A stretch of DNA of 52,448 bases from Rhodobacterales bacterium RIFCSPHIGHO2_02_FULL_62_130. Its GTDB lineage: Bacteria > Pseudomonadota > Alphaproteobacteria > Rhodobacterales > Rhodobacteraceae. The translations under genes and the position numbers were made by a program. Below are positions 1-52,448 of the stretch, piece by piece. The DNA lies in contig MHZT01000028.1 of NCBI GenBank assembly GCA_001828855.1, positions 1 through 52,448 on the forward strand, given 5' to 3'. Position 1 is the first letter of the stretch. Every line of letters begins with the position of its first letter. The notes beneath the pieces were generated by a model. The model saw nothing but the letters and a program-made list of their open reading frames with translations. It ran no database searches and was not told where the DNA came from.

Positions 1-530
1 CGCACGAAGAACTGACGAAAGTCCTGGCGCTCGGCGCACCAGGCCAGCAGCTTCACCCCTTGCGGCGGATGCACCAACGCCAGCGGCAGGACGGTGCGCA
101 TCGTCTTGTTGCCGTCGAGGTCGGTGTAGCCGAAGGCGACCGGCTGGCAGGCACGGATCGCTGCATGCAGGATTGCGAGGTCTGCCGCCGCGGCGTCGGG
201 GACATCCTCGGGCCAGTAGGCGGCCGGGCGCACATCGAGCATCTGGTAGATGCGCCCGAGCAATCCAGCCTCGGGATCGGATTCTGCGAGGCGAGCCAAC
301 GCTGCATTAGCCGCCGCCGCCGTGACCGGATCGCCGCGATAACCCGCCAGCGCCAGGCCGCGAAGTGCAGCATCGCGCAGGTCAGGGTCCAGCACCGGCA
401 TCGGGTTCGCCGCCCCACTGGCCGCAGCACCTTGCCCAAAACCGATTGCGGCAGCAGCCCCGGCAAACCGGGTGCCGAGTGCGCGGCGGGTCAGGGTTTG
501 GGTCGGGCTTGGGGTGCGACCGGGTCGCAT
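1..530 (-). CDS. WYL-domain protein, C-terminus cut by window edge
   Basis: The minus frame is open from an ATG at 530 to the left edge with no stop, giving at least 176 residues. An AAGGAAG ribosome site lies about 8 bases before the ATG. The last 50 visible residues fit the WYL ligand-sensing fold: an FGYTDLDGNKTMR strand pair, VLPLALVHP, then LLAWCAERQDFRQFFV. WYL domains usually sit behind a DNA-binding helix-turn-helix. Here the N-terminus instead has TRRALG followed by an Ala/Gly-rich hydrophobic run (about residues 14-40), which looks like a Tat-type signal or membrane anchor. The family call is good; the location and role are not known. Confidence 0.7.
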   Translation of the reverse strand, partial: MRPGRTPSPTQTLTRRALGTRFAGAAAAIGFGQGAAASGAANPMPVLDPDLRDAALRGLALAGYRGDPVTAAAANAALARLAESDPEAGLLGRIYQMLDVRPAAYWPEDVPDAAAADLAILHAAIRACQPVAFGYTDLDGNKTMRTVLPLALVHPPQGVKLLAWCAERQDFRQFFV

Positions 531-857
531 TGCGAATCTTCCTTGGGGTGAAAAAGGTGCCCTTAATCGCATGTCTGGCGGCCTCCGGTCCAGTATTTTC
601 ACAGGACCGGCATTGGCGCATAACACCGTCCGTTCAGATTTCAGCCCCGCGCATTGAATCCCATTGATTCCGCTTAATTTTTTCATTTGACAAAGCTGCC
701 CCTCTTGACCTACCCCTTGATCATCGAAGAATTGTGCCCGGAGGAACCCCCTCGCGGGTGTTTTTCATTTCCCCCACATCGCGGATCCTGATCCTCACGT
801 TGGTATCGCCCAACGCGCATCGGCTTGCCCGCCCCTGCCCCACATGGAAGCGACCCG
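531..857. other. Intergenic region between divergent WYL and methylase genes
   Basis: No gene is supported here. The + strand holds a weak promoter-like pair, TTGACC (705-710) and AAGAAT (727-732) with 16 bases between them. A short CCCC/CGGG hairpin followed by GTTTTTC near 750-770 could be a leader structure or weak terminator. The reading frame of the first methylase can be extended back to an ATG at 825, but the extra 11 residues do not match the second copy's N-terminus. Confidence 0.4.
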
Positions 858-2117
858 ATGGACCTGGTCTTTGCGCCGAGCCAGATCGAGACTTGGCCTC
901 TCGACCGGCTGCGCCCCTATGCCCGCAATGCAAAGATCCACGGCACCGACCAGGTCGCAAAGATTGCCGCCAGCATGGCCAAGTTCGGCTGGACTGTGCC
1001 CTGTCTGGTGGCCGACGACGGCGAGCTGATCGCCGGGCATGGCCGGGTGCTGGCCGCGATCATGCTGGGGCTGACCGATGTGCCGGTGATCCGGCTCGGC
1101 CACCTCGATGAAGCCGAACGCCGGGCCTACCGGATCGCAGACAACAAGCTGACCGAGTTGGGCGAGTGGGACGAGGCGATGCTGCGCGACGAAATCGCGG
1201 GGCTACTGGCCGAAGATTTCGACCTCTCGCTGTTGGGGATAACCGACGAGGATCTGGACGCCCTGCTGCGTGATCCGGATCAGGTTGAAGACGGCGCAGC
1301 GGAGGGCGAGGATGACATTCCCGAACCGCCGGTCATGCCGGTGTCGGTGGCGGGTGACCTGTGGCAGCTGGGATCGCACAGGCTGATCTGCGGTGACAGC
1401 ACATCCGCCGATGTGGTCGGTCGGCTGCTGGGCGACGTACGCCCGCTGCTGATGGTGACGGACCCGCCCTATGGCGTGGAATACGATCCGTCCTGGCGCA
1501 ACCAGGCGGGCGCCGCCAAAACCAAGCGCACCGGCAAGGTGCTGAACGACGACCGGGCCGATTGGCGCGAAGCTTGGGCACTGTTCCCAGGCGATGTCGC
1601 CTATGTCTGGCACGGCGCGCTACACTCCTCGACCGTGGCCGAGAGCCTCGTGGCGGCGGGTTTCGCCGTCCGGTCGCAGATCATCTGGGCCAAGGACCGC
1701 CTCGTCCTCAGCCGCGGCGATTACCACTGGCAGCATGAGCCTTGCTGGTATGCCGTGAAAAAGACCGGCAAGGGCCACTGGGCCGGGGATCGCAAACAGA
1801 CGACTCTGTGGCAGATCTCCGGCAAGGACCAGGATGCTGCCACCGCGCACGGCACACAGAAGCCGGTCGAGTGCATGCGCCGCCCGATCCTGAACAACTC
1901 AAGCCCCGGTCAGGCGGTGTTCGAACCCTTCATGGGATCCGGCACCACACTGATCGCGGCGGAAACCACCGGCCGCGTCTGCTTCGGGATCGAATTGAAC
2001 CCCGCTTATGTCGATGTCGCTATCGAGCGCTGGCAGCAGTTCACCGGCGCCAATGCCGTGCTGGCCGACACCGGCGAAACCTTCGCCGACCTGAAGGCCA
2101 AGAGGCTCGCGGCATGA
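858..2117 (+). CDS. ParB-like/DNA methyltransferase fusion, copy 1
   Basis: This 419-residue protein has two parts. Residues 1-110 form a ParB/Spo0J-like domain (LRPYARNAKIH, ELIAGHGRVLAA, ADNKLTELGEWDE). Residues 170-400 form a beta-class amino-methyltransferase: DPPYG (motif IV, about 202-206) precedes FMGSGTT (SAM-binding motif I, about 358-364). Such enzymes methylate adenine N6 or cytosine N4, and DPPY favours adenine. The ATG at 858 was chosen because it matches the start of the neighbouring paralogue and has GGAAG upstream. The gene overlaps the second methylase by 4 bases (ATGA), so the pair is co-translated. Phages of this host group often carry such genes, probably to evade restriction. 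Confidence 0.9.
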   Translation: MDLVFAPSQIETWPLDRLRPYARNAKIHGTDQVAKIAASMAKFGWTVPCLVADDGELIAGHGRVLAAIMLGLTDVPVIRLGHLDEAERRAYRIADNKLTELGEWDEAMLRDEIAGLLAEDFDLSLLGITDEDLDALLRDPDQVEDGAAEGEDDIPEPPVMPVSVAGDLWQLGSHRLICGDSTSADVVGRLLGDVRPLLMVTDPPYGVEYDPSWRNQAGAAKTKRTGKVLNDDRADWREAWALFPGDVAYVWHGALHSSTVAESLVAAGFAVRSQIIWAKDRLVLSRGDYHWQHEPCWYAVKKTGKGHWAGDRKQTTLWQISGKDQDAATAHGTQKPVECMRRPILNNSSPGQAVFEPFMGSGTTLIAAETTGRVCFGIELNPAYVDVAIERWQQFTGANAVLADTGETFADLKAKRLAA

Positions 2118-3442
2118 ATATACCCCTCCTGCCGGGCAGGATCGAACACTGGCCACTCGCCCGGCTGAAACCCTACGCCCGCAACGCCAAGACCCATGAT
2201 GCCGATCAGGTGGCCAAGATCGCTGCCAGCATGGCCGAGTTCGGCTGGACCGTCCCGGTGCTGGTGGCGGCCGACGGCGAGTTGATCGCTGGCCATGGTC
2301 GCATCCTGGCCGCCGCCCACCTCGGCCTGTCCGAGGCCCCTGTCATCGTGTTGGGCCATCTGACTGAAGCACAGCGTCGGGCATATCGCATCGCGGACAA
2401 TAAACTGACCGAGCTGGGCGGCTGGGACGAGGCCCTGCTGCTGCAGGAACTGCAGGCGCTGCTGGCCGAGGATTTCGACCTCGGGCTGATCGGGATCCCC
2501 GAGGATGAACTGGACGCATTGCTGGCAGACGCTGACGACCGGCCTGCGATCTCTGATGATGCGGCCGATGCCATCCCAGCACCGCTCGCCGAACCTATCA
2601 CCCGGCCGGGCGACATCTGGGCGCTGGGCAAGCACCGACTCTGCTGCGGCGATGCCACCGATCCGGCCGCTGTCGCGAGGCTGATGCATGGCGAACAGGC
2701 GACACTGATGTTCACCTCGCCGCCCTACGCGCAGCAGCGCGACTATGGCGCAGCCAAGGAAAAGGTCGGCAATTGGGATGCGCTGATGCAGGGCGTCTTC
2801 ACCGCAGCGCCCGTCACGGCCGAAGCACAGCTGCTGGTCAACCTCGGCCTCGTGCATCGCGACAGCGAATGGCAGCCCTATTGGGAGGGATGGGTGGAAT
2901 GGATGCGCGCATCTGGCTGGCGGCGGTTTGGGTGGTATGTGTGGGATCAGGGGCCAGGATTACCGGGCGATTGGAACGGCCGTCTGGCCCCATCACACGA
3001 GTTCATTTTCCACTTCAACCGCGCGCCCCGCAAACCGCACAAGACCGTCCCGTCCAAGCACGCGGGCGAAACCTTGGGTGGCGGTGGGCTGCGCGGGGCC
3101 GACGGCACCGTCCACGCCAAGACCGGAACCGGCAACGCGATCCAAAGCCATCGTATCCCGGACAGCGTCTTCAGGATTATGCGTCACAAGGGCGGGCTGG
3201 GTGCTGCCGGAGTGCACCCGGCAGTGTTTCCGGTGGCGCTGGTCGAGGCGGTGCTGACGGCATTTTCGGATCCGGGCGATCTGATCTATGAACCCTTCTG
3301 CGGCTCCGGCACGCAGCTGGTCGCAGCCGAGCGCGCTGGGCGGCGATGCTTTGCGATGGAGCTGGACCCGGTCTATTGCGACGTGGCCGTGAGGCGCTGG
3401 GAGATGGCGACGGGGCGAACGGCAGAACGAACGGCCCCTTGA
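2114..3442 (+). CDS. ParB-like/DNA methyltransferase fusion, copy 2
   Basis: This 442-residue paralogue of the gene before it starts at the overlapping ATGA. Its first 130 residues are nearly the same as copy 1 (ARLKPYARNAKTHDADQVAK, ELIAGHGRILAA, YRIADNKLTELGGWDE). The methyltransferase half differs: motif IV is TSPPYAQQ (about 201-208) and motif I is FCGSGTQ near residue 395, and the spacer is longer. SPPY is common in N4-cytosine and in some N6-adenine enzymes, so the target base is unclear. The pattern suggests a duplicated ParB module joined to two methylases with different specificity. The reading frame stays open further upstream, but that part is a shadow of copy 1. Confidence 0.9.
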   Translation: MNIPLLPGRIEHWPLARLKPYARNAKTHDADQVAKIAASMAEFGWTVPVLVAADGELIAGHGRILAAAHLGLSEAPVIVLGHLTEAQRRAYRIADNKLTELGGWDEALLLQELQALLAEDFDLGLIGIPEDELDALLADADDRPAISDDAADAIPAPLAEPITRPGDIWALGKHRLCCGDATDPAAVARLMHGEQATLMFTSPPYAQQRDYGAAKEKVGNWDALMQGVFTAAPVTAEAQLLVNLGLVHRDSEWQPYWEGWVEWMRASGWRRFGWYVWDQGPGLPGDWNGRLAPSHEFIFHFNRAPRKPHKTVPSKHAGETLGGGGLRGADGTVHAKTGTGNAIQSHRIPDSVFRIMRHKGGLGAAGVHPAVFPVALVEAVLTAFSDPGDLIYEPFCGSGTQLVAAERAGRRCFAMELDPVYCDVAVRRWEMATGRTAERTAP

Positions 3443-3486
3443 TCCTTGCCCGCGTGGCGCACCAACGCTGCAGTGCAACGCATCCG

Positions 3487-3987
3487 TTACTTTGCTGGCG
3501 GCAGATCGCTCCATCTGACCCTAAGATACCGTCCTGTTCGCTTGGGAAGGTCCTTTCGGTCGATCATTCGCCCGGAGACTTGGAAATCCTCATTGATCTT
3601 GACGACAAGAAGCTTGTTGAAGTGCCCGGACGTGTCGACAACAACCACATCTTTGCTCTTGAAGGGCGTAATAGTCTTGACCTCGACATGGTCGTTGCCA
3701 AGCCTTCCGTCTGACCCTTGGGCATATGTCTTGTTCAGCTTGATACCGTAGGTGATAGCGCCGAAAAGCTCGCCAATATCACCGTAGACGGCCAGATGAA
3801 GGCCGGTCTCGTGGTGATAGCTCTCCGCCAGCGAGATGAGATTTTCAAAGTATGGGATCATCGACCGTATCGCATTGGGATACTTCGCGCCCCATTCCTT
3901 GAAGCGAAGCTGCTCGTCAATTTCGGACCACGTTATCCATTCGCCATCGTCGTAGAATGCGCGATCCGCCCAGTCGATATCGTCCAT
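3487..3987 (-). CDS. Hypothetical protein, possible PD-(D/E)XK fold
   Basis: This 166-residue protein is acidic and aromatic-rich. It converges with the second methylase and ends 44 bases from it. The segment YGDIGELFGAITYG, then GRLGNDHVEVKT and a strand KDVVVVDTS, resembles the E...(D)...EVK arrangement of PD-(D/E)XK nuclease-like proteins of the DUF6998 type. A nuclease beside two methylases would make sense, but this match is by eye and I have not shown a complete catalytic set. The C-terminus (KINEDFQVSGRMIDRKDLP, YLRVRWSDLP) is of unknown function. I am confident that the gene is real, much less so about its role. Confidence 0.6.
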   Translation of the reverse strand: MDDIDWADRAFYDDGEWITWSEIDEQLRFKEWGAKYPNAIRSMIPYFENLISLAESYHHETGLHLAVYGDIGELFGAITYGIKLNKTYAQGSDGRLGNDHVEVKTITPFKSKDVVVVDTSGHFNKLLVVKINEDFQVSGRMIDRKDLPKRTGRYLRVRWSDLPPAK

Positions 3988-4082
3988 ACACGTTCGCCCA
4001 AATGAAACCTCGGTGGAAGTTCATCAGACCATTGTGGCTTGCATTTGACGGCTTTGGGATCAAATCGACCTTCGCGTAATTT

Positions 4083-4862
4083 CTATTTGACTTCGCTGAT
4101 CCGATACACCCTGCCCCGGTCCTCTTCCTTCGCCGAGGTCACGATCAACCCCAGCTTCTTGCCCAAGGCCCCGGACATGGCACCCCTCGCGGTGTGTGCC
4201 AACCATCCCGTTGCGGCGACGATCTCGTCCATCGTGGCACCGTCAGGCGCGCGAAGCAGGGTGATCAGCATCTCCTGTTTGGTCCCAGCGCGCGGCGTGG
4301 GCAGTTTGAGGACAGGCGTATCGGCGGCATTTTCGTGGACCGCAGCATTGATCTTGGCCACCACCGGCTCGATCCCGATGGCCAGCAGGCCCGCGTCGGT
4401 GACCACCAGCGTGGTGCCATGGCCATCGCCGGTCTCGCGCCAGAGCGGTTCGCCCCGGCGTAGATTGGCATCGACCTCCTGCAGCCAACCGTGTTCGATC
4501 ATCTTCGACACGGCCATCTTGGCCGCCGCACCGGCCAGCCCCTTGGGAAGTGGCAGGGCAATGTTCTCGGGGCGCTGGGCCCCGGCGCTGAGAATGATAG
4601 TCTGGGTTTCGGTCAGCTTGGTCATCTGGGTTCCCCTTAGCGGTCGTTGTGGGGCAAGGAAGGCGGCGATGCGCGACATCAGGTCGTTGTAGTCCTTGGC
4701 ATCCGTGCCGATGATCACGTCGCCATCGTCGTCGCGTTCCTGATCGGCGATGTCGCGCAGCAGGGCGAGGGCGTCGTCGCAGGCGGCGAGGCGTTCGGCC
4801 TCCCATGCAGCGGTGATCGCATCCTGTTCGATCTGTTGGCGCTGGGCGGGATCAAGCGGCAT
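4083..4862 (-). CDS. DUF3489-domain protein
   Basis: This 259-residue frame has two parts. Residues 1-79 are acidic and helical (QRQQIEQDAITAAWEAERL). Residues 80-259 start with MTKLTETQTIILS and carry DUF3489 at the C-terminus (KQEMLITLLRAPDGATMDEIVAATGWLAHTARG..GRVYRI), a winged-helix-like domain common in Rhodobacterales phages and islands. Strong ribosome sites precede both the ATG at 4862 (AAGGAGG) and an internal in-frame ATG at 4625 (AAGGGG). Homologues as I recall them start at the inner Met. The gene may make two products or be a fusion. It overlaps the upstream small gene by 11 bases. The DNA-binding role is inferred from the fold. Confidence 0.8.
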   Translation of the reverse strand: MPLDPAQRQQIEQDAITAAWEAERLAACDDALALLRDIADQERDDDGDVIIGTDAKDYNDLMSRIAAFLAPQRPLRGTQMTKLTETQTIILSAGAQRPENIALPLPKGLAGAAAKMAVSKMIEHGWLQEVDANLRRGEPLWRETGDGHGTTLVVTDAGLLAIGIEPVVAKINAAVHENAADTPVLKLPTPRAGTKQEMLITLLRAPDGATMDEIVAATGWLAHTARGAMSGALGKKLGLIVTSAKEEDRGRVYRISEVK

Positions 4863-5079
4863 GTTCGCCCTCCTTGAAGGCGGCGTCGGTGATCTGGCGC
4901 AGAAGGCTGGCGTAGTGATTGAGGGTGCCGACGTGGCCCCAGTTGATATCGTCGGGGTGAGCTTCGAAGTGGTCGTCGCTCAGGGCCTTCAGACGCTCCA
5001 GCATCGCGTCGATCTGGAACTTGGTGGTCATGAATGCGTCGAGGGCTTTGGCATTGTCGGTGGCGCGGCGGGTGGTCAT
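4852..5079 (-). CDS. Small conserved phage/island protein
   Basis: This 75-residue protein starts MTTRRATDNAKALDAFMTTK and contains IDAMLERLKALSDDHF and NWGHVGTLNHYASLLRQITD. It is helical and soluble and has no catalytic motif that I can name. The frame is open further upstream to 5271, but that extension runs back over the terminase promoter region and reads like non-coding DNA. The ATG at 5079 has GAAGGAC upstream and fits the conserved part. It is co-transcribed with the DUF3489 gene, which it overlaps. Its function is unknown; the position suggests an early phage gene. Confidence 0.65.
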   Translation of the reverse strand: MTTRRATDNAKALDAFMTTKFQIDAMLERLKALSDDHFEAHPDDINWGHVGTLNHYASLLRQITDAAFKEGEHAA

Positions 5080-5101
5080 GGCGAGGTCGTCCTTCGGTGA
5101 G

Positions 5102-5120
5102 TTGCATCGTTCTGATGCAA
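5102..5120. repeat. Inverted repeat in divergent promoter region
   Basis: TTGCATC and GATGCAA form a perfect 7-bp dyad around a 5-base centre. It lies between the leftward small gene (start 5079) and the rightward terminase genes (start 5198), where a repressor or activator of the phage late operon could bind. The role is inferred from position. Confidence 0.45.
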
Positions 5121-5160
5121 TCAGAATCGCTCTTGTCCGAAGTGTAATCAACTGAATAAC

Positions 5161-5177
5161 AAGCAATTTCATTGCTT
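5161..5177. repeat. Second inverted repeat before terminase genes
   Basis: AAGCAAT-TTC-ATTGCTT is a perfect 7-bp dyad with a 3-base centre, 20 bases before the likely terminase small-subunit start. It may be an operator, or a hairpin in the late-operon leader. The stem has no T-run behind it, so a terminator is unlikely. Confidence 0.4.
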
Positions 5178-5197
5178 TAGGTGTGGCGGGCAACAGC

Positions 5198-5734
5198 ATG
5201 GAAGGTATGTCCGAGCGGGAGTATTCCGCCCATTCCGGCCTGTCGCGCGGGGCGATCCAGAAGGCGCGCAAAGCCAGTCGGCTGGTGGTTTACAGCGATG
5301 GGTCTATCAACGCCGCCGCGTCCGATGTGCGTCGTGGCGAGATGACCGATCCCGACCAGCAGCGCCGCAGCACCGGCGGCGACAGCGGCTTCTCAGGGCC
5401 AGCTGACAGCTCATCCTATCTGAAGGCCCGCACCGCGCTGACCGTCTACCAGGCCCAAGACAAGCAACTGGGCATCCAGAAGAAGAAGGGCACGCTGGTG
5501 GACCGCGCCCGGGCGGAAGCGCTGGTGTTTCGCCTCGCACGGCAAGAACGCGACACATGGGTAACCTGGCCTGCACGCGTGGCGGCGCTGATGGCCGCCG
5601 AAGTGGCTTTGGGAGTGGAAAAACAGACCGGCACACCTGTGATCATCGAGGCCGCGATCCTGCAGAGGGTGTTGGAAGCCCATGTCAGACAGCACCTCGA
5701 AGCCCTCGCCGATCTCAGGGTCTCGCTTGGATGA
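5198..5734 (+). CDS. Phage terminase small subunit (Nu1-like)
   Basis: The N-terminus SEREYSAHSGLSRGAIQKARKASRL is a short winged-helix/HTH module of the Nu1 type, which recognises the phage packaging site. A linker with TDPDQQRR follows, then a helical part (YLKARTALTVYQAQDKQLGIQKKKGTLVDRARAEALV) typical of terminase small subunits of this lineage. The frame opens with a GTG at 5183. The ATG at 5198 (178 residues) has GGCGGG at a usable distance, while the ATG at 5207 is also possible. The 3' end overlaps the large-subunit start by about 50 bases, which supports coupling. Confidence 0.8.
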   Translation: MEGMSEREYSAHSGLSRGAIQKARKASRLVVYSDGSINAAASDVRRGEMTDPDQQRRSTGGDSGFSGPADSSSYLKARTALTVYQAQDKQLGIQKKKGTLVDRARAEALVFRLARQERDTWVTWPARVAALMAAEVALGVEKQTGTPVIIEAAILQRVLEAHVRQHLEALADLRVSLG

Positions 5735-7742
5735 AGGAGAAGAACTCGACCTGACCGGAGACCAGCTGACAGACGGGCTCGACCTCGAATTTGACGGGTC
5801 CGAGGACATCCTGCGCAGCTGGCGCAAGGGGATGCGTCCTGATCTAGACCTGACGGTGTCGGAATGGGCGGATCAACATCGCTGGCTGTCCTCGCGTGGT
5901 GCAGCTGAACCGGGGCGCTATCGCACGGCCCGCGCGCCCTACCTGCGCGAGATCATGGACGCGCTGTCACCGCGCCACCCCGCACAGCGGATTTCGTTCA
6001 TGAAGGCGGCGCAGGTCGGGGCCACAGAGGCTGGCAACAACTGGATCGGCTTTGTCATCCATCATGCGCCGGGGCCGATGCTGGCGGTGTTGCCATCGCT
6101 GGAACTCGCCAAACGCACGTCGCGGGGCCGTCTTGATCCCCTGATCGCGGACAGCGCTGCTCTGCGCGAGCGGGTCAACCCTGCCCGGTCGCGCGATGCT
6201 GGCAATTCGATGCTGTCAAAGGAATTCCCCGGCGGCATCCTGGTGCTGACCGGTGCCAACAGTGCCACCGGCCTGCGATCCATGCCCGCGCGCTACATCT
6301 TCCTCGACGAGGTCGACGCTTATCCGGCCTCAGCCGACGAAGAAGGCGACCCGGTTACTCTGGCCGAAGCGCGGACCACGACCTTCTCGCACCGGCGCAA
6401 GGTGTTCATGGTCTCGACCCCGACGATCCGGGGGCTGAGCCGGATCGAGCGCGAGTTCGAGGCCAGCGATAAGCGGCGGTACTTTGTGCCCTGCCCCCAT
6501 TGCGGGGTGATGCAATGGCTGCAGTTTGAACGCCTGCGCTGGGACAAGGGGCGGCCTGACACGGCGGCCTACCACTGCGAAGGCTGCGAACGCTCCATCG
6601 CCGAGCATCACAAGACGCAGATGCTGGAACGGGGCGAATGGCGGGCAACGGCCGTGTCAGCCGATCCGCATTCCATCGGCTTCCATATCTCGGCGCTCTA
6701 TTCGCCCTTGGGCTGGAAATCATGGGCGCAGATCGCGCGGGAATGGCTTGCGGCGCAAGGCTCGGAGGCCATGCTGCGCGTCGCGCGCAACACCCTGCTG
6801 GGCGAGACGTGGGTTGAGTCGGGCGAAGCCCCCGAGTGGCAGCGGCTGGCCGAACGTCGCGAAAGCTATGGCGGCGCGCAGATCCCCTTCGGCGGTCTGT
6901 TCCTGACGGCTGGCGTCGATGTGCAAAAGGACCGGATCGAAGTCGATGTCTGGGCCTGGGGCCGGGGCTTGGAAAGCTGGCTGGTCGATCACATCGTCAT
7001 TGCCGGTGGCCCGGACGATCCGGCCTGCTGGGACAAGCTGACGGCGTTGCTCGGCCACACATGGACCTGCGCCAATGGCGCGGTGATGCTGATCGGCAAG
7101 CTGGCCATCGACACCGGCTATGAAGCCCCGGCGGTTTACGCTTGGGCACGCAAGCAAGGCTTCGACCAGGTCGCCCCGATCAAAGGCCTCGAGGGCTTCA
7201 ACCGTGCAACACCGGTGTCGGGGCCCACCTTCGTCGACGCCACCATCGGCGGCAAGCGTCTGCGCCGTGGCGCGCGGCTGTGGTCCGTGGCCACGGCGAC
7301 GTTCAAGACCGAGACCTACCGCTTCCTGCGGCTGGAACGTCCCTCGGACGAAGACCGCGCGCTGGGCATGCTCGACGCCCCCGGCACCGTGCACCTGCCA
7401 GATTGGATCGACACCGAATGGCTGAAGCAGCTGGTGGCGGAACAGCTGGTCACCGTGCGCAACAAGCGCGGCTACGCCCACCCCGAATGGCAGAAAATGC
7501 GCGAACGTAACGAGGCGCTGGACGCCCGCGTCTATGCCCGCGCGGCGGCCTGGATCATGGGCGCGGATCGCTGGGACGAGGCGACCTGGCGGCGGCTGGA
7601 GGCGCAGGTCGGGGTGGAAACACGCCTAGCGCCGCTCGTCACGACAACTGAACCGGCGGCCCCTACCCAGCCCAAAGCCGGAACACCGACCACGCCACGG
7701 CGAAAGCGCCGGGCCTACACACCGAACTTCATGAGGGACTGA
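5682..7742 (+). CDS. Phage terminase large subunit (GpA family)
   Basis: This 686-residue packaging motor and nuclease is of the lambda GpA type. The ATPase has an atypical Walker A region (KAAQVGATEAGNNW, about 108-121) and Walker B YIFLDEVDAYP (about 205-215). FMVSTPTIRG follows as the coupling segment. A CPHCG/CEGC zinc pair lies near residues 264-300. The C-terminal half (GVDVQKDRIEVDVWAWGRG, IDTGYEAPAVYAW) is the RNase H-like nuclease that cuts concatemers. The gene opens the head operon and runs straight into the gpW-like gene. The length fits the family and there is no sign of damage. Confidence 0.95.
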   Translation: MSDSTSKPSPISGSRLDEGEELDLTGDQLTDGLDLEFDGSEDILRSWRKGMRPDLDLTVSEWADQHRWLSSRGAAEPGRYRTARAPYLREIMDALSPRHPAQRISFMKAAQVGATEAGNNWIGFVIHHAPGPMLAVLPSLELAKRTSRGRLDPLIADSAALRERVNPARSRDAGNSMLSKEFPGGILVLTGANSATGLRSMPARYIFLDEVDAYPASADEEGDPVTLAEARTTTFSHRRKVFMVSTPTIRGLSRIEREFEASDKRRYFVPCPHCGVMQWLQFERLRWDKGRPDTAAYHCEGCERSIAEHHKTQMLERGEWRATAVSADPHSIGFHISALYSPLGWKSWAQIAREWLAAQGSEAMLRVARNTLLGETWVESGEAPEWQRLAERRESYGGAQIPFGGLFLTAGVDVQKDRIEVDVWAWGRGLESWLVDHIVIAGGPDDPACWDKLTALLGHTWTCANGAVMLIGKLAIDTGYEAPAVYAWARKQGFDQVAPIKGLEGFNRATPVSGPTFVDATIGGKRLRRGARLWSVATATFKTETYRFLRLERPSDEDRALGMLDAPGTVHLPDWIDTEWLKQLVAEQLVTVRNKRGYAHPEWQKMRERNEALDARVYARAAAWIMGADRWDEATWRRLEAQVGVETRLAPLVTTTEPAAPTQPKAGTPTTPRRKRRAYTPNFMRD

Positions 7743-7743
7743 G

Positions 7744-7959
7744 ATGGATCTGGAAAGGATGCGCGCCCTGCTGGCCGCGTTACAGGAGGCACGTTACGCA
7801 GGTTTCCGGTCGGTCAGCTATGACGGCAAATCGATCAACTATGGCTCGGATGCAGAACTGGCCAATGCCATCAGCGATCTGGAAACCCGGATCGCCACCG
7901 CGACCACCGGCACCCCGCGTCGTCGGCGCTGGGGCACGGTCGCCTCGAAGGGTCTGTGA
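7744..7959 (+). CDS. gpW-like head-tail connector protein
   Basis: This 71-residue protein lies between the terminase and portal genes, the usual place of lambda W. MDLERMRALLAALQEARYAG and SYDGKSINYGSDAELANAISDLETRIA match the helix-hairpin-helix pattern of the family, with a basic C-terminus (RRRRWGTVASKGL). It should sit under the portal and stabilise packaged DNA before the tail joins. Its start follows the terminase stop by one base, and only 3 bases separate it from the portal gene. Confidence 0.85.
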   Translation: MDLERMRALLAALQEARYAGFRSVSYDGKSINYGSDAELANAISDLETRIATATTGTPRRRRWGTVASKGL

Positions 7960-7962
7960 TCC

Positions 7963-9459
7963 ATGGCGTTCGAGGCTTTCCGTCAGCGGCTGGGGTCGAT
8001 CATTGGCGGCTTCGATGCCGCACAGGCCCACCGTCGCCTGCGCGGGTTCCGTGCCAGCCGCGCCCATGTGAACACGCTGATCGCGGCCTCGGGCGACACA
8101 ATCACCGCCCGCGCCCGCTGGCTGGTCCGCAACAACGGCTATGCGGCAAACGCGGTGGAAAGCTTCGCCAGCAATGTCGTCGGCGATGGCATCAAGCCTT
8201 CGTCGACCATCGTCGATGCCGCCAAGAAGGAAGAGTTGCAGGCGCTGTGGCTCGCCTGGACCGACGATGCCGATGCCGAAGGCCTTACCGACTTCTATGG
8301 CTTGCAGCGCCGGGCGGCGCGCGAGGTGTTTCTGTCTGGCGAGGTCTTCATCCGCATACGGCCGCGCCGGGCGGAGGACGGCCTGACTGTTCCCTTGCAA
8401 CTGCAGATGCTGCCCGCCGAGATGTTGCCTCTCGACATGAACCGCACCCTGCCCGGCGCAGGGCTGATCCGGCAGGGCATCGAATTCGACGGCATCGGTC
8501 GACGTGTCGCCTATCACTTCCTGCGTCGCCACCCCGGTGATCTGACCGATCCGGGTCTGGCCGGGGAAACCGTCCGCGTTCCAGCTGGCGACGTGATCCA
8601 TGTCCTCGACCCGGTCGAGGCTGGACAGTTGCGCGGCGTGTCACGGTTCGCGGCCGCCATCGTGAAACTGTTCACGCTGGACCTCTATGACGATGCGGAA
8701 CTGGAGCGAAAGAAAATCGCTGCGATGTTCGCGATGTTCATCACCTCGCCCGCCCCGGAAACGCCGCTGGAACCGACCGAAGAGGATCTGGAGGTCGAAC
8801 CCGGCCAGGTGGTGCGGCTTGATCCCGGCGAGGATGTCTCGACCCCGGCGACACCTGACTCAGGTGGCACCTATGAGCCGTTCCAGTACCGCACACTGCT
8901 GCAGATCGCGGCGGCGCTGGGCGTGCCCTATGGCTATCTGACCGGCGACACGGCCAAGGGCAACTTCTCGAACACGCGGATTTCCTTGATCGAGTTCCGC
9001 CGCCGCGTTTCTGCCTGGCAACATGGCGTGCTGGTCTATCAGCTCTGCCGCGCTGTCTGGGTGCGCTGGATGGACACCGCCGTGTTGTCGGGTGCCCTTG
9101 ACCTGCCGGGCTATGACAGCCAGCGCCGCCAATACCAAGCCTGCGCCTGGCTCCCGACCAAATGGGACTGGATCGACCCGATGAAGGACGCTTCGGCCGA
9201 GATCCTGCAGATCGAAGCCGGGCTGAAGTCTCGGACGCAAGCCTTGGCAGAGCGGGGATACGACGCCGAGCAGGTCGACCGCGAAATCGCAACTGAGCGC
9301 AAACGGGAAGCGGCGCTGGGCCTGGACTTCCGGCGACCGGGATCACCCGCGCAGGGGCCGGGGGAAGGCACGGCGAAAGATGCGGGTCAGGACAGCGCCA
9401 AGGACGACGAGGCCGACGACACCGCCGATGAAAAACCGAGGCCCAAGGAGGGCGCATGA
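7963..9459 (+). CDS. Phage portal protein (lambda family)
   Basis: This 498-residue portal of the lambda gpB class shows ARARWLVRNNGYAANAVESFASNVVGDGIKP in the first 80 residues. The wing and stem region has FYGLQRRAAREVFLSGEVFIR and later GVPYGYLTGDTAKGNFSNTRISLIEFRRRV, the hallmark of the family. The C-terminal tail is charged and low-complexity. It forms the dodecameric ring through which DNA enters the head. The stop overlaps the next start (ATGATG), so protease translation is coupled to it. Confidence 0.95.
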   Translation: MAFEAFRQRLGSIIGGFDAAQAHRRLRGFRASRAHVNTLIAASGDTITARARWLVRNNGYAANAVESFASNVVGDGIKPSSTIVDAAKKEELQALWLAWTDDADAEGLTDFYGLQRRAAREVFLSGEVFIRIRPRRAEDGLTVPLQLQMLPAEMLPLDMNRTLPGAGLIRQGIEFDGIGRRVAYHFLRRHPGDLTDPGLAGETVRVPAGDVIHVLDPVEAGQLRGVSRFAAAIVKLFTLDLYDDAELERKKIAAMFAMFITSPAPETPLEPTEEDLEVEPGQVVRLDPGEDVSTPATPDSGGTYEPFQYRTLLQIAAALGVPYGYLTGDTAKGNFSNTRISLIEFRRRVSAWQHGVLVYQLCRAVWVRWMDTAVLSGALDLPGYDSQRRQYQACAWLPTKWDWIDPMKDASAEILQIEAGLKSRTQALAERGYDAEQVDREIATERKREAALGLDFRRPGSPAQGPGEGTAKDAGQDSAKDDEADDTADEKPRPKEGA

Positions 9460-10766
9460 TGCACCACGCCCAAATCGCCCAGCGCGCCTTCAACACGCCC
9501 TTGATGGTCGACCCGGCCAAGGCGCTGGCCTTCCTGTCCGGACTGGGTCCGCGCATCGCGGGGCAGGAAATCACCTTCCAGGGGTTGGATCTGCAAGTCG
9601 ATGGCGCAATGGACCACGCGGCCCTGCCCGCCCGCGCCTCGCTGTTCGGGAACGATCTGGCCCAGCGTCACCAGCGCAGCGGCAGCCAGCCTTATGCCGT
9701 GTTGGATGGCATCGCCGTGATCGAAATCACAGGCACTCTCGTGCACCGGGGCGCGTGGATCGGGCAATCGTCGGGCCTGACCTCCTACGAGGGGATCGCC
9801 GCCCAGCTGCAGGCGGCCGTCGCCGATCCCGGCGTTCGCGGCATTGCCTTGGACATCGACAGCTTTGGGGGTGAGGTCGCCGGGGCCTTCGATCTGGCCG
9901 ACCGCATCCGGGCGGCGCGATCACAAAAGCCAGTCCACGCATTCGTCGCCGAACATGCCCTATCGGCCGGATATGTCCTCGCCTCCCAAGCTGACCGGAT
10001 CATTCTGCCGCGCACCGGTGCTGTCGGCAGCATTGGTGTCGTGGCGTTGCACACGGATATGAGCGGGGCCCTCGACCAGAAGGGCATCGCCGTCACCCTT
10101 ATCCATGCCGGTGCCCACAAGGTCGATGCGAACCCTTATCAACCCCTGCCCGAAGCGGTGCACGATCAGATGCAGCGCGAGTTGGAGGTGGTCCGTTTCC
10201 TCTTCGCCGAAACTGTCGCCGCTGGGCGCGGGGATCGGCTGACCCATGCTGCGGCGCTGGCCAGCGAAGCTGCTGTGTTCCGCGGGGCCGACGCCATCGC
10301 CGCCGGTCTGGCCGACGATCTGGCAGATCCCGTCACCGCTTTCCACGCCTTCGCCGCTGCACCCCGCGGCACAACCTCCCCCGGCAAAAAGGATCTAAAT
10401 ATGACTACCACGCCTGAAACTCCCATCGAAACGCCTGCGCCTGTCGCAGCAGCCCCGGCAGTTCCGCCTGTCGATGCTGCCGCTTCGGCCAATGCATCGA
10501 CAATGACCGCAGATTCCATTCGCGCCGAAGCGGCCGAGGTGGCGCAGGTTTGCGCGCAGGCTGCCCGGCTCGGCGTGAACATCGACGCCGCCGATGCCGT
10601 CACCAAGGGGCTGAAGCCTGAAGCCTTGCGTGCCCGGGTTCTGGCCGATATCGCCGCCCGCAGCGATGCAGCAGGCATCATCGCCACCGCACCGGCTGCA
10701 GCTGCTGCCAAAGACAGTCCGATCATCGCTGCCGCCAAGAAGGCCGCGACAGACGCGAAGCGCTGA
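9456..10766 (+). CDS. S49-family head maturation protease with scaffold C-terminus
   Basis: This 436-residue protein is related to lambda gpC. The SppA/S49 core is residues 80-310: VIEITGTLVHRGAW, ALDIDSFGGEVAGAFDLAD, then Ser170 in AEHALSAGYVLAS and Lys222 in HAGAHKVDANPY as the likely Ser-Lys pair. Residues 316-436 are Ala/Pro-rich then helical, as in scaffold proteins. It should cleave the scaffold and portal during head maturation. An in-frame start at 10401 probably gives the scaffold alone (separate entry). It starts inside the portal stop codon. Confidence 0.92.
   Translation: MMHHAQIAQRAFNTPLMVDPAKALAFLSGLGPRIAGQEITFQGLDLQVDGAMDHAALPARASLFGNDLAQRHQRSGSQPYAVLDGIAVIEITGTLVHRGAWIGQSSGLTSYEGIAAQLQAAVADPGVRGIALDIDSFGGEVAGAFDLADRIRAARSQKPVHAFVAEHALSAGYVLASQADRIILPRTGAVGSIGVVALHTDMSGALDQKGIAVTLIHAGAHKVDANPYQPLPEAVHDQMQRELEVVRFLFAETVAAGRGDRLTHAAALASEAAVFRGADAIAAGLADDLADPVTAFHAFAAAPRGTTSPGKKDLNMTTTPETPIETPAPVAAAPAVPPVDAAASANASTMTADSIRAEAAEVAQVCAQAARLGVNIDAADAVTKGLKPEALRARVLADIAARSDAAGIIATAPAAAAAKDSPIIAAAKKAATDAKR
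10401..10766 (+). CDS. Nested scaffold protein (Nu3-like) inside the protease gene
   Basis: An ATG in the same frame as the protease is preceded by AAAAAGGATCTAAAT, a credible ribosome site. It would give a 121-residue protein with a disordered Pro/Ala N-terminus (TTTPETPIETPAPVAAAP) and helical segments (IRAEAAEVAQVCAQAARLG, KPEALRARVLADIAA). Lambda makes its scaffold Nu3 in just this way from within gene C. The arrangement here is inferred from the position, the start signal and the change in composition; it has not been shown. Confidence 0.55.
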   Translation: MTTTPETPIETPAPVAAAPAVPPVDAAASANASTMTADSIRAEAAEVAQVCAQAARLGVNIDAADAVTKGLKPEALRARVLADIAARSDAAGIIATAPAAAAAKDSPIIAAAKKAATDAKR

Positions 10767-10820
10767 ACCAGCGCGCACTTCGACCGCCCTCCCCATCCCC
10801 CAAGACATGGAGACTGACCA

Positions 10821-11201
10821 ATGCCCGTCCTGACGGAACCGCCCAGCATGGGCGATGTCCTCAAATATGAGGTCAACCCGAACTACACCCGCGAGGTGAT
10901 CACGCTCTTGCAGGGCATGCCCTATCCGGTCGGCTCCGTGCTGGGGAAGATCACCGCCAGCGGCAAATACACCCTTTCGCCCGCGACCGGGGCAGATGGA
11001 TCGCAGGTCGCCAGCGCCGTGCTGCTTTACGCCGTCGATGCCACACTGGCGGATGCCACCGGCATCGTCGTTGCCCGTGGCCCCACGATCGTGTCGCGGG
11101 CAGGACTCGCTTACGGCGCCACCGTCGATGACGGCACCAAGATCACCGCCAAGATTGCCCAGTTGGCCGCCGTCGGCATCATCGCCCGCGACGGCGTCTG
11201 A
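10821..11201 (+). CDS. Head decoration protein (gpD-like)
   Basis: This 126-residue protein lies between the protease/scaffold and the major capsid gene, as lambda D does. It reads like family members: an N-terminal arm, VNPNYTREVITLLQG, PYPVGSVLGKIT, YTLSPATGADGSQVASAVLLYAVDAT, and RGPTIVSRAGLAY near the end. Trimers of such proteins clamp onto the expanded capsid and lock it. GGAGACTGACC upstream gives a good ribosome site. Confidence 0.88.
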   Translation: MPVLTEPPSMGDVLKYEVNPNYTREVITLLQGMPYPVGSVLGKITASGKYTLSPATGADGSQVASAVLLYAVDATLADATGIVVARGPTIVSRAGLAYGATVDDGTKITAKIAQLAAVGIIARDGV

Positions 11202-11245
11202 CGTGCAACGTCGCCTCCCCTTCCCCCACATCCCCGGAGCACCCC

Positions 11246-12268
11246 ATGACCCTTGTCCGCAATCCGTTTGACGCTGGCGGCTATTCGCTGGCCGAGATGA
11301 CGCAGGCCATCAACATCCTGCCCAACCTCTACACCCGCCTCGGCCAGATCGGCCTGTTCCGCTTCGAGGGCGTCACCCAGCGCTCTGTCATCATCGAGCA
11401 ATACGAAGGCGTTCTAAACCTGCTGCCCTCCGTCCCGCTGGGTGGCCCCTCCACTGTCGGCACCCGCGAGGGCCGCTTGATGCGGTCCTTCGCGCTGCCG
11501 TGGATCCCGCACGACGACGTCATCCTGCCCGGCGACATTCAGGGCCAACCCGCGCTGGGCGTCTTCGATGGTGCCGACCCGCTGGTCGAGGTGATGAACC
11601 GCAAGCTGCAGCTCATGCGCCGAAAGCATGCCCAGACCCGCGAATACATGGAAATGAACGCCCTACGCGGCATCGTGAAAGATGGGGCTGGCACCACCCT
11701 CTACAACTACTTCACTGAATTCGGGCTGGCGCAAATCTCGGTCGACTTCGTCCTCGGCACGGCTGGCACCAATGTGCAGGGCAAGGTCCGCGAGGTGCTG
11801 CGCGCCATGGAGGACAACCTCCTTGGCGAAAGCATGACGGACGTGCATGCCCTCGTCAGCCGGGAGTTCTTCGACAAGCTAATCGCGCATCCCAAGACCG
11901 AGGAGGCCTACAAATTCTACGCGGCGACCGGCGCGCAGCCCCTGCGCCAGGATGTGCGCCGCAACTTCCCCTTCGCAGGCATCGTGTTCGAGGAATACGC
12001 GGGCACCGTCACCCTCTCGACCAAGGTCACCGAACGGCTTGTTCCGGCGAACGAGGGCATCGCGTTTCCGCTCGGCACGATGGACACCTTCACCACCTAT
12101 GGCGGCCCGGCCAACCTGCTGGAGGCGGCCAACACCCTCGGCCTGCCGCTCTATGCCCGCCAGCACCTCGACGACAAGGGTCGCTGGATCGATCTGATGA
12201 CCGAGGCGTCAATCCTGCCGGTGAACAAGCGGCCGCGCATCGCGATCCGCATTCACACCTCGAACTGA
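11246..12268 (+). CDS. Major capsid protein (gpE family)
   Basis: This 340-residue protein is of the lambda gpE class. It begins NPFDAGGYSLAEMTQAINILPNLYTRLGQIGLF, carries VIIEQYEGVLNLLPS and a P-loop-like region with WIPHDDVILPGDIQG, and ends with NTLGLPLYARQHLDDKGRWIDLMTEASILPVNKRP. This is the HK97-fold capsid subunit in its normal length and place. I see no delta domain upstream; the separate scaffold region in the gene before may serve that role. Confidence 0.95.
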   Translation: MTLVRNPFDAGGYSLAEMTQAINILPNLYTRLGQIGLFRFEGVTQRSVIIEQYEGVLNLLPSVPLGGPSTVGTREGRLMRSFALPWIPHDDVILPGDIQGQPALGVFDGADPLVEVMNRKLQLMRRKHAQTREYMEMNALRGIVKDGAGTTLYNYFTEFGLAQISVDFVLGTAGTNVQGKVREVLRAMEDNLLGESMTDVHALVSREFFDKLIAHPKTEEAYKFYAATGAQPLRQDVRRNFPFAGIVFEEYAGTVTLSTKVTERLVPANEGIAFPLGTMDTFTTYGGPANLLEAANTLGLPLYARQHLDDKGRWIDLMTEASILPVNKRPRIAIRIHTSN

Positions 12269-12274
12269 CCGGCC

Positions 12275-12589
12275 ATGAACGTCTTCGCCGCCGCCATGGA
12301 CCGGATCTATGCCAACCCGTCCATGGCGGTGGCCGCCGTCTGGATTTCTGCCACCACATCCGAGGAATGCACGATCCGCGTCATCCGTCGCGCCCCGGAT
12401 CGCATCACGGAATTCGGGGCTGGGCGGTTTGTCAGCGACTCCACGATGGTCGACGTCCGCGTGTCCGACCTGCCCGATCCCCGCCCCGGCGATCTGATCG
12501 TGATCGGGGCCGACAGCTTCACCATTCAGGGCGAGCCGGTGCGCGACCGCGAGCGCCTGATCTGGTCACTGGACCTGCGGCCAACATGA
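12275..12589 (+). CDS. Head-tail joining protein (gpFII-like)
   Basis: This 104-residue protein directly follows the major capsid gene. Its beta-rich pattern (VAAVWISATTSEECTIRVIRRAPD, VSDLPDPRPGDLIVIGADSFTIQGEPVRDRERLIWSLDLRPT) fits the phage head-tail joining family that includes lambda FII, which is sometimes mislabelled as a sugar-transport ATP-binding protein. It should cap the connector and take the tail. It overlaps the next start by 4 bases. Confidence 0.8.
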   Translation: MNVFAAAMDRIYANPSMAVAAVWISATTSEECTIRVIRRAPDRITEFGAGRFVSDSTMVDVRVSDLPDPRPGDLIVIGADSFTIQGEPVRDRERLIWSLDLRPT

Positions 12590-13215
12590 AGCTGAAGATC
12601 GCCTTCGACCCCGACCTCGTCGCGCTGATGCAGGCCGAAATCGCCGCCGGGGAAGAGGCAGTGTCCGCCGCCATGCGCGAGGCGGGCACTTCCCTGAAAT
12701 CTGCCTGGCGCGGCCAGATCACCGGCGCGGGGCTTGGCACCAGGCTTGGAAACAGCATCCGCCTCGCCAGCTTCCCCAAATCCGGCGACAGTCTGAACGC
12801 CGCCGCACTGGTCTGGTCCAACGCCCCGGTGATCATCGGCGCCCATGACACCGGCCCCCTGATCCGGTCGAAGGATGGGTTCTGGCTGGCGATCCCGACC
12901 CCGGCCGCCGGAAAGAGCACCAAGGGTGGCCGAATCACCCCCGGCGAATGGGAACGCCGCACTGGCTTGCGCCTGCGGTTCATCTACCGCCGCCGCGGGC
13001 CAAGCCTGCTAGTCGCGGAGGGGCGGTTGAATTCGAAGGGACGAGCGGTGGCCTCCAGGTCGAAAACAGGGCGAGGAATAGCGAGCGTGCCGATTTTCCT
13101 GCTGGTGCCGCAGGTCAAACTGCGCAAACGGCTGGATCTGGCGCGGGATGCTGAACGGGCTGTAGACGGTGTGCCGGGTTTGATCGTGGCTAATTGGGTG
13201 GAGGGGAAGGTTTGA
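12586..13215 (+). CDS. Phage tail-completion protein, DUF6441-like
   Basis: This 209-residue protein starts at ATGA overlapping the joining gene. MKLKIAFDPDLVALMQAEI, AMREAGTSLKSAWRGQITGAGLGTRLGNSIR, DTGPLIRSKDGFWLAIP, and TPGEWERRTGLRLRFIYRRRG are features that I recognise from the DUF6441 phage family. Its place between the head joining and tail terminator genes matches lambda Z-type tail completion proteins; this role is inferred from position. The longer open frame upstream of 12586 is a shadow of the previous gene. Confidence 0.75.
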   Translation: MKLKIAFDPDLVALMQAEIAAGEEAVSAAMREAGTSLKSAWRGQITGAGLGTRLGNSIRLASFPKSGDSLNAAALVWSNAPVIIGAHDTGPLIRSKDGFWLAIPTPAAGKSTKGGRITPGEWERRTGLRLRFIYRRRGPSLLVAEGRLNSKGRAVASRSKTGRGIASVPIFLLVPQVKLRKRLDLARDAERAVDGVPGLIVANWVEGKV

Positions 13216-13228
13216 CCGCCCCTTCGCC

Positions 13229-13519
13229 TCAGTAGCCAGCCTCGCGCTGATGGCGCACGGCCAATACCACAGCCGTCTCGCCATCAAACCGATACAACGA
13301 CACATAGCCACTGTCGCCAAAGGTGATGAACCACTCGCGAAACTCAGGCTCCATGTCCTCAACCGGCCGTCCTGCGCCCGGTTGATCGCGCAGGATGTTC
13401 ATGCCCTCGCGGATGGATTTGGCGGCGCGGCGGGCGGCGTCCGGGTTCTTGTCGGCAAGAAAACGGTAAAGCCGTTCGACATCCCGCAGCGCTGCGGGCG
13501 ACCAGATCAGTTGTGGCAT
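13229..13519 (-). CDS. ParE/RelE-family toxin (phage TA pair 1)
   Basis: This 96-residue protein has the ParE/RelE layout: IWSPAALRDVERLYRFLADKNPDAARRAAKSIREG, a central MNILRDQPGAGRP loop, EFREWFITFGDSGYVSLYRF and VVLAVRHQREAGY at the end. Such toxins act on gyrase or on translating ribosomes. It lies on the strand opposite to the late genes that flank it, and its start overlaps the antitoxin stop by 13 bases. The pair most likely serves as a prophage stability or anti-phage module. Confidence 0.88.
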   Translation of the reverse strand: MPQLIWSPAALRDVERLYRFLADKNPDAARRAAKSIREGMNILRDQPGAGRPVEDMEPEFREWFITFGDSGYVSLYRFDGETAVVLAVRHQREAGY

Positions 13520-13791
13520 TCAGGAGCTGCTGCATCTTCGCCTGCTTCCAGTTTGGCAAGCCAGGCATCGGCTTCGTCATGCGTGACATGCTTGCCGGTG
13601 GCCTGATACTCCTGCCAGGCCTGCAACCCGGCTTGCCGGAACGCCTCGCGCTTCTCTTCGCGCTCGACGAACTGGGCTACCGCCTCGCGCAGCATCCAAT
13701 GCGTGGATCGGTCCTTTGCATCCGCCAACCGCTTGAGGCGGTCCCGGGTATCTTGATCAAGTTTCACGGCAATGGGGCGGACGGCGTTCAT
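13507..13791 (-). CDS. Ribbon-helix-helix antitoxin (phage TA pair 1)
   Basis: This 94-residue protein begins MNAVRPIAVKLDQDTRDRLKRLADAKDRSTHWMLREAV, a ribbon-helix-helix DNA-binding domain of the CopG/ParD kind. A helical C-terminus with EYQATGKHVTHDEADAWLAKLEAG follows, which should wrap the toxin. The ATG at 13791 is favoured over the upstream frame start because GGAG stands 8 bases before it. It precedes the toxin gene and should repress the shared promoter. Confidence 0.85.
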   Translation of the reverse strand: MNAVRPIAVKLDQDTRDRLKRLADAKDRSTHWMLREAVAQFVEREEKREAFRQAGLQAWQEYQATGKHVTHDEADAWLAKLEAGEDAAAPECHN

Positions 13792-13880
13792 GCGGGCGAC
13801 TCCGAGCGAGTATTCACAGGTATTACCTTTAGCATGTCTGAGGCCATCGCAGAAGTCACAAACCAGGAAATGCACTTCGA

Positions 13881-14303
13881 ATGTCCACCACCCGTGAAAC
13901 CGTCCTAGCTGCGCTGCTTGCGCGGCTGCAGTCGCTTGCCTCGCTTGTTCAGCGTGATGAGGTGCTGCCAGAACGCATCCCGACGTCTGGTCTGATCATC
14001 CTGCGCGACGGCCAGCCGGGTGAGCCTGAAGTGACGCTGTCACCCTTGCGGTACCATTACCAACACCGCGCCGAGTTAGAGGTCGTTGTCCAAGCCCCGA
14101 ATGGCAGGTCAACCTCATTCGACGCCCTGATCTCCAGCATCGGCATCGCGCTGGAAACCGACCGCACGCTTGGCGGGCATTGCGACTGGGTCGAACCCGA
14201 GGCACCGGCCTCGGTCGATCTCCCGATCGAGGGCGCGGCGGCGCTCAAGGCAGCGGTGATCAACGTCGTCCTGCATTACTCAACTTTCGGGCCTCTGACT
14301 TAA
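13881..14303 (+). CDS. Tail terminator-like phage protein
   Basis: This 140-residue protein starts MSTTRETVLAALLARLQSL and contains LPERIPTSGLIILRDGQPGEPEVTLSPLRYHYQHRAELEVVVQ and FDALISSIGIALETDRTLGG. It corresponds in place and pattern to the minor tail U / tail terminator group, often labelled acyl-CoA transferase in this lineage without good reason. It should end tail-tube polymerisation and bind the head. The TA pair separates it from the gene before it; its own ATG lies only 89 bases from the antitoxin start. Confidence 0.65.
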   Translation: MSTTRETVLAALLARLQSLASLVQRDEVLPERIPTSGLIILRDGQPGEPEVTLSPLRYHYQHRAELEVVVQAPNGRSTSFDALISSIGIALETDRTLGGHCDWVEPEAPASVDLPIEGAAALKAAVINVVLHYSTFGPLT

Positions 14304-14351
14304 GGACCCCGCCGGAAACCGGTAATCATCGACGGCCCGTCCTTCGAACCC

Positions 14352-14552
14352 CTAGGTGTCTTTCTGACGCGAACCGCCAAGCAGCAAGAGCAGGATCACG
14401 GCCACAATTGGCGAGAAGATGAGGCTGACCAGAACCCAGCCAAAGGCACTGCGTCCCCGCGCTTCGGCCATTTGGGCTGGAAGGAAAATGAACACCCACA
14501 GCGTGAGGTAAAGGGCCACCAAGGCTACTATTAAGAGAACGAGACTATCCAT
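14352..14552 (-). CDS. Small membrane protein, two transmembrane helices
   Basis: This 66-residue protein has two hydrophobic segments (LVLLIVALVALYLTLWVFIF and FGWVLVSLIFSPIVAVILLL) joined by a short loop AQMAEARGRSA. The ATG at 14552 has AAAGGTG 8 bases ahead. It stands on the strand opposite to the tail genes, just downstream of the secreted nuclease gene. Its function is unknown. It could protect the host from the nuclease or from superinfecting phage, but nothing in the sequence proves this. Confidence 0.6.
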   Translation of the reverse strand: MDSLVLLIVALVALYLTLWVFIFLPAQMAEARGRSAFGWVLVSLIFSPIVAVILLLLLGGSRQKDT

Positions 14553-14599
14553 CGCTCTGGCACCTTTGGATATCTGAGGGTTTGTCGGCCAAGAGTTTG

Positions 14600-15007
14600 T
14601 CAGCAGGTCCCGTAAAAGCCACCTGAATAGCGACAGTATTCGGTGGCGACGCCGGACCGGATCATCTCGGCGGCAATGTCGCGGCCATCGGGCAGGAAGC
14701 ACTGGGCGACGTAACGGCCGTAGCGATCCATGTCGAGCACTTGGCAGGTGAGGGTTTTGCCACTGATCAGATGGCGCAGAGTCGCCGTGGCATCTGACCC
14801 GCCGGGGTGATCCCACTCAGGGGCATCGAGCCCCCAAACCCGGATCCTGCGCGACTGGCCCTTTAGGGTGAAGGTATCGCCGTCCTGCACCTTGCTGACG
14901 CGTGCCTCGAGAACTGAGGCTTGCTCGGCAACTGCGACCGACATCTGGGATGAAACAACAAGCCCGGCAAGGGCCACGAATACCGAGAGAGCGATGCGAT
15001 AAATCAT
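14600..15007 (-). CDS. Secreted thermonuclease (SNase-like)
   Basis: This 135-residue protein has a signal peptide (MIYRIALSVFVALAGLVVSSQMSVAVA) followed by a staphylococcal-nuclease fold: ARVSKVQDGDTFTLKGQSRRIRVWGLDAPEW with the catalytic Asp and Arg, ATLRHLISGKTLTCQVLDMDRYGRYVAQC, and DIAAEMIRSGVATEYCRYSG. It should cut DNA or RNA in the periplasm or outside. The frame is open far upstream but the signal peptide fixes the start. It is an antisense gene within the tail operon and is likely cargo, perhaps aimed at incoming DNA. Confidence 0.85.
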   Translation of the reverse strand: MIYRIALSVFVALAGLVVSSQMSVAVAEQASVLEARVSKVQDGDTFTLKGQSRRIRVWGLDAPEWDHPGGSDATATLRHLISGKTLTCQVLDMDRYGRYVAQCFLPDGRDIAAEMIRSGVATEYCRYSGGFYGTC

Positions 15008-15073
15008 CGGGGCAGAATGCCTCAGGTGAATATCGGCAGCAACCCCGGCACCTGAAATCAACAACTTGAAAGG

Positions 15074-16021
15074 ATGAACACGATGGCACGAGCCCATGGG
15101 GCGCGGGCGCAGATGGCGCTTGCGTTTGAATCTGTCTATGGCACGGCGCCCGCCACGGGGTTCCGGACGGTGCCGTTTGCCAGCACTACGCTTGGGGCTG
15201 AACAGCCGCTGATTGCGTCGGAACTGCTGGGCCAGGGGCGTGATCCGCTGACCCCGATCAAGGATGCGGTCACGGCCGATGGCGATGTGGTAGTGCCGAT
15301 CGACGTCGAGAACCTCGGGCTGTGGCTGAAGGCTGCCTTCGGCGCTCCAACCACATCCGGCACGACGCCTAAGACCCATACCTTTCAGTCTGGCAACTGG
15401 ACGCTGCCAAGCATGGCCATCGAGACGGCGATGCCTGAGGTTCCGCGCTATGCGATGTACACCGGCTGCGTCTGCGAGCAGCTGTCGTGGCAGATGGCGC
15501 GATCGGGGCTGTTGACCGCTACCGCGCGGCTGGTGGCGCAAGGCGAAACCGTCGCGGCGGCGACTGCCGCTGGCACACCGACGTCGCTCGCTTTGCAGCG
15601 ATTCGGGCACTTCAACGGGGCAATCACCCGCAATGGCGTGGCGCTTGGCAATGTCATCTCGGCCGAGGTGAACTATTCCAACGGTCTCGACCGGATCGAG
15701 ACCATCCGCTCGGACGGCAAGATCGAAGGGGCCGATCCGGGCATGGCCGCCCTGACCGGCCGGGTGGAGGTGCGTTTTGCCGACACCGCGTTGATCACGC
15801 AGGCCATCGACGGCACGTCTTGCGAGTTGGTCTTTGCCTGGAGCCTTGGCGCCAGTGCCAGCTTCACCTTTACCGCCCATGCCGTCTACCTGCCGCGCCC
15901 GCGCATCGAAATTGCTGGGCCACAGGGCATCCAGGCGACTTTCGACTGGCAGGCTGCCAAGGCTGTCAGCCCCGCGCGCATGTGCACCGCCGTCCTCGTC
16001 AACACTGTTGTGAGTTATTGA
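15074..16021 (+). CDS. Major tail tube protein
   Basis: This 315-residue protein begins NTMARAHGARAQMALAFESVYGTAPATGFRTVPF, a typical tail tube start. Repeated beta-rich segments follow (GDVVVPIDVENLGLWLKAAFG, TLPSMAIETAMPEVPRYAMYTGC, GHFNGAITRNGVALGNVISAEVNYSNGLD). It forms the tube of a non-contractile tail. It is longer than lambda V. It stands right before the chaperone pair, as expected, and its stop is 2 bases from the next start. Confidence 0.85.
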   Translation: MNTMARAHGARAQMALAFESVYGTAPATGFRTVPFASTTLGAEQPLIASELLGQGRDPLTPIKDAVTADGDVVVPIDVENLGLWLKAAFGAPTTSGTTPKTHTFQSGNWTLPSMAIETAMPEVPRYAMYTGCVCEQLSWQMARSGLLTATARLVAQGETVAAATAAGTPTSLALQRFGHFNGAITRNGVALGNVISAEVNYSNGLDRIETIRSDGKIEGADPGMAALTGRVEVRFADTALITQAIDGTSCELVFAWSLGASASFTFTAHAVYLPRPRIEIAGPQGIQATFDWQAAKAVSPARMCTAVLVNTVVSY

Positions 16022-16023
16022 CC

Positions 16024-16461
16024 ATGATCAGACTGAATCTGACAGCCACCCCTGAATGGCTGACACTCACCCCTGGCCTGCGCCTACTGGTCGGTCCTTT
16101 GACCACTGCCCTGATGGTCTCAGCCCGCGCCGATCCGGCCATAGAAAACCTTCCGGACACCGCCACCCCAGAAGACCTGGCACTTGCCATGGCCAAGGCC
16201 ATAGCCCGTCGTGCGGTGCTGGATTGGGAAGGCGTGGGTGATGACGTGGGCCAGCCCTTACCTGTCACCCCCGAAGGCATCGACGCCCTTCTGGAAATCT
16301 GGCCGATCTTCGAGGCGTTCCAGACCCGGTACGTCGCAAAGGGTCTGATCCTGGATGCGGAAAAAAACGTCTCCGCGCCCTTGCCGAGTGGTCCTTCGGC
16401 GGGGGCGACCGCTACTGCGCGGCCTGCACCGGGGTCTGCCCCGACTGCCCAGCCAGACTGA
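16024..16461 (+). CDS. Tail assembly chaperone, short (zero-frame) form
   Basis: This 145-residue protein starts at the ATG at 16024: MIRLNLTATPEWLTLTPGLRLLVGPLTTALMV, then PEDLALAMAKAIARRAVLDWEGVG and VTPEGIDALLEIWPIFEAFQTRY. It occupies the lambda gpG position between tube and tape measure. The last 30 residues after the A-AAA-AAC heptamer are Pro/Ala/Ser-rich and look unfolded, as expected if the functional long form is made by slipping to the -1 frame. The long form would be 223 residues (16024-16368 then 16368-16694). Confidence 0.8.
   Translation: MIRLNLTATPEWLTLTPGLRLLVGPLTTALMVSARADPAIENLPDTATPEDLALAMAKAIARRAVLDWEGVGDDVGQPLPVTPEGIDALLEIWPIFEAFQTRYVAKGLILDAEKNVSAPLPSGPSAGATATARPAPGSAPTAQPD
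16362..16407 (+). promoter_or_regulatory. Programmed -1 ribosomal frameshift signal
   Basis: The zero frame reads GAA AAA AAC, so 16362-16368 is A-AAA-AAC, a canonical X-XXY-YYZ slippery heptamer. Seven bases later a 12-bp stem forms between 16376-16387 and 16396-16407 around an 8-base loop (10 Watson-Crick and 2 G-T pairs). Slippage by -1 joins the short chaperone to a 108-residue frame that has no own start near its beginning. Heptamer, spacer and stem match the layout known for G/GT-type genes of tailed phages. Confidence 0.8.
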
Positions 16462-16694
16462 ACCGACCGCAGACGGAAGACGGCTGGCAGGTCTGGGATC
16501 TGGTTGGCCGTCTTGGCGGCCAGGTTCGCGTCAGTCTCGGCGCGGTGCTTGGCTGGGACATGGGGGCGGCATTCGCCTTGGCGCAGGCGCTGGGCGTGAA
16601 CATGCTGATCGTAGCCGAACTGCTGCCCGAAATCGAGGCGGTGATGGTGCGCAAGTTGAACGAGCAACTCAGGGATGGGCAGGCAGATCCCTGA
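16368..16694 (+). CDS. -1 frame extension of tail assembly chaperone (T-like domain)
   Basis: This 108-residue frame is entered by slippage at 16362-16368 and has no stop before 16692. It reads LAEWSFGGGDRYCAACTGVCPDC, with two CxxC pairs that could bind zinc, then EDGWQVWDLVGRLGGQVRV, GWDMGAAFALAQALGVN and LLPEIEAVMVRKLNEQ. The second half resembles small proteins of the DUF7697 kind found before tape measure genes. The first internal ATG lies mid-domain (near 16557), so independent translation is unlikely. The long chaperone would bind the tape measure during assembly, as lambda gpGT does. Confidence 0.72.
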   Translation, partial: RLRALAEWSFGGGDRYCAACTGVCPDCPARLNRPQTEDGWQVWDLVGRLGGQVRVSLGAVLGWDMGAAFALAQALGVNMLIVAELLPEIEAVMVRKLNEQLRDGQADP

Positions 16695-16699
16695 TGCCT

Positions 16700-16990
16700 T
16701 CAGCCTGCCAGGGTGCGCTGAACGATCTGGGGGTCTTTGGAGATCAGCGCCAACAGAACCCGCGCAGGTCCATCGGGGCTGCGACGACGCTGCTCCCAGT
16801 TTAGCAATGTGCCCTTCTTGACCCCGATGCTGCGGGCGAACTCAATCTGTGACAGACCCGTGCGCGCGCGGATCGCCTGCACGTCGGGTTCCGGCAGATC
16901 GATCTCATGGACCACGCCCAAGGCTTCGCCACGGGCGTGCGACAGCGCTTCCTTCAGGCCCTGCTCGATACTCTTGAATGCGTCGGTCAT
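16700..16990 (-). CDS. HigA-like antitoxin (phage TA pair 2)
   Basis: This 96-residue XRE-type helix-turn-helix protein ends with the DNA-binding domain: DLPEPDVQAIRARTGLSQIEFARSIGVKKGTLLNWEQRRRSPDGPARVLLALI. This arrangement (N-terminal dimer or toxin-binding part, C-terminal HTH) is that of HigA/MqsA-type antitoxins. It overlaps the toxin gene by 4 bases and follows it, the inverted order typical of higBA. It lies antisense between the tail chaperone and tape measure genes. Confidence 0.88.
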   Translation of the reverse strand: MTDAFKSIEQGLKEALSHARGEALGVVHEIDLPEPDVQAIRARTGLSQIEFARSIGVKKGTLLNWEQRRRSPDGPARVLLALISKDPQIVQRTLAG

Positions 16991-17328
16991 GTCGTTCTCC
17001 TGTAGGTCGCCGAAAGCAGTTCGCCCAAGGATCTGACGGCCTCGGCTTCCGCGGTCGTCAGATTGGCTTTCTCGTTCTTGGCAAAGACGGTGATCAGAAA
17101 GATCGGCGTGCCGTCATCCGCATTGTAAAAATGGATCACGCGAAAGCCGCCGCTCTTGCCGCCACCCTCTCGGGCAAACCGAAACTTCCTGACCCCGCCC
17201 CCGATTGAGACACCCGTTGCCGGATTACGCGCCACGAAATCGATCAGTGCCAGTCGCTCGGCCTCTGACATCAGGCTGCGCGCACGGCGCTGGAATTCCG
17301 GTGTTTCGACGACGGTGACGATTGCCAT
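16987..17328 (-). CDS. HigB/RelE-like toxin (phage TA pair 2)
   Basis: The start chosen is the ATG at 17328 (113 residues), not the ATG at 17337, because the core begins AIVTVVETPEFQRRARSLMSEAERLALIDFVARNP. GVRKFRFAREGGGKSGGFRVIHFYNADDGTPIFLITVFAKNEKANLT follows, the classic RelE/HigB strand pattern with the basic GGGKSGGFR loop and the FAKNEKANL end. It should be a ribosome-dependent mRNA interferase. It is transcribed first in the pair, and a dyad lies right at its 5' end. Confidence 0.88.
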   Translation of the reverse strand: MAIVTVVETPEFQRRARSLMSEAERLALIDFVARNPATGVSIGGGVRKFRFAREGGGKSGGFRVIHFYNADDGTPIFLITVFAKNEKANLTTAEAEAVRSLGELLSATYRRTT

Positions 17329-17340
17329 GAAACCCATATG

Positions 17341-17355
17341 TGCGCCAATGGCGCA
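17341..17355. promoter_or_regulatory. Palindromic operator upstream of the higBA-like pair
   Basis: TGCGCCA-A-TGGCGCA is a perfect 7-bp dyad around a single base, 12 bases before the toxin start. The flanks add partial symmetry (ATATG before, ATATG after). HigA-type antitoxins repress their own promoter by binding such sites, so autoregulation is the likely role. It also lies 37 bases before the tape measure start on the other strand. Confidence 0.6.
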
Positions 17356-17391
17356 TATGTCAATGACGTATCATTTTGAGGAGGCCAACAG

Positions 17392-19845
17392 ATGGCCGAA
17401 AAACGCGTCTCTGTCCGGCTAGTCGCCGAAGGCGGCCGCCAAGTGCGTGCCGAGTTGGAAGGCATCGGCGAGGCGGGCGCGCGGGGCTTTGGGCGGTTGT
17501 CGTCGGAGATGGGTCTTGCCAACACCCGGCTTGTCAGCTTTGCCCGTAAGGCCGGAATTGCGCTGGCGGCGGTGACGGCAGCAGCAGCGGCCACGGGTGT
17601 AGCGATGGTCCGTTCGGGTTTGGAGACGATCGGCGCTCAGGCGGACATGGCTGCATCCCTCAAAACCACCGTCGAAAGCTTGCAAGTGCTTACCTGGGCG
17701 GGCGAGTTGGCAGGAGTGTCGATGGGCGAAATCGAACAGGCCACGAAGAAGCTGACGACGCGCCTTTCCGAAGCCGCCACCGGTTCCGGCTCGGCCGTGG
17801 TGGCGCTGCAGCGGCTGAATCTGACGGCCGCTGAACTGCAAGCCCTGCCCTTGGATCAACGCATCGTCGCTATTCAAGAGGCACTGGCCCGATTTGTGCC
17901 CGAGGCAGAACGCGCCGCAGTTGCGTCAGACCTTTTCGGCGATAAGGCGGCACTGGCGTTTCTGCGGATTGACCCGGCCACTTTGCGCGAGGCGGCGAAG
18001 GATGTGCGCGACTTCGGCGTGGCGGTCAGCGCCAGCGATGCCGCCCAGATCGAACGCACCGGCGATGCCATCGCCAAACTGAGCCTGATCTGGCTCGGTC
18101 TCACGAACCGCCTGACCGCCGCTGTGGCCCCAGCACTGGAATCCGTGGCGAACGCGCTGGCGGACATGGCGCGCGGCACTGGACCTATTGGTGCAGCCAT
18201 CACGACGGTGTTCGATAACCTCGGCCGCCTCGCCACCTATGCCACAACCTTTGCGACCTTCATGGCCGGGCGCTGGGCTGCGGGACTTGCCGCCGCAGCC
18301 CTGTCTGTTCGTGGCCTGGCCACAGGTCTGGTCCTCCTGCGCGGCGCCCTGATCCGCACCGGCATTGGCGCGCTGATCGTGGGCGCAGGCGAATTGGTCT
18401 ACCAGTTCACGCAACTTGCCGCAAAGGTGGGCGGGATCGGGGCCGCATTTGGCCTGCTCGGAAATGTCGCAGCCGAGGTCTGGAACCGGATCGCGCTGTC
18501 GGGTGCAGCAGCTTGGACCCGGATTGAGTCTCGCTGGTCCGAGGCGCAGGCGGGGATTTACGACGGGCTGCAATCGGCCCTGTCGGCGGTGGTCGGTTGG
18601 GGCAACGCGGCCGTCGGCACGTTTCAGGGCGCTTATGATGCAATCACCGCGATCTGGGGCGCCCTGCCGCAAGCCATCGGCGATTTTGCCTTCCAGGCGG
18701 CGAATGGGCTGATCGACGGAGTTGAGTCGATGCTGAATGCCGTGGTGACGCGGATCAACAGCTTCATCGAAGGGCTGAACGCGGCACTGGCACTTCTGCC
18801 AGATTGGGCAACGGGCGAAGGCGGGATAAGCATCGGCACGCTTGAGGCTGTAGATCTGGGCAGAATCGCCAATCCGTATGAGGGAGCGGCTGCAGACGCG
18901 GGTGCTGCTGCAGCCGAGGCCTTCAAGGCGGCGATGGCAAAGACTTACGTTGATGTGCCGGATCTCTTTGGCGGCATGGCCGAAGCTGCACGTTCCCGGG
19001 CAGGCGGATATGCAGAGGCCGCGGGTATGTTGTCCGAGGCGGCCTCGCGCCCCATGACGGCTTGGGAAGCCCTGAAGGCTGCGATCTTTGGCACCGGCAC
19101 TGCGAGCGAAGAAGCTTTGAACGGCGCAACGGATGCCGCCGCCGCCCTGTCGGACGGGTTTGACGAGGCGGGTCGTTCGGCAGGCGGGGCTGGTGCTGCG
19201 GCCAAGGCTGCGGCGGAAGCGGCGGCCGCCGGTTGGGCGCAGGTCAGTAAATCGCTGGCGGAATATGCCAAGGGCGCGATGGATTGGGGCAAGGGCTTGG
19301 GCGAGACGCTGACCTCGGCCTTCAGCTCGGCCGAAAGCGCATTCCGGGATTTTGTCACCACCGGCAAGCTCGACTTCAAATCACTGGTCTCCTCGATCCT
19401 GGCGGACCTTGCCACGCTGGCCTTCAAGAACTCCGTACTGGGCCCCCTGGCCAATTGGCTCTCAAAAGGGTTCGGCAGCATCTTTGCCCCGGTGCAACAC
19501 GACGGTGGCATGGTCGGCGGGCCTGGACCTGGCCGCATGGTCTCGCCCCTGGCTTTCGGCGGTGCCCCACGTATGCACGCTGGCGGCTGGGCTGGTCTGC
19601 GCCCCGACGAGGTTCCAGCGATCCTGCAGCGCGGCGAAAGGGTGCTGTCGCGTGCCGAGGTCGCAAGTGGAGTCAGCCGGGGCGGTGCTGGGGCTGGCGG
19701 TGTTTCGATCAGCATCGACGCGCGCGGGGCGCAGGCCGGTGTGGCGGAACAGATCGATGCCAAGCTGCGCGCGGCCCTGCCGGAAATCGCGCGCCTGGCC
19801 AAGGCCAGCGTGGCGGATGGTCGGCGTCGTGGCCAAACCCTTTGA
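17392..19845 (+). CDS. Tail tape measure protein
   Basis: This 817-residue protein sets tail length. The N-terminus (VSVRLVAEGGRQVRAELEGIGEAGARGFGRLSSEM) is the usual coiled start. A first hydrophobic block is at about 55-75 (GIALAAVTAAAAATGVAMV), and further hydrophobic helices near 280-360 could insert in the host membrane. The C-terminus has DFVTTGKLDFKSLVSSILADLATLAF and HAGGWAGLRPDEVPAILQRGERVLSRAE, shared by lambda-like tape measures. At about 3 A per helical residue net of the ends, it predicts a tail of roughly 100 nm. GAGG stands upstream of the ATG. Confidence 0.92.
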   Translation: MAEKRVSVRLVAEGGRQVRAELEGIGEAGARGFGRLSSEMGLANTRLVSFARKAGIALAAVTAAAAATGVAMVRSGLETIGAQADMAASLKTTVESLQVLTWAGELAGVSMGEIEQATKKLTTRLSEAATGSGSAVVALQRLNLTAAELQALPLDQRIVAIQEALARFVPEAERAAVASDLFGDKAALAFLRIDPATLREAAKDVRDFGVAVSASDAAQIERTGDAIAKLSLIWLGLTNRLTAAVAPALESVANALADMARGTGPIGAAITTVFDNLGRLATYATTFATFMAGRWAAGLAAAALSVRGLATGLVLLRGALIRTGIGALIVGAGELVYQFTQLAAKVGGIGAAFGLLGNVAAEVWNRIALSGAAAWTRIESRWSEAQAGIYDGLQSALSAVVGWGNAAVGTFQGAYDAITAIWGALPQAIGDFAFQAANGLIDGVESMLNAVVTRINSFIEGLNAALALLPDWATGEGGISIGTLEAVDLGRIANPYEGAAADAGAAAAEAFKAAMAKTYVDVPDLFGGMAEAARSRAGGYAEAAGMLSEAASRPMTAWEALKAAIFGTGTASEEALNGATDAAAALSDGFDEAGRSAGGAGAAAKAAAEAAAAGWAQVSKSLAEYAKGAMDWGKGLGETLTSAFSSAESAFRDFVTTGKLDFKSLVSSILADLATLAFKNSVLGPLANWLSKGFGSIFAPVQHDGGMVGGPGPGRMVSPLAFGGAPRMHAGGWAGLRPDEVPAILQRGERVLSRAEVASGVSRGGAGAGGVSISIDARGAQAGVAEQIDAKLRAALPEIARLAKASVADGRRRGQTL

Positions 19846-19861
19846 AAAATGAACCCCTACA

Positions 19862-20455
19862 ATGATCCCAGAACTTCCCTTGACCCTCCTGCAATCGCTC
19901 GAGCGGCGTCTCGTCAGCGCGACTGCTGTTGCGACCTCACCTTTTACCGGCAGCGAACAAGTGCAGGATTGGGGCGGGGAGTGGTGGGAGTACGGGATCG
20001 AGATGGCGCGGACCAATGGGCGTGATGGCAGACGGCTGTCGGCGTTTCTAACCGCGCTGGGCGGCCTGCGGGGCCGGTTTCTGTTCCGCGACCCCACGAT
20101 CCGGCAGCCGGGGATTGCGTACACGCCGACGGTTGCGGGCGCAGGCCAGAGTGGCGGGACGCTGAACACCAACGGCTGGCCCGCCTCCAGCACTCCACTT
20201 TTTGCCGGGGATTTCTTCTCGCTGGGTGTTGATCACCAGACACGGCTCTATCAGTTGACCGCCGATGTGATCAGCAATGCTTCGGGGCTCGCAACGCTCA
20301 GCTTCGTGCCGCGCCTGCGGGCATCCCCTACCGATGGCGCTGCCTTGGAAATCGCGGCACCTGCGGTTCTGTTGCGGCTGACAGCTCCCGTTCCGACCCG
20401 CATTGGCCGGGCGGACACCTTTCTCTTCACCCTGACCGCCCGGGAGGCGTTATGA
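19862..20455 (+). CDS. Phage distal tail protein
   Basis: This 197-residue protein follows the tape measure. PELPLTLLQSLERRLVSATAVATSPFTGSEQVQDWGGEWWEYGIEMART is followed by AFLTALGGLRGRFLFRDPT, a beta-rich pattern of Dit-like/minor tail proteins of this phage group. The segment GGDFFSLG-type loop (AGDFFSLGVDHQTRLYQLT) supports that family. It should form the ring at the tail tip and link tube to tip proteins. It overlaps the next gene by 4 bases. Confidence 0.7.
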   Translation: MIPELPLTLLQSLERRLVSATAVATSPFTGSEQVQDWGGEWWEYGIEMARTNGRDGRRLSAFLTALGGLRGRFLFRDPTIRQPGIAYTPTVAGAGQSGGTLNTNGWPASSTPLFAGDFFSLGVDHQTRLYQLTADVISNASGLATLSFVPRLRASPTDGAALEIAAPAVLLRLTAPVPTRIGRADTFLFTLTAREAL

Positions 20456-21012
20456 GCCGCGATCTGACGCCGGATTTTGCCGCAGCCCTTGGCGCGCGGG
20501 ATCTGCGCCCGGTGATCTTTTACGAAGGCGGTTTTGCCTCCGGCCCGCTGCGGCTGTGGTCGGGGCTCTCTGCCATTGATTGGGCCGGTCAATCTTGGTC
20601 CGGGGCTGGCGCGCTTCTAGGCCTTGGCAGCGTCGAGGAAACCGGCTCCGTCGTGGCTTCAGGCACGGTGGTGTCCTTGTCTGGCGTGCCGCCAGATCTC
20701 GTGCAACTGGCCATCGCGGAAGCGCGGCAGGGTCTGCCGGGGAAGCTCTGGCTCGGGCTTCTGACCGAAGCTGGCACTATCATAGCCGATCCGGTGCTGG
20801 CCTTTGCGGGTCGGCTCGATGTACCCGAGATCACCGACGATCTGGAAACCTGTCGGATCACCATCAGCTACGAGAGCCGCCTGATCGATCTCAATACCGC
20901 GCGCAGCTGGCGCTACACCCACGAGAGCCAGAAGGTGATCTGGCCCGACGATCGTGGCTTTGAATATGTCACGGCCATTCAGGACCAGGAAATCAAATGG
21001 GGCCGCAAATGA
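20452..21012 (+). CDS. Phage minor tail protein (tip)
   Basis: This 186-residue protein begins MSRDLTPDFAAALGARDLRPVIFYEGGF and has SGLSAIDWAGQSWSGAGALLGLGSVEETGSVVASG and FAGRLDVPEITDDLETCRITISYESRLIDLN. It resembles minor tail proteins that precede a cysteine peptidase-like gene, comparable in order to lambda L before K. Exact function is unknown; a structural part of the tip baseplate is likely. It is coupled to both neighbours by ATGA overlaps. Confidence 0.7.
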   Translation: MSRDLTPDFAAALGARDLRPVIFYEGGFASGPLRLWSGLSAIDWAGQSWSGAGALLGLGSVEETGSVVASGTVVSLSGVPPDLVQLAIAEARQGLPGKLWLGLLTEAGTIIADPVLAFAGRLDVPEITDDLETCRITISYESRLIDLNTARSWRYTHESQKVIWPDDRGFEYVTAIQDQEIKWGRK

Positions 21013-21413
21013 AGGTCACCGGTTGGGAGGTTCTTCTTGCCGCGGCCGTCGACGATGCGCGGAGTCGCAGCTTCACCTGGGGCACGCATGATTGTGCGAC
21101 CTGGGCCTTCGATTTGCGCCGCGATCTGATCGGCGGCGATGATACCGCAGCGCACTGGCGCGGCCGGTATCGGACGGCGCGCGGTGCCGCGCGGGTCATG
21201 CGGCGCTTGGGGTGGTCTTCGATGAGGCAAGCAGGAACCGCCCTGCTCGGGGTGCCGCTGGCCGATGTGCGGCTGGCGCAACGCGGCGACCTGGTGCTGT
21301 CGCCAGACGCCTCCTCCTTCGGGGTCTGCCTTGGCGCGCAGGTAGCGTTCCTGGCGCCCGAGGGTTTGACACTGCGTGCGCTTTCTTCCTGCGCCTTGGC
21401 ATGGAGGATCTAA
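21009..21413 (+). CDS. DUF6950-like tail peptidase (NlpC/P60-type)
   Basis: This 134-residue protein starts at the ATG at 21009 overlapping the previous stop. TWGTHDCATWAFDLRRDLIGG holds a likely catalytic Cys, RGRYRTARGAARVMRRLGW follows, and a distal RGDLVLSPDASSFGVCLGAQVAF region would carry the rest of the active site. The lambda K and GTA counterparts are peptidases that open the cell wall on DNA entry. No His in the expected strand is obvious, so activity is uncertain. A 4-residue longer start at 20997 is possible. Confidence 0.7.
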   Translation: MKVTGWEVLLAAAVDDARSRSFTWGTHDCATWAFDLRRDLIGGDDTAAHWRGRYRTARGAARVMRRLGWSSMRQAGTALLGVPLADVRLAQRGDLVLSPDASSFGVCLGAQVAFLAPEGLTLRALSSCALAWRI

Positions 21414-24020
21414 ATGGCATTCCTTGCACCCTTGTTCGGAGGCGGGTTGTTTGCAGGCACGGCGCTGGCAAGTCTTGCCAGCCTTGGTGGCTTCGGCACA
21501 CTTGCGCTCCGGCTTGGCGCATCCTTGCTGCTGTCCGCCGCCTCGCGCGCCTTGATGCCCGGTCCCACATTGCCCGCACGCACCGTAACCGTCCGCGAGG
21601 CCGTTGCCCCGCGCGATATGGTCTATGGCCGGGCGCGCAAGGGCGGGGTGATCATCTATATCAGCGAGGCCGGGCCAAAACGGCAATATCTGCATCTGGT
21701 CGTGGTGCTGGCGGCGCATCGGGTCGCGGGGATCGGGGCTGTCTATTTTGACGGCGAGGCGGCGGTGGACGCCAGCGGCGTGGCTCTTGGTCGCTGGGCG
21801 GGCCTTGTCACAGTCGAAAAGCGGCTCGGGACTGACGACCAGACCGGTTTTGACGGCTTGATCGCAGCCTTGCCCGAAGCCTGGACAACCGCCCATCGAT
21901 TGCGCGGTTGCGCCGCCATCCATCTGCGCCTGCAGGCGGATCAGGACGCCTTTCCCGGTGGCATCCCGGCGATCTCGGTGGACGTTCAGGGCAAGAACGA
22001 CATCTACGATCCGCGCAGCGATACCTTTGCTTATTCGGAGAACCCTGCGCTTTGCCTGGCCGATTACATGGCGCATGCCCGCTTTGGCCTTGGGGCCGCG
22101 ATCGGCGCCAGTGACGGCATCAACACCGAGGCGCTGATCGAGGCCGCCAATATCTGCGACGAGGCCGTCAGTTTAGCCGCAGGCGGTTCTGAACTCCGCT
22201 ACAGCTGCAACGGGGTGGTGTCGCTCGCCGAAAACCCAAAAACCATCATCGAGGCAATGCTCACCGCAATGGCTGGTCGGGTGGCTAATTCCGGTGGCCA
22301 GTGGCGACTGCATGCCGGGGCGTACCGCATGCCTACGTTCGGTCTGACGCAGGATCATGCGCGCGAAGGTGGTCTGACGCTCTCGACGCGGATCAGTGCG
22401 GCACAAAACTTCAACGGCGTGCGCGGCCAGTTCATCAGCCCCGAAAATGATTGGCAGCCCGACGACTTTCCGGCCTATGTCAGCGAGGTTTATCGCGCCG
22501 AGGATGGCGGCGAGGAGAAATGGCGCGATATTGCGCTGCCCTTCACGCAATCGGCGACCACGGCGCAGCGGCTGGCCAAGATCGAGCTTGAACGCGCGCG
22601 GCGGCAAATGTCGATCCGCTTTGCAGGCAAGCTTTCAGCGTGGGCGGTGCAGGTCGGCGATACCGTGGCGCTGACCTATGATCGCTGGGGCATGGCGGCT
22701 AAACCCTATGAGGTGATTGAGGCGCGGCTCGATCTGGCCACCTCCGGCGACGGTCCGCAGCTTTTGCCGGAACTGGTGCTGCGCGAAACATCGCCCTTGG
22801 TCTATGATTGGGATGCGAGTGAGGCCGCGATCTATGCAGCAGCCCCCAGATCGACCCTGCCCTCGGCCTTCAATGTGGCCCCGCCTGGAAGCCCCGAGAT
22901 CGCAGAATCGCTCTACATCACCCGCGATGGCGCAGGGGTGAAAGCGGCTGTGCTGGTCAGTTGGCGCGCATCCGACAGTGGTTATGTGGCGCAGTATCAG
23001 GTCGAAAGCCGGATGGTGGATTCACTCGGCAGCGCTCTTGGCAGCGGCGCCTGGACCAACCACGGGCGCACCGACGCAACCGCAATGGAAATCCGCGATA
23101 TCGCCCCGGGGTTCTGGGAGTTCCGCGTCAAGGCGCTGACGGTTCTTGGGGTGTCTTCGCCTTGGTCGGTCACGGTGAAGGAGGTGCTGGCTCTGACAGC
23201 CCCACCTGCTGCGCTCGCGGGGGTGACGCTGCAAACCGCAGGCGGCATGGCAATCCTGAAATGGACGCGGTCTGCCGATCTCGATGTGCGTATCGGCGGC
23301 AATATCGTGATCCGACACAGTCAGGCCCCGAGTGCGACCTGGGCCAGCAGCCAGTCCTTCGACATCGTGGCGGGCAGCGATGCCATCGCGGTGGTGCCAC
23401 TTCTTCCCGGCACCTACCTTTTGCGCGCCCGCGACAGTTCCGGGGTGCTGGGCGAGGTTGTCTCGCTTTCCACCACTGGCGCGCAAGCGCTGGCCTTTGC
23501 CCCGGTGATGGCCCTGACGGCCGAGCCCGATTTTGACGGGGTCAAATCCGGCACGGTCGCCATCGACGGGGCGCTGTCGCTTGATGCCGTGACACCCTTT
23601 GACGATTGGCCCGATGTCGATGTGGTCACGAGCTTTGACCGGGTCGGCGGCACGGTCAGTTCGGGCAGCTTCACCTTCGCGAGCGGCATGGATTTTGGCG
23701 CGCTGCGGCGGGTGCGGCTGCGCAGCCATATCCTGCTGTCAGCCGCGGGCGTTCTCGACGACCTCGATGCCCGGTCTGAGGCCATCGATCTTTGGCCAGA
23801 CTTCGACGGCAGTCTCGAGGCCGAGGTCGATGCGGTGATCGAAGCGCGCAGCACACCAGATGATCCCTCCGGATCACCGATCTGGTCCGATTGGGGCCGA
23901 ATTGACAGCCACGAGATCTCGGCGCGCGGCATCGAGGCCCGCGCGCATCTTTCCACCCGCGACCCGGTCTGGGTGCCGCTGGTGTCCCAGCTTCGGCTTT
24001 ATGCAGATGAGGTTGCCTGA
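21414..24020 (+). CDS. Tail tip / host specificity protein (J-like)
   Basis: This 868-residue protein is large and repeat-like. The N-terminus has hydrophobic Gly/Ala-rich segments (LFGGGLFAGTALASLASLGG). GPTLPARTVTVREAVAPRDMVYGRARKGGVIIYI is the classic J-type start, followed by VYFDGEAAVDASG and AFAYSENPALCLADYMA. Fibronectin-like strands follow (SWRASDSGYVAQYQVESRMVD, GFWEFRVKALTVLGVSSPWS). It forms the central tip that touches the receptor. The C-terminal 250 residues are likely the host-range part. It starts directly after the previous stop. Confidence 0.9.
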   Translation: MAFLAPLFGGGLFAGTALASLASLGGFGTLALRLGASLLLSAASRALMPGPTLPARTVTVREAVAPRDMVYGRARKGGVIIYISEAGPKRQYLHLVVVLAAHRVAGIGAVYFDGEAAVDASGVALGRWAGLVTVEKRLGTDDQTGFDGLIAALPEAWTTAHRLRGCAAIHLRLQADQDAFPGGIPAISVDVQGKNDIYDPRSDTFAYSENPALCLADYMAHARFGLGAAIGASDGINTEALIEAANICDEAVSLAAGGSELRYSCNGVVSLAENPKTIIEAMLTAMAGRVANSGGQWRLHAGAYRMPTFGLTQDHAREGGLTLSTRISAAQNFNGVRGQFISPENDWQPDDFPAYVSEVYRAEDGGEEKWRDIALPFTQSATTAQRLAKIELERARRQMSIRFAGKLSAWAVQVGDTVALTYDRWGMAAKPYEVIEARLDLATSGDGPQLLPELVLRETSPLVYDWDASEAAIYAAAPRSTLPSAFNVAPPGSPEIAESLYITRDGAGVKAAVLVSWRASDSGYVAQYQVESRMVDSLGSALGSGAWTNHGRTDATAMEIRDIAPGFWEFRVKALTVLGVSSPWSVTVKEVLALTAPPAALAGVTLQTAGGMAILKWTRSADLDVRIGGNIVIRHSQAPSATWASSQSFDIVAGSDAIAVVPLLPGTYLLRARDSSGVLGEVVSLSTTGAQALAFAPVMALTAEPDFDGVKSGTVAIDGALSLDAVTPFDDWPDVDVVTSFDRVGGTVSSGSFTFASGMDFGALRRVRLRSHILLSAAGVLDDLDARSEAIDLWPDFDGSLEAEVDAVIEARSTPDDPSGSPIWSDWGRIDSHEISARGIEARAHLSTRDPVWVPLVSQLRLYADEVA

Positions 24021-24643
24021 TGGCACAAGTCACTTCCCAATCGGTTGCCAATGGCAGCGGTGCTGCCGTGCGCTCCGATATCAACAGCAAATTGGCCGCG
24101 CTCTTCTCGGCCAGCAGCGGGGCGGCTGCGCCCGCGACTGCTGTCGCGGGGCAGATGTGGTATGACACGGTCAACGATCAGCTCTTCGTTCGCAACGCCG
24201 CCAATACGGCTTGGGACGGGCTCTTCAGCGGCTCGGCGGCCGAGGTGCGCAGCGCCCTAGGGCTGGTGATCGGCACCAATGTGCAGCCCTTCGATGCGAA
24301 TATCCTGAAGGGCAATGCGGCGGCTGTTCTCACCGCGGCTGTCACGGCAACCCCTGAAGATGCAGGCACGAAGGCCAGTGGCTCCTTCACACCCTCGCCG
24401 GTGGGCGGGAACTTCAAGAAATACATCAATGGCGGCGCGCATACGCTCGCGGCCCCCACCTTCGCCGGAAACTACACGCTGATGATCCAGGTGACCAACA
24501 GCGCCAGCGCGGGGGCGATCACCTTCAGCGGCTTTGCCAAGGTGATCGGCGATGTGTTGACCACGACGAACGGGCAGATGTTCCAGATCGGGTTGACCAA
24601 AACCGATGGCGGTGTGGTGGCAACCGTGGTGGCGATGCAATGA
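24020..24643 (+). CDS. Tail fibre-like protein 1
   Basis: This 207-residue protein starts at the base where the J-like gene stops (TGATG). The first part (AGQMWYDTVNDQLFVRNAANTAWDGLFSG) is a typical fibre N-terminal repeat. The second half is Gly/Ser/Thr-rich and beta-like (GGAHTLAAPTFAGNYTLMIQVTNSASAGAITFSG). No enzyme motif is seen. It is probably a receptor-binding fibre or its adaptor. It overlaps the next gene by 4 bases. Confidence 0.65.
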   Translation: MAQVTSQSVANGSGAAVRSDINSKLAALFSASSGAAAPATAVAGQMWYDTVNDQLFVRNAANTAWDGLFSGSAAEVRSALGLVIGTNVQPFDANILKGNAAAVLTAAVTATPEDAGTKASGSFTPSPVGGNFKKYINGGAHTLAAPTFAGNYTLMIQVTNSASAGAITFSGFAKVIGDVLTTTNGQMFQIGLTKTDGGVVATVVAMQ

Positions 24644-25275
24644 GCTTTCCGCTGATGCCCAGCCCTTCGGTCCAGTTCGCGGCCCCGGTTTTGAATTTTA
24701 CCGCCTCGTTCAACACCAGCAACAACTACACGACCACGACCTGGACGGCCGTGGCGATCGGGGCCGCAGCCCCCAACCGCTGTGTCATTGTCTCATTGCA
24801 CACAGATCCGGGCACTGTCACCCCGACAGCTGTTACGGTTGGCGGGATCAATGCAACGCTGCTGCAGGCAAATGACGGCATCGGCCTCTTCATCGCGCTC
24901 GTTCCGACGGGCACCACCGCCAACATCACCATCACCTTCTCGGGTCTTTCGGCCCGGCATGCCATTGGGGTCTGGAGTGTGACGGGTTTGACGCGAGGCA
25001 CGCCCGTTGGGGTCAAGGCAGCGGGCACGGGTCTTGCCGCCAGTTGCAGCCTTGCGGTGCCGCAGGGCGCGGCCGTCGTAGCGGCCGTATCGCATGCGGG
25101 CGGCACCGGTGTGACCTGGACCGGCGGGGTCACCGAGCAATTTGATGGGGCCAACGGCAATGCGCTTAGGATGAGCGGCGCCCATGTTGCGGGGCTCGCA
25201 GGCTCCACCCTGACCCCGACCGCGACCTGCCCGGCCTCTGCGGCCTGGCGCATTGCCGCCATCGTCTTGAGGTAA
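24640..25275 (+). CDS. Tail fibre-like protein 2, hypothetical
   Basis: This 211-residue protein is Thr/Ala/Gly-rich throughout, with repeating beta strands (TATAVTVGGINATLL-like, TANITITFSGLSARHAIGVWSVTGL, VAAVSHAGGTGVTWTGGVTEQF). This composition fits a jelly-roll or fibre shaft. I do not recognise a family. Co-translation with the fibre gene before it (ATGA) and a 4-base gap to the next gene make a structural role the best guess. Confidence 0.55.
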   Translation: MSFPLMPSPSVQFAAPVLNFTASFNTSNNYTTTTWTAVAIGAAAPNRCVIVSLHTDPGTVTPTAVTVGGINATLLQANDGIGLFIALVPTGTTANITITFSGLSARHAIGVWSVTGLTRGTPVGVKAAGTGLAASCSLAVPQGAAVVAAVSHAGGTGVTWTGGVTEQFDGANGNALRMSGAHVAGLAGSTLTPTATCPASAAWRIAAIVLR

Positions 25276-25279
25276 CCCA

Positions 25280-25750
25280 ATGCTGATCTTGAAACACCAC
25301 GGCCTGCCGCTGCGCGAAGTGGCGGAGGGCGGGTGGTTTGAACTGCCGGATGGCGCGATCTGTTCGCCAGCCTATGCCGGATGGGCAGATGAAAACGGGC
25401 ACAGTCTCGAGGAAGCACCGGCACCCGCGCCCTATGTTGCGACCTTGGCAGAAAAACGCGCGGCGGCATCGCTGCCCAAGCTCGACTTCTGTCTGGCTCT
25501 GATGCGGCTTGCGATCCTGCCTGCGGAGGAGTGCAAGGCCGCCGCGAGGGGTGAATGGCCCGCCACCTTTGCAGGTTTTGTGGCGGGCATGTCGGCCCAA
25601 GACGCCACCGAGGCAGAAATCCGCTGGGCTGCGGCCACGCAGATCTTCTACGCCAATCCGCTCTTGCAAGCCCTAGCGCAGTTCAAGGCGGGTGGTGATC
25701 CGGTACAGGCGGTGGCGCTGCTGGATGCGATCTTTGGCATCGCGGAGTGA
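25280..25750 (+). CDS. Hypothetical late phage protein, possible fibre assembly factor
   Basis: This 156-residue protein has an N-terminal beta part (LILKHHGLPLREVAEGGWFELPDGAICSPAYAGWADENGHSLEE) and a C-terminal helical part (LPKLDFCLALMRLAILPAEECKAAARGEWPATFAGFVAGMSAQDATEAEIRWAAATQI). A beta head followed by helices is seen in fibre assembly chaperones, but the match is weak. It is the last gene of the tail operon before the lysis genes. Confidence 0.55.
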   Translation: MLILKHHGLPLREVAEGGWFELPDGAICSPAYAGWADENGHSLEEAPAPAPYVATLAEKRAAASLPKLDFCLALMRLAILPAEECKAAARGEWPATFAGFVAGMSAQDATEAEIRWAAATQIFYANPLLQALAQFKAGGDPVQAVALLDAIFGIAE

Positions 25751-25835
25751 ACCTCTTCACGACAGCCGCACAAGCAACCGATCGGTGTTCCGCCCCCAGC
25801 CCCCCATCTAGTCACGCACAACAGGATAAGATCAC

Positions 25836-26144
25836 ATGACGGACAAGCCGACATTCTTGGACGGCATCGCGCAGATCTTGCGCGAGAACGGTCTCACCGC
25901 GGCCATCACCGCTTTGATCGGCGGCGGCTTTGCCATTGCTGCTTCGGTGACCCGTAAAGCATTCACCAACGAGGCCATGCTGGACCAGCTCAAGCGCGAG
26001 TTGCACCTCGAGCGGGACCGCATCGACAAGCAGCGCGCCGAAGACCGAAAGGCTGATGCTGACCGGCTGGAGCGGATCGAGGCTGATATCCGCGCTATGC
26101 GCGATCTGATGTTCGAAGCCTTCCAGCGCGGCCGCACCGACTGA
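25836..26144 (+). CDS. Membrane-anchored coiled-coil protein, lysis region
   Basis: This 102-residue protein has one hydrophobic segment (LTAAITALIGGGFAIAASVT, about 20-39) and a long charged coiled coil (LDQLKRELHLERDRIDKQRAEDRKADADRLERIEADIRAMRDLM, about 51-94). It lies just before a terminator and the endolysin. A holin, spanin-like or tail-associated function is possible; I see no specific family signature. AGGATAAGATCAC gives the ribosome site. Confidence 0.6.
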   Translation: MTDKPTFLDGIAQILRENGLTAAITALIGGGFAIAASVTRKAFTNEAMLDQLKRELHLERDRIDKQRAEDRKADADRLERIEADIRAMRDLMFEAFQRGRTD

Positions 26145-26178
26145 CGATTACCCCACCCCACCACGTCACTCCACACCA

Positions 26179-26201
26179 CCCGCCCAAGAGGCGGGTTTTT
26201 T
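26179..26201 (+). terminator. Rho-independent terminator after the tail operon
   Basis: CCCGCC-CAAGA-GGCGGG-TTTTTT is a 6-bp GC stem with a six-T run on the + strand, 35 bases after the stop of the coiled-coil gene. The endolysin gene starts 32 bases later, so lysis genes may depend on read-through or their own promoter. A second GC palindrome follows at 26205-26218. Confidence 0.85.
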
Positions 26202-26232
26202 ATTGCCCGCGCGCGGGCAGAAAGAGTGCTCC

Positions 26233-26886
26233 ATGACCAAAGAAGACGGTGAACCCTTGCGTCTTATCCAGCGCGGGCTGGAGCAACTTGGCCATTCCCC
26301 GGGCGCGATCGACGGCCTCTGGGGCCTGCGCACTGCCCGTGCCCTGAAATCGCTGTTGGCTGCAAACGGGCGCCCTGCAGCTGTTGCGGCACCCGGCCCC
26401 CTGCCGTGGATCACCGAGGCGAAAACTGCCCTCGGCCGGAATGAAGCCCGAGATAGATCCTGGCTGATGGATTGGCTGAAGCGCGATGGCCGCAGCCTTG
26501 GCGATCCAGCGAAAAACCCGTGGTGCGGGGATTTTGTGGAAACCTGCATCCGCATCGCACTGCCGGATGAGCCGCTGCTCGGGGCGCTGGAGGTCAATTC
26601 CTACTGGGCGCGCAACTGGTTGCTGTTCGGCCAGGAAGTGCAGCCGACCGTCGGTGCTGTCCTGGTCTTCGCACGGGGATCGGGCGGCCATGTCGGCTTC
26701 GCTATCGGTCAGGACGATGCGCATTTCTACGTGCTGGGCGGCAATCAATCCGACGCCGTCACCATCGCCCGCATCGCCAAGTCCCGTCTGCTTGGCGCGC
26801 GCTGGCCTGCAACCTATCCACCCCGCCCACAGCGCCTGCCGACCATGCGGCCGGGCGAATTCCTCGCAACCACCAATGAAGTCTGA
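26233..26886 (+). CDS. Endolysin: PG-binding domain plus TIGR02594/CHAP-like peptidase
   Basis: The start is the ATG at 26233 (217 residues); the frame is open 30 bases further but only with TTG. Residues 5-45 (LRLIQRGLEQLGHSPGAIDGLWGLRTARALKSLL) form a peptidoglycan-binding helix bundle. Residues 68-205 are a papain-like TIGR02594 domain with Cys98 in NPWCGDFVETC, His153 in GSGGHVGFAIG and a GGNQSDAVTIARI strand. It should cut the peptide part of murein at the end of the lytic cycle. It lacks a signal peptide and so depends on a holin. Confidence 0.88.
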   Translation: MTKEDGEPLRLIQRGLEQLGHSPGAIDGLWGLRTARALKSLLAANGRPAAVAAPGPLPWITEAKTALGRNEARDRSWLMDWLKRDGRSLGDPAKNPWCGDFVETCIRIALPDEPLLGALEVNSYWARNWLLFGQEVQPTVGAVLVFARGSGGHVGFAIGQDDAHFYVLGGNQSDAVTIARIAKSRLLGARWPATYPPRPQRLPTMRPGEFLATTNEV

Positions 26887-26899
26887 ACTGGAGAACACC

Positions 26900-27067
26900 A
26901 TGCTGAAACCTGCAATCCTGGCGCTGATCCGCCAAGTTCTGACCGTCGCTGGCACTGCGCTGGTCGCCAAGGGCTATGTCGAGGCCTCCCAAGTCGAACC
27001 GCTGATCGGGGCATTGCTGACCATTGGGTCGGTGGCCTGGTCGGTGGCGGATAAGTGGGGACGATAA
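26900..27067 (+). CDS. Small holin-like protein (Pam3-gp28-like)
   Basis: This 55-residue protein starts at the ATG at 26900, preceded by CTGGAGAACACC. LKPAILALIRQVLTVAGTALVAKGYVEAS followed by PLIGALLTIGSVAWSVADKWGR gives two hydrophobic helices. This pattern is that of the small Pam3-gp28-type phage holins common in alphaproteobacterial phages. It stands 13 bases after the endolysin and would form pores to release it. The longer frame upstream is a shadow of the endolysin gene. Confidence 0.75.
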   Translation: MLKPAILALIRQVLTVAGTALVAKGYVEASQVEPLIGALLTIGSVAWSVADKWGR

Positions 27068-27495
27068 TCGTGCTGCTGTTGGCTGAACCTCTACCAAGGC
27101 AGTGAAAACGGGCCGAGCTTTTGCCTTATGGGAAGCGCCAGACGCCTCGACCGCAGGAGTTGCCCGGCCCGTTGTTCGGATTCACAGTTTCAAGGAACGA
27201 CAGGGGTTAGCTGCGCCAAGATGATGACATAGGCCCAAGCCGCCTGTCGCGATTCGAAATGGGCACAATTGTGCACCTGGCGCAGGCAGGATTTCGGCAA
27301 CGTGACTTCGCCTCGAACCATTGTGAGCAAAAGTTGTGTCTTCGCTCAGGGAGTGACCATACCGGTCGGGCCGCTGGTTACGGATAATCCGGTGGGGGCC
27401 ATTGGCAACAACTCTTCCAGAGACCTATCCCTTTCGTTCGTCAACGAAATCGGTCAAACCTCTCAAGAAGCCATTGCAGCTAATTGGGTGCCAGT
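27068..27495. other. Gene-free stretch at the likely prophage right end
   Basis: I see no credible gene in these 428 bases; a 76-codon frame at 27269 shows no domain pattern. GCACAATTGTGC at 27263-27274 is a perfect 12-base palindrome and may be an operator or att-related site. The base composition becomes less GC-biased after this point. The change from phage lysis genes to cargo genes occurs here. Confidence 0.4.
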
Positions 27496-27915
27496 ATGAC
27501 TGAAATTCCACCAGATCTCATCAGTGCCTATGAATTGACGGATTTTCGCGTCTTGGAGCCCGAGGCATTCACGTTGCGGATTGGTCAGCAATCGGACAAG
27601 TTGCAGGCTCTTTTTCACGCATCTGGGGCAAACTGCGCGGCGTTCTTGACCGCCTGGAATCCCTACAGCGAGCAAACGACTGACGCCGAAAACGAACGTT
27701 TGCAGTCAGAACTGACAAAGAGGCTTTTGCTTGAAGGCTTTGTGACAGCGAGAGGTCTTGGCGCGGATCCCTCTGGCGAATGGCCCGGCGAGGAAAGCCT
27801 GTTCGTGCTCGGCTTGGACCTTGCACGGGCAAAGTCCTTCGGTAAGCACTTTCGGCAAAATGCCGTCGTGTGGGCCGACGCGGATGCAGTGCCCCAGCTT
27901 GTCCTGCTGAGGTAA
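27496..27915 (+). CDS. DUF3293-domain protein
   Basis: This 139-residue protein starts MTEIPPDLISAYELTDFRVL. FTLRIGQQSDKLQALFHASGANCAAFLTAWNPYSEQTTDAENERLQSELTKRLLLEGF, then GADPSGEWPGEESLFVLGLDLARAKSFGKHFRQNAVVWADADAVPQLVLL, matches the DUF3293 pattern closely over its full length. Its function is unknown; the family is widespread. It is followed 7 bases later by an amidohydrolase-like gene, so the two are probably co-translated. Confidence 0.85.
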   Translation: MTEIPPDLISAYELTDFRVLEPEAFTLRIGQQSDKLQALFHASGANCAAFLTAWNPYSEQTTDAENERLQSELTKRLLLEGFVTARGLGADPSGEWPGEESLFVLGLDLARAKSFGKHFRQNAVVWADADAVPQLVLLR

Positions 27916-27922
27916 TGCGCCG

Positions 27923-28618
27923 GTGCCCAAACTGCTGATACATGTGCCGCATGCGTCAACCGACATCCCACCTGATGCCTGGTCTGAATTTATAATTGGC
28001 AGAGAAGCCGTAGAGTTGGAGGCCCTCACGTCTGCGGACCTGCACACCGACCTGATGGCGCAAGAGGCCTGGCCAACCGCCGAAATCATACAGGCACAGG
28101 TATCACGCATCGTCGTCGACGTAGAAAGATATGACGATGACTCACTGGAAGAAATGGCCCAGGTTGGTCGCGGTGTCGTTTACACATGCGATCACCAAAT
28201 GCGGCAAATACGTCAAACAGTTTCACGGGAGCGGCGAGAAGAACTGCTGGCGAAGTATTATCGGCCGCATTGGGAACGCTTGCGATCCGCGGCGATTGGC
28301 GCGTGGTTGGTCGACCTGCATACCTATCCAGAAATGCCATGGCCAATCGAACAACGCGCGCAGGGCGCCCGTCCGGAGATCGATATAGGCTTCAGTGCCG
28401 CCCTGACACCTATCGCTTGGGTGGACGCGGTGACAGAACACTTTCGGGGGCATGGCTATGAGGTCGGGCACAATACACCATACGCCGGAGTGATAGACGC
28501 AGGCGCAGTTGCCGCGGTTATGATCGAGATCCGACGCGATGTCGTCGGCAACCCAGGATCAGACCCAAGGTGGCTTCGATTGATTGCAGCTTTGCGATCA
28601 ATGCCGCGGAGTGCCTGA
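27923..28618 (+). CDS. N-formylglutamate amidohydrolase-family protein
   Basis: This 231-residue protein starts at a GTG. LLIHVPHASTDIPPDAWSEF, TSADLHTDLMA, RIVVDVERYDDDSLEEMAQVGRGVVYT and YYRPHWERLR follow the FGase pattern, with His and Asp/Glu residues able to bind metal (HVPHAS, DLHTD, DLHTYPEMPW). GHNTPYAGVIDAG marks the C-terminal part. The family hydrolyses N-formylglutamate or related N-acyl amino acids or peptides. It is shorter than the HutG enzymes, and no his-degradation genes are nearby, so the substrate is open. Confidence 0.8.
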   Translation: MPKLLIHVPHASTDIPPDAWSEFIIGREAVELEALTSADLHTDLMAQEAWPTAEIIQAQVSRIVVDVERYDDDSLEEMAQVGRGVVYTCDHQMRQIRQTVSRERREELLAKYYRPHWERLRSAAIGAWLVDLHTYPEMPWPIEQRAQGARPEIDIGFSAALTPIAWVDAVTEHFRGHGYEVGHNTPYAGVIDAGAVAAVMIEIRRDVVGNPGSDPRWLRLIAALRSMPRSA

Positions 28619-28692
28619 CATGCGAACTATGATCATGTGTTAACGAGACGCGGGCGGCGGAGCGAAAATGGCAGCGAGCGACATCTAGCGAG

Positions 28693-29148
28693 CTAATCGA
28701 GGAACATCGCGACACGCGAGAAGGTAAGTCCAAATTTCTTACATTTCGGGCAAAGATGCCTTCCCGCCTCCCACCGCGGGTAGAGGCTGGTCAAAAAAAT
28801 TTCATCGTCGTCCACTTCCGCTTCCTCGGGCGTCAGCTTTCCAGCTGCAACCGCCCGTCGAAGCCTTGCCTTGAAGTTCTTACGTTCTCTGGCTCGCTCG
28901 AGTTTTGCTTTCTTCATGTGGTCAGCATTTTGCTCGGGGTCACGCGTTTCGATACCAATTTCAGTGACGTCAAGCGACCCGCAAGTCATACAACCAGGGA
29001 CTGCAGCCGCCGCTCTGTTGATCGACCGGAGAGAGCCACATGAACGACAGATGGCTGGAAACGGGTTATGTTCCTTATAGTTGCTTCGCACCCCGCCATC
29101 AGTCGTAGAGCCTTTATAACTACATTCCGTGCAGCAGAATGATCTCAT
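28693..29148 (-). CDS. Hypothetical protein with four CxxC zinc-ribbon motifs
   Basis: This 151-residue protein begins MRSFCCTECSYKGSTTDGG. It has CTEC, CRSC, CMTC and CPKC pairs, enough for two zinc ribbons. Between them lies a basic helical part (KKAKLERARERKNFKARLRRAVAAGKLTPEEAEVDDDEIF). The ATG at 29148 is preferred over a TTG three codons upstream. No named family is evident. Zinc ribbons with a basic helix suggest nucleic-acid or protein binding. The gene lies alone on the minus strand in cargo DNA. Confidence 0.6.
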   Translation of the reverse strand: MRSFCCTECSYKGSTTDGGVRSNYKEHNPFPAICRSCGSLRSINRAAAAVPGCMTCGSLDVTEIGIETRDPEQNADHMKKAKLERARERKNFKARLRRAVAAGKLTPEEAEVDDDEIFLTSLYPRWEAGRHLCPKCKKFGLTFSRVAMFLD

Positions 29149-29336
29149 TTGCGCCAACGTTGCACCCTCGTCCTGACTGCCCTAACACCCGTTAGCCCTG
29201 AGAGGGCTAGGATAGATTTTGATCCGGCCCATAAATGCCGCAGTGCATTTTCCAATTCTTTCAGGGCTCGAGCGAAGCGATCAAGTGTAATCGGCAGCGC
29301 AGCGCCCGGAGGCATTAGAAATACCAGTCTCCACCA

Positions 29337-30308
29337 TCAGAAACCGCTCCACCGGGGCGAAAGTCCCTGCGCCGTGGAAGCGAGCGTCGTTCGCAGCCAC
29401 TCACGGTCATCCTCCCACTCGGAAACCGCTTGGCCAAAATTGGGTCGACTCGCGCGCATCGCTGCATGGCGGGTCATGTGATCTATCATGGCGTTCAACC
29501 GTCGTATCGTAGCAGGTTCGCCCCAATGTTTGTATTCAGCGTAAAGCACACGGGGGATCGGAACACGAAAGCAGACTTCAAGCCTCTGGCGGCGATCATT
29601 TGCGGAGGTTCCTCGAACGACCCCAACATGATAACCCACATAAGTCAGTGGCGATTGTTCCGGTCCATCGAAATGACCAGCTTCGAACCGATTCATGTCA
29701 CGCTTGATGTAGGCCGGAATTTTTTGGCTGACATAAACTAGTCGTTGCTGGTCGCGCGCTTTTTCAGTGATCGAGCGGTCCTTCCGGTTTTCGCCCTTCG
29801 CAGCTTCTTCAGCCATGCGTGCGTCTGCTTCTGCCATTCCCCGCGCCTTTTCGATGTCGTGCTGCTGCTTCTTTGCTTCGGCCCTTAGTTCTGCCGCTGC
29901 GCGACGCGCCGCGTCATCTTCAGCTAGTTGCTTCCTTTTCTTTTCCCACTCCTCCTTTTGCCAAGCCTCACGTTCTGGACCCATGAGCCAAGGCTTCTTT
30001 TTCGGGCGCTCCGCTGTTGAAGCAGAAGTATTGCCTTTTGGTGGCAGAGTGGGTCGGCCAGTTGATGGTCTGACTGGCGCCGGCGAGGGGACTGCAGGTC
30101 GGGGAGTAACAGGAACGGTCGATCTGGCGCGTTGGGTTGCTTCGATCGGCACCCCGCGAATATGTGTTGGCATTGGAATCGGAGGCGGCACAATTTTGCG
30201 CGTTTCTTCGCTTTGCATCGGTTCAGACTGAGCTTGCCCAAACTTGCGCCAAACAACAAAGCAAACAACCAAGAGTCCGATGATCCAGGTCCAGTCTTGG
30301 TCACTCAT
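29337..30308 (-). CDS. Membrane-anchored coiled-coil protein with conserved C-terminal domain
   Basis: This 323-residue protein has one N-terminal membrane helix (WTWIIGLLVVCFVVW, residues 6-20), a Pro-rich linker (to about 100) and a long charged coiled coil (EREAWQKEEWEKKRKQLAEDDAARRAAAELRAEAKKQ, about 112-185). The C-terminal domain reads SPLTYVGYHVGVVRGTSANDRRQRLEVCFRVPIP, then HWGEPATIRRLNAMIDHMTRHAAMR and SEWEDDREWLR. I recognise this end as a common uncharacterised domain in hypothetical proteins, often next to nucleases. Function is unknown; an envelope-tethered effector or defence protein is possible. Confidence 0.65.
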   Translation of the reverse strand: MSDQDWTWIIGLLVVCFVVWRKFGQAQSEPMQSEETRKIVPPPIPMPTHIRGVPIEATQRARSTVPVTPRPAVPSPAPVRPSTGRPTLPPKGNTSASTAERPKKKPWLMGPEREAWQKEEWEKKRKQLAEDDAARRAAAELRAEAKKQQHDIEKARGMAEADARMAEEAAKGENRKDRSITEKARDQQRLVYVSQKIPAYIKRDMNRFEAGHFDGPEQSPLTYVGYHVGVVRGTSANDRRQRLEVCFRVPIPRVLYAEYKHWGEPATIRRLNAMIDHMTRHAAMRASRPNFGQAVSEWEDDREWLRTTLASTAQGLSPRWSGF

Positions 30309-30577
30309 CGATCACCATTCCGTCACACCCTTCAATTTTGTTCTTCATATTCGTGTGGTTTTAGCGGCTTTCATAGAACCGAGGCGCAACAGGGATCTTG
30401 AGCCCAGCATGGCCGAATTCAGTCCATCTGCAAATACTGGGATGCAATCTGTCACAGTGTTTAGCATTGATAGTGGATGACGTACTTGGAATTCCCGTGC
30501 CAAGGCGCCTTCCTGCGCACGGCCGTTCGCCTGAGCTACACAATGGCTTTGATAGCCTTTGCGAGGCTCGTAGATTA

Positions 30578-31300
30578 ATGACAGCTCCATTAAGGAAAAG
30601 ATTCTTGCGCGAACGTCAGCATGACATCACCGCTTTTTACGACCTTCTGGATGATCTGGCAGCCCGCATGGGCGGTGCACGCAAGCTGGGCGAATGTTCG
30701 GGGCGCATGAACTGGCCAGAGCGCGGTGTCTATTTCTTCTTTGAGCCGGGTGAAATGCACGGTTCTCGAGCCCGGGTGGTGCGGATAGGCACCCACTCCC
30801 TAACCTCTTCCTCACGCACGACCTTATGGAAACGCCTCGGTCAACATCGTGGCAATGTCTCGCCTGTTGGAGGCAATCATCGGGGATCTATTTTTCGCCT
30901 CTTGGTCGGCGAAGCCCTGATGCGGCGTGATGCAAACCTCGCCATATCTTCGTGGGGTTCCGGTCGTCCCGCCGACACGATTTTGAGGGCTGCAGAAAAG
31001 CAGCATGAGGCTAGGGTAAGCGGCTACCTTGGCGATACCAGCCTACTCGTTTTGCCAATCCCCGATCCGCCTGGCGCAAACAGTGCGCGAGGCGTCATCG
31101 AGCGGGGCTCAATCGCGCTCCTCAGCAACCACTGTTCAGCATCCGGTGTGCAGCCCAGCCAAGGCTGGCTTGGGCATTTCAGCGGCCGGGACAAAGTGAA
31201 GCGATCAGGTCTGTGGAACAATCGTCATGTCGATGAAGCATACGACCCCGCGTTTCTCAGCGTGTTCGCCCGGTTGTTAGATGGCATTCACACCGGCTGA
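30578..31300 (+). CDS. GIY-YIG-like hypothetical protein
   Basis: The start chosen is the ATG at 30578 (240 residues); the open frame extends upstream through a TTG, but without a domain pattern. ERGVYFFFEPGE...RVVRIGTHSL, TTLWKRLGQHRGN and GGNHRGSIFRLLVGEALM resemble a diverged GIY-YIG nuclease module (GVY, IG and the conserved Arg before H). The rest has RAAEKQHEARVSGYLGDTSLLVLPIPDPPG and NNRHVDEAYDPAFLSVFARLL. No partner is coupled to it. A nuclease role is plausible but rests on motif spacing. Confidence 0.6.
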   Translation: MTAPLRKRFLRERQHDITAFYDLLDDLAARMGGARKLGECSGRMNWPERGVYFFFEPGEMHGSRARVVRIGTHSLTSSSRTTLWKRLGQHRGNVSPVGGNHRGSIFRLLVGEALMRRDANLAISSWGSGRPADTILRAAEKQHEARVSGYLGDTSLLVLPIPDPPGANSARGVIERGSIALLSNHCSASGVQPSQGWLGHFSGRDKVKRSGLWNNRHVDEAYDPAFLSVFARLLDGIHTG

Positions 31301-31361
31301 TTCCTCGGTGGATATCGCTCCTTCCAAGCTTCGGCCGTTAGACGTGCACAAAGCAACAGCC

Positions 31362-31398
31362 TTGCGATTGTCTTCATTTTTGCTTATCTTGAAGACAA
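31362..31398 (+). promoter_or_regulatory. Promoter/operator of the parDE operon
   Basis: TTGCGA (31362-31367) and TTATCT (31384-31389) with 16 bases between them form a promoter. TTGTCTTCA (31368-31376) and TGAAGACAA (31390-31398) form a perfect 9-bp inverted repeat over the same stretch, so a bound ParD would block polymerase. The parD ATG follows 17 bases later with GGAGG. Confidence 0.75.
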
Positions 31399-31414
31399 GA
31401 AACCGGAGGCCGAC

Positions 31415-31669
31415 ATGTCCCAGACCACAACGATGACAGTCCGGATCAGCGGCGCGCTGAGCGAGTTTGTGGCGTCGAACGTGGGCGAGAATGGGTCGTA
31501 TGAGAACATCAGCGAATACGTGCGCGACCTGATCCGCCGCGACAAGGAGAGGGCGGAGCGGGAGGCGTTTGACCGTCTGAAGGCTGAGCTGACGCGTGCT
31601 TTTGCAGCGCCAGAGGAAAGCTATCGCCCGTTGACCGCCGCCGAGGTGATCGCCCGGAACCGGGGCTGA
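31415..31669 (+). CDS. parD: ParD-family antitoxin
   Basis: This 84-residue protein reads TTTMTVRISGALSEFVASNVGENGSYENISEYVRDLIRRDKERAEREAFDRLKAELTRAFAAPEESYRPLTAAEVIARNR. The first 50 residues are the ParD ribbon-helix-helix domain with the conserved GSYENISEYVRDLI segment, and the tail is the toxin-binding part. A GGAGG site precedes the start. It represses its own operator (31362-31398) and is followed by parE after 4 bases. Confidence 0.92.
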   Translation: MSQTTTMTVRISGALSEFVASNVGENGSYENISEYVRDLIRRDKERAEREAFDRLKAELTRAFAAPEESYRPLTAAEVIARNRG

Positions 31670-31673
31670 CGTC

Positions 31674-31985
31674 GTGGTCGTTCGCGTCCAGGAGGCCGCA
31701 TCGCTGCGGCTTGACGAGATCTACCGCTACACCCGTGACCGCTGGGGCACCGAGCAAGCGGAACGTTACATCACCGCCCTCTTCGCGGCGTTCGACCAGA
31801 TCGAAAGCCATGGCGTCGCGTCCCACCCCATTCCGACCGAGTTCGGGGTGGAAGGCTTCTACTTCCGGCACGAGCATCATTTCGTGTACTGGCGGCGTCT
31901 GTCGAACGGGGATGTCGGCATCGTGACGATCCTGCACGAGCGGATGCATCAGATGGACCGGTTTCGGGAGGATCTTCCAAAGTGA
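31674..31985 (+). CDS. parE: ParE-family toxin
   Basis: This 103-residue protein begins with GTG. VQEAASLRLDEIYRYTRDRWGTEQAERYITALFAAFDQIE, then EFGVEGFYFRHEHHFVYWRRL and GIVTILHERMHQMDRFRED, is the ParE fold in full. ParE toxins poison DNA gyrase. It is the third toxin-antitoxin system in the window and lies on the boundary between the phage/cargo DNA and the metabolic island. Confidence 0.92.
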   Translation: MVVRVQEAASLRLDEIYRYTRDRWGTEQAERYITALFAAFDQIESHGVASHPIPTEFGVEGFYFRHEHHFVYWRRLSNGDVGIVTILHERMHQMDRFREDLPK

Positions 31986-32071
31986 CGGATGGCACCGGCG
32001 ACGATTATACGCACCGTCGATGGGGGCCTCGTAAAACGTTGACCAGGCGTTGACAAGAATTTGAAATGACG

Positions 32072-32096
32072 AAAGCCGAGCATTTTGCTCGGCTTT
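32072..32096. terminator. Terminator after parE, perhaps bidirectional
   Basis: AAAGCCGAGC-ATTTT-GCTCGGCTTT is a perfect 10-bp stem flanked by A and T tracts on both strands. It lies 87 bases after the parE stop and 139 bases after the end of ribA on the other strand, so it can serve both. The 139 bases up to ribA hold nothing else that I recognise. Confidence 0.85.
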
Positions 32097-32234
32097 GAAG
32101 TCTTTGATAAGACTGGTATTTTTGGTTGCGGGGGCAGACAACCGCCGTCAGTTACCAATGCTGAGCAGCCTTGTTTAGGATATCGACCAAAAAACAACTG
32201 GATCGGCAAAATTATGCGATATCTCAGCAGGCCC

Positions 32235-33263
32235 TCATGTAGCAGACCGCTTTGGCAGCATGTGGCCGAACTTTGTGGCCTTCGTGTCAAGGTAATGCGC
32301 GTTGAACGGATTGGGCGGAATGACCAGCGGTTCAACCCTGGAGACTACGATGCCATGGCGCTCTAAGCCTGTTGCCTTCTCCGGGTTGTTGGTCAGGAGC
32401 CGCACGCGGTTGTGCCCCAAAGCCCGCAGGATTTGCGCGGCTTGACCGAAGTCACGCGCATCTTCGGGCAGCCCGAGGGCCCGATTGGCTTCGACTGTGT
32501 CCAGCCCTTTGTCCTGTAAGGCATAGGCGCGGATCTTGTTTGCCAGCCCGATGCCACGCCCCTCATGTCCTCGCATATAGACAAGTATTCCACCGGGCGA
32601 GGCACCAAGGCGCCGGAGACTTTCGTCAAGCTGCGGGCCGCAATCGCACCGCAACGATCCAAAGGAATCGCCCGTCAAGCATTCAGAGTGAATCCTGACC
32701 AAAGGATCTCCAACCGCTTCGCCGGGCGAAACCAAGGCAAGGTGTTCAACATCACCTATGCTGCTCCGAAAGGAATGAGCGCGAAACGGTTGAGCGGCGT
32801 GCGGGGTTGGCAAATCTGCAGACGCAACAAAGTCAACCGCAGCTTCATTTCGCTGGCGATACAGCATTAGCGCGCCAGTGGTTACGGTCGGGAGCCGATG
32901 CCTTTCGGCGAAGGCAATAACATCCTGAGGTTCCAGTGCCCTGAGAAGCACCTGGCGTTTCAGCCCCGACAATCGGGCAAGATCGACTGCGGCTTCTGAT
33001 AAACCCTCATACTCCCAAAGCCCTCCCTCGCGCGCAGAAACGGCCTCGCACTTTGGCAAATGCACATTGCTGGCAAGTTGAAAGAGTTCCGCAGCGGTAA
33101 GTGCCAAGGAAAAGGCGTTGGAACCAAAGCTTTTCATCAGCGCGACTGGTGCGAGCCCAGCAAGTTCCGCAGACAACGCCAAGTGCGGCTGACCTGCACG
33201 ATCAAACACCAGAACGATGCCGCCGCGGCGAAAGTGTTCAAGTGCTAGAGGGACGGATTGCAT
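32235..33263 (-). CDS. ribA: GTP cyclohydrolase II with a decayed DHBP-synthase domain
   Basis: This 342-residue protein has a complete GTP cyclohydrolase II C-terminal half: zinc site CLTGDSFGSLRCDCGPQL, GHEGRGIGLANKIRAYALQ, LDTVEANRALG and RLLTNNPEKATGLE. It makes the first riboflavin intermediate from GTP. The N-terminal half keeps only the overall RibB pattern (GLSEAAVDLARLSGL, AFAERHRLP) and lacks the acidic DDEDREN loop and the HT/GHTEA residues, so it should not make dihydroxybutanone phosphate. The gene overlaps ribE by 19 bases and is last in the minus-strand rib operon. No ribD is present here. Confidence 0.9.
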   Translation of the reverse strand: MQSVPLALEHFRRGGIVLVFDRAGQPHLALSAELAGLAPVALMKSFGSNAFSLALTAAELFQLASNVHLPKCEAVSAREGGLWEYEGLSEAAVDLARLSGLKRQVLLRALEPQDVIAFAERHRLPTVTTGALMLYRQRNEAAVDFVASADLPTPHAAQPFRAHSFRSSIGDVEHLALVSPGEAVGDPLVRIHSECLTGDSFGSLRCDCGPQLDESLRRLGASPGGILVYMRGHEGRGIGLANKIRAYALQDKGLDTVEANRALGLPEDARDFGQAAQILRALGHNRVRLLTNNPEKATGLERHGIVVSRVEPLVIPPNPFNAHYLDTKATKFGHMLPKRSAT

Positions 33264-33850
33264 AGCCGCTCCACATATTTTGCTAAGACATCAACTTCGA
33301 CATTGATGAGATCGCCGATTTGCCGGAACTGCAGGTTTGTGTGCTGCCAAGTGTGCGGAATTATGGTCAGTCCAACGCGACATTCGCCTGAGGGTTCATC
33401 CGACACCTTGTTCAGGGTAAGGCTGATACCATCGAGCGTGATGGAGCCTTTCTCGACGCAATAGCGGGCCACGGCCTTTGGCAAGGACAGTTCGATCAGA
33501 TAGGCACCTGCCTCGGGTTTGACTGAGACCAGCCTTGCCTGGCCATCGACATGGCCCTGCACGATATGCCCGGACAACCGAGTCGATAATGATACCGCAC
33601 GTTCCAGATTTATCCTGTCACCGGCGCCAAGCGACCCCAGGTTCGTGCGTTGCAGCGTCTCGGGACTTGCGTAGAACTTTGCGTGTCCCTCGTGATCAAA
33701 GGTAACGACTGTCAGGCAGATCCCGTTGATCGCAACGCTTTCACCAAGGGTAAGATCGGGGAAACCCGTCGCAACATCCAGTGTGATGCTGCCGTCTGAT
33801 AGTTGGGCGGTCTTGATAGTGCCCAGAGATTCAATGATGCCGGAAAACAT
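33245..33850 (-). CDS. ribE: Riboflavin synthase, alpha subunit
   Basis: This 201-residue protein has the two lumazine-binding repeats: MFSGIIESLGTI.. with GESVAINGICLTVV, and SGHIVQGHVDGQARL.. with GSITLDGISLTLNKV. It ends NVEVDVLAKYVERL. It turns two dimethyl-ribityllumazines into riboflavin. The frame is open upstream to 34003, inside the IS element, but MFSGI is the universal start and GGGAG lies upstream. An IS element stands 94 bases before the gene and separates it from ribH. Confidence 0.95.
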   Translation of the reverse strand: MFSGIIESLGTIKTAQLSDGSITLDVATGFPDLTLGESVAINGICLTVVTFDHEGHAKFYASPETLQRTNLGSLGAGDRINLERAVSLSTRLSGHIVQGHVDGQARLVSVKPEAGAYLIELSLPKAVARYCVEKGSITLDGISLTLNKVSDEPSGECRVGLTIIPHTWQHTNLQFRQIGDLINVEVDVLAKYVERLCNPSL

Positions 33851-33943
33851 GGCGGGGCTCCCAATGGCCCCTTTCATCAGGACCGGATGTATGACGGCTG
33901 ACTTCTGCAACGGGGCCAACGGTTCACCAATGGCGGACCCTAA

Positions 33944-35319
33944 CAGGCTGCTGAAGAAGTCGGCCCTTGGCCCGGTTTGAGGAACATGATTCACCCTCGG
34001 CACGGTAACGTAGGGGGCAAAGATGCGGGGGACGGACGAGACGAGCGGGTCGCTGTTCAGCTATGTCGATCTTGAGGCTCGCATCCCCGCGCGGCATCCG
34101 TTGCGCAAGATCAGGCAGGTGGTGAACGATGCGCTGGCGAGCCTGGATGGCGAGTTCGATGCGCTTTACACCGATTTCGGCCGCCCTTCGATCCCGCCGG
34201 AACGGCTGATCCGGGCCAGCCTGATCCAGATCCTGTTCTCGATCCGCTCCGAGCGTCAGTTGATGGAACAGATGCAGTATAACCTGCTGTTCCGCTGGTT
34301 CGTCGGCCTCGGGATTGACGACGCCGTGTGGGTGCCGACCGTCTTCACCAAGAACCGCGACCGCCTGCTGACGACCGAGATGTCGCGCAAGGTGATGGCG
34401 GCGATCCTGGCGCATCGCGAGGTCGCGCCGCTGTTGTCGGACGACCATTTCTCGGTCGACGGCACGCTGGTCAAGGCTTGGGCGTCGATGAAGAGCTTCC
34501 AGCCCAAGGCGGACGACACGCCGCCCGACGACGATCCGGGCAGCCCGACCGGACCCGACACCGCCCCCGACACAGCCATCGAAGAAGCAGACCAACCCAC
34601 CGAGCCCGAGGCCGCCCCGATGCACCGCGACCACCGCCAGAACCGCAATGCCGAAGTCGATTTCCGGGGCGAGAAGCGGTCCAATGCCACCCATGCCTCG
34701 ACCACCGACCCCGATGCGCGCCTTTACAAGAAATCCCCCGGCACCGGCGCCATGCTCTGCTTCATCGGCCATGCCCTGATGGAGAACCGGAACGGCCTCA
34801 TCGTGCAGGGCGACCTGACCCAGGCGGATGGCCATGCCGAACGGCGCGCCGCGCTGGACATGATCCATCGAAATTCCCCCGGATCGACCCGGCGATTGAC
34901 GCTGGGAGCGGACAAGGGCTTCGACGCCGCCGAGTTCGTCGCCGACCTGCGGCAAGCCTGTGTGACCCCGCATGTCGCGCAGAAATCCCGATACTCGGCG
35001 ATCGACGGCCGCACGACCCGGCACGAGGGTTACGCCCTGTCGATCAAAAACCGCAAACGGATCGAAGAGGCTTTCGGCTGGGCCAAAACCGTCGGCGGAA
35101 TGGCCCAGACCGTTTATCGCGGCGTCGAACGGGTGCGTTCCCGCTTCATCCTCACCATGGCCGCAAACAACCTCGCCCGACTGCCCCGGCTGCTCGCAGC
35201 CTGATGCTGGGAAACCGCGCCAGGCATGTAGATCGCCAGCGTCGATGGAGCCGAAACCAAACCCAGCAGGTTGCGCCGAAAGAAAACTGTTCCGCAAAGG
35301 CGACTTCTTCAGCACCCTG
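33944..35319 (+). mobile_element. IS5-family insertion sequence, complete
   Basis: The 19-base ends CAGGCTGCTGAAGAAGTCG (33944-33962) and the inverted CAGGGTGCTGAAGAAGTCG (35301-35319) match at 18 positions. CTAA stands directly outside on both sides (33940-33943 and 35320-35323), a 4-bp target duplication that fits the YTAR preference of the IS5 subgroup. One intact transposase gene lies inside. The element is 1376 bp. Removal of the element would join ribH and ribE with about 135 bases between them, so it splits a formerly contiguous rib operon. Confidence 0.93.
34023..35204 (+). CDS. IS5-family transposase (DDE type)
   Basis: This 393-residue protein starts with a DUF772 domain (FSYVDLEARIPARHPLRKIRQVVND, LIRASLIQILFSIRSERQLMEQM). 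The DDE residues lie in HFSVDGTLVKAW, LGADKGFDAAEF and KRIEEAFGWAKTVGG. A Pro/Asp-rich insert (about 160-200) lies between the first and second acidic motifs. The gene is intact. Its direction is opposite to the rib genes, so its transcripts would run against ribH. Confidence 0.95.
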   Translation: MRGTDETSGSLFSYVDLEARIPARHPLRKIRQVVNDALASLDGEFDALYTDFGRPSIPPERLIRASLIQILFSIRSERQLMEQMQYNLLFRWFVGLGIDDAVWVPTVFTKNRDRLLTTEMSRKVMAAILAHREVAPLLSDDHFSVDGTLVKAWASMKSFQPKADDTPPDDDPGSPTGPDTAPDTAIEEADQPTEPEAAPMHRDHRQNRNAEVDFRGEKRSNATHASTTDPDARLYKKSPGTGAMLCFIGHALMENRNGLIVQGDLTQADGHAERRAALDMIHRNSPGSTRRLTLGADKGFDAAEFVADLRQACVTPHVAQKSRYSAIDGRTTRHEGYALSIKNRKRIEEAFGWAKTVGGMAQTVYRGVERVRSRFILTMAANNLARLPRLLAA

Positions 35320-35361
35320 CTAATGCAGGCGTTTTGTCGAGATGGATTTGTTACGCCGACC

Positions 35362-35799
35362 CTAAAGGGTAAGATCGGCAACCATACGCACCGCCCGCGC
35401 AGCCTCGGCGCCCTTCTTGACGAAATGATCGAAGAAGAAGTCGTGGTGAAGCGCAGAGTCATGGAAGTGATGTGGCGTCAGGCTGACCGAATAGGTCGGC
35501 ACGCCAGTTGCCATCTGGGCATCCATCAACCCGGAAACGACGGCCTGAGCAACGAAGTCATGCCGATAAATACCCCCGTCCACAACAAGTGCGGCTGCAA
35601 CGATGGCATCGAACCGACCGCTTTCTCCCAGCTTCTTTGCCAAGAGCGGCATTTCAAAAGCACCGGGCACGTCATAGGTGGCGATGCTTACTTCGCGGCT
35701 GGCTGCGGCCATATCATCCTCGAAGCCCTTGAGCGTCTGATCTACAATATCAGCGTGCCAACGGGCCTTGATGAACGCAATTCTGAGTGGGTTTGCCAT
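35362..35799 (-). CDS. ribH: Lumazine synthase, type II (RibH2-like)
   Basis: This 145-residue protein starts at the ATG at 35799 with GGAGG upstream; the frame is open 23 codons further without support. IAFIKARWHADIVDQTLKGF, YDVPGAFEMPLLAKKL, ALVVDGGIYRHDFVAQAVVSGLM and SVSLTPHHFHDSALHHDFFFDHFVKKGAEAA match type II lumazine synthases such as Brucella RibH2 (decameric, low affinity), where the second HxF/TPHHFH pattern is diagnostic. It joins the ribA-derived pyrimidine with dihydroxybutanone phosphate. It heads the rib operon and has a TGTC-N8-ACA dyad 100 bases before its start. Confidence 0.93.
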   Translation of the reverse strand: MANPLRIAFIKARWHADIVDQTLKGFEDDMAAASREVSIATYDVPGAFEMPLLAKKLGESGRFDAIVAAALVVDGGIYRHDFVAQAVVSGLMDAQMATGVPTYSVSLTPHHFHDSALHHDFFFDHFVKKGAEAARAVRMVADLTL

Positions 35800-35898
35800 G
35801 GTACAGATTTTCCTCCGTCTGCATGTTTCGAAATTGAGAGGAGTGTGATCCTCGCCCTTGTTGACCAAGGCTACGGGCTGCGCGCATCAGCGGTAAAC

Positions 35899-35914
35899 TG
35901 TCTCTTGTGCAACA
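35899..35914. promoter_or_regulatory. TGTC-N8-(G)ACA dyad upstream of ribH (site 1)
   Basis: TGTCTCTTGTGCAACA is one mismatch from the TGTC-N8-GACA dyad found at four other promoters of the island. It lies 100-115 bases before the ribH start, in the 346-base gene-free stretch 35800-36145. A half site TGAGACGG follows at about 35952. No FMN riboswitch is recognised in this leader. I infer control by the AcoR-like regulator. Confidence 0.5.
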
Positions 35915-36145
35915 CGGGTGATGGCACAGATTGACGCCAATTTCTCGGTATCTGAGACGGGTATTCGCGCTACGGAACCTTGCCGGACACCAAGATCGAA
36001 CTAACGCCGTCTGTTCGACTTCCTTGGTGATCGCCGAAGCTGTCGCTGCAAAAGCCTGGCGACCGTCAAGGCCGAAAAGGGCATTGGCGGAACCGTTATT
36101 CGAGAGTGAGGGCTAAAGATGCGCCACTATGGGCGATGCAAAACT

Positions 36146-36175
36146 GACTGCCCCACCAATTGTGATGGGGCAGTC
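36146..36175 (-). terminator. Terminator of the acyl-CoA dehydrogenase gene
   Basis: A perfect 10-bp stem (GACTGCCCCA / TGGGGCAGTC) with a 10-base loop lies 20 bases after the dehydrogenase stop on the minus strand and is followed by AGTTTTG. The T-run is short, so termination may be partial. Confidence 0.65.
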
Positions 36176-36194
36176 AAGCCGCGCTTTTGCGGGC

Positions 36195-37355
36195 TTATTG
36201 CCCAGCTTCTTTGATCATGCCTTTGGCGATAACAACTTGCTGGATTTGGGTCGTGCCTTCGTAGATGCGGAAAAGGCGGACGTCGCGGTAAAAGCGTTCG
36301 ATGCCATAGTCTGCAATATAGCCCGCCCCGCCGTGGATTTGCACTGCACGGTCAGCCACGCGGCCCACCATTTCGGACGCATACATTTTGCAGCTGGCCG
36401 CGTCGATGGACACGTTCTTTCCGGCATCTTTGCGACGTGCAGTTTCCTCGATCATGCAGCGGGCGGCGAAGGCCTCCGTCCGGCTGTCTGCCAGCATGGC
36501 CTGGATCAACTGCTTTTCGGCAATCGGTTCTCCGAATTGCTTGCGATCCATTGCATAGGCAAGGCTGTCACGGATCAGCCGTTCCGCTGCCCCTGTGCAG
36601 ACGGCACTGATGTGCAACCGGCCACGGTCCAGCACCTTCATCGCGGTCTTGAAGCCAAGACCTTCGCGTGCCGGACCGCCTATGATGGCAGAAGCCGGAA
36701 TACGGCAATCTTCAAGGATCACGTCGCAGGTATGCGACCCCTTTTGGCCCATCTTGCGGTCTATGGTCCCAAGCGAAAGGCCCGGCGTGCCAGCCTCGAC
36801 CAGAAATGCGGTGACGCCAGCCGAGGTCTTGGAGGTCGGGTCGGTGCGGGCGAAAACGGTAAATAGCCCAGCGCGCGGCGCATTGGTGATGTAGCGCTTG
36901 GTGCCGTTCAAGATGTAATGGTCACCGTCCTTGCGTGCAGAGGTCCGCAAGGAACCCGCGTCGGAACCGGCTTCAGGCTCGGTCAGTGCGAAAGACGCAA
37001 TCAGGTCACCCGAGGCCAGTCGCGGCAGATAGGCAGCCTTTTGCTCGGGCGTGCCGTCGATGATGATGCCCTGACTGCCGATGCCGTTATTGGTGCCGAC
37101 CAGCGAGCGGAAAGCGGGCGAGGTCTGGCCTAGGACGAAAGCGGCCTGCACCTCTTCGGACATGGTCAGGCCGATGCCGCCAAATTCCTCGGGAATGGTC
37201 AGGCCAAACAGGCCCATATCGCGGATTTCCTGCACCAGTTCCGGCGGGATCGCGTCATCGTCGGCGATGCGGGCCTCGTTGGGGATCAGTCGCTCTTTGA
37301 CAAAGCGGTCGAGCGTATCGAGGAATTGCGCCAGCGTTTCGGGATCAAGGCTCAT
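36195..37355 (-). CDS. Acyl-CoA dehydrogenase
   Basis: This 386-residue FAD enzyme oxidises an acyl-CoA to the trans-2-enoyl-CoA. FALTEPEAGSDAGSLRTSA and YITNAPRAGLFTVFARTD form the flavin-binding middle domain, KTAMKVLDRGRLHISAVCTGAAERL and QLIQAMLADSRTEAFAARCM the helical C-domain. Glu366 in FRIYEGTTQIQQ is the catalytic base. The substrate class cannot be read from sequence; it resembles short/branched-chain dehydrogenases. It diverges from an SDR gene, with a TGTC-N8-GACA site between them. Confidence 0.93.
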   Translation of the reverse strand: MSLDPETLAQFLDTLDRFVKERLIPNEARIADDDAIPPELVQEIRDMGLFGLTIPEEFGGIGLTMSEEVQAAFVLGQTSPAFRSLVGTNNGIGSQGIIIDGTPEQKAAYLPRLASGDLIASFALTEPEAGSDAGSLRTSARKDGDHYILNGTKRYITNAPRAGLFTVFARTDPTSKTSAGVTAFLVEAGTPGLSLGTIDRKMGQKGSHTCDVILEDCRIPASAIIGGPAREGLGFKTAMKVLDRGRLHISAVCTGAAERLIRDSLAYAMDRKQFGEPIAEKQLIQAMLADSRTEAFAARCMIEETARRKDAGKNVSIDAASCKMYASEMVGRVADRAVQIHGGAGYIADYGIERFYRDVRLFRIYEGTTQIQQVVIAKGMIKEAGQ

Positions 37356-37447
37356 CGGGGCGTCCTTCGCTTTGGGTCTGGCAAGGGCTTACCAGCCCCA
37401 CCCACGCCTGCCCATTGAACGATTGCTCCACGACCCCACACAACCGC

Positions 37448-37463
37448 TGTCGCAGAAGAGACA
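37448..37463. promoter_or_regulatory. TGTC-N8-GACA dyad between dehydrogenase and SDR genes (site 2)
   Basis: TGTCGCAGAAGAGACA is an exact TGTC-N8-GACA dyad in the 242-base region between the divergent acyl-CoA dehydrogenase (start 37355) and SDR (start 37598). TGTC recurs right after it (37466-37469). A site in this position could serve both promoters. Confidence 0.6.
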
Positions 37464-37597
37464 GTTGTCCCGAAGTCTACCCAACACTCTACTCAAAACG
37501 CGGCGCCAATGGCGCCCACGTTGCAAGGACGGGACAGCTTCTTTGGGCGCGAACAAGAGCCTGAATCCCTTCTGCGATTTTCAGGATTGGGTGCTTA

Positions 37598-38311
37598 ATG
37601 CAAGAAAAATGGGCGGTGGTCACAGGTGGGGCACGCAATATTGGCCAGGCAATCTGTCGTCGGCTTCTGGATGACGGATTCCGGGTCATTGCACTGGACA
37701 TCGTGCGCCCCCAAGACCCCGATCTTCAGGCTGATGCCGTCCTGGTCGATCTTTCGGATCGCAAGGCTGCAGAAGAGGCCCTTGATGCGATTGCAGCGAC
37801 GCATCGGGTTACGGCCCTGGTGAACAACGTGGGCATCGTCAGGCCAGCAGATTTCGACGCGGTCAATGTCGATGATTTCGAGGCGGTGCTGAACCTGAAC
37901 ACCCGCACTGCCCTGATAGCAGCCAAAGCATTGGTGCCGGGGATGCGTGAACTGGGCGGTGGAAGGATCGTCATGAATACCAGTCGTGTCACCTTGGGAA
38001 AAGAGGCGCGCAGCCTTTACAGCGCGTCAAAAGGAGCAATGCAGTCGATGGCGCGCACATGGGCGCTGGAACTGGCGCGCGATCAGATAACGGTGAATTG
38101 CGTGGCCCCTGGCCCCATCGCCACAAGTGTTTTCTGGCAGAACAACCCACCCGAAGCTGAATACACGCGCAAACTGATCGGCTCGGTTCCAGTGCAGCGC
38201 ATGGGTCGGCCCGAGGACGTCGCCAATGCCGTCAGCTTCTTCTGCGATCCGAAGGCGGATTTCGTCACCGGTCAAACGCTTTTCGTATGCGGGGGTGTGA
38301 CGGTCGGCTAG
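37598..38311 (+). CDS. Short-chain dehydrogenase/reductase 1
   Basis: This 237-residue classical SDR has the cofactor loop TGGARNIG (residues 9-16), NNVGI (76-80), Ser129, and Tyr141/Lys145 in YSASK. VNCVAPGPIATSVFW and FVTGQTLFVCGG complete it. The Asp35 after the second strand (IALDI) favours NAD(H). It probably oxidises a hydroxyacyl or alcohol intermediate. It stands alone on the + strand and converges end to end (2-base gap) with the GST gene. Confidence 0.9.
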   Translation: MQEKWAVVTGGARNIGQAICRRLLDDGFRVIALDIVRPQDPDLQADAVLVDLSDRKAAEEALDAIAATHRVTALVNNVGIVRPADFDAVNVDDFEAVLNLNTRTALIAAKALVPGMRELGGGRIVMNTSRVTLGKEARSLYSASKGAMQSMARTWALELARDQITVNCVAPGPIATSVFWQNNPPEAEYTRKLIGSVPVQRMGRPEDVANAVSFFCDPKADFVTGQTLFVCGGVTVG

Positions 38312-38313
38312 AC

Positions 38314-38937
38314 TCAGGCAGGCCGTTGCTCATCCTGAAACTGCGTGGCGCGCACAGATTCCCGCTGGCAGAACTCGTCATGCCAAGCAGACAACTGCGG
38401 CCTGCCTCTGCGCCACTCTTCATCTGAAAACCGGAAATCCAGATAGGACAGTGCGACACCGATGCTGATATGTCCGATGTCGAACGGACGCGCGCGCAGA
38501 TTGGAAACGCGCGTTTCGAGCCAATCGAGCACCGCATTCATCTTGGTGCGGTAGGTGGCGATCATCACATCTGATCGAAGGGCTTGCGGGCGCAAGCGAA
38601 CCTCAACCAGCCAAGGCAAGGCCACATCAATCAGACCGGTGCCCAAAGCCTCATCACGTTCGGCAATCAGATCTTGCGGGAAAAGGCGAGGCCCGACCTG
38701 TCCAGTCTGATCTGCCCATCGGCAAATGACATGGCTGTCAAACAAGATCTGACCATCCTCCAGTTCCAGCGTCGGGATCTTGGACAGGGGATTTGTGGCC
38801 AAGAAGCCTTGCAGCGGCACCATCGGATCGACACCTGTGCGAACCAGCGTGACCTGATCGATCAGACCTTTCTCATGCAAGGCAACCATCACCTTGCGGA
38901 CATAAGGTGAGCGCGGTGACCAATGAAGCAGCGGCAT
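38314..38937 (-). CDS. Glutathione S-transferase family protein
   Basis: The start at 38937 (207 residues) gives the thioredoxin-like N-domain: PLLHWSPRSPYVRKVMVALHEKGL with Ser8/Ser11 as candidate active residues, VPLQGFLATNPLSKIPTLELEDGQILFDSHVICRW with the cis-Pro and the ES/DS glutathione site. The C-domain is helical. It may conjugate or reduce an electrophilic product of the oxygenase, such as an epoxide. It lies 119 bases after the ABC binding protein gene on the same strand. Confidence 0.85.
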   Translation of the reverse strand: MPLLHWSPRSPYVRKVMVALHEKGLIDQVTLVRTGVDPMVPLQGFLATNPLSKIPTLELEDGQILFDSHVICRWADQTGQVGPRLFPQDLIAERDEALGTGLIDVALPWLVEVRLRPQALRSDVMIATYRTKMNAVLDWLETRVSNLRARPFDIGHISIGVALSYLDFRFSDEEWRRGRPQLSAWHDEFCQRESVRATQFQDEQRPA

Positions 38938-39056
38938 GGAGTATCTCTTTTGAAAAGGGAGCGGCACGAACTGGAGAGCGGCCTTCGACGCGATCCAGCC
39001 CGTGCCTAAAGACAAGTTGAAGTGCTGCGGCTGGGAGACGCCGCAGCACGCTTGGC

Positions 39057-40196
39057 TTATTGCGGGAATTCGACCGAGAAAGTGGTCGGATCGTAGTCAG
39101 GAATGCCGGTCGACAGGATCAGATCGTTCGGCTTGTCCAGACGGGCATAGTCTTCGATCCATTTGTCGGCCTTGACCGAGGTCGTCTCGTCGCCCTTGGT
39201 GATGGCCACATCAACGCTCATCTCATACTGGTGCGGCACGGGTTTGCCGGCCAGAATGTCCAGACCGACCTTGACGGCAAGGCCACCCATGGCGGGCGGA
39301 TAGTCGTAGTTGAACGCAGGCTCTTTGTTCTGCACGGCCAGCTTCACGCAGCCGTTCAGGTCGGCGCAGGTGATCGGCGGCAGGTCAGTCCAGCCGGCTT
39401 CCACCATGGCTTCGATCGCACCCGAGCCTTGCAGCCCGTGGTCATTCCAGACGCCGTTGATGTCGGTGCCATATTTCTGGATAAGGGCGGCCATCACCTG
39501 CTTGCCCTTGGCCGGGCTCCAGTCGGTGTATTGCATGTCCAGAACCTTGATGTCAGGATAGTTGGCAAAGACCTCATTGGCCGCCGCAATCCGGTTCACT
39601 GCAACCGAAACGCCAGCCATGCCCGGCAGCATGACGATGTTGCCCTTGCCGCCCAGCTTTTCCACCATCCACTGCGCCGACATATGGCCGTACACATAGT
39701 CCGAGGCGGTGATGAATGTAGTGAAGTTCTCGGAAGTGATGCGACGGTCAACCAGCACAACCGGAATACCGGCTTCGTAAGCCCGCGTTACGATGGCATC
39801 CAGCGCCTCGGCAGTCGCTGCCGATACGATCAGCAGATCGACCCCGCGCGAGATCAGATCCTGCACGTCAGAGACTTGCTTCGCCGGATCGTCATTGGCG
39901 TCGGTGATGATCATCTGCTTGATCTGGTCGGCGTTGTCATGCGCCGCTTGCTGGATCGACGCCAGCATGCCTACGCGCCAGCTGTTGGAGATCGACGCGT
40001 TCGAGAAGCCGATGACATAGGGGCCATCCTTCTTGTACTGGGTCGTGTCCATGATGGTCGACGGCGTTGTGCTCCACAACATCGTGCGGGGTGCGCCTGC
40101 GTAGCCGGTCTTTTCGGCATCCTGCGCGAACGCAGTCGTAACCGACGTCGCTGCCAGACCTGCAACTAGCGCAAAATTCAGAACCTTCTTAAGCAT
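39057..40196 (-). CDS. ABC transporter substrate-binding protein, ribose/autoinducer class
   Basis: This 379-residue protein has a signal peptide (MLKKVLNFALVAGLAATSVTTAFA) and a Peripla_BP_4 fold: KDGPYVIGFSNASISNSWRVGMLASIQQAA, DLISRGVDLLIVSAATAEALD, GNIVMLPGMAGVSVAVNR and GVWNDHGLQGSGAIEAM. It has a 30-residue N-terminal extension before the fold that ribose-binding proteins lack. GGAGG precedes the start at 40196. The ligand may be a sugar or another polyol or aromatic compound. It is last of the importer genes. Confidence 0.9.
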   Translation of the reverse strand: MLKKVLNFALVAGLAATSVTTAFAQDAEKTGYAGAPRTMLWSTTPSTIMDTTQYKKDGPYVIGFSNASISNSWRVGMLASIQQAAHDNADQIKQMIITDANDDPAKQVSDVQDLISRGVDLLIVSAATAEALDAIVTRAYEAGIPVVLVDRRITSENFTTFITASDYVYGHMSAQWMVEKLGGKGNIVMLPGMAGVSVAVNRIAAANEVFANYPDIKVLDMQYTDWSPAKGKQVMAALIQKYGTDINGVWNDHGLQGSGAIEAMVEAGWTDLPPITCADLNGCVKLAVQNKEPAFNYDYPPAMGGLAVKVGLDILAGKPVPHQYEMSVDVAITKGDETTSVKADKWIEDYARLDKPNDLILSTGIPDYDPTTFSVEFPQ

Positions 40197-40310
40197 GTAG
40201 TGTCCTCCCTTGGACCGATTTTGCTGGCGCAACACCTTCTTGCGAGCAGCTTCTTTTGATCGTGAAAGTTTCCGTTGGTGTGCGGTGATCCGCGTGGGGT
40301 TTCCTCCCTT

Positions 40311-40330
40311 GGGGCAGCATGCGCTGCCCC
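40311..40330. promoter_or_regulatory. Stem-loop between permease and binding-protein genes
   Basis: GGGGCAGC-ATGC-GCTGCCCC is an 8-bp GC stem with a 4-base loop and no T-run, in the 189-base gap between the second permease and the binding protein gene. Hairpins here often protect mRNA ends or reduce read-through so that component levels differ. Confidence 0.5.
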
Positions 40331-40385
40331 ATCCGGTCACGAGAGTCCCCTCTCTCGTAAGTCTTGCGGGCCGTTGCTTTTGGCC

Positions 40386-41345
40386 TCAGATGGTTTTGCG
40401 CACGTAGAAGGCGGCGGCGACGATGATGACGGCGCCTTTGATGATGATCTGGAACTCGATGGGCAAACCGATCATCAGGACGGCGTTGAACACCACGACC
40501 AGAATTGCGGCGCCAAACAGCCCCCCCACTATCGACCCGCGACCACCCGACAAAGCCACCCCGCCCATCACCGCCGCGACGATGGAGTCCAGCTCAAAGC
40601 CGCGACCGACCCAGTTGTCTACGATGCCGACGAAGCCCGAGTAGATCAGCCCTGCAAGCGCCGCGAGCCCACCCGAGATCACATAGCTGGCGATGGTGAT
40701 GCGGTCGGCATGGATGCCCACCAGTCGCGCCATCACCGGATTGCCGCCGGTGAGGTAAACCCGACGCCCGTAGGTCGTCTTGTGCAGCAGGATCGAAAAG
40801 AATGCCGCCAGAACCACCAGGATCATCAGATTATAGGGCACACCGAAGAAGGTCTGCGAGCCCAACACGCGATAGATCGGTGGCACGTTCCCGGAAGGCG
40901 CGCCCTGCGTATAGGCAAAGCGCATGCCCTGCAGCAGCGTCATCGTCGCAAGCGTGGCCAGAAAGGGCGAGACATTGCGTTTCGTGATCAATAGCCCGTT
41001 GACCAACCCCGTCGCCAAACCGATCGAGATGGCGACGATGAACACTGGCAGGGCGTCCGTATCCTGACCGCTGAAACAGGTTGCTACCACCGCTGCCGTA
41101 GCCATGACCGATGCGACCGACAGATCCAGCCCCCGGACAAGGATCACAGGAACCTGCCCGATGACCACGATCCCCAAAGGCGCCGCCTGCAGCAGCATGT
41201 TCGAGATATTGTTTGCCGTCAGAAAGGCGGGCGACAGGATCGCCGTCACCACGATCAGCACGGCAAGCACCAAATGGATGCCGTAGTTGCGCACGATGTC
41301 CATGACCGGACTTTGCTGCGATTGGGATTGCGCGGATTGGGTCAT
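40386..41345 (-). CDS. ABC transporter permease, RbsC family (second)
   Basis: This 319-residue membrane protein has about 8-10 helices. LTANNISNMLLQAAPLGIVVIGQVPVILVRGLDLSVASVMATAAV, GLLITKRNVSPFLATLATMTLLQGMRFAYTQG and AAVMGGVALSGGRGSIVGGLFGA are the conserved RbsC segments. It starts in TGATG at the end of the previous permease gene. It pairs with that permease as a heterodimeric channel, as in ribose/xylose and autoinducer-2 importers with two permeases. Confidence 0.93.
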   Translation of the reverse strand: MTQSAQSQSQQSPVMDIVRNYGIHLVLAVLIVVTAILSPAFLTANNISNMLLQAAPLGIVVIGQVPVILVRGLDLSVASVMATAAVVATCFSGQDTDALPVFIVAISIGLATGLVNGLLITKRNVSPFLATLATMTLLQGMRFAYTQGAPSGNVPPIYRVLGSQTFFGVPYNLMILVVLAAFFSILLHKTTYGRRVYLTGGNPVMARLVGIHADRITIASYVISGGLAALAGLIYSGFVGIVDNWVGRGFELDSIVAAVMGGVALSGGRGSIVGGLFGAAILVVVFNAVLMIGLPIEFQIIIKGAVIIVAAAFYVRKTI

Positions 41346-42304
41346 CACACCTTCCTCTTGTTTTCGACGTAGACGGACACCGCGATGATCACGATCAGCC
41401 CCTGAACGATCAGTTGGTAATGGGTGGAAAGGCTCAGGAAATTCAGAAGGTTGTTCAGCAGAGAGACCAGATAAACGCCCATCAAAGTGCCGATCACCCC
41501 TCCTCTGCCACCGCTGAGCAGCGTGCCGCCAACGACCACAGGCGTGATCGAGGTCAGGGTGAAGTTCTGGCCCGTGTAGGGCTGTCCGGCCCCCAGTCGG
41601 GCGACCAGAAAGATGGACGCAACGGCCGCCATCATTCCGCAGAAGCCGTAGGCCACGAACAGGACCTTACGGCGCGGCAGGCCCATCAACTGGGCGCCGA
41701 CAGCATCGTCGCCCGTCGCATAGATATAGCGACCCAGCGGCACCTTCCGCAGGAATACGGCCGTCACCACGAACACAACGATTGTGAACACCGCACCCAG
41801 AGGCAGGCCAAGAACCCTGCCATAGGCCAATTCATCAAAGCCTTTGGGCATCTTGCCGATCGGCGTTTGGGTGTAGAGCAGCGTGATGCCCTGAAGAATT
41901 GCCCCGGTTCCAAGTGTCACGATCAGGGGATGAACGCGAAGATAGATCGAAGCGCCGGCATTGATGATGCCGACCAGCCCGCCGAGGACAAGGATCGTCA
42001 CGATGGCCACATACATCATGACCGGGTCGCCAGCCGTCAGACCCGACAAAAGCACCGAAGCGAGACTGACCATCGACCCGATGGAAAGGTCGATCCCGCC
42101 TGTAATGATCACCAATGTCTGACCCAAGCTGACAATCGCAAGCGGGGTCGATTGTTCAAGGATGTTCACGGCGTTGGAATAGGTTCCGAACTTGTCCGAG
42201 ACGATTACGCCGAACAGGGTCAGGACAAAGATCAACCCGATCACCGTCAGCAGCCCCCCGCGGCGCTTGGTCAGGAACGTGAATATGGATGCGACAGACG
42301 TCAT
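41345..42304 (-). CDS. ABC transporter permease, RbsC family (first)
   Basis: This 319-residue protein starts at the ATG at 42304, after GAGGGAAACAGC. NAVNILEQSTPLAIVSLGQTLVIITGGIDLSIGSMVSLASVLLSG and SIYLRVHPLIVTLGTGAILQGITLLYTQTP are typical. GGTLLSGGRGGVIGTLMGVYLVSLLNNLLNFL marks the C-terminal helices. It belongs to the same family as the permease that follows. The ATPase gene stands 10 bases before it. Confidence 0.93.
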   Translation of the reverse strand: MTSVASIFTFLTKRRGGLLTVIGLIFVLTLFGVIVSDKFGTYSNAVNILEQSTPLAIVSLGQTLVIITGGIDLSIGSMVSLASVLLSGLTAGDPVMMYVAIVTILVLGGLVGIINAGASIYLRVHPLIVTLGTGAILQGITLLYTQTPIGKMPKGFDELAYGRVLGLPLGAVFTIVVFVVTAVFLRKVPLGRYIYATGDDAVGAQLMGLPRRKVLFVAYGFCGMMAAVASIFLVARLGAGQPYTGQNFTLTSITPVVVGGTLLSGGRGGVIGTLMGVYLVSLLNNLLNFLSLSTHYQLIVQGLIVIIAVSVYVENKRKV

Positions 42305-42314
42305 GCTGTTTCCC

Positions 42315-43805
42315 TCAAGAAGCGCGTTTCTGGGTGGCCAGCTGGATGATCCGCTGTTCGTCGATCTGGCCCGCACCAAGCTCGCCCGTGATGACGCCTT
42401 CGCGCATGACGAAAACCCGGTCGGCCAGACCGATCACCTCGGGCATTTCCGAGCTGATCATCAGAACGGCCAGCCCCTTGGCGGCCAGTTCGCGCATGAT
42501 GCGATAGATTTCCGCCTTGGCACCTACGTCGACCCCGCGGGTCGGCTCATCCATTATGATGACCTTCTTTGAGGTGCGCGCCCAACGGGCTACCAGAACC
42601 TTTTGCTGGTTCCCACCCGACATGGTCAGTACCGCGCCCTGGGGCCCGCGGCAGGCAATGCGGTAATTCTCGATTTCAGACTTAGCGATGTCTTGCTCGG
42701 CACTGTGGTTCAACCAGCCCGACTTGCTAACACTGTTTAGATCCGAGGCACTGATATTGGTGGCCACGTCCATCAGCATGGCCAAACCCTGACCTTTGCG
42801 ATCCTCGGTCAACAGACCGATGCCCTTTTCGATGGCAAGCGACGGCGTCATCTTGCGAAAGGTCTCGCCGCCGATAGCAATCTGACCAGACGACATAGGC
42901 AGGCCACCGAACAAGGCCATCGCCAGCTCCGTGCGCCCCGCGCCGACCATGCCACTGAGGGCGGTGATCTCTCCGGCCCGCAACTCGATATTGGCATTGT
43001 GGACCCGCCCCTTCACCGACACGTCGGTTGCGGAAAGAACGACAGGGCGCGTTTGCCCCACCGGAGCCTTGGGCGGGAAAAGTTCGCTCATGTCACGGCC
43101 AACCATCAGCGACACCAAGCTGTCATTGGTCATGGCCTCGACCTGCTCGGTCGCGACGAACTGACCATCTTTGAGGACAGTCACGCGGTCGCAAAGTTCG
43201 AAGATTTCTTCCAGACGGTGCGAGATGTAGATGATCGCCACGCCGTCATCGCGCAGGGCGCGCAGGCGGCCGAAAAGCAGCTCAACCTCATGGCCGGCGA
43301 TCACCGCTGTCGGTTCATCCAGGATCAGCAGCTTGACCTTGTGGACCAGCGCTTTGGCAATTTCGACCATCTGCTGGTCGGCCACGCTCAGTTCGGCGAC
43401 CAGCGCATCCGGATCAATCTTCACGCCGAGGCGGCCCAACAGATCTGCCGCATCCTGGCGGGTCCGTGAATGGTCAATTCCATTCATAAAGCCGCGACGT
43501 TCGTGGCCCAGAAAGATATTCTCGGCGACGGTCAAGTTCGGAAACAGAACGAATTCCTGATATATGACATGAATACCGGCCGCCTTGGCAGCAGCAGGCG
43601 AAGCCCAATGAACAATTTCGCCGTCGAATTCAATCGTGCCTTCGTCCGGTTGATGAACGCCCGCAATAATTCTGGTCAGCGTTGATTTGCCGGCCCCATT
43701 CTCGCCAACCAATGCATGAATCTCACCAGCTTTGACTTCGAGGTGAACATCCGACAGGGCTTTCACCCCAGGGAAGCTTTTTGAAACCTTGGATATTGTC
43801 AGCAT
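42315..43805 (-). CDS. ABC transporter ATPase, RbsA-type double domain
   Basis: This 496-residue protein has two ATPase halves. The first has GENGAGKSTLTRIIAGVHQP (Walker A, about 36-44), LSVADQQMVEIAKAL as signature and LLILDEPTAVI as Walker B. The second has GMVGAGRTELAMALFG, LTMSGGNQQKVLVARW and VIIMDEPTRGVDVGAK. This is the layout of ribose/xylose importers. GGAGG stands 5 bases before the start at 43805. It leads the operon and diverges from the LLM monooxygenase gene. Confidence 0.95.
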   Translation of the reverse strand: MLTISKVSKSFPGVKALSDVHLEVKAGEIHALVGENGAGKSTLTRIIAGVHQPDEGTIEFDGEIVHWASPAAAKAAGIHVIYQEFVLFPNLTVAENIFLGHERRGFMNGIDHSRTRQDAADLLGRLGVKIDPDALVAELSVADQQMVEIAKALVHKVKLLILDEPTAVIAGHEVELLFGRLRALRDDGVAIIYISHRLEEIFELCDRVTVLKDGQFVATEQVEAMTNDSLVSLMVGRDMSELFPPKAPVGQTRPVVLSATDVSVKGRVHNANIELRAGEITALSGMVGAGRTELAMALFGGLPMSSGQIAIGGETFRKMTPSLAIEKGIGLLTEDRKGQGLAMLMDVATNISASDLNSVSKSGWLNHSAEQDIAKSEIENYRIACRGPQGAVLTMSGGNQQKVLVARWARTSKKVIIMDEPTRGVDVGAKAEIYRIMRELAAKGLAVLMISSEMPEVIGLADRVFVMREGVITGELGAGQIDEQRIIQLATQKRAS

Positions 43806-44459
43806 TATTTCCTCCCCATATCTCCGACTGATCTGGTTCGATCTGCAGGTGATATTTATTCTGCGAAAATCTTCCGTTCCCGCTTGTGACAGCATGATGC
43901 GCCGACGGCTGTTGGGACAACTGCCCTTATGTGACACCATTGGAAAACATGGCTGTATCACCGTCTATTATAATGAATTTGCTCAATAATATTTCAAGTT
44001 TCGCGCAATATTCGCTGTCGAATGGTTCGGAAGCGCCGCGCCATGAGACAGTTTGACGCACCCGAAAATCCGAAAAACTGCCATTTTTCAAAGAAAGAGG
44101 CGACTGGGCAGATGGCTGGATGATTTAATCAAAAAGTTGCCCGAAACTGTCACTCCTGAGACGGACAATTGTCTCCTGCACGCCTCGCATGAAGCGATAG
44201 ACTCGACGATTTTATTCCGGAATGCTGCTCCCAGATACGCAATTCGGAGGAGTTGTGCATCTCTTGAGATAGGCTCAAGTTTCATCGCTGACAGATCACC
44301 CGTCTACGGGTCAATAGGCCAGACATTGCTTTAGCGATGTGTTTTTTTCGGCCTCTATATTTGTCAAGTTTGAAGCAGTGTGCCGCTTCGCAAGTATATC
44401 GGAATGCCTATGTGTCGGAAATAACCCGATAGACGGCCACAACACGGAGAGGAAATAAC
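43806..44459. other. 654-base divergent regulatory region between importer and LLM operons
   Basis: No gene is supported here. Besides site 3 (44148-44163), it holds TGTGACA at about 43885 and 43930 (45 bases apart), TGAGACA at 44044-44050, and GAGACGGACAATTGTCTC around 44159-44176. All are halves or variants of the island dyad TGTC-N8-GACA. The stretch is less GC-rich than the coding DNA, as expected of promoters. A GG-N9-GC pair at 44318 is one base short of a sigma-54 promoter. Confidence 0.5.
44148..44163. promoter_or_regulatory. TGTC-N8-GACG dyad between importer and LLM genes (site 3)
   Basis: TGTCACTCCTGAGACG matches the island dyad at all but the last base and shares C at position 6 and TG at positions 10-11 with site 5. 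It lies about 300 bases from the LLM start and 340 from the ATPase start, where an activator could serve both directions. Confidence 0.5.
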
Positions 44460-45542
44460 ATGGTAAAACTTGGCACTTTCGCGATGCCGCTGCATCCGCC
44501 GCACCGCGCGCTTCACGAAATCCTCAAGGAAAATCAGGACAAGATCATCAACGCCGACAAACTGGGCTTTGACTACGCTTATGTGGGCGAACACTATTCC
44601 TGCACGACCGAGCAGATCGCTTCGCCGCTGATCTTTTTCGCAAGCTTGATCAACCAGACCAAGAACATCAAGTTCGGCACCGGCGTCATGGGCCTGCCGC
44701 AGCACCACCCGGTGATCGTCGCCGCCGAAGTGGCCCAACTTGACCATATGTCCGGCGGCCGTTTCATTTGGGGGATCGGGCCTGGCGGTCTGGCATCCGA
44801 CCTTGAAGTGTTCGAGCACAATGACCACGCCGAACGCAACGAGATGCTGGCCGAACACCTGCGGATCGTTCTGGACATCTGGAACTCGGACGCGCCCTAC
44901 GACATCAAGGGCAAATATTGGAACGTCAAGATCGAGAAGTCGATCTACCCGGAACTGGGTATCGGTTCGATGAGCAAGCCCTTCCAGCTGCCGCACCCTC
45001 CGATCCACATCTCGACCATGTCGCCCGACAGCCCGACGGTGGCGCTGGCTGCCCGTAAGGGGTGGGTGCCAATCACCGCGAACTTCTGCCCGCATGAAAC
45101 CGTCTATGGCCACTGGAAGCAGTATGTGAAGGGCTGCGCCGATGTCGGTCGTGCCCCCACGGGCGAAGATTGGTCGGTGGCGCGCAACTTCCTGATTGGG
45201 GAAAGCGATGCGCAGGCCGAAGACTGGATGATGGATCCCAAGGGCTCCAGCCACTACTACTACGACTATATGTGGAAGGTGCTTCTGGCCGCTGACTACA
45301 CCACGGTTGGCAAGCCCGACCCGACCATCTCGAACGAAGACTGGGGCGTCGAGCGCTTCATGCGGTCGTCGATCATCTGGGGCTCGAAAAAGACCGTCCT
45401 GGAAAAGATCATGGATCTGCGCGAGAAATCCGGCCCGTTCGGCACCCTGTTGATGGCAATGACCGATGGCAGCGGCGAGAACTTTGAGCGCGAGCATCTG
45501 ACGATGCAGCGCCTTGCCGAAATCCGCCCGCTGATCAAATGA
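44460..45542 (+). CDS. LLM-class flavin-dependent monooxygenase, limonene monooxygenase-like
   Basis: This 360-residue (beta/alpha)8 bacterial-luciferase-like protein uses reduced FMN and oxygen. MVKLGTFAMPLHPPHRALHEIL, GFDYAYVGEHYSCTTEQIASPLIFFASL, KFGTGVMGLPQHHPVIVAAEVAQLDHMSGGRFIWGIGPGG and LPHPPIHISTMSPDSPTVALAARKGWVPI match the group that includes limonene 1,2-monooxygenase. No flavin reductase gene is in the window. It leads an operon with the MaoC-like and CoA-transferase genes and follows a promoter region with the island dyad. GGAGAGGAAATAAC precedes the start. The substrate is unknown. Confidence 0.9.
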   Translation: MVKLGTFAMPLHPPHRALHEILKENQDKIINADKLGFDYAYVGEHYSCTTEQIASPLIFFASLINQTKNIKFGTGVMGLPQHHPVIVAAEVAQLDHMSGGRFIWGIGPGGLASDLEVFEHNDHAERNEMLAEHLRIVLDIWNSDAPYDIKGKYWNVKIEKSIYPELGIGSMSKPFQLPHPPIHISTMSPDSPTVALAARKGWVPITANFCPHETVYGHWKQYVKGCADVGRAPTGEDWSVARNFLIGESDAQAEDWMMDPKGSSHYYYDYMWKVLLAADYTTVGKPDPTISNEDWGVERFMRSSIIWGSKKTVLEKIMDLREKSGPFGTLLMAMTDGSGENFEREHLTMQRLAEIRPLIK

Positions 45543-45548
45543 CACACG

Positions 45549-45577
45549 CACCGGCAGCCCTTCGCGGGCTGCCGGTG
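45549..45577 (+). terminator. Strong stem-loop after the LLM gene
   Basis: CACCGGCAGCCC and GGGCTGCCGGTG form a perfect 12-bp stem with a 5-base loop, 7 bases after the LLM stop. There is no T-run, so it is more likely an mRNA-stabilising end or partial attenuator that sets LLM above the two genes after it. Confidence 0.6.
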
Positions 45578-45598
45578 TCACCTTGAAGGACAAGGCGA

Positions 45599-46408
45599 AT
45601 GCCGACTGTCGATATCTTTACCTTGGCGCAAGTGCGGCGCGTTGCGGTGATGTTGGGCATCGACCCGCAAGAATTTTCCGAAGGCGATCCCATCCCCAGG
45701 GGCTGGCATTTCGCCTTGTTGGCGGGCGAAACGCCGCGTCACAACCTACGCTCGGACGGTTTCCCCGGACTTGGCGTGCCAATGCCGCAGCTTGGCCTTC
45801 CGCGTCTTTTGCTGGGGCAACGCAATACCAGTTTTCATGCAGATCTACGGATCGGCACACCAGTGACGCGACAAAGCGCGTTGACCAGTGTGGTAGAGAA
45901 GGTGGGCCGCAACGGTCCCTTCGCTATCGTGAAAGTCGAGCATATCCTCGCTGCTGTCGAGGCCCATCCCGAAGTTACTGAAACCCAGACCTATTTTCTG
46001 GCTGGCCCAACGGCCGAACCATCTGCCAAATCTGCCCCAATGATCCTGCCAGCAGGCGGTTTCAGCCAAGTTGTGAGACCTGATGACCTGTTGCTGTTCC
46101 AGTATTCGGCACTTGGCTTCAACACACACCGGATCCATTTTGACCGCGATTACGCCACTCGTGTCGAGGGTCATCCTGACCTCGTGGTGAATGGCGGCCT
46201 TGCCACATTGCTGGCAACCGAGTTCCTGCGCAGGGATCTTGGGCTTCGGGTCAAGACCCTGACAGCCCGCCACCTTGCCCCGCTTTACGTCAACCGACCG
46301 CTGACCATCGTTGCGCCGGACCTTACCGCGCCCGAGGTCCGGCTTCACCTTCTGGATGAAGGCGGAAGCGTCGCGGCAGAATTGGGGATCACCCTGGATG
46401 AGCTATGA
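45599..46408 (+). CDS. MaoC-like hydratase (mesaconyl/itaconyl-CoA hydratase type)
   Basis: This 269-residue protein is of the HTD2/Meh type: DPIPRGWHFALLAGETPRHNL, FPGLGVPMPQLGLPRLLLGQRN, IGTPVTRQSALTSVVEKVGRNGPFAIVKVEH, then DLLLFQYSALGFNTHRIHFDRDYATRVEGHPDLVVNGGL with the catalytic Asn/His hot-dog signature. The family hydrates unsaturated C5 acyl-CoAs such as mesaconyl-C4-CoA or itaconyl-CoA. Start has AAGGACAAGGCGA. It overlaps the CoA-transferase start by 11 bases, and such pairs occur in the itaconate and 3-hydroxypropionate pathways. Confidence 0.8.
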   Translation: MPTVDIFTLAQVRRVAVMLGIDPQEFSEGDPIPRGWHFALLAGETPRHNLRSDGFPGLGVPMPQLGLPRLLLGQRNTSFHADLRIGTPVTRQSALTSVVEKVGRNGPFAIVKVEHILAAVEAHPEVTETQTYFLAGPTAEPSAKSAPMILPAGGFSQVVRPDDLLLFQYSALGFNTHRIHFDRDYATRVEGHPDLVVNGGLATLLATEFLRRDLGLRVKTLTARHLAPLYVNRPLTIVAPDLTAPEVRLHLLDEGGSVAAELGITLDEL

Positions 46409-47597
46409 ACCCCTGCACGGTATCCGTGTTCTTGACCTGACAGCCGTCGTCGTGGGCCCTGCCGCCACTTGGCGACTGGGCCAATATGGTGCCGAGATCA
46501 TCAAGGTCGAAAACCCCGAAGGCGACCTGATGCGGGGTCTGGGTGGGCTTTCGCCTACCGGACAACATTCGGGCGCCTATCTGCACCTAAACCGCGGTAA
46601 GCGAAACATCTGCCTGAACCTCAAGGCGGCTGGGGCCGATGCGGTGATGCAAAGGTTGATTGAGTGGGCGGATGTCATCGTGGCCAATATGCGCCCGCAA
46701 GCGCTGGCACGGCTAGGGCTTGACGCAGAAACTATCCGCTCCAAACAACCTGAAAAGATCTACTGCCTACTTACAGGTTATGGTTCAGATGGTCCTTATG
46801 GCGGCTTTCCAACCTATGACTCAGTGGTTCAAGGCGCTGTAGGGCTGCCCGGCCTGGCTTTGGCCCGCGACGGCGCGCCAAAGTTCGTTCCCTTGTTGAT
46901 CTGCGATCATGTTGTTGGCGAAATCGCCGCTGGTGCGATCATGGCCGCCCTTTTGAACCGAAGTCGAACAGGCGCTGGTGTATCGCTGGAAGTGCCGATG
47001 TTCGAGACGATGGCGGCGATGGTGCTGCAAGAGCATCTCGCCGCGCAAAGCTTTGATCCGCCGCGCGGGCCATATGGCGACCAGCGGCTTCTGAGCCCGT
47101 TCAACCAGCCGTTGGAAACAAAGGATGGCTTCATCGCCGTCACCATCAACACCGATCCCCAGGTCAGGGCGTTCTTGACGGCGACCGGACGCGCCGAGCT
47201 TGCCTTGGACCCGCGGTTTGCAAGCGTATCGGCGCGGGCAGTGCATGTAGCGGCATGGTTCGAGGTGCGCGGCACGCCGCTGCGGCAAAAGACCAGCGCC
47301 GAATGGCTAGAGTTGTTCCGCGCTGCCGACATTGCTGCGATGCCGATCCACTCGATCGAAACCCTGCGGCACGACCCACACCTGACAGCCGTAAACCTGA
47401 TTACCCAAGAGGATCACCCGACCGAAGGCAAATCCGCTGTTCTGCGCAGTTCCGTTCTAGCGGATGGCCAGAGCCTGCCACAGCGCACGCCCACGGCACC
47501 CAAAGGGTGGGATACAGTCGCGATCCTGACCCAGCTTGGCTATTCCAGCGCCGAGGTTCAGTCGCTTTTCGATCAAGGCGCCGCACAGTCTGCCTAA
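46398..47597 (+). CDS. Family III CoA-transferase (CaiB/BaiF)
   Basis: This 399-residue protein starts at the ATG at 46398. GIRVLDLTAVVVGPAATWRLGQYGAEIIKVENPEGDLMRG is the CaiB start. YLHLNRGKRNICLNLK, IYCLLTGYGSDGPYGGFPTYDSVVQGAVGLPGLA with the catalytic Asp, and GVSLEVPMFETMAAMVLQEHL follow. It moves CoA between acids. Taken with the hydratase and acyl-CoA dehydrogenase, it would activate a carboxylate made after oxygenation. The longer frame upstream is in another reading of the hydratase gene. Confidence 0.92.
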   Translation: MSYEPLHGIRVLDLTAVVVGPAATWRLGQYGAEIIKVENPEGDLMRGLGGLSPTGQHSGAYLHLNRGKRNICLNLKAAGADAVMQRLIEWADVIVANMRPQALARLGLDAETIRSKQPEKIYCLLTGYGSDGPYGGFPTYDSVVQGAVGLPGLALARDGAPKFVPLLICDHVVGEIAAGAIMAALLNRSRTGAGVSLEVPMFETMAAMVLQEHLAAQSFDPPRGPYGDQRLLSPFNQPLETKDGFIAVTINTDPQVRAFLTATGRAELALDPRFASVSARAVHVAAWFEVRGTPLRQKTSAEWLELFRAADIAAMPIHSIETLRHDPHLTAVNLITQEDHPTEGKSAVLRSSVLADGQSLPQRTPTAPKGWDTVAILTQLGYSSAEVQSLFDQGAAQSA

Positions 47598-47618
47598 AGC
47601 AGCCATAATGCCAAAACA

Positions 47619-47647
47619 AAAGGGCCACGCAAATCGCGCGGCCCTTT
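47619..47647. terminator. Bidirectional terminator between CoA-transferase and transporter genes
   Basis: AAAGGGCC and GGCCCTTT form an 8-bp stem with A and T ends on both strands, between the stop of the CoA-transferase (47597) and the stop of the transporter gene (47663) that converges on it. Confidence 0.8.
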
Positions 47648-47662
47648 GTCATTGCTTGGGTC

Positions 47663-48544
47663 TCAGGCCAAAGCCACGCTGGTTGCCCGTCCTCGCTCGG
47701 ACCACAGAAGATATGCGGACCCTGCGAAGACCATCACAATCCCCGGCCAGTAGGTCATGTCCGGCGCGAAGGACAACACCACCCACGACACAAGAATATT
47801 CGAGAACAGCTTCAGATCATCAAAGGGCTGGACATAGGCCGCATCCGCCGAAGCATAGGCAAGTGTCAGGAAATGCTGGGCAAAATACATGATCGCACCG
47901 CCCAACAGCAGCAGCCACAGGATATTTCCCGAAGGCAGTTCAAACCCTGCCTGAAGCGAGAAAAGCAGGTTTACCGGCGTCAACAGCACCAACAGCCACA
48001 TGGTGATCGAGGTCTGCGGTTCATCCTTGGTCAGCCGCTTGGTGATCAGTGATGCCCCGCCCCAAGTCACGGCGGCGGCAATCGGCAACAGCGTTGCCAA
48101 GGTGAAGCCGCTTTCCCACGGGCGCAGCAGGATCATCGCGCCAGCAAAACCGATCACCGCAGCGATCCAGCGGTTAAGCCCGACATTCTCGCCCAGAAGA
48201 AGGGCCGCGCCGAACATCACAAAGAAGGGCGAGGTCATCACCAGCGCGATCACATGCCATGGCGCCATGCCGCTTGCAAAGGCTTGCGTAAAGGCCTGAA
48301 CCCCCAGCACCGACAGCAGGATACGCACCAGATGCAGAACCGGATGGCGGGTCTTCATCGAGGCCAGACCATTGCGCCAGATAAACGGGGCCGAGAAGAC
48401 CGTCGCGATGGCATATTGCCAAAACGCGTCCGACTGCGCTTTGAACCCCATCTTGTAGGTGACGGTCCAAGTGACGGCATTGGCCAGCGCAAAGCAGATG
48501 CCTGCCAGCACCATGAAAGCCGCGCCCTTCAGATTTGCGTTCAT
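47663..48544 (-). CDS. DMT/EamA-family transporter, possible riboflavin carrier
   Basis: This 293-residue protein has ten predicted helices in two EamA repeats (GAAFMVLAGICFALANAVTWTVTYKMG; LLPIAAAVTWGGASLITKRLT). VQAFTQAFASGMAPWHVIALVMTSPFFVMFGAALLLGENVGLNRWIAAVIGFAGAMILLRP is a typical middle. It follows a riboflavin kinase gene after 10 bases. Rhizobial RibN, a riboflavin importer, belongs to this superfamily, so flavin transport is a reasonable guess from context; sequence alone cannot set substrate or direction. GGGAGACAAC precedes the ATG at 48544. Confidence 0.8.
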   Translation of the reverse strand: MNANLKGAAFMVLAGICFALANAVTWTVTYKMGFKAQSDAFWQYAIATVFSAPFIWRNGLASMKTRHPVLHLVRILLSVLGVQAFTQAFASGMAPWHVIALVMTSPFFVMFGAALLLGENVGLNRWIAAVIGFAGAMILLRPWESGFTLATLLPIAAAVTWGGASLITKRLTKDEPQTSITMWLLVLLTPVNLLFSLQAGFELPSGNILWLLLLGGAIMYFAQHFLTLAYASADAAYVQPFDDLKLFSNILVSWVVLSFAPDMTYWPGIVMVFAGSAYLLWSERGRATSVALA

Positions 48545-48554
48545 TGTTGTCTCC

Positions 48555-48938
48555 CTATTTCCCGCTGGCGTTGATTGCCCGTGCTGCTTCGATATCGCCC
48601 TGCATTGCCGCAATCAGCGCGTCCACAGACTCGAAGCGCAGTTCCGGCCGGATGAAGGCAAGCAGCTTCACTTCGATCTCGCGTCCGTAGATATCCCCTT
48701 GAAAATCCAGGATATGCGTTTCGATCCTTTGATCTACCCCGTCAAATGTCGGTCGCGTACCGTAAGATGTGACCGAGGACCACACTTTTTCAGTTCCGGC
48801 GATCCGGGTCTGCGAGGCATAGACACCATAAGCCAAGGAAGCTCGGGCGTTCAGGTTGGCTGTGGGAAAACCAAGAACCCGTCCGCGCTTGTCGCCATGC
48901 GCCACCCTGCCCCGCAGATCCATCGGTAATTCAGTCAT
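48555..48938 (-). CDS. Stand-alone riboflavin kinase
   Basis: This 127-residue protein is only the kinase half of RibF: DLRGRVAHGDKRGRVLGFPTANL with the GxxxGRxLGFPTAN phosphate and flavin-binding motif, YGVYASQTRI, VTSYGTRPTFDG and ETHILDFQGDIYGREIEVKLLAFIRPELRFESVDALIAAM with the catalytic Glu. The FAD synthetase half is absent. It turns riboflavin into FMN, the cofactor needed by the LLM enzyme. The ATG at 48938 overlaps the SDR stop and has GGGGGGAG upstream. Confidence 0.9.
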   Translation of the reverse strand: MTELPMDLRGRVAHGDKRGRVLGFPTANLNARASLAYGVYASQTRIAGTEKVWSSVTSYGTRPTFDGVDQRIETHILDFQGDIYGREIEVKLLAFIRPELRFESVDALIAAMQGDIEAARAINASGK

Positions 48939-49717
48939 TCTCCCCCCCTTTGGCCACGTTGACGCCCCCCATCCACGACCAGATCGGTTCCGGTCACGAA
49001 CCTTGACGCATCAGAGCACAGATAAAGTGCAGCCTGTGCAATGTCCTCACCGCGACCGAGCCGCCCCAACGGAACGCCAGTCGATTGTCCGGCTTCTTCA
49101 TAAAGCCGCTTGACGCCCTCGGTGCCACCGATTGGCCCCGGAGCGATGGTGTTACACAGGATGCCATCCGGCCCCCATTCGACCGCGAGGCTCCGGATCA
49201 GCGACATGACGCCAGCCTTGGCCGCGGCTGCATGGGCGCAGCCCGGCCACCCTTCAAGTGCGCGCATCGTGGTGATCGCGATGAAGCGCCCACCATAAGA
49301 TGATGCCTTGAGATAGGGGTAAGCGGCCTTGGCGCAATGGAATGTGCCATGCAGGTCGATATCGATCACCGTCCGCCATGCGTTAAAGGACATATCGGCA
49401 AAGGGAACGACAAAGTTGCCCGCCGCATTGGCCACCAAGATGTCAAGCCCCCCGAAGGTGTCTACCGCATTTGCCACCGCCGCCTGAACCGCCTCGGGTT
49501 CCCGAACATCGGCAACAACGCCCATAGCCCGCCCGCCAATAGCGTTGATGACGTTGGCGGCTTCGGCAACACGATCCGCCTTGCGGCTGGCCACCACGAC
49601 CTGCGCCCCGGCCCCGGCCAAAGCCTGTGCAATGGCAAAGCCGATACCGCTTCCGCCGCCGGTGACAAGCGCGGTGCGGCCTTTGAGGCAATCAGGGGCG
49701 AACGGAGAGTTCGTCAT
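48935..49717 (-). CDS. SDR 2, 2,4-dienoyl-CoA reductase-like
   Basis: This 260-residue protein has the cofactor loop TGGGSGIG and VVVASRKADR, where the Arg favours NADPH. ANAAGNFVVPFADMSFNAWRTVIDIDLHGTF and EWGPDGILCNTIAPGPIGGTEGVKRL match peroxisomal and bacterial 2,4-dienoyl-CoA reductases. The usual YxxxK is HAAAAK, so the Tyr is missing as it is in that subfamily. It would reduce a dienoyl-CoA made from an unsaturated substrate. It leads an operon with riboflavin kinase and the transporter. Confidence 0.88.
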   Translation of the reverse strand: MTNSPFAPDCLKGRTALVTGGGSGIGFAIAQALAGAGAQVVVASRKADRVAEAANVINAIGGRAMGVVADVREPEAVQAAVANAVDTFGGLDILVANAAGNFVVPFADMSFNAWRTVIDIDLHGTFHCAKAAYPYLKASSYGGRFIAITTMRALEGWPGCAHAAAAKAGVMSLIRSLAVEWGPDGILCNTIAPGPIGGTEGVKRLYEEAGQSTGVPLGRLGRGEDIAQAALYLCSDASRFVTGTDLVVDGGRQRGQRGGE

Positions 49718-49899
49718 GTCGGGGCATAAACCTTGTGAAGGAATCAGAAAGCCGTTGGGGCAGTGGTATGCATCGTCGGGTAGGAAACGCAGAATGACCT
49801 TGGGCGGCGCAGATCACGGATTTGCCGTGTCAACGATGTCTTTCATGGCAGCTCCTCAATCCCCTGCAGATGCTGCCGATAGCCACTTCGCGCCGCAAC

Positions 49900-49915
49900 T
49901 GTCCATTTTGCGACA
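49900..49915. promoter_or_regulatory. TGTC-N8-GACA dyad upstream of the SDR 2/riboflavin kinase operon (site 4)
   Basis: TGTCCATTTTGCGACA is an exact TGTC-N8-GACA dyad, 183 bases before the SDR 2 start. The distance suits an enhancer-like activator site. It shares TG at positions 10-11 with sites 1, 3 and 5. Confidence 0.6.
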
Positions 49916-50134
49916 CGCTACCATGCTCAAACTGGCGCGATTGAAGCATGCCTTACAGGGAACAATGCCTCTGAAGCGACGACGCAACCGAAGGTCGCAA
50001 AAGGTCTTGCCCTTCATCCTGCGGCAACACTTGACCAACGGCCATCGACATCAGGGCGGCAAATTACACCCGATCTCTGGCGGCAAAGCGTGAGATGCCC
50101 TGCCTTTTCGCTTGGATGAGGCAAGTGGCTTTAA

Positions 50135-50156
50135 GCCCGAGGGTCGCGCTTCGGGC
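50135..50156 (-). terminator. Weak terminator after the regulator gene
   Basis: GCCCGA and TCGGGC form a 6-bp stem with a 10-base loop, 8 bases after the regulator stop on the minus strand. Only CTTAAAG follows, so termination may be weak and read-through into SDR 2 is possible. Confidence 0.45.
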
Positions 50157-50163
50157 CTGCCAA

Positions 50164-52023
50164 TCAGGCGTCGCCGCGCGCCTTCTGGATGTGGATCTTG
50201 CGATACAAGGTCGCCCGAGACACGCCAAGATAGCGCGCGGTGAGCGACACGTTCCCGCCGTTGTAACGCAACGCCGCCTCGATTTTCGACGCCTCTGACT
50301 GAGAGCGGGCGGTCAGGTCCTTGCGGGCGATCTTGGCCACAATATGTTCTGGCAAATGTTCCAGACCGATCACCCTGCCATCGGCAAGTGCTACAGCATG
50401 GCGCAAGGTATTACGCAGTTCCCGCACGTTTCCGGGCCAGTGGTAATGGGTCAGCAAAAGCCGCGCATCATCGTCCATCTCGACATGCTGTTTGCCAAGG
50501 CCGTCCCGCTCGATCCTGAACAGGTCTTTCACGGTAGACTCAAGGTCGGGCACTGCTCTAAGTGGACCAAGTGCCACCTGCCCGCCATTCAGGCGGTGCA
50601 TAAGGTCAAGTCGCATCCGGTTGTCAGCCACCAGTTGGTCAAGTTCCGGCCGCGAAATCACGATGACGCCAAGGCCGTTCACACCAAACTGCCTCTCACG
50701 TTCGAGGACGGCCAAAAGGGTGGTCTGGCCGAGTTCATCCATTTCGTCGATGCGGTCGATCAGCAGGCATGACCTGCGCACCCCGTGCTGGCGCTGCAGC
50801 AAGGCCCCCAAGTTGGCGGAGCTTTCCGGTGCGGCACAATCGATAAAGATGATATCGCCATCCGCGCCATAGAAGCTGCGAGCAACCGTCTTTGCAAAGG
50901 CAGTCTTGCCCGCGCCCGTTTCCCCTGTGATCACCAGAGGCAAGCCAACCGACAATAACCGCCGCGCCCGATCAAGCCCTTGCGACAAGATAGGGTTAAT
51001 GCGCATCTCTTCTTCTGCAAGATCAATAGGGCGCGGAACGGCTACCGCAGTTCGCGTCAAGACCGAATTGGTCGACGTTCGGCGCGGTGCGTCCGGCACA
51101 CTCAACACCGCCTGCAACGTGCGTCCTTGATACGTCAGGCTTACAGGCGCATCGGGGCGGATATCGCACAAAGCACGGTCCATCTCGAACAGATCCTCGG
51201 CAGACTGACCGACCAGATCGCCGACCGATTTGCCGAGCAGTCGTGTCGCGAAAGACGAGCCATCCATGATGCGGCCATTGTCATCGAGTGCAAGCCGCCC
51301 CTCTTCGGCAATGTCGGCAACCTGGCCATTTTCGAGAAACCGCAGCATCATGTTGCGACGGTTCAGACGTCCAAAATAGCCGTTCTCGATCCTTCGGGCC
51401 GAGCGTTCGACGATTTTCTGCACCATAAGGTTTACGCGGGTATCTCCATGGCGTGCCGTCGTGACGTTGATTACGCTTTCAATCGCGCCGTCGCGACCGA
51501 GCACTGGAGCCGTCAGGCAGGTCAGGCGCATGATGGCAGCGCCGTAGTGCTGTGTGCCCGCGATAATCACAGGCTTTCCCACGCGCAGACAGGTGCCGAC
51601 CCCGTTGGTACCCTGCTGGTCCTCAGACCAAACCGACCCCGGAATCACCCCTGATCCAGCCAATTCATCAAGATACTGATAGTCGCAGCGGAACAGCACC
51701 ATCGCCCCTTCGGTCGTGGCCAATGACACCAAGTATTCACTGTCAACCAACTGCCGGAACAGGCGCTCAACTTCGGGTTCGGCGATCCGCATGAACTCTT
51801 CGCGCTCTTCCATCCGGGTGCGGATTTCCGAATGGCTCAAGACAGATGCGCGCGGCACGGCGTCGGGCAAAAGATTGTAATCCGTCAGGCAACGCTTCCA
51901 GGATTGCTCGACCATGTCGGGCAAACGAGCCTCATCAGAGCCGCGCGACCGTAGTATGCTTTGGATCTCATTCGTGACCGTGTCGTTGTATCCGCGCGGT
52001 CCCAGTGTTTCCGTCTCCCACAT
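50164..52023 (-). CDS. AcoR-type transcriptional regulator without GAFTGA
   Basis: This 619-residue protein has a GAF sensor part (about 60-200, with SEDQQGTNGVGTCLRVGKPVIIAGTQHY), a PAS-like part (240-310), an AAA+ domain (340-550) and a Fis-type HTH at the end (SLTARYLGVSRATLYRKI). Walker A is GETGAGKT (367-374) and Walker B CLLIDRID (419-426). The stretch between them is short and carries no GAFTGA, the loop that contacts sigma-54. It may thus act with sigma-70, as Rhodobacter NtrC does. The ATG at 52023 is 7 bases after GGAGG. The sensed ligand is unknown. Confidence 0.88.
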   Translation of the reverse strand: MWETETLGPRGYNDTVTNEIQSILRSRGSDEARLPDMVEQSWKRCLTDYNLLPDAVPRASVLSHSEIRTRMEEREEFMRIAEPEVERLFRQLVDSEYLVSLATTEGAMVLFRCDYQYLDELAGSGVIPGSVWSEDQQGTNGVGTCLRVGKPVIIAGTQHYGAAIMRLTCLTAPVLGRDGAIESVINVTTARHGDTRVNLMVQKIVERSARRIENGYFGRLNRRNMMLRFLENGQVADIAEEGRLALDDNGRIMDGSSFATRLLGKSVGDLVGQSAEDLFEMDRALCDIRPDAPVSLTYQGRTLQAVLSVPDAPRRTSTNSVLTRTAVAVPRPIDLAEEEMRINPILSQGLDRARRLLSVGLPLVITGETGAGKTAFAKTVARSFYGADGDIIFIDCAAPESSANLGALLQRQHGVRRSCLLIDRIDEMDELGQTTLLAVLERERQFGVNGLGVIVISRPELDQLVADNRMRLDLMHRLNGGQVALGPLRAVPDLESTVKDLFRIERDGLGKQHVEMDDDARLLLTHYHWPGNVRELRNTLRHAVALADGRVIGLEHLPEHIVAKIARKDLTARSQSEASKIEAALRYNGGNVSLTARYLGVSRATLYRKIHIQKARGDA

Positions 52024-52448
52024 CATGCCCCTCCCAAGACAGTTTGTGTGCAAGCCTTACCTGCGGCAAAACTTACAGATGCTCCCTTCCCGCAGGCCTT
52101 CTGGCCCGTCTGATTTTCCGGACCGGTTGTTCTTGTTTTGCCTTGCTGAACGCAGTTGAGCCCAAGAATGAGACTGCCGCAACTTGACAAGTTTGCATGA
52201 AAAGCCGGTCACCACGCACTTTTCTCTCTATGCCTTTCCGGATCAACTCCCCGATCCAGCATGCAGAGTAATGGTGATTGCTAAATGCAGCTATGTTTAA
52301 GCTGCGACTGCCAACTGTCTCACCTTGTCTCAGATGTGACAGTGCTTTGGCGGCAGATACAAACCCCGATTGGGGCGTTGGATTTTCTGGCTCCGGAGTT
52401 TTCCGGCGTCAGGGTTTTGGCTATTGAGCGACGGATGAGCGTTTTCCG
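52024..52448. other. Upstream region of the regulator, to the window edge
   Basis: No complete gene is seen in these 425 bases. The region holds the exact dyad site 5 (52326-52341), a further half site CTGTCTCA at 52317-52324, and TTTAAGCTGCG-rich DNA. A gene that starts just beyond the right edge could be controlled from here too. Confidence 0.45.
52326..52341. promoter_or_regulatory. TGTC-N8-GACA dyad upstream of the regulator (site 5)
   Basis: TGTCTCAGATGTGACA is an exact TGTC-N8-GACA dyad with extended symmetry (TGTCnCAnnTGnGACA). It lies 303 bases before the regulator start. CTGTCTCA stands a few bases before it as an extra half site. It may serve autoregulation or a divergent gene outside the window. 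Confidence 0.6.

Follow-up and report, generated by a model that had tools for sequence, protein, structure and literature searches.

Five dyads of the form TGTC-N8-GACA (O1 to O5) lie between genes in a 52,448-base stretch of Rhodobacterales DNA, hereafter the window, and were shown to be instances of an element that is conserved, confined to promoters and part of one island-wide regulon, with the refined consensus CTGTCTCWNNWGAGACAG in the window and related islands. The dyad is very likely the operator of a regulator with GAF, AAA+ and HTH_8 domains encoded in the window (619 aa, 50164–52023, − strand), predicted to be a sigma-70-type activator of the island regulon; binding and activation by this protein are what we infer. 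The dyads, three exact (37448, 49900 and 52326) and two with one mismatch (35899 and 44148), had been reported in a sequence-only reading, and a check of the sequence agreed on positions and mismatches. Their placement between genes was also confirmed against genes assigned from ORFs, Pfam and homology, without a gene caller.

Putative operator O1 (35899–35914, − strand, one mismatch, TGTTGCACAAGAGACA) is 100 bp ahead of the ATG (35799) of the lumazine synthase gene ribH (35362–35799, − strand). The identical 16-mer precedes ribH in the same-genus genome G001 (L054:2363), and a similar one was found at L057:9475. Putative operator O2 (37448–37463, + strand, exact) separates the start of an acyl-CoA dehydrogenase gene at 37355 (36195–37355, − strand) from that of the oxidoreductase gene SDR1 at 37598 (37598–38311, + strand). 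Putative operator O3 (44148–44163, no strand assigned, one mismatch) is between a sugar-type ABC importer (binding protein, two permeases and an ATPase that probably starts near 43804; 39057–43961, − strand) and genes for an LLM flavin monooxygenase, a MaoC-like/FAS1-dehydratase-like protein and a family III CoA-transferase (44460–47597, + strand). Putative operator O4 (49900–49915, − strand, exact but with the weakest inner bases) is 183 bp ahead of SDR2 (49717) in the group encoding an EamA transporter, riboflavin kinase and SDR2 (47663–49717, − strand), and its counterparts precede SDR2 in L053, L054 and L057. Putative operator O5 (52326–52341, − strand, exact) is 303 bp ahead of the regulator ATG (52023), and the regulator probably also acts on its own gene by way of this site. 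Promoter comparison revealed an additional half-site, TGAGACA, 3 bp beyond O5 and in tandem with it (52316–52322, − strand); among seven flavred2/regulator promoters it was found at the same spacing exactly in four and with one changed base in one, and was absent from two. A dyad-like stretch directly before the regulator ATG (TGTCTTGGGAGGGGCA, 52026–52041, − strand) may be a conserved ribosome-binding site and no more; NGTCTTGGGAGGGRCA was present in all eight regulator starts compared, the first base not being T in two.

The members of the regulon include flavin synthesis, riboflavin kinase, LLM monooxygenases, importers and beta-oxidation-type enzymes. Conservation of the dyad at the corresponding promoters of other islands supports the proposal that a single regulon joins flavin genes (ribH and the riboflavin kinase operon) to catabolism. 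The gene set, with a diol-type dehydrogenase, LLM monooxygenase, semialdehyde dehydrogenase, CoA-transferase, acyl-CoA dehydrogenase and 3-oxoadipyl-CoA thiolase, may point to a route of the type leading from cyclohexane-1,2-diol to adipate. No operator belonging to the ribBA-like and riboflavin synthase genes themselves (32235–34003, − strand) was found in the matrix scan of the window.

The exact pattern taken alone is weak evidence. It occurs three times in the window against 0.77 expected, a number reached in 3 of 100 shuffles. Its genome-wide count of 42 equals that of the reversed control (42) and is not enriched, so the exact pattern cannot be used alone. With up to one mismatch, 27 matches were found in the window against 16.8 expected and none of 100 shuffles reached 27; 22 of these matches fall outside the five sites. 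In the same genome, the strict pattern with at most one mismatch had 15 matches, seven of them outside the islands (reversed control, 12). The unenriched genome-wide count and the shuffles that reach three are what would favour chance palindromes, but conservation and restriction to promoters refute this explanation in practice, and we leave it next to no probability. The inner bases and conservation provide the strong evidence.

When a weight matrix built from 14 unique sites found in other lineages was applied to the whole window, the five sites took ranks 1 to 5 (23.6 bits for O5, 21.9 for O2, 16.0 for O1, 15.8 for O3 and 14.0 for O4), the sixth-best match scoring 10.1 bits. Five matches at that level were reached in none of 200 first-order Markov sequences (mean 0.34, maximum 3). 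Because the training sites contain the TGTC/GACA core by construction, the exact sites are independently tested by their inner eight bases only. With a matrix trained without this genome, O5 and O2 (C28:52326 and C28:37448) together with C45:2614 and C52:641 were the top four of the 42 exact genome sites; C52:7034 was 8th and O4, the inner bases of which are poor, only 13th. The dyad-like ribosome-binding region was in the training set for this ranking and was excluded from the other training sets. Three matches were the best in parts of the G001 and G003 islands outside training, L121:7576, L121:3899 and L122:2751, which precede LLM2/ABC2, ABC1 and ABC2 genes, respectively; two of them were already known from an earlier strict-pattern scan. 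L121:7576 is the G001 counterpart of O3, an exact dyad (22.0 bits) in the same divergent gap. Two other untrained stretches of these islands contained nothing above 6.7 bits.

Orthologues of the regulator (61.6–77% identical) were found in the same genome, two same-genus genomes, Stagnihabitans, and Rhizobiaceae and Phaeobacter plasmids, and their islands have the dyad at matching promoters. At a threshold of at least 14 bits, 34 intergenic matches were found in 19 kb compared with one in 146 kb of coding sequence across nine loci, the window being counted from 29337 on. L059 and L060, near copies of L058 and L057, were left unscanned in this count, and their sites were in training with duplicates collapsed. 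At 12 bits or more, the dyad was found in 13 of 17 divergent, 17 of 48 co-directional and none of 15 convergent gaps in seven loci (L055 and L005 were excluded), with gene ends in unannotated loci placed by tblastn and rounded by hand. Identity was 0.75–0.93 in the operator and 0.26–0.50 in the flanks in five promoter families, with 0.93 against 0.44–0.50 for seven O2-type promoters from six lineages; owing to the common ancestry of the islands, neither sites nor flanks can be counted as independent. A close orthologue of the regulator was present in three of the 147 genomes searched, and all seven whole-genome matches to the strict pattern in these three were on island contigs. The genome of the window also encodes a paralogue of the regulator (75% identical, on C52), which has its own island and further sites.

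The co-location of regulator and sites would also be compatible with a real operator that belongs to a different DNA-binding protein, with its gene elsewhere in these genomes, and short dyads are bound by many unrelated proteins. We consider this quite improbable, since the regulator is the only recognised transcription factor common to the islands, sites and regulator move together between Rhodobacterales and Rhizobiaceae plasmids, and the half-site recurs next to the AAA-less relatives of the regulator. The claim that an AcoR-like regulator owns the dyad stands in that this protein is the best candidate binder, given the islands of its orthologues, that of its paralogue and the half-site of its relatives. 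'AcoR-like' should not be taken to mean dependence on sigma-54, because the GAFTGA motif is missing.

The regulator has an N-terminal GAF sensor domain and a C-terminal Fis-type HTH (HTH_8). A GAFTGA-type motif was absent from all ten island-type regulators checked, including that of the window, where the GAFTGA stretch of ZraR aligns with GALL and gaps. Walker A was found in all ten, and the DE expected in Walker B is replaced by DR in nine, among them the window regulator, and by DN in one. The best NCBIfam model was DhaR (NF008485), but the score of 151 bits is far under the cut-off of 551 bits and assignment to this equivalog was rejected. In a scan of nine loci for sigma-54 promoters, 72 sequences agreed at 9 or more of 11 positions, and only one, TGGCGCCCACGTTGCA at 37510 (10 of 11 positions), between O2 and SDR1, shares a gap with an operator of the window. 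No match comparable to it was found at the other, homologous BDH-type promoters among the 72 listed, and sigma-54 promoters were set aside as the main mechanism. In principle, a normal AcoR/NifA-type activator could use the dyad as a sigma-54-dependent enhancer site and work at a distance via DNA looping, as TGTC-N8-GACA fits a TGT-N10-ACA pattern that has been linked with NifA, the regulator keeps Walker A and HTH_8, and the match at 37510 is a good -24/-12-like sequence. The missing GAFTGA, the altered Walker B and the lack of similar matches at the BDH-type promoters make this highly improbable.

A putative sigma-70-type promoter of SDR1, TTGTCC-N17-TCTACT (37465–37493, + strand), starts one base after O2, and TCTACT is found at equal spacing in five of seven homologous promoters. 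The putative promoter of the SDR2 operon, TTGCGG-N17-CAGCAT (49870–49898, − strand), is likewise one base after O4, with CAGCAT or CAGGAT at equal spacing in four of five homologous promoters. The putative ribH promoter one base after O1, TTTACC-N17-GTAGCC (35869–35897, − strand), is weak and without a conserved -10; a -10-like hexamer was conserved 17 bases beyond the TTG in only two of the aligned promoter families. TTG was found one base away from 18 of 35 operators and on neither side of the other 17. As the sides used in the promoter alignment had been picked after the TTG was seen, the count was repeated over all flanks, and TTG was present at operator positions +2 to +4 in 19 of 70, compared with 0–4 of 70 at six other offsets. 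The geometry of TTG and hexamer fits a sigma-70-type activator more readily than an enhancer for sigma-54. The GTTG beside the operator may also be read as part of a longer half-site (CAAC-TGTC) instead of a -35 box.

Because the operator abuts the -35 element, the same operator and regulator may also be read as an inducer-released repressor, and the position of O5 before the regulator's own gene would suit this. We consider repression unlikely: the operator leaves the putative -35/-10 interval uncovered, the putative promoters match the consensus poorly, as expected if an activator is needed, and the two genes of a divergent gap lie at different distances from their one operator. In the preferred reading, activation, a dimer of the Fis-type HTH would bind CTGTCTCA-NN-TGAGACAG, and the GAF domain would sense a pathway compound, upon which the regulator would activate weak sigma-70-type promoters. 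The -35 element (TTGNNN) would lie one base beyond the operator, placing the operator centre near -44 as for a class II activator, and in divergent gaps one operator would also serve the opposite promoter from approximately 25 bp further away. The motif for contact with sigma-54 is gone from the AAA+ domain, whose role would be in assembly or allostery and not in sigma-54 remodelling.

The half-site was also found beside regulators with GAF and HTH_8 domains and no AAA+ domain (L041–L051 and L091–L108, five tested by Pfam). In the 18 short-family loci (L091–L108, judged short among 31 rows, with long-frame rows excluded), TGTCKCA was present at N10 spacing in strict form in 14 and in looser form in two more, and N8 spacing in none. 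Six of the 18 had suggested the N10 pattern, which 10 of the 12 others also have. The window sites do not match the pattern of these relatives, TGTCKCA-N4-TGMGACA, and instead have the same half-site with two central bases. Ten long-frame loci were scanned, with N8 found in none and N10 in two. Near distant regulators, N8 dyads numbered 2 and N10 dyads 11 in 27 loci, and N10 dyads 12 in 35 loci; seven of these 12 were beside short GAF/HTH_8 genes and the other five lacked the half-site. In the short family, N7 and N13 spacings were each seen in seven of 18 loci at recurring places about 500–1250 bp from the regulator, and were set aside. There is roughly an even chance that the broader picture holds, namely that a GAF-sensing relative of the sigma-54 enhancer-binding proteins gave up sigma-54 and became a class II activator with its dyad fused to the -35 element, that it controls a mobile regulon whose flavin synthesis, riboflavin kinase and flavin-dependent catabolism are induced as a unit, and that regulators with and without AAA+ form a series using one half-site with a 2-bp spacing switch.

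With an exact DNA code, an unannotated plasmid or island pathway of Rhodobacterales and Rhizobiaceae becomes a defined regulon, and sequence is enough to list its members, including those located on separate contigs. This suggests joint induction of cofactor supply (riboflavin to FMN) and a flavin-hungry degradation pathway, and offers a half-site code, TGTCKCA, for GAF/HTH_8 regulators as well as a testable case of an enhancer-binding protein shifting from sigma-54 to sigma-70 promoters.

No report of the dyad operator or the island was found in the open-access literature searched. The earlier statement that no way was found to tie the dyad to a published site has to be amended, as the dyad fits the TGT...ACA inverted-repeat class of upstream activator sequences described in PMC6615313 for enhancer-binding proteins with a Fis-type HTH (NifA, FhlA and fifteen Clostridiales groups). 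Shared features are the inverted TGT/ACA ends (in O1, O2, O4 and O5; O3 ends in ACG, a one-base departure), a Fis-type HTH regulator, several target operons and an inner distance of 10 bp, within the 10–12 bp range of the class. Unlike that class, the window dyad is specific in the outer TGTC/GACA and inner CA..TG, many island sites are directly next to putative -35 boxes, and GAFTGA is missing from the regulator. The same paper places its AcoR among groups with distinct motifs. The order AAA+ then HTH_8 is shared with AcoR/DhaR-type regulators, though the AAA+ motifs of the window regulator are degenerate. The AAA-less GAF and HTH_8 regulators share the TGTCKCA half-site and a similar HTH, and differ in a central spacing of 4 bp instead of 2 bp and in having no AAA+ domain. 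The closest solved relatives by sequence of both island LLM enzymes tested are the diketocamphane monooxygenases of the CAM plasmid (4uwm; PMC6352141), which are nevertheless distant, with nearby flavin reductase genes as a shared feature. GAFTGA-less NtrC of Rhodobacter capsulatus and Caulobacter and VspR, reported in PMC10274813 to act on sigma-70 promoters, also have an enhancer-binding-protein architecture with the sigma-54 motif deleted, but NtrC is a two-component response regulator, while the window regulator carries a GAF domain and is linked with a plasmid or island catabolic regulon.

All five copies of TGTC-N8-GACA noted in the sequence-only reading lie in intergenic DNA at the places claimed. 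Those at 37448, 49900 and 52326 are exact and those at 35899 and 44148 carry one mismatch, confirming the observation. By itself, the bare dyad pattern is weak evidence. The window holds three exact copies against 0.77 expected (3 of 100 shuffles gave three) and 27 matches with at most one mismatch against 16.8 expected, a count attained in none of 100 shuffles; 22 of the 27 are at places other than the five. Across the organism's own genome, the 42 exact copies equalled the reversed control, with no excess.

Exact dyads were found in each of the eight regulator orthologue loci scanned (26 in total, two to five per locus), and the sites yielded the consensus CTGTCTCWNNWGAGACAG. Twenty-four are intergenic, including one at the ribosome-binding site of a regulator gene (L054:12362); the other two (L058:18756 and its L059 counterpart) are inside a TRAP permease gene. 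A weight matrix built from 14 unique sites in other lineages placed the five dyads at ranks 1–5 in the window, and none of 200 first-order Markov sequences gave five. With the own genome left out of the matrix, the top four of its 42 exact sites were island sites, and two other island sites were 8th and 13th. Scoring nine loci by leaving one lineage out gave 34 matches of at least 14 bits in 18.95 kb of intergenic DNA. The 145.7 kb of coding DNA had a single one (L057:9475), within a stretch annotated as an SDR fragment upstream of ribH, a place equivalent to that of the 35899 dyad. In seven loci, a match of at least 12 bits was present in 13 of the 17 divergent gaps, in 17 of the 48 co-directional ones and in none of the 15 convergent ones. 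Within five promoter families, identity was 0.75–0.93 in the operator versus 0.26–0.50 in the 60-base flanks, a contrast that is partly selection as the operators were picked as best matches. Of four extra stretches from the same-genus genomes G001 and G003, two (L121 and L122) had three strong matches between them, each before importer or LLM genes, and two (L123 and L124) had nothing above 6.7 bits. Two of the three matches (L121:7576 and L122:2751) were already known from the strict-pattern count described below, and the third has the letters of a training site. The dyad is enriched at promoters of related islands and rare in their coding DNA, and its recurrence at matching promoters supports the earlier proposal of one regulon.

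A count of the strict form, TGTCNCWNNWGNGACA, covered 147 genomes. In the three with a close regulator (the own genome, G001 and G003), every match lies on an island contig (3, 1 and 3, respectively). Matches were present in 32 of the remaining 144, with 20 in the same-genus genome G007 and 39 together in the other 31; the reversed control totalled 35 in the 144. With at most one mismatch, the own genome has 15 matches, 8 on the window contig, C45 and C52 and 7 elsewhere (reversed control, 12). The G007 matches are dispersed, and the 14 listed are all the identical perfect palindrome TGTCCCAGCTGGGACA, possibly another regulon or a repeat family.

Contig C52 carries a 75% identical paralogue of the window regulator (P0001), with two further exact dyads in its neighbourhood; an ABC importer follows the first and an SDR gene the second. 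On contig C45, one exact dyad precedes a 2,3-butanediol-dehydrogenase-like gene, and there are none in the remainder. Orthologues occur in G001 (72%) and G003 (64%), and the 147 genomes searched held none above 42% beyond those of these two and the own genome. Stagnihabitans tardus has two copies (74 and 77% identical), and five records, four of which were fetched, are from Agrobacterium, Rhizobium and Phaeobacter plasmids (61.6–72.6%). The islands share varying sets of LLM monooxygenases, flavin reductases, CoA-transferases, acyl-CoA dehydrogenase, thiolase and importers, and of flavin genes (ribA, ribH, ribB or riboflavin kinase). The closest PDB entry to both LLM enzymes tested was 3,6-diketocamphane 1,6-monooxygenase, and the other genes would fit ring opening towards an intermediate of the 3-oxoadipyl-CoA type. 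A 72.6% identical regulator in a Rhizobiaceae plasmid island suggests horizontal transfer. The window contig also carries Lambda-like prophage genes (terminase gpA, portal, S49 protease, capsid E, tape measure and tail) at 5682–24020, and a transposase gene at 34023–35204, between riboflavin synthase and ribH, apparently splits the flavin cluster. In the G003 island, a second GAFTGA-less regulator, 37% identical (L055:15153–16865), adjoins an exact dyad at 14897.

Near distant relatives of the regulator, the over-represented spacing is TGTC-N10-GACA rather than N8 (11 in 27 loci; 12 in 35 loci). Seven of the 12 adjoin short proteins, and the five short proteins tested all have GAF and HTH_8 but lack AAA+. 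A search with one short protein collected 18 such loci, six of which had suggested the pattern TGTCKCA-N4-TGMGACA. It was found 20–84 bp from the matched region in 14 of the 18 (L091, cut by a contig end, was placed by subtraction), and a looser form in two more, at 175 and 273 bp; 10 of the 12 loci that had not suggested the pattern have it, and the N8 dyad was found in none of the 18. Such regulators with the pattern nearby are in loci L041, L043, L046–L049, L051 and L091–L107 of related genomes, and it may be a family-wide operator code of AAA-less GAF/HTH_8 regulators. Their HTH resembles that of the window regulator. That one half-site recurs, differently spaced, next to members of a single protein family is the strongest evidence so far for its being read by the HTH_8 regulator rather than another protein, and the original assignment of the dyad to the AcoR-like regulator is likely.

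When homologous promoters were aligned on the operator, many showed a TTG on one side, separated from the operator by a single base that is mostly G or A. TTG occupies operator positions +2 to +4 in 19 of 70 flanks versus 0, 1, 1, 4, 3 and 0 of 70 at other offsets, homologous promoters not being independent; by operator (n=35), it is on one side in 17, both in 1 and neither in 17. Members of the BDH/SDR1 family share TTGTCC-like-N17-TCTACT (TCTACT in 5 of 7), and TTGC-N17-CAGSAT is found in 4 of 5 SDR2 promoters; the HADH, ribH, ABC2 and L052 SDR1 sets showed no common -10. With this TTG-N17-hexamer spacing, the operator would sit at about -44 of a putative sigma-70-type promoter. A single finding, the sigma-54-like sequence at 37510, runs counter to this. 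By eye, the alignment has a second common block about 25 bp downstream of the operator, on the opposite side. In flavred2/regulator promoters, a tandem third half-site is exact in 4 of 7 and has one change in a fifth, and may reflect cooperative binding; TGAGACA is found 3 bp past the dyad at L052:9311, L006:10539, L054:11668 and window 52326, and TGAGACG at L053:9803. Before the regulator ATG (52026–52041), the ribosome-binding region TGTCTTGGGAGGGRCA is dyad-like in shape. It is kept in all eight listed regulator starts (window, L006, L052–L055, L057 and L060), with the first base changed in two, and could indicate either autoregulation or a strong ribosome-binding site only.

Pfam detected GAF, a low-scoring sigma-54-activator AAA+ domain and HTH_8 in the regulator; the best NCBIfam model, DhaR, scored far below cut-off. 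In alignment with ZraR, the GAFTGA stretch is opposite GALL and gaps, and GAFTGA is absent from all 10 island-type proteins checked. All 10 keep Walker A, with DR (nine) or DN (one) in place of DE in Walker B. A sigma-70, class II mode of action is predicted, and plausible, for the regulator. According to PMC10274813, sigma-70 promoters are the reported targets of GAFTGA-less relatives from Rhodobacter and Caulobacter, and the window regulator has the absence of GAFTGA in common with them.
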